From a virus: 21,100 nucleotides of DNA. The translations under genes and the position numbers were made by a program. Location: the IMG/VR virus record IMGVR_UViG_3300020172_003043, positions 1-21,100 of that record; one strand, given 5' to 3'. Positions within the stretch are counted from its first letter, which is position 1. Each line of letters begins with the position of its first letter. The notes beneath the pieces were generated by a model. The model was not told the DNA's origin, did not search any database, and saw only the letters and a list, made by a program, of their open reading frames with translations. Positions 1 through 21,100 of the stretch are shown piece after piece.

Positions 1-1
1 A

Positions 2-229
2 TTTAATGTAACAGAACTTAACCAAATTGATTTTAACCAAGTATTTGAAACATCAATCGATACAGTTAGAAAATCAGTTGATGAAACAAAAACATTTGTA
101 AAATGGGAAGGAGATAACGTACCAACATCAATAGACGCACTTACAACAAAAGAATGGCCATACACCTATATTGAAATATTTAATATTCTTAGTACTAGTG
201 AATGGACTAAAGAAATGCAAATGCCATGA
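2..229 (+). CDS. 3' end of an unidentified phage gene (partial)
   Basis: An open frame enters from the window edge and ends at TGA 227-229, giving 75 visible residues ending in EWTKEMQMP. The codons are AT-rich and look coding. I recognise no family; the position just before fibre/baseplate-like genes suggests a virion structural protein, as inference only. The end may not be intact. After base 226 the coding-like signal seems to continue in other frames: 226-264 reads MSTLSGGLNVVL in one frame, and about 258-353 reads on to TTPQQIIFN in a third. The natural C-terminus could therefore be longer, with the frame broken by mutation, sequencing indels or less likely recoding. Confidence 0.6.
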   Translation, partial: FNVTELNQIDFNQVFETSIDTVRKSVDETKTFVKWEGDNVPTSIDALTTKEWPYTYIEIFNILSTSEWTKEMQMP

Positions 230-353
230 GTACCTTATCAGGTGGACTAAATGTAGTGTTATGACATTTAACCGTTCAACACCAACCATAACAAAACAAC
301 AAACGTTATCAGTAAAATATTTTACAACCCCTCAACAAATAATTTTTAATTAA
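226..353 (+). other. Frame-broken coding-like stretch after the partial gene
   Basis: This stretch has no convincing gene with its own start, but its codon composition resembles the surrounding genes in successive frames. Frame 1 from ATG 226 stops at 262-264, and frame 0 from about 258 is open to TAA 351-353 with phage-like codon use. It may be the displaced C-terminal end of the upstream gene after two small indels. It could also simply be AT-rich spacer. Confidence 0.3.
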
Positions 354-367
354 AATAAAAGGAATAA

Positions 368-375
368 TATTTATA
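368..375 (+). promoter_or_regulatory. TATTTATA element, 4 nt before the start codon
   Basis: TATTTATA is followed by GAAT and then the ATG at 380. The same 15-base string, TATTTATAGAATATG, recurs before the gene at 1462. It is a candidate phage promoter (or start-site element) for the jelly-roll gene. Confidence 0.5.
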
Positions 376-379
376 GAAT

Positions 380-940
380 ATGTCAAGTTTACCAATATCA
401 CAATTACCCGAATTAACAGGATTAACTTCTAATTCTGAATTACCTGTTTCACAAGGTGGGGTTACATATAAAATTAAAAGAGGTAATATGGCCACAGGTA
501 AATTCTATGGTTCTTTTTACCATTCCACCACACAATCTGGATTTACAGCAAATACAACATACATTTTAAGTGCTTCAACAATTTCAGAAAATAATGGTAT
601 AACAGTCAATAATGGAACTGATTTTACCGTTTCAAGTGGTGCAACATATAATTTACAATTTTCCGCTCAAGTACAAAAAACACAGGGAGGTTCTTCTGAA
701 GATATGTATATATGGTTGAGAAAAAATGGAGCGGATGTTCCATCTTCTAACACAAAAATAACTTTTGCCAATAATGGTGTTTTATTGGTTGCTTCTTGGA
801 ATTTTGTAATAACATTATTGGCAAATGAATATTTACAATTAGCGTTTCAGGTAACCGACCCACATATAATTGTTTTTGCTGCACCATCAAATAGTGTACC
901 CGCAATCCCATCGGTTATTGTTACGCTTGTACAAATCTAA
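380..940 (+). CDS. Jelly-roll (C1q/TNF-like) virion protein with N-terminal attachment peptide
   Basis: A 186-residue protein. Residues 1-36 (SLPISQLPELTG, then ELPVSQGGVTYKI) match the short N-terminal attachment segment common in phage fibre and decoration proteins. The remainder (about 43-186) has the beta-rich pattern of phage C1q/TNF-like jelly-roll domains: YGSFYHSTTQSGF, FSAQVQKTQGG, IWLRKNGADVPSSNT, YLQLAFQVTD. Such domains typically form trimers at the virion surface. The gene at 951 is a paralogue over the whole jelly roll but has a different N-terminus. The start at 380 follows a TATTTATA element. The role is probably a fibre, baseplate appendage or capsid/tail decoration protein; which one cannot be decided from sequence. 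Confidence 0.8.
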   Translation: MSSLPISQLPELTGLTSNSELPVSQGGVTYKIKRGNMATGKFYGSFYHSTTQSGFTANTTYILSASTISENNGITVNNGTDFTVSSGATYNLQFSAQVQKTQGGSSEDMYIWLRKNGADVPSSNTKITFANNGVLLVASWNFVITLLANEYLQLAFQVTDPHIIVFAAPSNSVPAIPSVIVTLVQI

Positions 941-950
941 TTAATTCTGT

Positions 951-1448
951 ATGTCGGTAGTAATTAATGATTTAATAGATAGAGAAACAGGTAATATAAA
1001 AACCACATACACCAATTCAGGTAAACCATACGGTGCGTTTAAAAGTACCTCGAATCAATCAGGATTTACCGTTAATTCTACTTATATTGCTTCTTCACCT
1101 ACCGTTACAGAAAACGGAGGAATCACCGTGGTTAATGGTACCGATTTTAAAGTTCCAAGTAACGGAACATATGCAATGCAATTCTCCGTTCATTTGAAGA
1201 AAACTCAAGGTACTGTAAATAAAACAGTAAATCTTTGGTTAAGAAAAAACGGTACAGACATTGCAGATACCGACACAGAAATTACACTTTTTAGTAATAA
1301 CAGAATTAATATGACATTATTTAATTTTGTTGAGACCTTAAATGCCGATGATTATATACAACTTGCATTTAGTGTCAGTGACTCAAACATAATTTTAGAA
1401 AATACAACAGGAGTACCATCTGTGACATTTACTATTGTTCAAACCTAA
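951..1448 (+). CDS. Second jelly-roll (C1q/TNF-like) virion protein, paralogue of the preceding gene
   Basis: A 165-residue protein. From about residue 26 it aligns throughout with the preceding protein: YGAFKSTSNQSGF, YIASSPTVTENGGITV, LWLRKNGTDIADTDTEIT, YIQLAFSVSDSNII. The N-terminal 25 residues (SVVINDLIDRETGNIKTTY) are unrelated to those of the paralogue, so the same display domain seems to be mounted on a different adaptor. Only 10 nt separate the two genes and there is no TATTTATA element, so it is probably co-transcribed with its neighbour. The likely role is a surface-exposed trimeric fibre or decoration component; this is inferred from the fold pattern. Confidence 0.78.
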   Translation: MSVVINDLIDRETGNIKTTYTNSGKPYGAFKSTSNQSGFTVNSTYIASSPTVTENGGITVVNGTDFKVPSNGTYAMQFSVHLKKTQGTVNKTVNLWLRKNGTDIADTDTEITLFSNNRINMTLFNFVETLNADDYIQLAFSVSDSNIILENTTGVPSVTFTIVQT

Positions 1449-1449
1449 C

Positions 1450-1457
1450 TATTTATA
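1450..1457 (+). promoter_or_regulatory. TATTTATA element, 4 nt before the start codon
   Basis: TATTTATA lies just after the previous stop codon (1446-1448) and is followed by GAAT and the ATG at 1462. The layout is identical to the element at 368. Confidence 0.5.
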
Positions 1458-1461
1458 GAAT

Positions 1462-1830
1462 ATGGAATTTTTTATTAGACAAGGCGCATCAGAACCTATT
1501 TTAAAGTTAAGAATGATTGACGACGGTAAAAACGACAAGTCAGGTTTCAACGATTCTTTAGAAAGTTGTGACATCACGTTTGATATGTACGATGTGGAAA
1601 CCGGTGAACCTGAAATTTTAAATTCTGATTGTTACATTACCACAAGAGATAAAAAATATCATCAAACAACTGATGAATATTATATTGTTCATCGTTTTAC
1701 TGAATCTCAGACTTCTAAGGTTGGAAAATATGAAGGAAAAATAACAATCCAATTCTTAGATACTAGTTTAAATCCAACAACCAAACTCATTTTACCCGTT
1801 AAGGAAAAATTATTTATCACCATATTTTGA
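1462..1830 (+). CDS. BppU-N-like baseplate/appendage protein
   Basis: A 122-residue protein consisting of a single beta-rich domain. It opens with FFIRQGASEPILKLRMIDDG, continues with ITFDMYDVETGEPEI and ends with VGKYEGKITIQF and the strand LILPVKEKLFITI. This order matches the small domain at the N-terminus of BppU-type upper baseplate proteins, which joins receptor-binding parts to the tail. Here it stands alone without a C-terminal extension. It follows the two jelly-roll genes, which fits a common role in the adsorption apparatus. The family assignment is from memory of the pattern and is moderately sure. Confidence 0.65.
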   Translation: MEFFIRQGASEPILKLRMIDDGKNDKSGFNDSLESCDITFDMYDVETGEPEILNSDCYITTRDKKYHQTTDEYYIVHRFTESQTSKVGKYEGKITIQFLDTSLNPTTKLILPVKEKLFITIF

Positions 1831-1869
1831 TAATTCAAAATAATTTTGTATAATTGATAGTAAGACAAA

Positions 1870-1889
1870 TTACAACAATTCCGTTGTAA
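1870..1889 (+). promoter_or_regulatory. Leader hairpin upstream of the DNA polymerase (candidate autogenous operator)
   Basis: A perfect inverted repeat, TTACAAC-aattcc-GTTGTAA (7-bp stem, 6-nt loop), lies 29 nt upstream of the polymerase ATG. T4 DNA polymerase (gp43) represses its own translation by binding an mRNA hairpin in the same place; by analogy this could be an autoregulatory operator. No U-tract follows, so it is not a terminator. Confidence 0.4.
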
Positions 1890-1918
1890 GTTAATGTGTC
1901 ACCTTTAAATTATATAAC

Positions 1919-4816
1919 ATGAGTGAAGTCATTTCGCAAGAAACCATTGAAGGTTTCTTAAACGGTTGGGACCCCGAGCAGTATATCGTTGGGGTTGAGT
2001 ACGATTACAGAACCAACAAAATCTACAAAATTATTCAGGACCCTGAACAGGGAAAAATTGTTAAACCCGACACCTTTACACCATTTTTATGGGTTGGTGA
2101 CTTATCCGGTCTAAACTTTTACCAAAACAACAAAACCCTTCAAAAGAAAAAGATGGGTGAGTATGGTATTCTAATTGAGAAATTGGAAACGGGTGGAAAT
2201 GAAAGACTTGAGGCTGGTATGAATTACTTGGTCAAGAGTTTAAAAGGTTACACTGAGTTAATCAATTTCTTTAAACAAGGTGGTTTAGACCCATGGGGAG
2301 AAAATGTGAGACAACATTTTACAATCCTTTCTCCCGTTGAACAGTATTTGATTCAAAAGAAAAAAAGATTATTCAAAGGTATTGACGATTATTCGGGTGT
2401 TCATCGATTTGTATTCGATATCGAGACCACAGGTTTGGAACCTGAAACCAATACGATAATTCTTATTGGAGTCAAAGACAACCGTGGTTTAAACAGAACA
2501 ATTCCCGCGTTCGGTGAAGACGGTGAGAAAAATTGTATCGAACAATTCTTTGAAATCATTAGAGAATTAAAACCAACAATCATAGGTGGTTACAACTCCG
2601 CTTTCTTTGACTGGCCGTTTATTTTAAAACGTGCCGAGATTTTAGGTGTGGATGTAAGTGGACTAACTCAAATCTTTACTTCTCAAGGAATGAAAGAGAA
2701 AGAAGGTGTTTTGAAACTTGCAAACGAAGTTGAACCTTATACCCAACACGTTATTTGGGGATTCAACATTATCGATATCGCACATGCGGTTAGAAGAGCA
2801 CAGGCAATCAACTCTGAGATTAAATCGTGGGGTTTGAAATATATCACACAATATCTTGAAAAAGAAAAACCTAATCGTGTTTATGTCGATGGTTCTCGAA
2901 TTTCTAAGATTTATTTGGATAATGAGTTGTATTATGTAAATCCTAAAACAGGAAAATATAAACAGATTGGTGAACCCGGTACAGATGGTTTGATGGAAAA
3001 GTATCCGGGTAAATATGAAATATGGTCAGGTAGTAGAATCGTTGAACAATATCTTGACGATGACTTGTATGAAACTATGGTTGTGGACGATTCGTTCAGT
3101 CAATCAACTTTCTTACTTTCTAAACTTGTACCTACAACATATGAAAGGATTGCAACAATGGGAACGGCAACACTGTGGAAAATCATCATGTTAGCATGGT
3201 CATATGAAAACAACTTGGCCGTTCCAATCAAAGCAGAAAAACGTGCAATTACGGGTGGACTATCTCGTCTATTGAATGTGGGGTACGCTAAAGACATCGT
3301 TAAGTTTGACTACTCTTCACTTTATCCGTCCATTCAATTGGTTTATGATGTATTCCCTGAATGTGATATTATGGGTGTACAGAAATCGATGTTAAAGTAT
3401 TTCCGTAACATTCGTATCAAATACAAACATTTAGCTGGTGAATTAAAAGATAAAGACCCTGTACAAGCAGAAATGTACGACCGTAAACAATTACCAATCA
3501 AAATCTTTATCAACGCATACTTTGGTTCATTATCGGCACCACATGTATTTCCATGGGGAGATATGGATAAAGGAGAAACAATCACATGTGTGGGTAGACA
3601 ATGTCTTCGTATGATGATTATGTTCTTTGAGAAGAAAGGTTATAAACCACTTGTAATGGATACGGACGGGGTAAACTTCTCGACACCAGATAATGTAAAT
3701 GAAACTGTTTACATTGGTAAAGGTTTAAATGAATTAGTAGTTGAAGGTAAAGAATACCGTGGTATTGAAGCCGACACCGCAGAATTCAATGATATCTTCA
3801 TGAGAAATGAGATGGGGTTAGATATTGACTACACCGCACCTGCATGTATTAACGTCTCAAGAAAAAACTACATCATTAAATTGATGAAGAAAGGTAAAGA
3901 GAAAATCAAATTAACGGGGAACACAATCAAATCTAAAAAACTACAACAATATATTGTGGAGTTCTTGGATGAAGGTTTCAAATATTTGTTAAGTGGAGAT
4001 GGATTGTCTTTTGTTGAATTGTATTATCAATACGTAGATAAGATTTATAATAAAGAAATTCCACTTTCTAAAATAGCAAATAAATCTCGTGTTAAACAAT
4101 CGGTTGCCGATTATAAAAAACACATTCAAAAAACAACCAAGGCGGGTTCGTTAATGTCACGTCAAGCACACATGGAGTTAGTTATTCAAAATGATTATCC
4201 TGCGGGTCTTGGTGAAACTATTTTTTATGTGAACAACGGTAAAAAGAAATCTGATGGTGATGTTCAGAAAGTAACTAAACCAACTAAGAAACAACAAGAA
4301 GAATTTTTAGCTGAGTTTGGTCATTCAATGCCAAATAACTACATTCAAATTAATTGTTATATGGTTCCTGAAAAGGAATTAATAAACAATCCAAATTTAA
4401 CAGGTGATTATAATGTTGCTCGTTATTTGAGTAATTTTAATAAAAGAATCGAACCATTACTTTGTGTATTCAAACCTGAAATTCGTCATGATATTTTAGT
4501 GGAGAAACCTGAAGATAGACAGTTCTTTACTAAATCACAGTGTGAATTGGTTAACGGTTTCCCATTAAAAGAAGATGGTCAGGATAAATACGATGAGGTG
4601 ATGACCCTATCTGATGGTGAGGTTATATTTTGGAACCGAGTTAGTCGTGACCCATTCTTTATGTACGTAGAGGATAGTCTTAAACTTGCCGACCCGTATT
4701 GGGTTGACCACAATAGAAAAGTTGTGAGTCTACAGGCAGAAAGTATTAAGAGTAATGAGGATGAAATAATCGAAACCAATGGTAACGATTTTGCATACCA
4801 CGCAATAGAAAGTTAA
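1919..4816 (+). CDS. 43: Family-B replicative DNA polymerase with 3'-5' exonuclease (T4 gp43-like)
   Basis: A 965-residue protein carrying the full family-B motif order. Exo I is FVFDIETTG (D167, E169); Exo II is GGYNSAFFDWP (N226, D231); Exo III is YLDDD (Y378, D382). Polymerase motif A is DYSSLYPSI (D464). Motif B is KIFINAYFG (K528, N532). Motif C is DTDGVNF (D581, D583). A KxY-like SRKNY follows near 647-651, with thumb sequence after it. All catalytic acidic residues are present, so polymerization and proofreading should both work. Two positions are unusual for T4-type enzymes: the motif B Tyr of the usual YG is Phe (F535), and motif C reads DTDGVN instead of DTDSVY. The gene stands alone between virion genes, has no TATTTATA element immediately upstream, and has a hairpin in its leader. 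Its stop codon overlaps that of the convergent neck-type gene. Confidence 0.95.
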   Translation: MSEVISQETIEGFLNGWDPEQYIVGVEYDYRTNKIYKIIQDPEQGKIVKPDTFTPFLWVGDLSGLNFYQNNKTLQKKKMGEYGILIEKLETGGNERLEAGMNYLVKSLKGYTELINFFKQGGLDPWGENVRQHFTILSPVEQYLIQKKKRLFKGIDDYSGVHRFVFDIETTGLEPETNTIILIGVKDNRGLNRTIPAFGEDGEKNCIEQFFEIIRELKPTIIGGYNSAFFDWPFILKRAEILGVDVSGLTQIFTSQGMKEKEGVLKLANEVEPYTQHVIWGFNIIDIAHAVRRAQAINSEIKSWGLKYITQYLEKEKPNRVYVDGSRISKIYLDNELYYVNPKTGKYKQIGEPGTDGLMEKYPGKYEIWSGSRIVEQYLDDDLYETMVVDDSFSQSTFLLSKLVPTTYERIATMGTATLWKIIMLAWSYENNLAVPIKAEKRAITGGLSRLLNVGYAKDIVKFDYSSLYPSIQLVYDVFPECDIMGVQKSMLKYFRNIRIKYKHLAGELKDKDPVQAEMYDRKQLPIKIFINAYFGSLSAPHVFPWGDMDKGETITCVGRQCLRMMIMFFEKKGYKPLVMDTDGVNFSTPDNVNETVYIGKGLNELVVEGKEYRGIEADTAEFNDIFMRNEMGLDIDYTAPACINVSRKNYIIKLMKKGKEKIKLTGNTIKSKKLQQYIVEFLDEGFKYLLSGDGLSFVELYYQYVDKIYNKEIPLSKIANKSRVKQSVADYKKHIQKTTKAGSLMSRQAHMELVIQNDYPAGLGETIFYVNNGKKKSDGDVQKVTKPTKKQQEEFLAEFGHSMPNNYIQINCYMVPEKELINNPNLTGDYNVARYLSNFNKRIEPLLCVFKPEIRHDILVEKPEDRQFFTKSQCELVNGFPLKEDGQDKYDEVMTLSDGEVIFWNRVSRDPFFMYVEDSLKLADPYWVDHNRKVVSLQAESIKSNEDEIIETNGNDFAYHAIES

Positions 4817-5931
4817 ATTACGTTATACGGTGATTGGAATGGTCTATATTTCAATGCCTTATTAAGATTCTCCGCTTCTAAACCTTTTCTTTCGAGAACT
4901 TTTTCGGGGCGGAGTCTTTCTAATCTTTGCATCAATTCTTCAACCAATTTAAGTTTTTCATCTTTACCTTCAGTTAATAGGGTATTGTAATCTAATTTAA
5001 CTTGACTGTCGGGAACTTGTAGGTCTCCTGAGAATTTACCCCATATTCTACCTAATCCTTCTTTTGAATATGCAATAAGGTATTTTCTAACCCAGTTTTG
5101 TGCTGGTTTATTTAATGAATCCCAAGTCAATTCTTCAGTTTCGATGTCGGATGGTAATTTAATAACATCTTTGTTTTTCTTCAAACAAGTGTCTCTATCT
5201 GTAGTATCATAATACCAATACCAAAGTTTATCTCTATTGTTTTGTAATGAACCAAAGTCAAACCTACCACCCGGTACGTTGTACAAGTGAACGATTTTGG
5301 TTCCGTTTGGACCCGCGGTAACACGATATGTTAAATCACCACCGATAAGACGGTTTTTGATATTTCTATCTCCCATTCTTAATAATAAATCAAATGCAGG
5401 TAACATAAAGTAAGAACCTGATGAACCTTGTTGTGCAAAACCACCAACACCACCGAACGCAACACCACCAAGACCACCAAAACCCCCTAAGAAAGGGTCA
5501 ATGATTGAATCGGTCAATTCCGCACGGGTAAACCATAGAAGTTCATTTATTTCTCGTCCTGCGGGGATAACATACGTTTGAGTACCCGCAGATAATGAAA
5601 CATAATCTTTTTTAAGTTCACTATCCCCACCAGTCTGTAAACCAACGATTTTAGAGTATGCATGTGTGTATTGTGTTTCGTAATCTAAACTTCTTGTTGT
5701 GAAAGCTCTTGTTAATGATTGAGTGTCAACATTTAAACCATACAAGGCGGACCATTGAGATTCAATTAACCAATCACTTACGTATTGTTCATATTCAGAT
5801 AATGATAATTCTAAGAACGTATCCATCTGTTCTTCAGTAAGTTCTACACCTCTAACCGGTAGTCCTAATAAATGAAAAACTTGGGTATAAAGTTTTTGTT
5901 TATCGGCGTTTGTTATAATAGTTGCGCTCAT
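4813..5931 (-). CDS. Virion structural protein, probable neck/connector component
   Basis: A 372-residue protein starting at ATG 5931 (MSATIITNADKQ); the upstream TTG at 5946 lies inside the promoter element and is unlikely. Its general pattern resembles a structural family widespread in T4-like marine myoviruses: an N-terminal helical part (LSEYEQYVSDWLIES), a central strand region (LTYRVTAGPNGTKIVHLYNV) and a C-terminal helical segment (NWVRKYLIAYSKEGLGRIWG, then QVPDSQVKLDY). Members are often annotated as neck or structural protein. A glycine-rich loop (about residues 143-170: GGFGGLGGVAFGGVGGF) interrupts the middle. The protein is convergent with DNA polymerase, the two stop codons sharing the four bases 4813-4816, and divergent from the nuclease gene. 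The exact role is inferred. Confidence 0.6.
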   Translation of the reverse strand: MSATIITNADKQKLYTQVFHLLGLPVRGVELTEEQMDTFLELSLSEYEQYVSDWLIESQWSALYGLNVDTQSLTRAFTTRSLDYETQYTHAYSKIVGLQTGGDSELKKDYVSLSAGTQTYVIPAGREINELLWFTRAELTDSIIDPFLGGFGGLGGVAFGGVGGFAQQGSSGSYFMLPAFDLLLRMGDRNIKNRLIGGDLTYRVTAGPNGTKIVHLYNVPGGRFDFGSLQNNRDKLWYWYYDTTDRDTCLKKNKDVIKLPSDIETEELTWDSLNKPAQNWVRKYLIAYSKEGLGRIWGKFSGDLQVPDSQVKLDYNTLLTEGKDEKLKLVEELMQRLERLRPEKVLERKGLEAENLNKALKYRPFQSPYNVI

Positions 5932-5944
5932 ATTTGTTTTTATC

Positions 5945-5952
5945 AATAAATA
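5945..5952 (-). promoter_or_regulatory. TATTTATT element for the neck-type gene
   Basis: Read on the minus strand this is TATTTATTGATAAAAACAAAT followed by ATG at 5931 (13 nt between element and start). The string TATTTATTGATAAA is repeated exactly upstream of the sheath gene (10755-10768, plus strand). Confidence 0.5.
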
Positions 5953-5956
5953 TCTG

Positions 5957-5964
5957 TATTTTTA
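5957..5964 (+). promoter_or_regulatory. TATTTTTA element (variant), 5 nt before the start codon
   Basis: TATTTTTA-GCTTT-ATG precedes the nuclease gene. It differs by one base from TATTTATA. It sits 4 bp from the minus-strand element at 5945-5952, so the 38-bp divergent spacer would hold two back-to-back promoters. Confidence 0.35.
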
Positions 5965-5969
5965 GCTTT

Positions 5970-6890
5970 ATGGAAACTCGCGATTTAAACATAAAAGAAA
6001 GGTTAAAGGGTATTATTATTGACCCCTTATATAAAACGGCGGTGGATAGAGATAAAATGTTACAAATACAAAGAAATAATGATATTAAATTATTTATTTC
6101 AAAAGATATTATACGGATGTTGAAGGAGGTCTATGAACCGTTAGGTTTATGGGGCCAAAATCCATCAACAAAAGGAAAAAAACACGAAGGTGTGTTAAAT
6201 GAAAAGGGAGAATGGCAATTTCAAAATTACTTCAATACCAACTATTCATGTCATGAAATTTTATTTAATAGATGTAATCATTTTATTTATAATCTCCATA
6301 AAAAAAAGAACGTTGAGTCTATTGAAATATCGGGAGAGGTTTTTTCATATAAAACTCCAATTGAATTTGACGAAAATGTTTTAAACGATGAAAAAGAAAC
6401 TTTACGTAGAGTAAAACAATTACTAAAAATTATTGATAAGTATAAATTTCAAATTTTTTCACCGGGTAGTGAGATTTTAGAGAAATTAATTAACGTCTGT
6501 AAAGAGTCTAGTTCGAGAGGGGATAAAACACAAGAATTTTATCTTAAACATATAAATGATTTTTTTGACGATATTATCGATACAAGGGTTCTTGGTGGAC
6601 ACGGTAATTATGAAGACCAAAAAACAGGGATTGATGTATGGACAAAACATAAAGATGGAAAAACAATTTCACACCAAATAAAAGGTACTTGTGATTTATC
6701 TAAAACTGAAGACGGTTATTTGGTAAACTCGGCAATAAGTCCATCTAATAAATGTAACTTATATGTTTTTGTTTGTGAAAGTAAACAAATTGTCATTTTA
6801 AAAAATGATAAGAGAGAAATGGTTTTTGGTACAAATGGGGTATTTTTCCCGATGAAATTAAAATATGATGAAAAATTCTACAACCAATAA
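5970..6890 (+). CDS. Putative PD-(D/E)XK-fold nuclease
   Basis: A 306-residue protein. The start at ATG 5970 (METRDLNIKERL) is preferred over an upstream in-frame start because that would run through the promoter-like spacer. Residues 182-239 carry a PD-(D/E)XK-like core: an acidic helix (KTQEFYLKHINDFFDD), then GGHGNYEDQKTGIDVW with candidate metal ligand D222, then HQIKG with Q236 and K238. The D-x13-QxK arrangement is seen in restriction-type nucleases where Gln replaces the second acid. The N-terminal half (1-170), with a Cys/His-containing stretch (YSCHEILFNRCNHF), is not recognised. The gene overlaps the next ORF by 26 nt, suggesting translational coupling. Possible roles are host or competitor DNA attack, genome processing or mobile-type endonuclease. 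The fold call is motif-based only. Confidence 0.5.
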   Translation: METRDLNIKERLKGIIIDPLYKTAVDRDKMLQIQRNNDIKLFISKDIIRMLKEVYEPLGLWGQNPSTKGKKHEGVLNEKGEWQFQNYFNTNYSCHEILFNRCNHFIYNLHKKKNVESIEISGEVFSYKTPIEFDENVLNDEKETLRRVKQLLKIIDKYKFQIFSPGSEILEKLINVCKESSSRGDKTQEFYLKHINDFFDDIIDTRVLGGHGNYEDQKTGIDVWTKHKDGKTISHQIKGTCDLSKTEDGYLVNSAISPSNKCNLYVFVCESKQIVILKNDKREMVFGTNGVFFPMKLKYDEKFYNQ

Positions 6891-7089
6891 TTTAACTGAC
6901 CTTTTGACATTTTGTTTTAAAAACAAAGTTGAATTCGTTTACCAAAATGAGGAGGGTGAGAATTGCATTACTTACACAACTGAACCAAACAAACTTCTAA
7001 CTATCAATATCACAAACACTGAGGATAAAAACTTAGATAAAATGTTGACAGATAAATTAGAAGAATTAAATCAACTCATTCAAGATTGA
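6865..7089 (+). CDS. Small acidic protein of unknown function, coupled to the nuclease
   Basis: A 74-residue protein (MMKNSTTNNLTDLLTFCF...). The start is an ATGATG pair inside the nuclease gene's 3' end. The product is acidic, with a predicted beta-rich middle (KVEFVYQNEEGENCITYTT) and a C-terminal helix (DKMLTDKLEELNQLIQD). I recognise no family. The 26-nt overlap with the nuclease suggests coupled translation and perhaps a functional partnership such as inhibitor or subunit, which is inference. Its last 24 nt overlap the 3' end of the convergent SNF2 gene, so both C-termini are encoded by the same bases. The ORF looks real from codon use and tight packing. Confidence 0.6.
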   Translation: MMKNSTTNNLTDLLTFCFKNKVEFVYQNEEGENCITYTTEPNKLLTINITNTEDKNLDKMLTDKLEELNQLIQD

Positions 7090-8808
7090 TTGTGCGAAAC
7101 TTTCTGAGAAGTCTCCATCACCCATTACTTGGTCAATAATATTCTTTTTCTTTTGTAACATGTTGTATACAATTTTCTCAATTGTATTTTCAAATATCGG
7201 GTAATAAACAATTACGTTTTTCTTTTGTCCATATCTAAATGCTCGGTCTTCCGCTTGACTATGGTGTGCAGGAACAAATGATAAGTCGTTCATAATAACA
7301 ACCTCGGCTGCAGTTAAAGTAATTCCAACACCACCAGCAACAATATTCGATATGAAGATTTTAACTTTATCTTCATTTTGAAATCTGTCCACCGATTGTT
7401 GTCTTTTTTCCTTTGACATTCTACCATCTAATACAACAGAATTCTTTTTGTATTTTTCGTGAATCATATCAAGGGTCATTGTGAAGTTTGTAAAGACAAT
7501 CACCTTTTTACCTTGTTCAATACATTTATCAATCAACTCACATGTGTAGTCAACCTTTTCATGAGCAATAACCTGTCTAACTTTCATTAAACGATTGATT
7601 GTTACCGATAAAGACTCTTTACTTTTGGATTCACTTGTAATCCTCATGAAGTCTTCTAATTCTTCGTCATAATAGGTACTTTTTAGGTCCAAGAAGACGG
7701 GTGCAATGATTTTATCGGGTAAGTCTAAGATATCTGTTTTTAAACGTCTTAAAACGATGTTTTTGGTTCTTTCACGTAGTTCATCCAAGTTAGTTGCACC
7801 ACCCGTGTTCCATATCTTCTTTTTGTTTACCGTAAATTGGTAACCACCACAATATCTTTTAACGTAAGATTGCCAATTCAACGCAATGTTTGAATTTGAA
7901 ATCTTTAATAGGTTATAAAAGTTAATTGGTCTTGATGTCATTGGGGTACCTGTTAATAACCACACTTTTGGTATTTTTTTCAAAAGGTCGTTAATTAACT
8001 TAGTTCTTTGTGCCGTTGTATTTGAAATATAATGGGCCTCATCGATAATCGCCAAATCAAACTTTTCATCAATTATTTGAGTGTTCTTTTGGCTGTCCTC
8101 AGTTTCATCAATTGAATGATAATTCTTAATTATATCATAGTTTATGATATAATAGTCAAATGTTGACCCCCATTTTCTACCCTCAACAATTAGAGATTTT
8201 CTATCAGAATAGTTTTCAATCTCTCTTTGCCAGTTGATTTTTAAAGATGCGGGACAAACAATTAGAATTTTTTTAGCACCACTTTCCAATGACGCAATAA
8301 TGGCGGACGTGGTTTTACCAAGACCCATATCGTCTGCAAGGATAAATCTATCATTTGCTAACAACTTCTCAATTGCCTCTTTTTGGTGAGACAGTGGTGG
8401 TCTTTTGTCATATGGACTATAATCGATAACTCGATTTAATTTTTTTTCTTCTTGAATGATGGAAGATTTAGGAACCCACATTGCGTAGTTTCTTTCATTT
8501 TCCAAAACTCTTCCCCAAATATGGAAAGCTTTCTCACTATCACATAACAATTTTTCACACCATATCTTTTCAGGTCGAGTGGGTAAATGTCGTGACTCTT
8601 GTAGTTTCTCACCAAAATTTGAAGCAATATTGATATACTTTTTTGCAACACGAGGGATTACCTCATGGTACTTCATTGTATATTCTGCTTGAGGTCGAGT
8701 CAATTGGAAGTTCTTAACTTCAACGAACTTGTTTTTCCATTCCAAGAGTTGATTATTAAACCCTTCGTAATTTGTCAATATCTCCCTCGCTTCTATTTCA
8801 GGAATCAT
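7066..8808 (-). CDS. SNF2-family DNA-dependent ATPase/helicase
   Basis: A 580-residue protein with all superfamily-2 motifs of the SNF2 type. These are Walker A DDMGLGKTT (159-167, K165), motif II IIDEAH (254-259), motif III LLTGTPM (284-290), LRRLKTDI (353-360), the second RecA lobe with VIVFTNFTMTL, motif V GGVGITLTA (492-500) and motif VI QAEDRAFRYGQ (518-528). The QAxDRxxRxGQ form is typical of SNF2/SMARCAL1-like translocases rather than T4 UvsW. Residues 1-130 form an unrecognised N-terminal domain. It probably remodels DNA or protein-DNA complexes during replication or recombination. The start at ATG 8808 is preceded by a TATATTTAGAATA element. Its 3' end overlaps the small acidic ORF by 24 nt. 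Confidence 0.93.
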   Translation of the reverse strand: MIPEIEAREILTNYEGFNNQLLEWKNKFVEVKNFQLTRPQAEYTMKYHEVIPRVAKKYINIASNFGEKLQESRHLPTRPEKIWCEKLLCDSEKAFHIWGRVLENERNYAMWVPKSSIIQEEKKLNRVIDYSPYDKRPPLSHQKEAIEKLLANDRFILADDMGLGKTTSAIIASLESGAKKILIVCPASLKINWQREIENYSDRKSLIVEGRKWGSTFDYYIINYDIIKNYHSIDETEDSQKNTQIIDEKFDLAIIDEAHYISNTTAQRTKLINDLLKKIPKVWLLTGTPMTSRPINFYNLLKISNSNIALNWQSYVKRYCGGYQFTVNKKKIWNTGGATNLDELRERTKNIVLRRLKTDILDLPDKIIAPVFLDLKSTYYDEELEDFMRITSESKSKESLSVTINRLMKVRQVIAHEKVDYTCELIDKCIEQGKKVIVFTNFTMTLDMIHEKYKKNSVVLDGRMSKEKRQQSVDRFQNEDKVKIFISNIVAGGVGITLTAAEVVIMNDLSFVPAHHSQAEDRAFRYGQKKNVIVYYPIFENTIEKIVYNMLQKKKNIIDQVMGDGDFSESFAQSILNELI

Positions 8809-8820
8809 AATCTTTGTGTT

Positions 8821-8844
8821 ATTCTAAATATAACGAATTAGAAT
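8821..8844. repeat. Inverted repeat in the divergent SNF2/structural-gene spacer
   Basis: ATTCTAA (8821-8827) and TTAGAAT (8838-8844) form perfect 7-bp arms around a 10-nt spacer. The dyad is centred between two divergent start regions, a usual place for a repressor or activator site. Confidence 0.35.
8825..8832 (-). promoter_or_regulatory. TATATTTA element (weak variant) for the SNF2 gene
   Basis: On the minus strand TATATTTAGAATA lies 16 nt before ATG 8808. It resembles TATTTATAGAATA only loosely and overlaps one arm of a dyad (8821-8844), so it may be a different, regulated promoter class. Confidence 0.25.
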
Positions 8845-8856
8845 CAATAAATGAAC

Positions 8857-8864
8857 TATTTATT
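8857..8864 (+). promoter_or_regulatory. TATTTATT element, 4 nt before the preferred start codon
   Basis: TATTTATT-AAGT-ATG(8869) reproduces the geometry seen at 368 and 1450. The element lies inside the longer reading frame that starts at ATG 8851, and this decides for the later start. Confidence 0.45.
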
Positions 8865-8868
8865 AAGT

Positions 8869-9381
8869 ATGAAGAATAAATTACCAATCACCAGAATTAG
8901 TAAATTTTGGTCACAAACAGATTTTGATTTGAATGTCCAAATTGGACAGGAATATCTTCATGGTGATTTGGGAATGAAATTAGTTTTGTTTCGTGTTGAT
9001 AGACAGAGTACTGACACAGATGAGGTTTACGCTGAGGTTGGTAAAGATGAAATTAAATTCTTACCACCTGTTGAATTTTATGGTTTAGTTAAGGTTGAAG
9101 AACCAAAAAATAATTCTTATAATAAAGGCGTGAATAGATATCTTGAACCGGGTAACATGACCGTTTCAGTTTACATTCAACATTTAGAAAGTTTAGGGGT
9201 TGACGTTAGTTACGGGGACTATATTGGTTATCCCGAATCTGAAGAGAGAATTAGGTATTATACTGTCACAAACAATGGTAAAGTAACGTCCGATAATAAA
9301 CATAGTATGTTTGGTTATAAACCATTCTATAGAACAATAACTTGTGCTCCGGCTCAAGAATCAGAATTTCGTGGAATTTAA
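8869..9381 (+). CDS. Conserved virion protein, probable head-tail joining/completion protein
   Basis: A 170-residue protein, MKNKLPITRISKFWSQTDFD.... An in-frame ATG at 8851 would add six residues, but those codons overlap a TATTTATT element at the standard distance from ATG 8869, so the later start is chosen. The sequence is beta-rich: MKLVLFRVDRQSTDTDEVYA, IKFLPPVEFYGLVKVEEP, MTVSVYIQHLESLGVDVSYG, GYKPFYRTITCAP. I associate this pattern with conserved small structural proteins of T4-like marine phages but cannot name the T4 counterpart. It lies 2 nt before another structural gene and upstream of sheath and tube, which suggests a head-tail interface or tail-completion role. The family assignment is uncertain. 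Confidence 0.55.
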   Translation: MKNKLPITRISKFWSQTDFDLNVQIGQEYLHGDLGMKLVLFRVDRQSTDTDEVYAEVGKDEIKFLPPVEFYGLVKVEEPKNNSYNKGVNRYLEPGNMTVSVYIQHLESLGVDVSYGDYIGYPESEERIRYYTVTNNGKVTSDNKHSMFGYKPFYRTITCAPAQESEFRGI

Positions 9382-9383
9382 TT

Positions 9384-10490
9384 ATGGGATTACCTAAAAG
9401 AAAAAATAACATTAAAGTATACGGTGTGAACACTGGTTCAAACGCTGGTGATATCATTGGTAGAAGAAAAGAATTGTTGGAGAACATTACAAAGTCCGAC
9501 ACATATCTACCCGATTCTATTTTACACGATGACCTTGATTTAGGTATGCTCGATTTTGTTAAGTCGAACTTTAAAGTTATTTCCGATAGTGTACAGATTC
9601 CAATTGTTCCTAAAATATTAACGGTTCAAAGATGGGGTGAGTTCACAAATAATTGGTCATTTTCTGATGAGGATGGAAATATTAAATTACCTTTTATTGC
9701 CGTGGTTCGAAAACCCGACGTTCAATTTGGTACCAATCCCGCAATACAAAGAACAATTCCTGACAGAAGACAATTCTTCTACGCAACGGTTCCAACATGG
9801 GACGGTAACCAAATGGGTGCCGATGTTTATAAAATACCCCAACCAATTGCAGTTGATATTGGATTTGACGTGACTATTGTTTGTACAAAATTTAGGGACA
9901 TTAATAAATTCAATAAAATTGTTTTAGAACATTTCTCATCTCGTCAAGCATATACCACGGTTAAAGGACACTACATTCCAATTGTCTTAGATAGAATTGA
10001 AGATAATACTCCTATGGATACTTTGGATGGAAGAAGATTCTACGTTCAAAACTATTCGTTCACTATGTTAGGTTTCTTAATTGATGATGAGGAGTTTGAA
10101 GTAAAACCGGCAGTTAATAGGTCTTTACTTATGACTGAGGTAGATGTTACTTCACACAAACAAAGTAATCCCACCATAGATTTAACAATCAATTGTAATT
10201 ACAGTGGAGGTTCAATTGTTGCAGATTATACAGTTACTGCGAGTCGTCCTGTGGATAAAACAATACGAATTTCATTTACCGATACATTAAATGTGGTTTC
10301 GGGTTCAACTGTTCAAATCCCTGTAATAATCTTTATTGAACCTAAACAAACTTCGGGGACAATAAATTATGTTATTAATGATAACTATAATAGGTTAAAT
10401 CAACAAAGTAATATAACTGAATTAAACATAAATGTAATTGGTAGAAGTAAGTACGATTATAATCACATAATCAATTCTACATTCGACTAA
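9384..10490 (+). CDS. Putative tail completion/terminator-type protein with a C-terminal beta-sandwich extension
   Basis: A 368-residue protein; ATG 9384 is 2 nt after the previous stop. Residues 1-260 look like a conserved myovirus structural protein: YLPDSILHDDLDLGMLDFV, KILTVQRWGEF, KFRDINKFNKIVLEHFSSRQ, GHYIPIVLDRIED, RRFYVQNYSFTMLGFLIDDE. The middle part (pairing partners, then SSRQAY) is reminiscent of tail-terminator/sheath-terminator proteins such as T4 gp15, and the gene precedes the sheath gene. Residues about 268-355 read like a Calx-beta/Ig-like sandwich: YTVTASRPVDKTIRISFTD, then VQIPVIIFIEPKQTSG. This is an uncommon addition for a completion protein. Its stop overlaps the stop of the convergent small gene at 10487. 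Confidence 0.5.
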   Translation: MGLPKRKNNIKVYGVNTGSNAGDIIGRRKELLENITKSDTYLPDSILHDDLDLGMLDFVKSNFKVISDSVQIPIVPKILTVQRWGEFTNNWSFSDEDGNIKLPFIAVVRKPDVQFGTNPAIQRTIPDRRQFFYATVPTWDGNQMGADVYKIPQPIAVDIGFDVTIVCTKFRDINKFNKIVLEHFSSRQAYTTVKGHYIPIVLDRIEDNTPMDTLDGRRFYVQNYSFTMLGFLIDDEEFEVKPAVNRSLLMTEVDVTSHKQSNPTIDLTINCNYSGGSIVADYTVTASRPVDKTIRISFTDTLNVVSGSTVQIPVIIFIEPKQTSGTINYVINDNYNRLNQQSNITELNINVIGRSKYDYNHIINSTFD

Positions 10491-10663
10491 TCCCCATAGA
10501 TGTCTTTTTTCTTGGGAGTTTCTACGGATTTGTTTTCTTTACAAGTATCCTCAATCCATTTCTGAACAAGTTTGTAAATTTTCAAACCGTTTTTATCACA
10601 ATGTTCTTTTAACATTTTGTGATGTTTTTCACTTACCTTAATGTTTTTCAGGGTATTTTCCAC
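10487..10663 (-). CDS. Short ribbon-helix-helix (CopG/Arc-type) DNA-binding protein
   Basis: A 58-residue protein that starts at GTG 10663: MENTLKNIKVSEKHHKMLKE, then HCDKNGLKIYKLVQKWIEDT, then a charged tail ending KKKDIYGD. The order is a short strand (KNIKVSE), helix, turn with glycine and second helix (KIYKLVQKWIEDTCK), which is the classical ribbon-helix-helix layout; members dimerise and bind DNA through the strand. The start codon is GTG, with a TATTTATC element 6 nt upstream on the minus strand; no ATG start is available. Its TAG stop (10487-10489) overlaps the TAA of the preceding plus-strand gene. It sits divergently upstream of the sheath gene, so it may control its own promoter or nearby tail promoters. 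That role is inference. Confidence 0.72.
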   Translation of the reverse strand: MENTLKNIKVSEKHHKMLKEHCDKNGLKIYKLVQKWIEDTCKENKSVETPKKKDIYGD

Positions 10664-10669
10664 GATAAA

Positions 10670-10677
10670 GATAAATA
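10670..10677 (-). promoter_or_regulatory. TATTTATC element for the ribbon-helix-helix gene
   Basis: On the minus strand TATTTATC-TTTATC-GTG(10663) has the same polarity and near-start spacing as the plus-strand elements, and supports the GTG start. Confidence 0.45.
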
Positions 10678-10734
10678 TTGATACGAAAAGATAAATTAGT
10701 ATCTCTAATGATATTTTTTGAGAAAATCAAGGAA

Positions 10735-10755
10735 ATCTTTGCTAAAAACAAAGAT
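10735..10755 (+). repeat. Hairpin abutting the sheath promoter element
   Basis: ATCTTTG-ctaaaaa-CAAAGAT is a perfect 7-bp inverted repeat with a 7-nt loop. Its last base is the first base of TATTTATT (10755-10762). It could be an operator next to the sheath promoter. With no T-tract it is not a terminator. Confidence 0.3.
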
Positions 10756-10762
10756 ATTTATT
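10755..10762 (+). promoter_or_regulatory. TATTTATT element with A-rich leader for the tail sheath gene
   Basis: TATTTATTGATAAA is followed by an almost G-free, A-rich leader to ATG 10801, 38 nt after the element. The leader has no Shine-Dalgarno sequence. A-rich leaders are known to favour translation in Bacteroidota. Confidence 0.5.
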
Positions 10763-10800
10763 GATAAAGAAATAAAATTAAACAACCAAACAATTAAAAA

Positions 10801-13650
10801 ATGGCAAATTCAAATAGAGTTTTTGTATCTCCTGGTGTTTACACATCAGAAAAAGATTTAACATTCGTAGCACAAAGTGTTGGGGTGAGTACATTGGGGT
10901 TGGTCGGTGAAACCTTAAAAGGTCCCGCTTTCGAACCAATATTAATAACTAGTTTTGACGAATTCAGGTCTTATTTTGGAACAACGTCACCAGCGAAAGA
11001 TGGTAACAACAATCCAAAATATGAATTACCTTACGTTGCTAAAGCTTACCTTCAAGAATCAAATCAACTTTTTGTAACAAGAATCTTAGGTCTTACAGGA
11101 TACAAACCAAACAAAACATTCGCGGTTAAAACAATCGGTGGAGTTCAATTAGGAACTTACAGTGGTTCTACAACAGGTACAACCATTCCAACAGTAACAG
11201 GTGTAACAGGTAGTACACATTACACAATCTTATCAGGTTTAACTGCATATGACGGTACGACATTACCTAACTACCTTGTTTCAAACTATAGTGGTAATAC
11301 TTCAGGTAATAACGGACAATGGTTTGTTATTGGTGAGGTTCCCGCATCTTCAACTTCTGGTTTAACAGGAACTGAGGCAACATCTCCTTTAACAGGTTTA
11401 GATAACGCAACTAATAACAATACTAAAGAATGGTATAATGTTGTAACAAACGCATCACTTACCGAAGTATATTCTTATTTGTTTGTTTACAACAGTGGTA
11501 CAAGTAGATTCGATGTTACACAGTACACATATAACGCAACTCAAAACACCGAATACAACAACCAAGTTGTTTTAGCATTCAGGTCAAGAGGTTCTTATGT
11601 TGGTCAAACATTGACTTATGAAGTAACAGGTAACACTCAATTTGAAATTACAGGTTCAAGTTTGGCAACTAATCCACTTGCAGAATTCACGGTTAATGTA
11701 ACAGGAGCAACAAGTGGTGGTAAAACTTTCACATGTAGTTTAGATAGTAGTTCGTCAAAATATGTAACTAAAGTATTTGGTTCGGATGTTTATGACAAAT
11801 CAAAATCTGATTGTCCAATTTATGTTTATGAATCATACCCTAACTATTTAGCGGAAGCATACAAACAAGGACTTATTAAAGGTTTGAGTTTAACTGAAGT
11901 TTACAATACCGAAGGTACAAGTTTCTTAAACCAATGGGATACCCCAATGGCACCTACAGTTGTTTCTGAAGTAAGAGGTGGTAACGTTACAGATTTATTC
12001 GATGTTATTACAATCTCTGATGGTGAATCTGCGAACACCGAAGTTAAAGTTTCAATTATCAATATTGATGTTGATACAAAAGAATTCGATTTAATTGTAC
12101 GTGATTTTAATGATACCGATGAAAATATCGTTGCTCTTGAGAAATTTACAAGATGTTCAATGAATCCAGAACTTCCGGGTTATGTTGCTAAAAAAGTTGG
12201 TACATCTGATGGTGAATATGAATTACGTTCAAGATACATCATGTTAAGTATGGCGGATAATCACCCAACCGATGCATATCCCGCAGGTTTCAAAGGTTAC
12301 ACAACAAACGCAACTTTTGGTGGTAGTAATGAGTTAGGTTCTGTAATGTACAAAACTAATTTCTACCAAGCAGGAGATACAACAGGTTATTTGGCTGATG
12401 GTACACCAATCCTTTCAACAGGAGATAAAGTAAGAAAAGTTTACTTTGGTTTGGCTAGTCCTACAGGTAGAGTTACTTATGATAATGACCTATTCAAATA
12501 TAAAGGTTCTGCTGCCGCTGGTGCAACTAAAGGTTTCCACCTTTCAACAAACGCATCATCTATCACAGGTACAACATATACAACTACATCATATGACTTA
12601 GAAGGTCAAACAGGCGTTGATAACGTTTTAACAAATATTAGTTACCGTAAATTCACATTCGCTCCGGCAGGTGGTTTCGATGGTTGGGATATCTACAGAA
12701 ACGTAAGAACTTATGGAGATGGTTACATTTTCGGTAAGAAAACTTATGTGAGTGGTAACACCGCAAATGGTGGAGTGTTTAGTACATCAGTTGGAAACAG
12801 TGACTATTACGCATACACTCAAGGTATTGACACATTTGCAAACCCTGAAGCGGTTGATATTAATATCTTCGCAACACCGGGTATCAACTTCTACGACCAC
12901 AGTTCAATCACAGCTTACGCAATTGATATGACCGAAAATGATAGAGCGGATTCATTATATGTAATCGCATCACCAAACTACGGAACTGCAACTGAAGTAA
13001 TTGACGCATTGGACGGAGTTGCAATTGATAGTAACTATTCTGCAACTTACTGGCCTTGGATTCAAATTAGAGACGTGGATAACGCAACTCAATTATATGT
13101 TCCACCAACAGGTGAAGTAGTAAGAAACATTGCGTTGACAGATAACGTATCTTTCCCTTGGTTCGCGGTAGCGGGTTACTCAAGAGGTTTGGTTAAATCA
13201 ATCAAAGCATTTAAAAAATTAACTCTTGATGAAAGAGATGATTTATATAAAGCAAGAATTAACCCGATTGCAACTTTCTCTGATACAGGTACTATCATTT
13301 GGGGTAATAAAACCCTTCAAGTTAGAGAATCTGCACTTGATAGAATCAACGTAAGAAGATTGTTATTAAGAGCAAGAAAACTTATTTCAGCAGTTGCGAT
13401 TAGATTGTTGTTCGAACAAAACGACGAACAAGTTCGTAACGAGTTCTTGAGATTGGTAAATCCTATATTGGATGCAATTAAAAGAGAAAGAGGTCTTTAT
13501 GATTTCCGTGTAACAGTATCAAGTGACCCTGAGGACATTGATGCAAATACATTAAGAGGTAAAATCTACATTAAACCAACTCGTTCACTTGAATTTATCG
13601 ATGTTGAATTCGTAATTACTCCGACAGGAGCATCATTTGACAATATTTAA
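10801..13650 (+). CDS. 18: Contractile tail sheath protein (T4 gp18-like)
   Basis: A 949-residue protein. The N-terminus (VFVSPGVYTSEKDLTFVAQS, then STLGLVGETLKGPAFEPILI) and segment FRSYFGT plus YVAKAYLQESNQLFVTRILG are the hallmark start of myovirus sheath proteins. The C-terminal third (about 700-949) is also canonical: YPPTGEVV-type loop (YVPPTGEVVRNIAL), LTLDERDDLYKARINPIATF, IWGNKTLQ, RINVRRLLLRARKLISAVA and NPILDAIKRERGLYDFRV. T4 gp18 has 659 residues. The extra length lies in the middle (about 110-620), which is rich in Gly, Ser, Thr and Asn and probably forms surface-exposed insertions. It is followed by a strong terminator and, after the array region, by the tube gene. The sheath polymer contracts around the tube on infection. 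Confidence 0.95.
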   Translation: MANSNRVFVSPGVYTSEKDLTFVAQSVGVSTLGLVGETLKGPAFEPILITSFDEFRSYFGTTSPAKDGNNNPKYELPYVAKAYLQESNQLFVTRILGLTGYKPNKTFAVKTIGGVQLGTYSGSTTGTTIPTVTGVTGSTHYTILSGLTAYDGTTLPNYLVSNYSGNTSGNNGQWFVIGEVPASSTSGLTGTEATSPLTGLDNATNNNTKEWYNVVTNASLTEVYSYLFVYNSGTSRFDVTQYTYNATQNTEYNNQVVLAFRSRGSYVGQTLTYEVTGNTQFEITGSSLATNPLAEFTVNVTGATSGGKTFTCSLDSSSSKYVTKVFGSDVYDKSKSDCPIYVYESYPNYLAEAYKQGLIKGLSLTEVYNTEGTSFLNQWDTPMAPTVVSEVRGGNVTDLFDVITISDGESANTEVKVSIINIDVDTKEFDLIVRDFNDTDENIVALEKFTRCSMNPELPGYVAKKVGTSDGEYELRSRYIMLSMADNHPTDAYPAGFKGYTTNATFGGSNELGSVMYKTNFYQAGDTTGYLADGTPILSTGDKVRKVYFGLASPTGRVTYDNDLFKYKGSAAAGATKGFHLSTNASSITGTTYTTTSYDLEGQTGVDNVLTNISYRKFTFAPAGGFDGWDIYRNVRTYGDGYIFGKKTYVSGNTANGGVFSTSVGNSDYYAYTQGIDTFANPEAVDINIFATPGINFYDHSSITAYAIDMTENDRADSLYVIASPNYGTATEVIDALDGVAIDSNYSATYWPWIQIRDVDNATQLYVPPTGEVVRNIALTDNVSFPWFAVAGYSRGLVKSIKAFKKLTLDERDDLYKARINPIATFSDTGTIIWGNKTLQVRESALDRINVRRLLLRARKLISAVAIRLLFEQNDEQVRNEFLRLVNPILDAIKRERGLYDFRVTVSSDPEDIDANTLRGKIYIKPTRSLEFIDVEFVITPTGASFDNI

Positions 13651-13658
13651 TAAAAAAA

Positions 13659-13687
13659 GGGAAGGTGTAAAAACCTTCCCAATTTTT
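13659..13687 (+). terminator. Rho-independent terminator after the sheath gene
   Basis: GGGAAGGT-gtaaaa-ACCTTCCC is a perfect 8-bp GC-rich stem, preceded by an A-run and followed by AATTTTT. It begins 8 nt after the sheath stop codon. Confidence 0.9.
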
Positions 13688-13731
13688 GTTTTATGTTGAA
13701 TAATATAAAAATAAAAGAATTATAAAATTAC

Positions 13732-13822
13732 CCAGTATATATGCTCCAGTATTCTAGTTCTAGTATTTTATTATCTAGTTTTATTAATCTAGTTAATTTA
13801 CTTCTAGTATCTAGTACTAGTA
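13732..13822. repeat. Degenerate 14-15 bp tandem array of CTAGT-headed units
   Basis: C(T/C)AGT words start at 13732, 13746, 13760, 13775, 13789, 13804 and 13817, with spacings of 14, 14, 15, 14, 15 and 13. Extra CTAGT words lie about half a unit away at 13754 and 13811. Seven CTAG tetranucleotides thus fall within 67 bp. Typical units are CCAGTATTCTAGTT, CTAGTTTTATTAAT and CTAGTTAATTTACTT. The block is extremely AT-rich, non-coding, and lies between the sheath terminator and the tube promoter element. It looks like a multi-copy protein-binding region, possibly an iteron-like origin or a transcription enhancer; neither is proven. Confidence 0.75.
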
Positions 13823-13896
13823 TAGAGAAAAAATACGAAATTTTTTTGACATAATCAAGTATTTGGAAAGAAATTTTTATTTTTTTAACAACGACA

Positions 13897-13904
13897 TATT
13901 TATA
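13897..13904 (+). promoter_or_regulatory. TATTTATA element with A-rich leader for the tail tube gene
   Basis: TATTTATAGG lies 43 nt before ATG 13948. The leader after it is almost only A with a few T and C, closely resembling the sheath leader. The spacer 13681-13947 holds no gene; besides this element it contains the CTAGT array. Confidence 0.5.
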
Positions 13905-13947
13905 GGTAACAAAGTAAATAAAAAAAAATTAAAAACAAACAATAGAC

Positions 13948-14436
13948 ATGGCAGATTTATTAATGAAAATGCCGGTTCCTTACGAACCGAAAAGAGTCAA
14001 CCGATTCATCGTTAGATTCCCTTCTTCATTGGGTATCAACGAATGGTATGTTGCATCCGCAGCTAGACCAAGTGCAAAAATTAACTCAGTTGCAATCCCT
14101 TTTATTAACACTTCAACTTATGTTGCTGGTCGTTTTGAATGGAATGAACTTAGAGTAACCTTCAAAGACCCAATAGGTCCTTCAGCATCCCAAGCGTTAA
14201 TGGAATGGTTCCGTTTACACGCGGAATCTGTAACAGGTCGTATGGGTTATGCTGCAGGTTATAAGAAAGATATTGAATTAGAAATGTTAGACCCAACGGG
14301 AGTTGTGGTTGAAAAATGGATTCTTCAAGGTACATTTATCACAGATTTGAACTTTGGTGAATTGGATTATTCAAGAGATGACATCGCAAATATCACCGCG
14401 TCTTTACGTATGGATAGATGTATTCAAGTTTACTAA
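13948..14436 (+). CDS. 19: Tail tube protein (T4 gp19-like)
   Basis: A 162-residue protein, practically the length of T4 gp19 (163). It shows the family pattern: PKRVNRFIVRFPSSLGINEW, YVASAARPSAKINSVAIPF, WNELRVTFKDPIGPSASQAL, WFRLHAESVTGRMGYAAGYK, ELEMLDPTGVVVEKWIL, GTFITDLNFGELDYSRDDIA and a final strand ITASLRMDRC. It polymerises as hexameric rings to form the inner tube, directly under the sheath encoded just upstream. It is flanked by its own promoter-like element and a terminator, so it can be expressed as a single gene at high level, fitting the large copy number needed. Confidence 0.95.
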   Translation: MADLLMKMPVPYEPKRVNRFIVRFPSSLGINEWYVASAARPSAKINSVAIPFINTSTYVAGRFEWNELRVTFKDPIGPSASQALMEWFRLHAESVTGRMGYAAGYKKDIELEMLDPTGVVVEKWILQGTFITDLNFGELDYSRDDIANITASLRMDRCIQVY

Positions 14437-14467
14437 TATTATTATAAAAATAAAATCTGTCAATATG

Positions 14468-14499
14468 AAGGTCTCTCAAAAGGAGACCTTTACTTTTTT
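14468..14499 (+). terminator. Rho-independent terminator after the tube gene
   Basis: AAGGTCTC-tcaaaag-GAGACCTT is an 8-bp stem followed by TACTTTTTT. It lies 31 nt after the tube stop codon. Confidence 0.88.
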
Positions 14500-14515
14500 A
14501 TTTAAATTCTGTAGA

Positions 14516-14533
14516 TTGTTATAGTTATAACAA
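14516..14533. promoter_or_regulatory. Perfect palindromic dyad upstream of the gp26-like gene
   Basis: TTGTTATA-GT-TATAACAA (8-bp arms, 2-nt centre) ends 8 nt before ATG 14542. This transcription unit lacks the usual TATTTATA element, so the dyad may be an operator or part of a different promoter. Confidence 0.4.
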
Positions 14534-14541
14534 AATAAATT

Positions 14542-15291
14542 ATGGAAGAATATAGAATTGACCCCACGATTGCGTACGATGTCGTGGAATTACCATCAAG
14601 AGGTATACATTATCAAAACAAAAAGAAATCGGTTAGGGTTGCTTACCTTACCGCGGTTGATGAAAACATTTTATCTGCACAAAATTTAATTGCAACCAAT
14701 GGTGTTGTTGATGAATTATTGAGAAGAAAAGTTTTAGATAGAGAAATCACACCGGAAGAAATAACCGAAGAAGATAAACAAGCAATCTTAATTTTTTTAA
14801 GAAATACAGCATTCGGTGCCGATTATACATTTTATTTAACGGACCCAAAAACGGATAAAGAATTTACTTCAACAGTTGATTTAAGTGAATTACAATTCAA
14901 AGAATTCAATTTAACACCTGATGTTAATAATGAATTCCAATATCACATGGATAAGTCAAATGTTGATATAACATTTAAATTTTTGACACCAAAACAACTA
15001 AAAGAAATTGATGAAATTGAAAAAAGTTGGAATGGAATTGGGGTTGCTCCTGTCGTTACCAAACAGTTAGAGATGATGATTAAAACTGTTTCAGGTAATA
15101 AGGACCCAATGAATATTAGAAATTTTATTGAAAAGTTACCTATCAAAGATTCTCAAGATTTTAGAAAATTCGTCAAAGAAAACAAACCCGGAATTAATTT
15201 AACAAGAAAAGTAATCGCCCCGTCAGGAGAAGAAATCAATGTAGAAGTTGGTTTTGGGGTGGAGTTTTTTCGCCCTTTCTACGGACTATAA
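14542..15291 (+). CDS. 26: Baseplate hub assembly protein (T4 gp26-like)
   Basis: A 249-residue protein. The N-terminal VVELPSRGIHYQNKKKSVRV followed by AVDENILSAQNLIATNGVVD, LLRRKVLDREIT and AILIFLRNTAFGADYTFYL is the pattern of the T4-type baseplate protein family containing gp26. The rest is helical, rich in Lys and Glu, and ends VEVGFGVEFFRPFYGL. Order (tube, gp26-like, gp51-like, tape measure) supports a role in building the central baseplate hub. The final 38 nt overlap the start of the next small ORF in another frame. Confidence in the family is good; the precise T4 role of gp26 remains limited knowledge. Confidence 0.8.
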   Translation: MEEYRIDPTIAYDVVELPSRGIHYQNKKKSVRVAYLTAVDENILSAQNLIATNGVVDELLRRKVLDREITPEEITEEDKQAILIFLRNTAFGADYTFYLTDPKTDKEFTSTVDLSELQFKEFNLTPDVNNEFQYHMDKSNVDITFKFLTPKQLKEIDEIEKSWNGIGVAPVVTKQLEMMIKTVSGNKDPMNIRNFIEKLPIKDSQDFRKFVKENKPGINLTRKVIAPSGEEINVEVGFGVEFFRPFYGL

Positions 15292-15424
15292 GAAAAATCA
15301 ATTAGACGAAATTTTATATTTGGTCAAAAGAGGGTTCGCTTATGGTGATGTCCTTACCATGCCCATTTATTTACGAAGATACTATGTAAACTACATTATT
15401 GAATTAGAAAACACTACTAAATAG
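15254..15424 (+). CDS. 51: Small baseplate hub assembly protein (T4 gp51-like), non-ATG start
   Basis: A frame open from 15245 to TAG 15422-15424 encodes YKKNQLDEILYLVKRGFAYG, then DVLTMPIYLRRYYVNYIIEL and ENTTK. The motif of an L-x-L-hydrophobic helix, GF-Y-DV and MP-x-x-RRYY is what small proteins following gp26 in T4-like phages look like, where gp51 acts in hub assembly. There is no ATG before the conserved part. The start is taken as TTG 15254 (about 56 residues), with TTG 15248 as an alternative. Another possibility is a +1 frameshift from the gp26-like gene near its T6 run (15265-15270), giving a fused product. The stop codon abuts the next TATTTATA element. Confidence 0.65.
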   Translation: MGWSFFALSTDYKKNQLDEILYLVKRGFAYGDVLTMPIYLRRYYVNYIIELENTTK

Positions 15425-15432
15425 TATTTATA
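15425..15432 (+). promoter_or_regulatory. TATTTATA element, 3 nt before the start codon
   Basis: TATTTATA-GGT-ATG(15436) directly follows the stop codon of the gp51-like ORF. It is one of the closest element-to-start spacings in the window. Confidence 0.5.
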
Positions 15433-15435
15433 GGT

Positions 15436-17388
15436 ATGGCATCACTTAATATTTCTAACCAAGCAAAAAGTTTAGCTCAATCTAAAAGGTACCAAGAGTT
15501 TTTAACTATGGTGGCTAAGGATAATAGGGTTAGTCTTAATGACGCTAACGTGAAACAAGAAATTGATAATGCTTACGTGAGTTATAGTTCAGTTGCTCCA
15601 ACTACGGGAAATGATGACAAGGGTAGTGGATTCAAAGAAACCACGAAAAGTGTTACTCAAGGAGCTAGTGATATTTTTAAAGGGACGTTAACAAACCAAA
15701 GTGTTTTACAACAAAATATTGGATACAACATGTCAAGTCTTCAATCAGAAGAGGCGATTGACTTTAGTTCAGTTTATAGTAGTATTGAAACATCTATTAA
15801 AAAAGGTGAAGGTGCCGTTAGTGTCATGAAAAACTTATTAGGTAGTTTACTAATGACTATAGGTGAACAAATCAATGACCAATTAGGTAAAGAGATTCAG
15901 TTAAGAAATAAAGTCAATTCCGAATTGGGGATGACGGGAGAATTATCAAAGGGTTTTAGAGATAACATTTTAGAAGCAGCACCCGCCGCGACCCAAATGG
16001 CGTTTAGTTTTGAAGAATTATCAAATTTTGCTGTAGATTTATCTAAAAACACAGGTAGAATGGTGGCATTCAATAAGGACACCTTAGTTGATGCACAAAA
16101 AACGGCAAGAGCGTTCTATGGTGATTTACGTTCACTTGGCTCGGCGTTAGATAGTTTTGAAAAAATCGGTACGGGAGCACAGGCGGCAATCACACAAATA
16201 GACAAAGCTGGTAAATCGTCTTTAGAATTAGGTTTAAATGCAAGAAAAGTTGTTGAGAGTCTTAGTTCTAATTTAAATAAAATGAATCAATATGGATTTA
16301 AAGACGGTGTTGAAGGTTTAACTAAAATGACACAAAAGTCCATTGAATTCAGAATGAATATGGATTCTGTTTTTAGATTGGCGGATGATTTATTTGACCC
16401 TGATAAGGCAATTGCATTATCTGCGGAATTACAAGCGATTGGTGGTACTATTGGTGATTTTAATGACCCACTGAAGTTAATGTACATGGCAACTAATGAT
16501 GCCGGTGGATTACAAGATGCAATGATTGGAGTTGCGGGTTCGTTAGCCACGTATAACCAAGAGTTAGGTAAATTTGAAATTACAGGAGCGAATCTAAGAA
16601 AGGCAAAAGAATTAAGTAAACAGTTGGGTATGAGTATGGAAGACTTAACCAACACGGCAATTAAGTCACAAGAAAGAACTTCAGCTTCTGCTGAATTAAT
16701 GTCTAAAGGTTTTGCGTTAAGTGATAAAGAAAAAGAATTCTTAACTAACATCTCAAGGATGGAAGGTGGTAAGATGGTTGTTGACGTTTCATCAATTTCA
16801 AAAGAGTTTGGTGGAGCACAACAAATTGCATTAGATGAACTTACCGAAACACAAAAAAACGTGTTATTGAAAAACCAAGAGGCGTTTGAAAAAATGTCCC
16901 CTGAAGAAATCGCGAGAGACCAATATACCGTAACACAAAATATCCAAAAAGATTTATCTGCAATGTTAACACTTGCAAAAGTAAATGCTGCTAAAGGTTT
17001 TAGGGGTGGTTTAGATGCGGTAGATAAGTTATTGGAAGAGAAAGCGGGGGATAAATTAAAAGAAACAACAACTGCAGCAGTTAAAGGACAAGAAAGTAAC
17101 GTGGTTGCTGAATTTGTTAAAGGAGCGGGTGAAGAGGCCAGTAAATTAATTGCAAAGGGAGTTGCTCTTACCGGAGTTAAGGTCGATAATTCAACGCAAA
17201 ATACCAACAATACCAACGGAACCACAAATAATGGTACGGTAACTACCGTTATACACAAACATTCACTTTCCGGTAGTGATGTTGTCACTGACTATACAAG
17301 AAGAACGTGGGACGAACAAATGGCGAAAACCAATCCACAAGATTATGCATCTGATACAAATTTATCAAACCCATTAAATAGAAAATAA
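15436..17388 (+). CDS. Tail tape-measure-like protein (gp29-type)
   Basis: A 650-residue, mostly helical protein. A hydrophobic helix GAVSVMKNLLGSLLMTIGEQ lies at about 126-145. The middle is typical of tape measures: LSSNLNKMNQYGFKDGVEGL, FRLADDLFDPDKAIALSAEL, QAIGGTIGDFNDPLKLMYMA, FEITGANLRKAKELSKQLGM and SMEDLTNTAIKSQERTSASA. A Thr/Asn-rich linker near 595-612 precedes a short C-terminal tail with VIHKHSLSG. The location after the hub-assembly genes and the length close to T4 gp29 (590) support a hub/tape-measure role. If fully helical at 0.15 nm per residue it would span about 97 nm, a rough tail length estimate. A long antisense open frame at 16287-17288 is a shadow of this gene. Confidence 0.78.
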   Translation: MASLNISNQAKSLAQSKRYQEFLTMVAKDNRVSLNDANVKQEIDNAYVSYSSVAPTTGNDDKGSGFKETTKSVTQGASDIFKGTLTNQSVLQQNIGYNMSSLQSEEAIDFSSVYSSIETSIKKGEGAVSVMKNLLGSLLMTIGEQINDQLGKEIQLRNKVNSELGMTGELSKGFRDNILEAAPAATQMAFSFEELSNFAVDLSKNTGRMVAFNKDTLVDAQKTARAFYGDLRSLGSALDSFEKIGTGAQAAITQIDKAGKSSLELGLNARKVVESLSSNLNKMNQYGFKDGVEGLTKMTQKSIEFRMNMDSVFRLADDLFDPDKAIALSAELQAIGGTIGDFNDPLKLMYMATNDAGGLQDAMIGVAGSLATYNQELGKFEITGANLRKAKELSKQLGMSMEDLTNTAIKSQERTSASAELMSKGFALSDKEKEFLTNISRMEGGKMVVDVSSISKEFGGAQQIALDELTETQKNVLLKNQEAFEKMSPEEIARDQYTVTQNIQKDLSAMLTLAKVNAAKGFRGGLDAVDKLLEEKAGDKLKETTTAAVKGQESNVVAEFVKGAGEEASKLIAKGVALTGVKVDNSTQNTNNTNGTTNNGTVTTVIHKHSLSGSDVVTDYTRRTWDEQMAKTNPQDYASDTNLSNPLNRK

Positions 17389-17402
17389 AATTAAAAAACA
17401 CC

Positions 17403-17410
17403 TATTTATA
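17403..17410 (+). promoter_or_regulatory. TATTTATA element, 12 nt before the start codon
   Basis: TATTTATA is followed by TAATAAAAATAA and ATG 17423. It lies in the 34-nt spacer after the tape-measure gene. Confidence 0.48.
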
Positions 17411-17422
17411 TAATAAAAATAA

Positions 17423-20400
17423 ATGCCAAGTTATTTAGATTTTAATAGTACTAAAGGTTTCAGGGACTTGTTGATTTCTCGTACCCTGAATAGACCCAAT
17501 GGGCCTCAAACCTTTACAAGTAGTAATTACGAACTACAAAATTTAAGTAATTTTCCAAATATTGACCCGGGTGATGTAAAATCACAATGGGGAACATATT
17601 GGGGTTGGAGTTTTGGTGAAAATTTATATACCGTACCAAATGGTGTGGTTGAAGAATATACGGACACATCTTTACCGTCACTTACACTTTTAAATAATGG
17701 AATAATTGCTCAAGGTTATATTGATTCATTTGTTAAAAGTGAGACCAATTTGGTTAGTATAATGACAGGACAAAACTTTGATACAGATTCAAGGTTGATG
17801 CAATTTGCAACAAAAAACATTAGAGAAAATAGATTAGGTCCTGTTTTTGCGAGAGTTGAACAAAATTTAACGTCAAATACATTAGGTCGAGTTAGATTAT
17901 TTGATGCGTTGGGTGGTAACACTGCGACCGCAATTAATTTAGTTACAGGTAGAGAACCTTTAATTGAAAAAAATTATAAAATTACAGTAGCAAAAACTTT
18001 ATTAGGTAAAGGTGTTGATTTCTTACAAACAGTTGCCGGTGTTGAATTTCCATTTAGTGAGATTCCCGGTGATTATTTATCAAACCCAAAAAACCCAATA
18101 CAGAACCCAAGACCTACCGCAAATACACAAGCAGGAGCAATTCTACAAGATGTAAGTGGAGTGTTAGGTTCTTTAATTGGAATCCAAAGAAGACCAAAAC
18201 TTGGTAGAAAACCGTCCGATTTAATGATTGAATATATGGGAGAAGGTCAAAAACAAATTTTATTTGACCAACTATCATATTCAACTTACGCACCTAACTA
18301 CACAACAACTGCAAGGTCTCAACAATCATCTAAGTTATTTAATTTTGTAAACAACGTTGCTCAAGGTGTTAAAAACGCATTAGGTATGGAAGCACCAAAA
18401 GGTGTTGCATATATTGGTGATGATAGGTCTACAGATGTAAAATATGCAATGTCAGATTTTAATGGTAACATGGTAAAAAGTAGTTACTATTTAAGTTTGA
18501 TGTTTGATGAAGTGCAAGCGTCGTTATTTGAAAGAAAGAAAAATATTGGTGAAGGTGGACAAATCGGTGGTAAACTAACATGGATTAGTTCTAACTCACG
18601 AAATAAACTTGGTTTACACAACAAAGAATATCAAAGCGAAGCCAACCAATATAGTCAATCACTTTCAACAAAATATGGTTTCAGAGACGATTCTATTTTA
18701 GGTAGAACACAAGAACTCTTAGACTCAATGCCAAAAGATGGTCTTTCATCTCGTACCCACGTTGGTAACGTGATAGACCAAACAAGTAGAATTTTCAGAG
18801 AAGGAGATTCGATGTTATCGAGAGGTTCCGCAATTAAATACGTTGACGCATACGGTGGAGAAACTGGCGCTGAATTCTGTAGAGTATGGACTAAAGATAG
18901 GTCTTATATGAACTATTCAGACACGATGAAAAGAACTGCGAATATTCGTAAGTTCGATGATAGTGTTATGGGTGGAGACAGTAGACCATGGAATATTAAC
19001 TACGCACCTATGTCAAGTGGTAGTTATGACCCAACAGGTAAAAACTCATTCGGAGCAAAAAATTCAACAAACATATTTGAACAAGGGGATGGATTTTATG
19101 CTAAAAAATATATGTTCTCAATTGAGAACTTAGCATGGAGAACATCAAATACTCCGGGATTCACCTATAATGACTTACCATACTGTGAAAGAGGTAATAA
19201 TGGTGGTCGTGTTATGTGGTTCCCTCCATACGATTTAAAAATAAGTGAAAGTAACAACGCAAGATGGCAAGACAATACCTTCTTAGGTAGACCCGAACCA
19301 ATTTATACATACCAAGATACATCAAGAAGTGGACAATTATCATTTAAAGTAATTGTCGACCACCCAAGTATTTTAAACCTTTTAGTTAGAGAATACTTTA
19401 AAGGAATGACCGATGAAGAGGCGGACAATTATATCAATGCATTCTTTGCCGGTTGTGAGGAATTAGATTTCTATGGATTAATTTTAAGATTTGCAAACTT
19501 AGGAGCGGATGATATTAAATTAATTCAATCTTATTTAGAAAAAGGAAAAGACCCTGATGTTATTCAAAATTACAAATATAACATACCACCAGCGGTTATT
19601 CCCGACCCAAATGCTGGACAAAATAATGGTAATTCGGGAAACAATTCAAAAGCGGAACCAACGGTTAAGGCGGAATTAAAATATGAAAATGATATTCCCG
19701 ACCCAAAAAATGAGACAAAAACACCAAGAAAGTACACTGATTTATATTCAGAATATTCAGGTAAAACTAATTTATATGTAAATAAATTAAAAGACGCTTT
19801 AGTAACTTTATCGACTAAACCAAAAACCGAACAAATCAAAAAAGAGATTGGTTATATTTTTGGCTCTGCGGATGTTACCATTGATAGTGCAGCAATTGAA
19901 GGTCAAACAGGTAAAACGCAAACATATTTTACTGATTTAGAAAAAAATTATACAACATATAATAGTGAATTAGAAAAACTAAAAAATAGTCTTTCAGGAA
20001 AAACCGCACAAGATATTAAAATTAAAATACAATCTTCGTGTTCTTCAGTTGCGACCGAGTTTTACAATGAAAGTTTGGCACTAAGAAGAAGTTATTCAGT
20101 GATTCAAGATATTTTTGACAAAATTAAAAATCCGACAGCAACATCACCTACTGTAAAATGGATTGATAAGATTGTACCTACGGTTAGCAATTTATCACCA
20201 ACAGATGTTGTTCAGATTACTAAAGGACAACCAATTACAATCATTAAGGAATATAGTTTTAAAGACTTAGGATGGGATTATGAAGGTAAAGTTATTATTT
20301 GGTCAAACAACTGGGGTGAAAACTTTACAGGTTCAGGTCCCGATAAAGATTGTGTTGGAAAAGAATTCCAATCAGATGTAGATTTAAAAATTTATACCCC

Positions 20401-21100
20401 GATTGCCGCATATTGTAGACAAACAACTTTTGAATTAGATTATTCAAAAACAACACAAGAACCACCAGCACCTACACCTACACCAAAAATACCCACAACT
20501 ATCGACCCTGATGGTAAGATTACAATTAATCCACCAACTAGAAAGGTTCAAATAGACCCGTTAAAAAGAATTATCATGAGAACACTTTCTGAATGTTTTT
20601 ATTTCAAAAAGTTAGAGGAGGATTCTCCCGTTCAATTTAAATCTTTAAAAGAAAAATTAAAGTATTTTCATCCAGGTTTTCACTCAATGACACCTGAGGG
20701 ACTAAACGCTCGTTTAACCTTCTTATTACAATGTATTAGACCGGGAGACACAATACCAATTAAAGGTATTGCTGATGATACCGATTTAAATGCAAGAAAT
20801 ACATCATTTGGACCACCACCTGTTTGTGTGTTAAGGATTGGGGATTTTTACCACTCAAAAATTATTATTAGAGATGTTAACATTACCTATGATGAAGGTA
20901 TTTGGGATTTAAATCCCGAAGGTATTGGAGTACAACCAATGATTGCAAACGTAACAATGCAAATATCATTTATTGGTGGACAAGGTTTATCAAAACCGGT
21001 AGAGAGATTACAAAACGCATTATCTTCAAATTTCTTTGCTAATACCGAAATGTACGATGAAAGGTCAATTGCAACAAATGAAACAATTGGAGGAAAGAAA
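17423..21100 (+). CDS. Very large tail/baseplate protein with an OmpA-like domain (3' end beyond window)
   Basis: The frame is open from ATG 17423 (MPSYLDFNSTKGFRDLLISR) to the last base: 1226 codons without a stop. The first 740 residues form an unrecognised structural region; a segment SGQLSFKVIVDHPSILNLLV lies near 636-655. From Y754 (KYENDIPDP) to about 985 the pattern follows OmpA-C-like peptidoglycan-binding domains of phage tail proteins, including N882-ESLALRRSYSV, then FKDLGWDYEGKVIIWSNNWG and a late Cys (YCRQTTFEL). A proline-rich linker (about 1010-1045) leads to a conserved module: KLKYFHPGFHSMTPEGLNAR, VCVLRIGDFYHSKIIIRDV, IWDLNPEGIGVQPMIANV and SFIGGQGLSKP. The position after the tape measure suggests baseplate or hub. 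An OmpA domain would let the tail tip bind peptidoglycan in the periplasm of a Gram-negative host. Confidence 0.75.
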   Translation, partial: MPSYLDFNSTKGFRDLLISRTLNRPNGPQTFTSSNYELQNLSNFPNIDPGDVKSQWGTYWGWSFGENLYTVPNGVVEEYTDTSLPSLTLLNNGIIAQGYIDSFVKSETNLVSIMTGQNFDTDSRLMQFATKNIRENRLGPVFARVEQNLTSNTLGRVRLFDALGGNTATAINLVTGREPLIEKNYKITVAKTLLGKGVDFLQTVAGVEFPFSEIPGDYLSNPKNPIQNPRPTANTQAGAILQDVSGVLGSLIGIQRRPKLGRKPSDLMIEYMGEGQKQILFDQLSYSTYAPNYTTTARSQQSSKLFNFVNNVAQGVKNALGMEAPKGVAYIGDDRSTDVKYAMSDFNGNMVKSSYYLSLMFDEVQASLFERKKNIGEGGQIGGKLTWISSNSRNKLGLHNKEYQSEANQYSQSLSTKYGFRDDSILGRTQELLDSMPKDGLSSRTHVGNVIDQTSRIFREGDSMLSRGSAIKYVDAYGGETGAEFCRVWTKDRSYMNYSDTMKRTANIRKFDDSVMGGDSRPWNINYAPMSSGSYDPTGKNSFGAKNSTNIFEQGDGFYAKKYMFSIENLAWRTSNTPGFTYNDLPYCERGNNGGRVMWFPPYDLKISESNNARWQDNTFLGRPEPIYTYQDTSRSGQLSFKVIVDHPSILNLLVREYFKGMTDEEADNYINAFFAGCEELDFYGLILRFANLGADDIKLIQSYLEKGKDPDVIQNYKYNIPPAVIPDPNAGQNNGNSGNNSKAEPTVKAELKYENDIPDPKNETKTPRKYTDLYSEYSGKTNLYVNKLKDALVTLSTKPKTEQIKKEIGYIFGSADVTIDSAAIEGQTGKTQTYFTDLEKNYTTYNSELEKLKNSLSGKTAQDIKIKIQSSCSSVATEFYNESLALRRSYSVIQDIFDKIKNPTATSPTVKWIDKIVPTVSNLSPTDVVQITKGQPITIIKEYSFKDLGWDYEGKVIIWSNNWGENFTGSGPDKDCVGKEFQSDVDLKIYTPIAAYCRQTTFELDYSKTTQEPPAPTPTPKIPTTIDPDGKITINPPTRKVQIDPLKRIIMRTLSECFYFKKLEEDSPVQFKSLKEKLKYFHPGFHSMTPEGLNARLTFLLQCIRPGDTIPIKGIADDTDLNARNTSFGPPPVCVLRIGDFYHSKIIIRDVNITYDEGIWDLNPEGIGVQPMIANVTMQISFIGGQGLSKPVERLQNALSSNFFANTEMYDERSIATNETIGGKK

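Follow-up and report, generated by a model that had tools for sequence, protein, structure and literature searches.

A strict TATTTAT element as a putative late promoter of T4-related phages of Bacteroidota

Late promoters of T4 and other phages

Freshwater phages of Bacteroidota such as those considered here are very abundant and uncultured. Their hosts have mostly leadered mRNAs and ignore the Shine-Dalgarno sequence, and in such phages a phage-encoded ribosomal protein, bS21, has already been linked to late expression. The late promoters of T4 consist of the box TATAAATA, are used with gp55, gp33 and gp45, and direct RNA synthesis from a point ~10 bp past the box centre late in infection. 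As in the lineage described here, consensus boxes identified in silico stand before the late genes of KVP40, 44RR, S-PM2, and Aeh1. The late boxes of other T4 relatives are reported to be highly similar to TATAAATA or, in Aeh1, altered at -13/-12 (PMC2988020). Bacteroidota housekeeping promoters have TTTG at -33 and TAHHTTTG at -7, and start sites mapped in F. johnsoniae lie 4-5 nt past the -7 element (PMC6847099). In phiKZ, late promoters (TATG, with the start at G) resemble those proposed here in that a late start can coincide with the start codon, but the enzyme that uses them is a multisubunit RNA polymerase of the phage (PMC5312081), and the system is unrelated.

In the 21,100-nucleotide stretch of viral DNA analyzed here (the window) and its relatives, virion genes appear to be switched on from a strict TATTTAT promoter that is often adjacent to the start codon, unlike the promoters and leaders of T4. 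The box is best read as a -10-like late promoter, without a -35 element, of a T4-related lineage infecting Bacteroidota, which would make it a novel form of T4-type late promoter. The comparison set comprised the window and seven large related contigs, with gene starts from a home-made gene caller, while a ninth contig of 269 kb was held out. In the literature searched, we found no report of a TATTTAT or TATTTATA phage promoter and none linking TATAAATA late promoters to Bacteroidetes.

Position, orientation, and conservation of the element

Of the 16 gene starts in the window, 9 are preceded within 60 nt by an exact TATTTAT that reads in the gene's direction, against 0.77 expected, a number reached in 0 of 5000 simulations. 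The first-pass annotation had placed nine exact copies before genes, and their positions and orientations (Table 1) were borne out. The 7-mer lies 4, 5, 5, 5, 7, 13, 14, 39, and 44 nt from the start codon; the spacings listed earlier (3, 4, 4, 4, 6, 12, 13, 38, and 43 nt) describe the same sites, counted from the 8-mer. Over the whole window TATTTATH is not enriched by total count (14 against 10.4 expected), because five copies lie inside coding sequence (at 1811, 4583, 6091, 6284, and 18074). The enrichment is positional, and it is gene position together with the relatives that separates signal from AT-rich background. Two proposed variants, TATTTTT at 5957 and TATTTAG at 8825-8832, found no support when tested as one-mismatch classes (upstream counts of 27 against 30.8 expected and 9 against 7.7 expected, respectively) and were dropped as boxes. 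The helicase family of the 8825-8832 site has an exact TATTTAT in 12 of 36 relatives. It had also been suggested that genes without the box follow a neighbor closely. This holds across the lineage, where the box precedes 7 of 203 same-strand genes with a gap of <11 nt against 59 of 151 with a gap of ≥40 nt. For two box-less genes of the window, the gap is 88 and 105 nt.

Table 1 Putative late boxes and selected genes of the window, with spacings counted from the 7-mer.
Feature	Coordinates	Strand	Remarks
Late box TATTTATA	368..375	+	5 nt to ATG 380; T precedes ATG
Late box TATTTATA	1450..1457	+	5 nt to ATG 1462; T precedes ATG
Late box TATTTATT	5945..5952	-	14 nt to ATG 5931, gp13-like head-tail adaptor gene
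Late box TATTTATT	8857..8864	+	5 nt to ATG 8869
Late box TATTTATC	10670..10677	-	7 nt to GTG 10663 of 58-aa gene
Late box TATTTATT	10755..10762	+	39 nt to ATG 10801, tail sheath gene
Late box TATTTATA	13897..13904	+	44 nt to ATG 13948, tail tube gene
Late box TATTTATA	15425..15432	+	4 nt to ATG 15436; T precedes ATG; predicted leaderless mRNA
Late box TATTTATA	17403..17410	+	13 nt to ATG 17423, large virion-region gene
gp13-like head-tail adaptor gene, with box	4813..5931	-	PHROG 211, E 1.8e-9
Tail sheath gene, gp18-like, 949 aa, with box	10801..13650	+	Phage_sheath_1 and 1C
Tail tube gene, gp19-like, with box	13948..14436	+	PHROG 4542, E 2e-25
650-aa tail-region gene, with box, predicted leaderless	15436..17388	+	Follows tube and hub genes
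Large tail-region gene, with box	17423..21100	+	
Family B DNA polymerase gene, contrast: no box within 60 nt	1919..4816	+	PHROG 262

The sheath box is invariant in 18 of 18 aligned upstream regions and present in 39 of 39 distinct relatives, and the tube-gene box in 37 of 38; in relatives the same exact 7-mer stands ~31-47 nt before these two genes. The box of the gp13-like gene is kept in 26 of 26 distinct relatives and that before ATG 17423 in 21 of 23, while the 58-aa gene has an upstream copy in 42 of 46, often 4 or 7 nt from an ATG. Before ATG 8869 the box is kept in all 37 distinct relatives, in 36 of them at 4-7 nt, and this conserved position favors ATG 8869 as the start over the in-frame ATG 8851. 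Spacing is also maintained: the gene after the 1450 box (family 15) keeps 5 nt in contigs G007, G010, and G011, and for the 15436 gene (family 11) the box is at 4 nt in 7 of 8 contigs, although the bases in between differ. Neither the product of the 15436 gene nor that of the 17423 gene has a family match. In the ORF list, the gp13-like gene begins farther upstream, at TTG 5946.

Across the 532 upstream regions of the comparison set, TATTTAT is the top 7-mer (151 against 21.7 expected by an unbiased count, with a simulation maximum of 33), and it is again the top 7-mer in the held-out contig (75 against 14.1 expected). It is oriented, with 113 sense and 14 antisense copies in same-strand gaps, and strict: at 4-6 nt spacing there are 51 exact copies against no more than 4 of any single-base variant. 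Boxes stand before genes on both strands and head divergent transcription units. Virion families have the box and replication families do not, as seen in the family table, in the relatives' footprints, and in the held-out contig; the DNA polymerase gene has a copy within 70 nt upstream in 2 of 16 relatives. The major capsid gene lacks a box of its own and the preceding gene has one. We found no -35 or -33 element, with no column above ~0.2 bit upstream of -16 in the logos of either near or far sites. Eight of 109 sites checked sit behind intrinsic terminators, several of them directly, and upstream of the terminase gene the T-run of the terminator passes straight into TATTTATATATATG.

Relation to the T4 late box and alternative readings

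The first-pass annotation had noted that the element is the reverse complement of the T4 late box. This is correct for TATTTATA and TATAAATA. Aligned without reversal, however, they are identical apart from the central pair, which is AA in the T4 box and TT here. With the difference so limited, a T4-type late box of changed sequence is the simpler reading than a flipped one. Like the T4 box, with which it has 6 of 8 bases in common, TATTTATA is the sole conserved 8-bp AT box, lacks a -35 element, and precedes virion genes on both strands. It differs in its central TT, a change absent among the boxes reported for KVP40, 44RR, S-PM2, and Aeh1 (PMC2988020), and in its proximity to genes, with boxes down to 4 nt from the ATG where the nearest TATAAATA in the T4 genes checked is at 14 nt. 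Same-strand gaps contain TATTTATA 77 times against 5.1 expected and TATAAATA twice against 5.6 expected, and with this depletion we rejected use of the T4 box in its T4 orientation.

A further likeness to T4 is that relatives of the window encode a gp55-like protein, which is our candidate for the late sigma factor that would recognize the box. The family occurs in contigs G003, G004, G010, and G014 and in many IMG/VR contigs; the gene is missing from the window, which is itself a fragment. The protein matches T4 gp55 by phmmer (E 9e-5) and the PHROG late sigma family (E 1e-3), and its best PDB profile match is T4 gp55 in 7d7c (E 9e-4), while the copies from Mel-JY01 and immuto fall below significance against PHROG 234. 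Its structure, predicted with limited confidence in the overall fold, gives fold matches to sigma factors, which we take as support only. Together, these remote but consistent matches suggest that the relatives encode a gp55 homologue. The PF02916 clamp profile matches T4 gp45 and 0 of 9 related records, in which a divergent clamp may remain; the syntenic clamp candidate of Mel-JY01 has no Pfam match. In GenBank, the gp55-like protein is annotated as hypothetical.

Were the box instead a promoter for the unmodified host sigma factor, the distance at which phage start codons accumulate would be explained, as it equals the 4-5 nt between the host -7 element and its start sites. Both elements are T-rich, and some genes in these contigs do carry the host-type TATATTTG 4-6 nt before the ATG. 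However, the box is of another, strict sequence: its core does not fit TAHHTTTG, no one-mismatch variant is enriched at 4-6 nt, and TAHHTTTG occurs in only 7 of 143 box-bearing upstream regions, against 20 antisense. It also lacks the -33 element and is limited to virion-type families, with host-type elements elsewhere, and a gp55-like sigma factor is encoded, making dependence on the host factor quite improbable. A processing site, at which longer transcripts are cut at an AU-rich element to give each virion gene a short-leader or leaderless mRNA, would produce a similar oriented motif near starts, and the same ambiguity attached to 5' ends from T4 primer extension (PMC2988020). We consider processing very improbable, given that a terminator directly before several boxes would let little read-through RNA reach them, that boxes head divergent units, that replication genes with comparable gaps have no box, and that a pyrimidine-A step at fixed offset is a feature of initiation.

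The commonest spacing of 4-5 nt and the rarity of Shine-Dalgarno-like sequences in these upstream regions would suit a translation-initiation signal that replaces the Shine-Dalgarno sequence in a Bacteroidota host. The exact motif before the sheath and tube genes is, however, too distant for start selection, and genes within operons mostly lack the box yet also need translation. In Flavobacterium, initiation draws on A-rich positions, A at -3 among them (PMC6847099), and that A is present in only 21% of the 4-nt sites. We judge a translation signal of this sort to be extremely improbable. The earlier preference for a promoter over a ribosome-binding signal is upheld by the distant conserved boxes, the orientation, the exclusion of replication genes, the intolerance of mismatches, and the terminators, and these sequence features strongly support the view that TATTTAT acts as a promoter. 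The best explanation overall, and in our estimate a highly probable one, is that TATTTAT(A) is a late promoter read by a phage late sigma factor, with predicted leaderless or nearly leaderless mRNA at the 4-5 nt sites.

Start-codon spacing and predicted leaderless messages

In the proposed mechanism, TATTTAT(A) would act as a -10-type element, with its own copy for every virion transcription unit. A phage late sigma factor, possibly the relatives' gp55-like protein, would redirect the host RNA polymerase core, which would melt the DNA at the box, need no -35 element, and begin RNA ~4-6 nt beyond the 7-mer, preferably at an A after a pyrimidine. A box farther upstream would yield an A-rich leader. 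At spacings of 4-5 nt to the ATG, the first RNA base would be the A of AUG, so that the mRNA would be leaderless or have just one or two bases ahead of the start codon.

The spacing has a sharp lower edge, with 0 sites at 0-3 nt, 28 at 4, 16 at 5, and 7 at 6; the held-out contig has one at 1 nt, none at 2-3, 12 at 4, and 10 at 5. A pyrimidine precedes the ATG in 28 of 28 four-nt sites, which span about ten families and include orthologues that are not independent, against 188 of 379 genes without a box. The held-out contig shows the same direction more weakly (18 of 22 sites at 4-5 nt against 132 of 219). At far sites, the commonest pyrimidine-A step likewise falls at +5 after the 7-mer (39%). 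Because the 4-5 nt between box and ATG matches the start distance in Flavobacterium (PMC6847099), many late mRNAs should be leaderless, and the 4-nt edge and the pyrimidine before the ATG lend further support to the near-leaderless messages that had been predicted. Juxtaposition with terminators points the same way.

These results suggest a promoter code for freshwater Bacteroidota phages from which late units, start codons, and time classes could be read in sequence, and imply that a change of host polymerase can go along with a re-specified T4 late box. They also point to leaderless late messages in hosts of this kind. Combined with phage bS21, such messages offer a testable proposal for the capture of host translation: a re-specified gp55-type sigma factor would produce a leaderless late programme, and bS21 would remodel the Bacteroidota ribosome for leaderless or short-leader messages. 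We regard this combined scheme as rather unlikely; if true, start choice and ribosome modification would jointly favor phage over host translation. Metatranscriptomes of related lake phages show that the structural region is not a single operon (PMC9723584). In T4, HTVC008M, S-RIM12, and NCTB, the leaderless arrangement is at background, with 0-2 occurrences per genome.

The TATTTAT box in the window and in related phages

The window comes from a T4-related myovirus (table); it covers 21.1 kb of a virus record and has a G+C content of 33.7%. Judged by the sheath, the isolates nearest to it are Mel-JY01, whose recorded host is Microcystis, and Flavobacterium phage immuto, and close relatives are encoded on hundreds of IMG/VR contigs. 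The sheath protein is much longer than T4 gp18 (659 aa), with the matched sheath domains in its last third.

Features of the window and conservation of the box (exact TATTTAT) in relatives
Feature	Window position	Distinct upstreams with box
Family B DNA polymerase		2/16 (counted as without box)
gp13-like adaptor		26/26
SNF2-type helicase		
Tail sheath, 949 aa	10801-13650	39/39
Tail tube		37/38
T4-type baseplate protein		
Baseplate gene	14542	3/39 (counted as without box)
Gene at 8869	8869	37/37
Gene at 9384	9384	3/40 (counted as without box)
58-aa gene		42/46
Gene at 17423	17423	21/23
Inverted repeat ATCTTTG-N7-CAAAGAT	10735-10755	
Additional TATTTAT	1811-1817	
Gene overlapping additional TATTTAT	1462-1830	

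The first-pass annotation described TATTTAT(A/T/C) before genes, on both strands and in the direction of the gene, with the start codon often only 3-6 nt away. The nine exact copies are all present, while the two variants it added belong to one-mismatch classes without enrichment. Counted across the entire window, the motif shows no excess over shuffled sequence (14 copies vs 10.4), but it is overrepresented upstream of starts: 9 of the 16 gene starts have a copy within 60 nt upstream, compared with 0.77 expected, and none of 5000 simulations reached nine. An inverted repeat lies directly before the sheath box, is conserved in nearly all aligned relatives, and may serve as a further control element of that gene. 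The additional exact copy near the 3′ end of a gene lies ~100 nt upstream of the start of the DNA polymerase gene, and TATTTAT occurs 97-102 nt before this start in 7 of 8 contigs, which could reflect coding conservation or a distal promoter.

For the core comparison, genes were called by a codon-model script in seven large contigs of 55-155 kb. Among 532 upstream regions, TATTTAT was the most enriched 7-mer by z-score (151 vs 21.7). Same-strand gaps contain 113 sense copies (15.3 expected), 14 antisense copies (18.1 expected), and 2 copies of TATAAATA (5.6 expected). The exact sequence matters: 51 perfect copies lie 4-6 nt before a start, whereas no single one-mismatch variant occurs there more than four times. 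Conservation in relatives was assessed at 80 sheath loci, with counts taken over distinct upstreams (table). The box precedes the portal, terminase, protease, and gp25 families as well as further virion families, and none was found within 60 nt upstream of the gp41, UvsX, gp61, polymerase, and gp55-like families.

A previously unused 269-kb contig reproduces this result. Its top 7-mer is again TATTTAT (75 vs 14.1), 63 copies in its same-strand gaps are in sense and 5 in antisense, its virion families have the box apart from two genes (capsid and gp53-like), and its gp41, UvsX, gp61, polymerase, and gp55-like genes lack it. Enrichment, direction, restriction to virion genes, and repetition in this held-out contig strongly support the proposed promoter interpretation, and the box is very probably a promoter.

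Spacing and the start of the RNA

Box-to-start distances in the core set include none of 0-3 nt, 28 of 4, 16 of 5, and 7 of 6, and with family weighting the peak still falls at 4 nt (7.9 families), followed by 5 (6.5) and 6 (4.0). No comparable empty zone beside a peak was seen for other words of the same composition, except those overlapping the box. The held-out contig has one site at 1 nt, none at 2-3, 12 at 4, and 10 at 5. The base before ATG is a pyrimidine at 28/28 of the 4-nt sites (about ten families), compared with 188/379 genes without a box, a preference that is weaker in the held-out contig (18/22 vs 132/219). Where the box is at least 11 nt away, a pyrimidine-A step is again commonest at +5 after the 7-mer (39%), as at the near sites. 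In Flavobacterium johnsoniae, the mapped distance from the host -7 element to the start site is 4-5 nt, and leaders exceed 10 nt in 87% of transcripts (PMC6847099).

On the simplest reading, RNA at the 4-5 nt sites would begin at the A of AUG. Processing of a longer RNA is disfavored because an intrinsic terminator precedes eight box sites, several directly. The nearly leaderless mRNAs suggested earlier, arising from a promoter close to the start, are the best reading of the spacing, the pyrimidine-A step, and the host geometry, and a fairly probable one. Host-type -7 elements (TATATTTG) also occur 4-6 nt before ATG in four of the related contigs (G003 genes 63 and 79, G004 gene 63, G010 gene 15, and G007 gene 12), some right after terminators, suggesting that host-type promoters also yield leaderless messages.

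Candidate recognizer, host, and comparison with T4

A 232-aa gp55-like protein, annotated in GenBank as hypothetical, is encoded in G003, G004, G010, Mel-JY01, and immuto. The family matches T4 gp55 (phmmer E 9e-5), PHROG 234 'late sigma transcription factor' (E 1e-3), and, below threshold, Sigma70_r2; across the whole PDB, the best match of its profile is T4 gp55 (7d7c, E 9e-4). A predicted structure of moderate confidence resembles sigma factors. It is likely that this candidate recognizes the box. In this family (G003:71019-71717 and relatives) the C-terminus is longer than that of T4 gp55, and the extension, STKEIRISLRKYRKLYE, may be a helix-turn-helix. No PF02916 clamp was found among the related records searched.

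Ribosomal protein bS21 is encoded in G003, G004, G010, and Mel-JY01, and in the three contigs it lies on the strand opposite to the terminase, portal, protease, and capsid genes, an arrangement also described for bS21-encoding freshwater phages of Bacteroidetes (PMC9723584). In those phages the structural region was not transcribed as one operon, and the capsid gene was seemingly co-transcribed with its upstream neighbor (PMC9723584). In the present contigs, the capsid gene has no box of its own and the preceding gene has one. From that study, phage immuto, and the host-type elements, we infer a Bacteroidota host for the window. Mel-JY01 (PP395634.1) is a Microcystis phage on record, yet its sheath and gp55-like protein are closest to the Bacteroidota-type lineage, and its host assignment deserves a check.

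The box would work like a T4 late promoter, but does not match the defining T4 consensus; annotated T4 late genes have TATAAATA at 14 nt or farther, never nearer. TATTTAT is enriched in immuto (34 vs 6.2) and Mel-JY01 (26 vs 6.7), and the arrangement touching the start codon is at background level in both, as in T4, HTVC008M, S-RIM12, and NCTB. Besides the late box, the immuto genome contains a different, longer motif that recurs upstream of genes, centered on TTCGTATATTTA and TTTAGGTATCAATAAT, and is possibly another promoter class.

Follow-up and report, generated by a model that had tools for sequence, protein, structure and literature searches.

A conserved, putatively protein-binding array of CYRG boxes between the tail sheath and tail tube genes of large environmental phages

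The sheath-tube junction and its boxes

The DNA analysed, called the window below, is a stretch of 21,100 nucleotides from a viral record of IMG/VR (IMGVR_UViG_3300020172_003043, positions 1 to 21,100). Between its tail sheath and tail tube genes lies an array of short boxes, and the features at and near this junction are as follows.

10487..10663, minus strand: ribbon-helix-helix (RHH) protein of 58 aa with a ParG-like fold (from profile, Pfam and model), a syntenic neighbour, disfavoured as binder of the array
10801..13650, plus strand: tail sheath gene (PHROG 23), upstream of the array
13659..13680 (approximate), plus strand: terminator-like hairpin of the sheath transcript, GGGAAGG..CCTTCCC and then a T-rich stretch (from the sequence)
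13687..13702, no strand: degenerate remnant (four mismatches in the best window match) where many relatives have the parS-like palindrome TGTTCCACGTGGAACA
13732..13820, no strand: CYRG box array, two CCAG and seven CTAG with AT-rich spacers (from direct reading, a shuffle test and conservation)
13846..13859, plus strand: element TTGACATAATCAAG between array and promoter box, conserved in relatives
13896..13904, plus strand: late promoter-like box ATATTTATA of the tube gene, with the word TATTTATA at 13897, at fixed distances from array and start codon
13948..14436, plus strand: tail tube gene (PHROG 4542), downstream of the array

Read directly from the sequence, the CCAG boxes stand at 13732 and 13746 and the CTAG boxes at 13754, 13760, 13775, 13789, 13804, 13811 and 13817. 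The preliminary description of this DNA had reported seven units with spacings of 14, 14, 15, 14, 15 and 13 bp, and the same spacings are obtained for units at 13732, 13746, 13760, 13775, 13789, 13804 and 13817; its two half-register copies are the boxes at 13754 and 13811, and its seven CTAG words within 67 bp are those from 13754 to 13820. CTAG is indeed found singly elsewhere in the window, where the remaining eight copies are isolated, and the total of 15 falls short of an expectation of 32.6. Seven CTAG words were reached in none of 20,000 dinucleotide-preserving shuffles of the gap at 13651-13947 (maximum five), and Tandem Repeats Finder calls the array at 13748-13823, with a period of 15 and a score of 50. 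The array is non-coding, as had been proposed, lying as it does between the sheath and tube ORFs, and coding sequence as an explanation of it is unsupported. The terminator and promoter element that were said to bound it are also present, as the hairpin, which has a comparable counterpart after the sheath stop codon in many relatives, and the TATTTATA box.

This word, TATTTATA, occurs six times on the plus strand of the window and not once on the minus strand, and at 368, 1450, 13897, 15425 and 17403 it stands shortly upstream of plus-strand gene starts, for which reasons we regard it as probably the late -10 box of the phage. Taken as a promoter box it implies very short leaders at some genes. 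At the tube gene, TATTTATA lies 46 +/- 4 bp upstream of the ATG, and from the last array box down to TATTTATA there are 82.6 +/- 6.2 bp (58 regions, with L182 and L627 as exceptions to the latter), the loci being related, so that these standard deviations overstate their independence. Such a conserved position is what would be looked for in an upstream array that controls a promoter. The corresponding distance from last box to TATTTATA is 54-63 bp in most regions of a more distant group.

By comparison with relatives, the unit of the array is better written as CYRG (CTAG, CCAG, CTGG and rarely CCGG) than as CTAG, because relatives swap CTAG for CCAG or CTGG and one array (L563), built from CCAG, CTGG and CCGG, lacks CTAG altogether. 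The 202 boxes counted in 25 chosen regions comprise 135 CTAG, 39 CTGG, 26 CCAG and 2 CCGG, with A/T favoured at both flanks. CCCAGTA is frequent at the left outer end of the arrays, and TACTGG at the right outer end. Pairwise distances between boxes peak at 6-8, 14-15, 21-23, 28-30, 42-45, 50-51 and 58-60, and the best period is 7.4 bp, with a spectral maximum that exceeds all 500 jittered controls, but narrowly. The earlier statement that the spacing is not in helical phase thus stands for the single units, and has to be amended in that the underlying lattice is one of about 7.4 bp.

Conservation of the array among relatives

A search of IMG/VR with the tube protein gave 80 loci, in every one of which the tube is 87-100% identical to that of the window, and in spite of this near-identity the spacer DNA varies widely among them. 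Nearly all of the 75 relatives with a tube more than 85% identical carry a cluster of CTAG, CCAG or CTGG before the tube gene. The preliminary description had suggested looking for the array in related phages and had reckoned with its absence or lack of conservation there; it is instead strongly conserved at the sheath-tube junction. A search of 2.9 million viral contigs with DNA only, using the 18-mer CCAGTATACTGGWACTAG, returned 19 matches, all 19 of them between sheath and tube genes. There is one cluster per genome where this was tested: the array before the tube is the densest CTAG cluster of the whole record in G004 (288 kb), G006 (310 kb), G007 (142 kb) and G012 (92 kb), the sheath-tube gap of G009 (176 kb), which has a short array, holds the joint densest CYRG cluster of its record, and the sole cluster of three CTAG words in G015 (162 kb) is at the corresponding place. 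In some close relatives the number of boxes goes down to 3-5.

Further away the array becomes thinner. A second sample of 80 loci, retrieved by a query with 70% tube identity, mostly has about 1 kb and an extra ORF between sheath and tube, and many of these loci retain a reduced array near the tube while others have few boxes or none. The public phage records with 33-43% tube identity (Mel-JY01, immuto, RM378 and LR756508) lack a CTAG triple throughout, and the collections searched contained no isolate of the clade. Triples seen in three other genomes were considered as relocated arrays and rejected, those of G018 and G019 (184-188 kb) being in an ordinary intergenic gap and that of G024 in coding sequence.

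The boxes change far more slowly than the DNA in which they lie. Between close relatives the rate of differences is 2.4% at CYRG positions, 14.5% in the spacers and 13-14% in the flanks, and when C and G are matched by base class it is 2.8% inside the boxes, 36% in the spacers and 19% outside. Changes within boxes often turn one CYRG word into another (44 of 78), and one 15-bp unit is missing between the sequence of the window and those of L005, L007 and L011, so that whole units are gained or lost. On this comparison the array is kept by selection while the surrounding DNA changes. Constant words in fast-changing spacers, together with gain and loss of units, would be the pattern of a multi-copy protein-binding site, and it is likely that a protein-binding array is what we are dealing with.

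The junction is also a place of insertions. Homing-endonuclease-like ORFs of 507-535 aa are found there on either side of the array (1313-2836 in L146, 1027-2634 in L182 and 2283-3836 in L627), and insertion of such an ORF, or of one of 275 aa, between the two genes as a rule leaves the array beside the promoter of the tube (L146, L511 and part of the 70-80% group). The exceptions are L182 and L627, in which an intact array and the TATTTATA-like box of the tube are about 1.6 kb apart, with a homing-endonuclease-like ORF on the opposite strand between them. The ORF inserted in L182 has a Pfam match to DUF7487 and weak matches to Mom and MTES_1575.

Possible binders and functions

The best single reading, which we favour tentatively and with somewhat less than even confidence, is a cooperative protein-binding array that acts on the late promoter of the tube gene. 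The CYRG boxes, usually CTAG, would be degenerate palindromic sites at which a dimeric protein encoded by phage or host binds the DNA, in an array that would occupy the spacer between the terminator of the sheath operon and the tube's own late promoter. With 6-9 or 14-16 bp from one box to the next, several dimers could sit side by side on the lattice of about 7.4 bp, and the number and clustering of boxes would therefore outweigh their exact spacing. The bound patch would then act, over a distance of about 80 bp, on the tube promoter downstream, either as an upstream activator or as a silencer. Protein binding, its cooperativity and tube transcription as the output are what we infer from the boxes and their fixed place relative to the promoter box. 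Among the options first raised for this array was a transcription enhancer; a role linked to the promoter is indeed the best supported, by the fixed distance.

Three observations count against a promoter-linked function. It is unusual for a regulator to have its array at one promoter only; the split of about 1.6 kb in L182 and L627 is one that a promoter-proximal site should not outlast unless the insertion is recent; and among the more distant relatives there are some that have the promoter box and few CYRG boxes or none. Whatever its function, the array is conserved over many uncultured genomes, unique in each where tested, and has a readable grammar, in a field where hardly any non-coding control element is known from large environmental phages, and it offers a concrete bait for a new DNA-binding protein.

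The main rival, rather unlikely in our view, is a single-copy site for the handling of the genome, be it centromere-like, anchoring or packaging. A putative DNA-binding protein would coat the boxes, an adjacent parS-like palindrome would in many relatives additionally recruit ParB of the host, and the outcome would be positioning, condensation or segregation of the phage genome, or else a disturbed segregation of the host chromosome. This would suit the one dense cluster per genome, and also the arrays of L182 and L627, which persist far from the tube promoter box. It would also suit what adjoins the array. In many relatives a palindrome, TGTTYCACNNGRAAC, is found between terminator and array, with mostly 31-35 bp separating it from the first box (37 regions), and the 16-bp form TGTTYCACGTGRAACA, which we take to be the ParB site (parS) of bacterial chromosomes, is exact in 6 of 60 close regions and has 1-3 mismatches in 34 more. 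Examples with the palindrome in the gap upstream of the array are L020, L031, L037, L017 and L627, the last with two copies carrying a one-base change. The exact 16-mer occurs a single time in G004 (at 67744) and in G006 (at 59216), in both beside the array, and the same 16-mer is present in many bacterial genomes, Bacteroidota included, sometimes in several copies. The likeness to a chromosomal parS has its limits, since the site is degenerate in the window, with four mismatches to TGTTYCACGTGRAACA, and is not present in roughly one third of those close relatives in which the array is retained, and since the centre of the palindrome (CACGTG) varies in many relatives while the arms stay, which calls for caution over the parS reading. 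In nine relatives, several of them partial, neither the Pfam ParA-type ATPase PF13614 nor a ParB N-domain over the cut-off was found. Furthermore, virulent phages are not known to need partition, and with few exceptions the array goes together with the tube promoter.

RHH centromere systems nevertheless offer a parallel to such genome handling, as they use tandem 7-bp repeats (PMC9499535) or degenerate tetramer boxes with AT-rich spacers (PMC7308502), and short degenerate boxes in AT-rich DNA are also what the array consists of. Another mark of RHH-type plasmid centromeres, a cognate RHH binder whose own operator uses the same box, was not found in the regions upstream of the nearby RHH gene, which carry TATCT boxes. 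The most specific version is a composite centromere-like locus, host-type parS and CYRG array, one per genome of a virulent phage and placed before the tail tube gene, at which host ParB and the putative box binder would position the genome or disturb the segregation of the host chromosome; we consider this doubtful. The literature that was searched gave no precedent for CTAG arrays or for a phage parS used with host ParB. Together with the parS-like sites beside it, the array allows a direct connection of a virulent phage with ParB of its host to be put to the test.

It had also been suggested that the nearby RHH protein binds the array, and its gene does encode a protein of that type. Profile matches are to ParG (1p94, E 0.01) and SvtR (2kel, E 0.014), with weak Pfam matches, and a model with a pLDDT of 71 has ParG as its best Foldseek match (probability 0.97, E 0.48). 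That the array is the operator of this protein is nevertheless improbable. The gene is about 3 kb off and syntenic in the relatives checked, but the protein is equally conserved in array-less relatives, with its predicted DNA-contact strand KNxKI unchanged, and the region upstream of its own gene has other boxes, TATCT at 10- or 20-bp spacing, with CYRG in 1 of 68 regions. Upstream of the RHH start we counted a mean of 2.0 TATCT/AGATA words against 0.47 expected (68 regions), and in the more distant group the boxes are TACCT-like. Because array-less relatives have the same protein, and other boxes with almost no CYRG stand upstream of its gene, the RHH protein probably regulates itself at TATCT/TACCT-like boxes and does not bind the array. 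The TATCT boxes at 10-bp spacing in relatives, in the region that corresponds to 10664-10740 of the window, are a probable autoregulatory operator of the RHH gene. Tandem Repeats Finder calls a 21-bp repeat at 10710-10768, near this upstream region.

When genomes with the array were compared in gene content with the array-less G018 and G020, other candidate genes were obtained, without assigned function. Avoidance of CTAG was considered as a sign of a binder and rejected, since the depletion is similar in G018 and G020 (0.47 and 0.43) and in genomes with the array (0.25-0.90).

An iteron-type replication origin, at which an initiator would bind the boxes and melt the AT-rich neighbourhood, was another early suggestion and is about as improbable as an operator of the RHH protein. 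Tandem boxes in AT-rich DNA and one cluster per genome would suit an origin, and in G006 the cumulative GC skew begins a long rise near the array, but the GC-skew check that had been proposed gave no consistent strand-corrected switch at the array in six genomes, a cluster of DnaA boxes is absent there, and the number of boxes goes down to 3-5 in some close relatives. Least probable is that the array is an element of RNA or else a neutral repeat of microsatellite type. Units are gained and lost, and the short arrays of L042 and L055 can form a hairpin (z -2.4 and -3.0), but those of the window (z -1.1 and -0.3), L054, L058, L014 and L031 fold not clearly better than shuffles, and a neutral repeat would not show boxes six times more conserved than spacers.

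Known systems and further observations

Several known systems resemble the array in part. The trp operator of Escherichia coli, bound by TrpR, has CTAG half-sites in an AT-rich context, and what we take to be its core, ACTAGTTAACTAGT, is found in L182; the array has far more boxes at variable spacing, and the likeness may be due to chance. The parH centromere of plasmid TP228, with the RHH protein ParG, shares with the array degenerate tetramer boxes and AT-rich spacers, and an RHH gene with a ParG-like fold is close by here as well (PMC7308502). It differs in that the boxes of the array are CYRG, self-complementary as a class, that the array is placed at a structural gene and not in a partition operon, and that a link to the RHH protein is disfavoured; a ParF/ParA-type gene was not found in the nine relatives. 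In plasmid pSM19035, parS consists of contiguous heptads, 5'-WATCACW-3', that are bound by the RHH ParB omega and overlap promoter regions, and contiguity matters (PMC9499535). Tandem boxes on a lattice of 7 bp at promoter regions are the common feature, whereas the boxes here are CYRG, gaps between them are common, and a partner ATPase was likewise not found in the nine relatives.

Some observations on relatives are worth adding. The genome G015 (L373) lacks the parS-like site at its array and has four copies of it inside long inverted repeats in its first 4.5 kb. A four-copy unit at 400-4225 carries TTATCCACA words, which are DnaA-box-like, followed by an inverted repeat TTTTGGCAGTA..TACTGCCAAAA centred on the parS-like site; the units sit between short early-type genes and are found in one other viral contig only (L619), and the region looks like a mimic of host origin elements. 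Four Bacteroidota-type promoter-like sites, TTTG-N18-20-TANNTTTG, lie at 1486-3901 in the first 4 kb of L373, and seven are present in the 20-kb piece against 1.1 expected, which suggests a host among the Bacteroidota for the clade. GATC is wholly absent from G004, G012, G018 and G020, where 278-986 copies would be expected, which points to a strong avoidance of restriction in these phages; other relatives retain it. In G004, finally, a region of long open frames at 110000-125000, roughly 15 kb in length, has an extreme GC skew, with values of -0.45 to -0.73 for bins of 5 kb.
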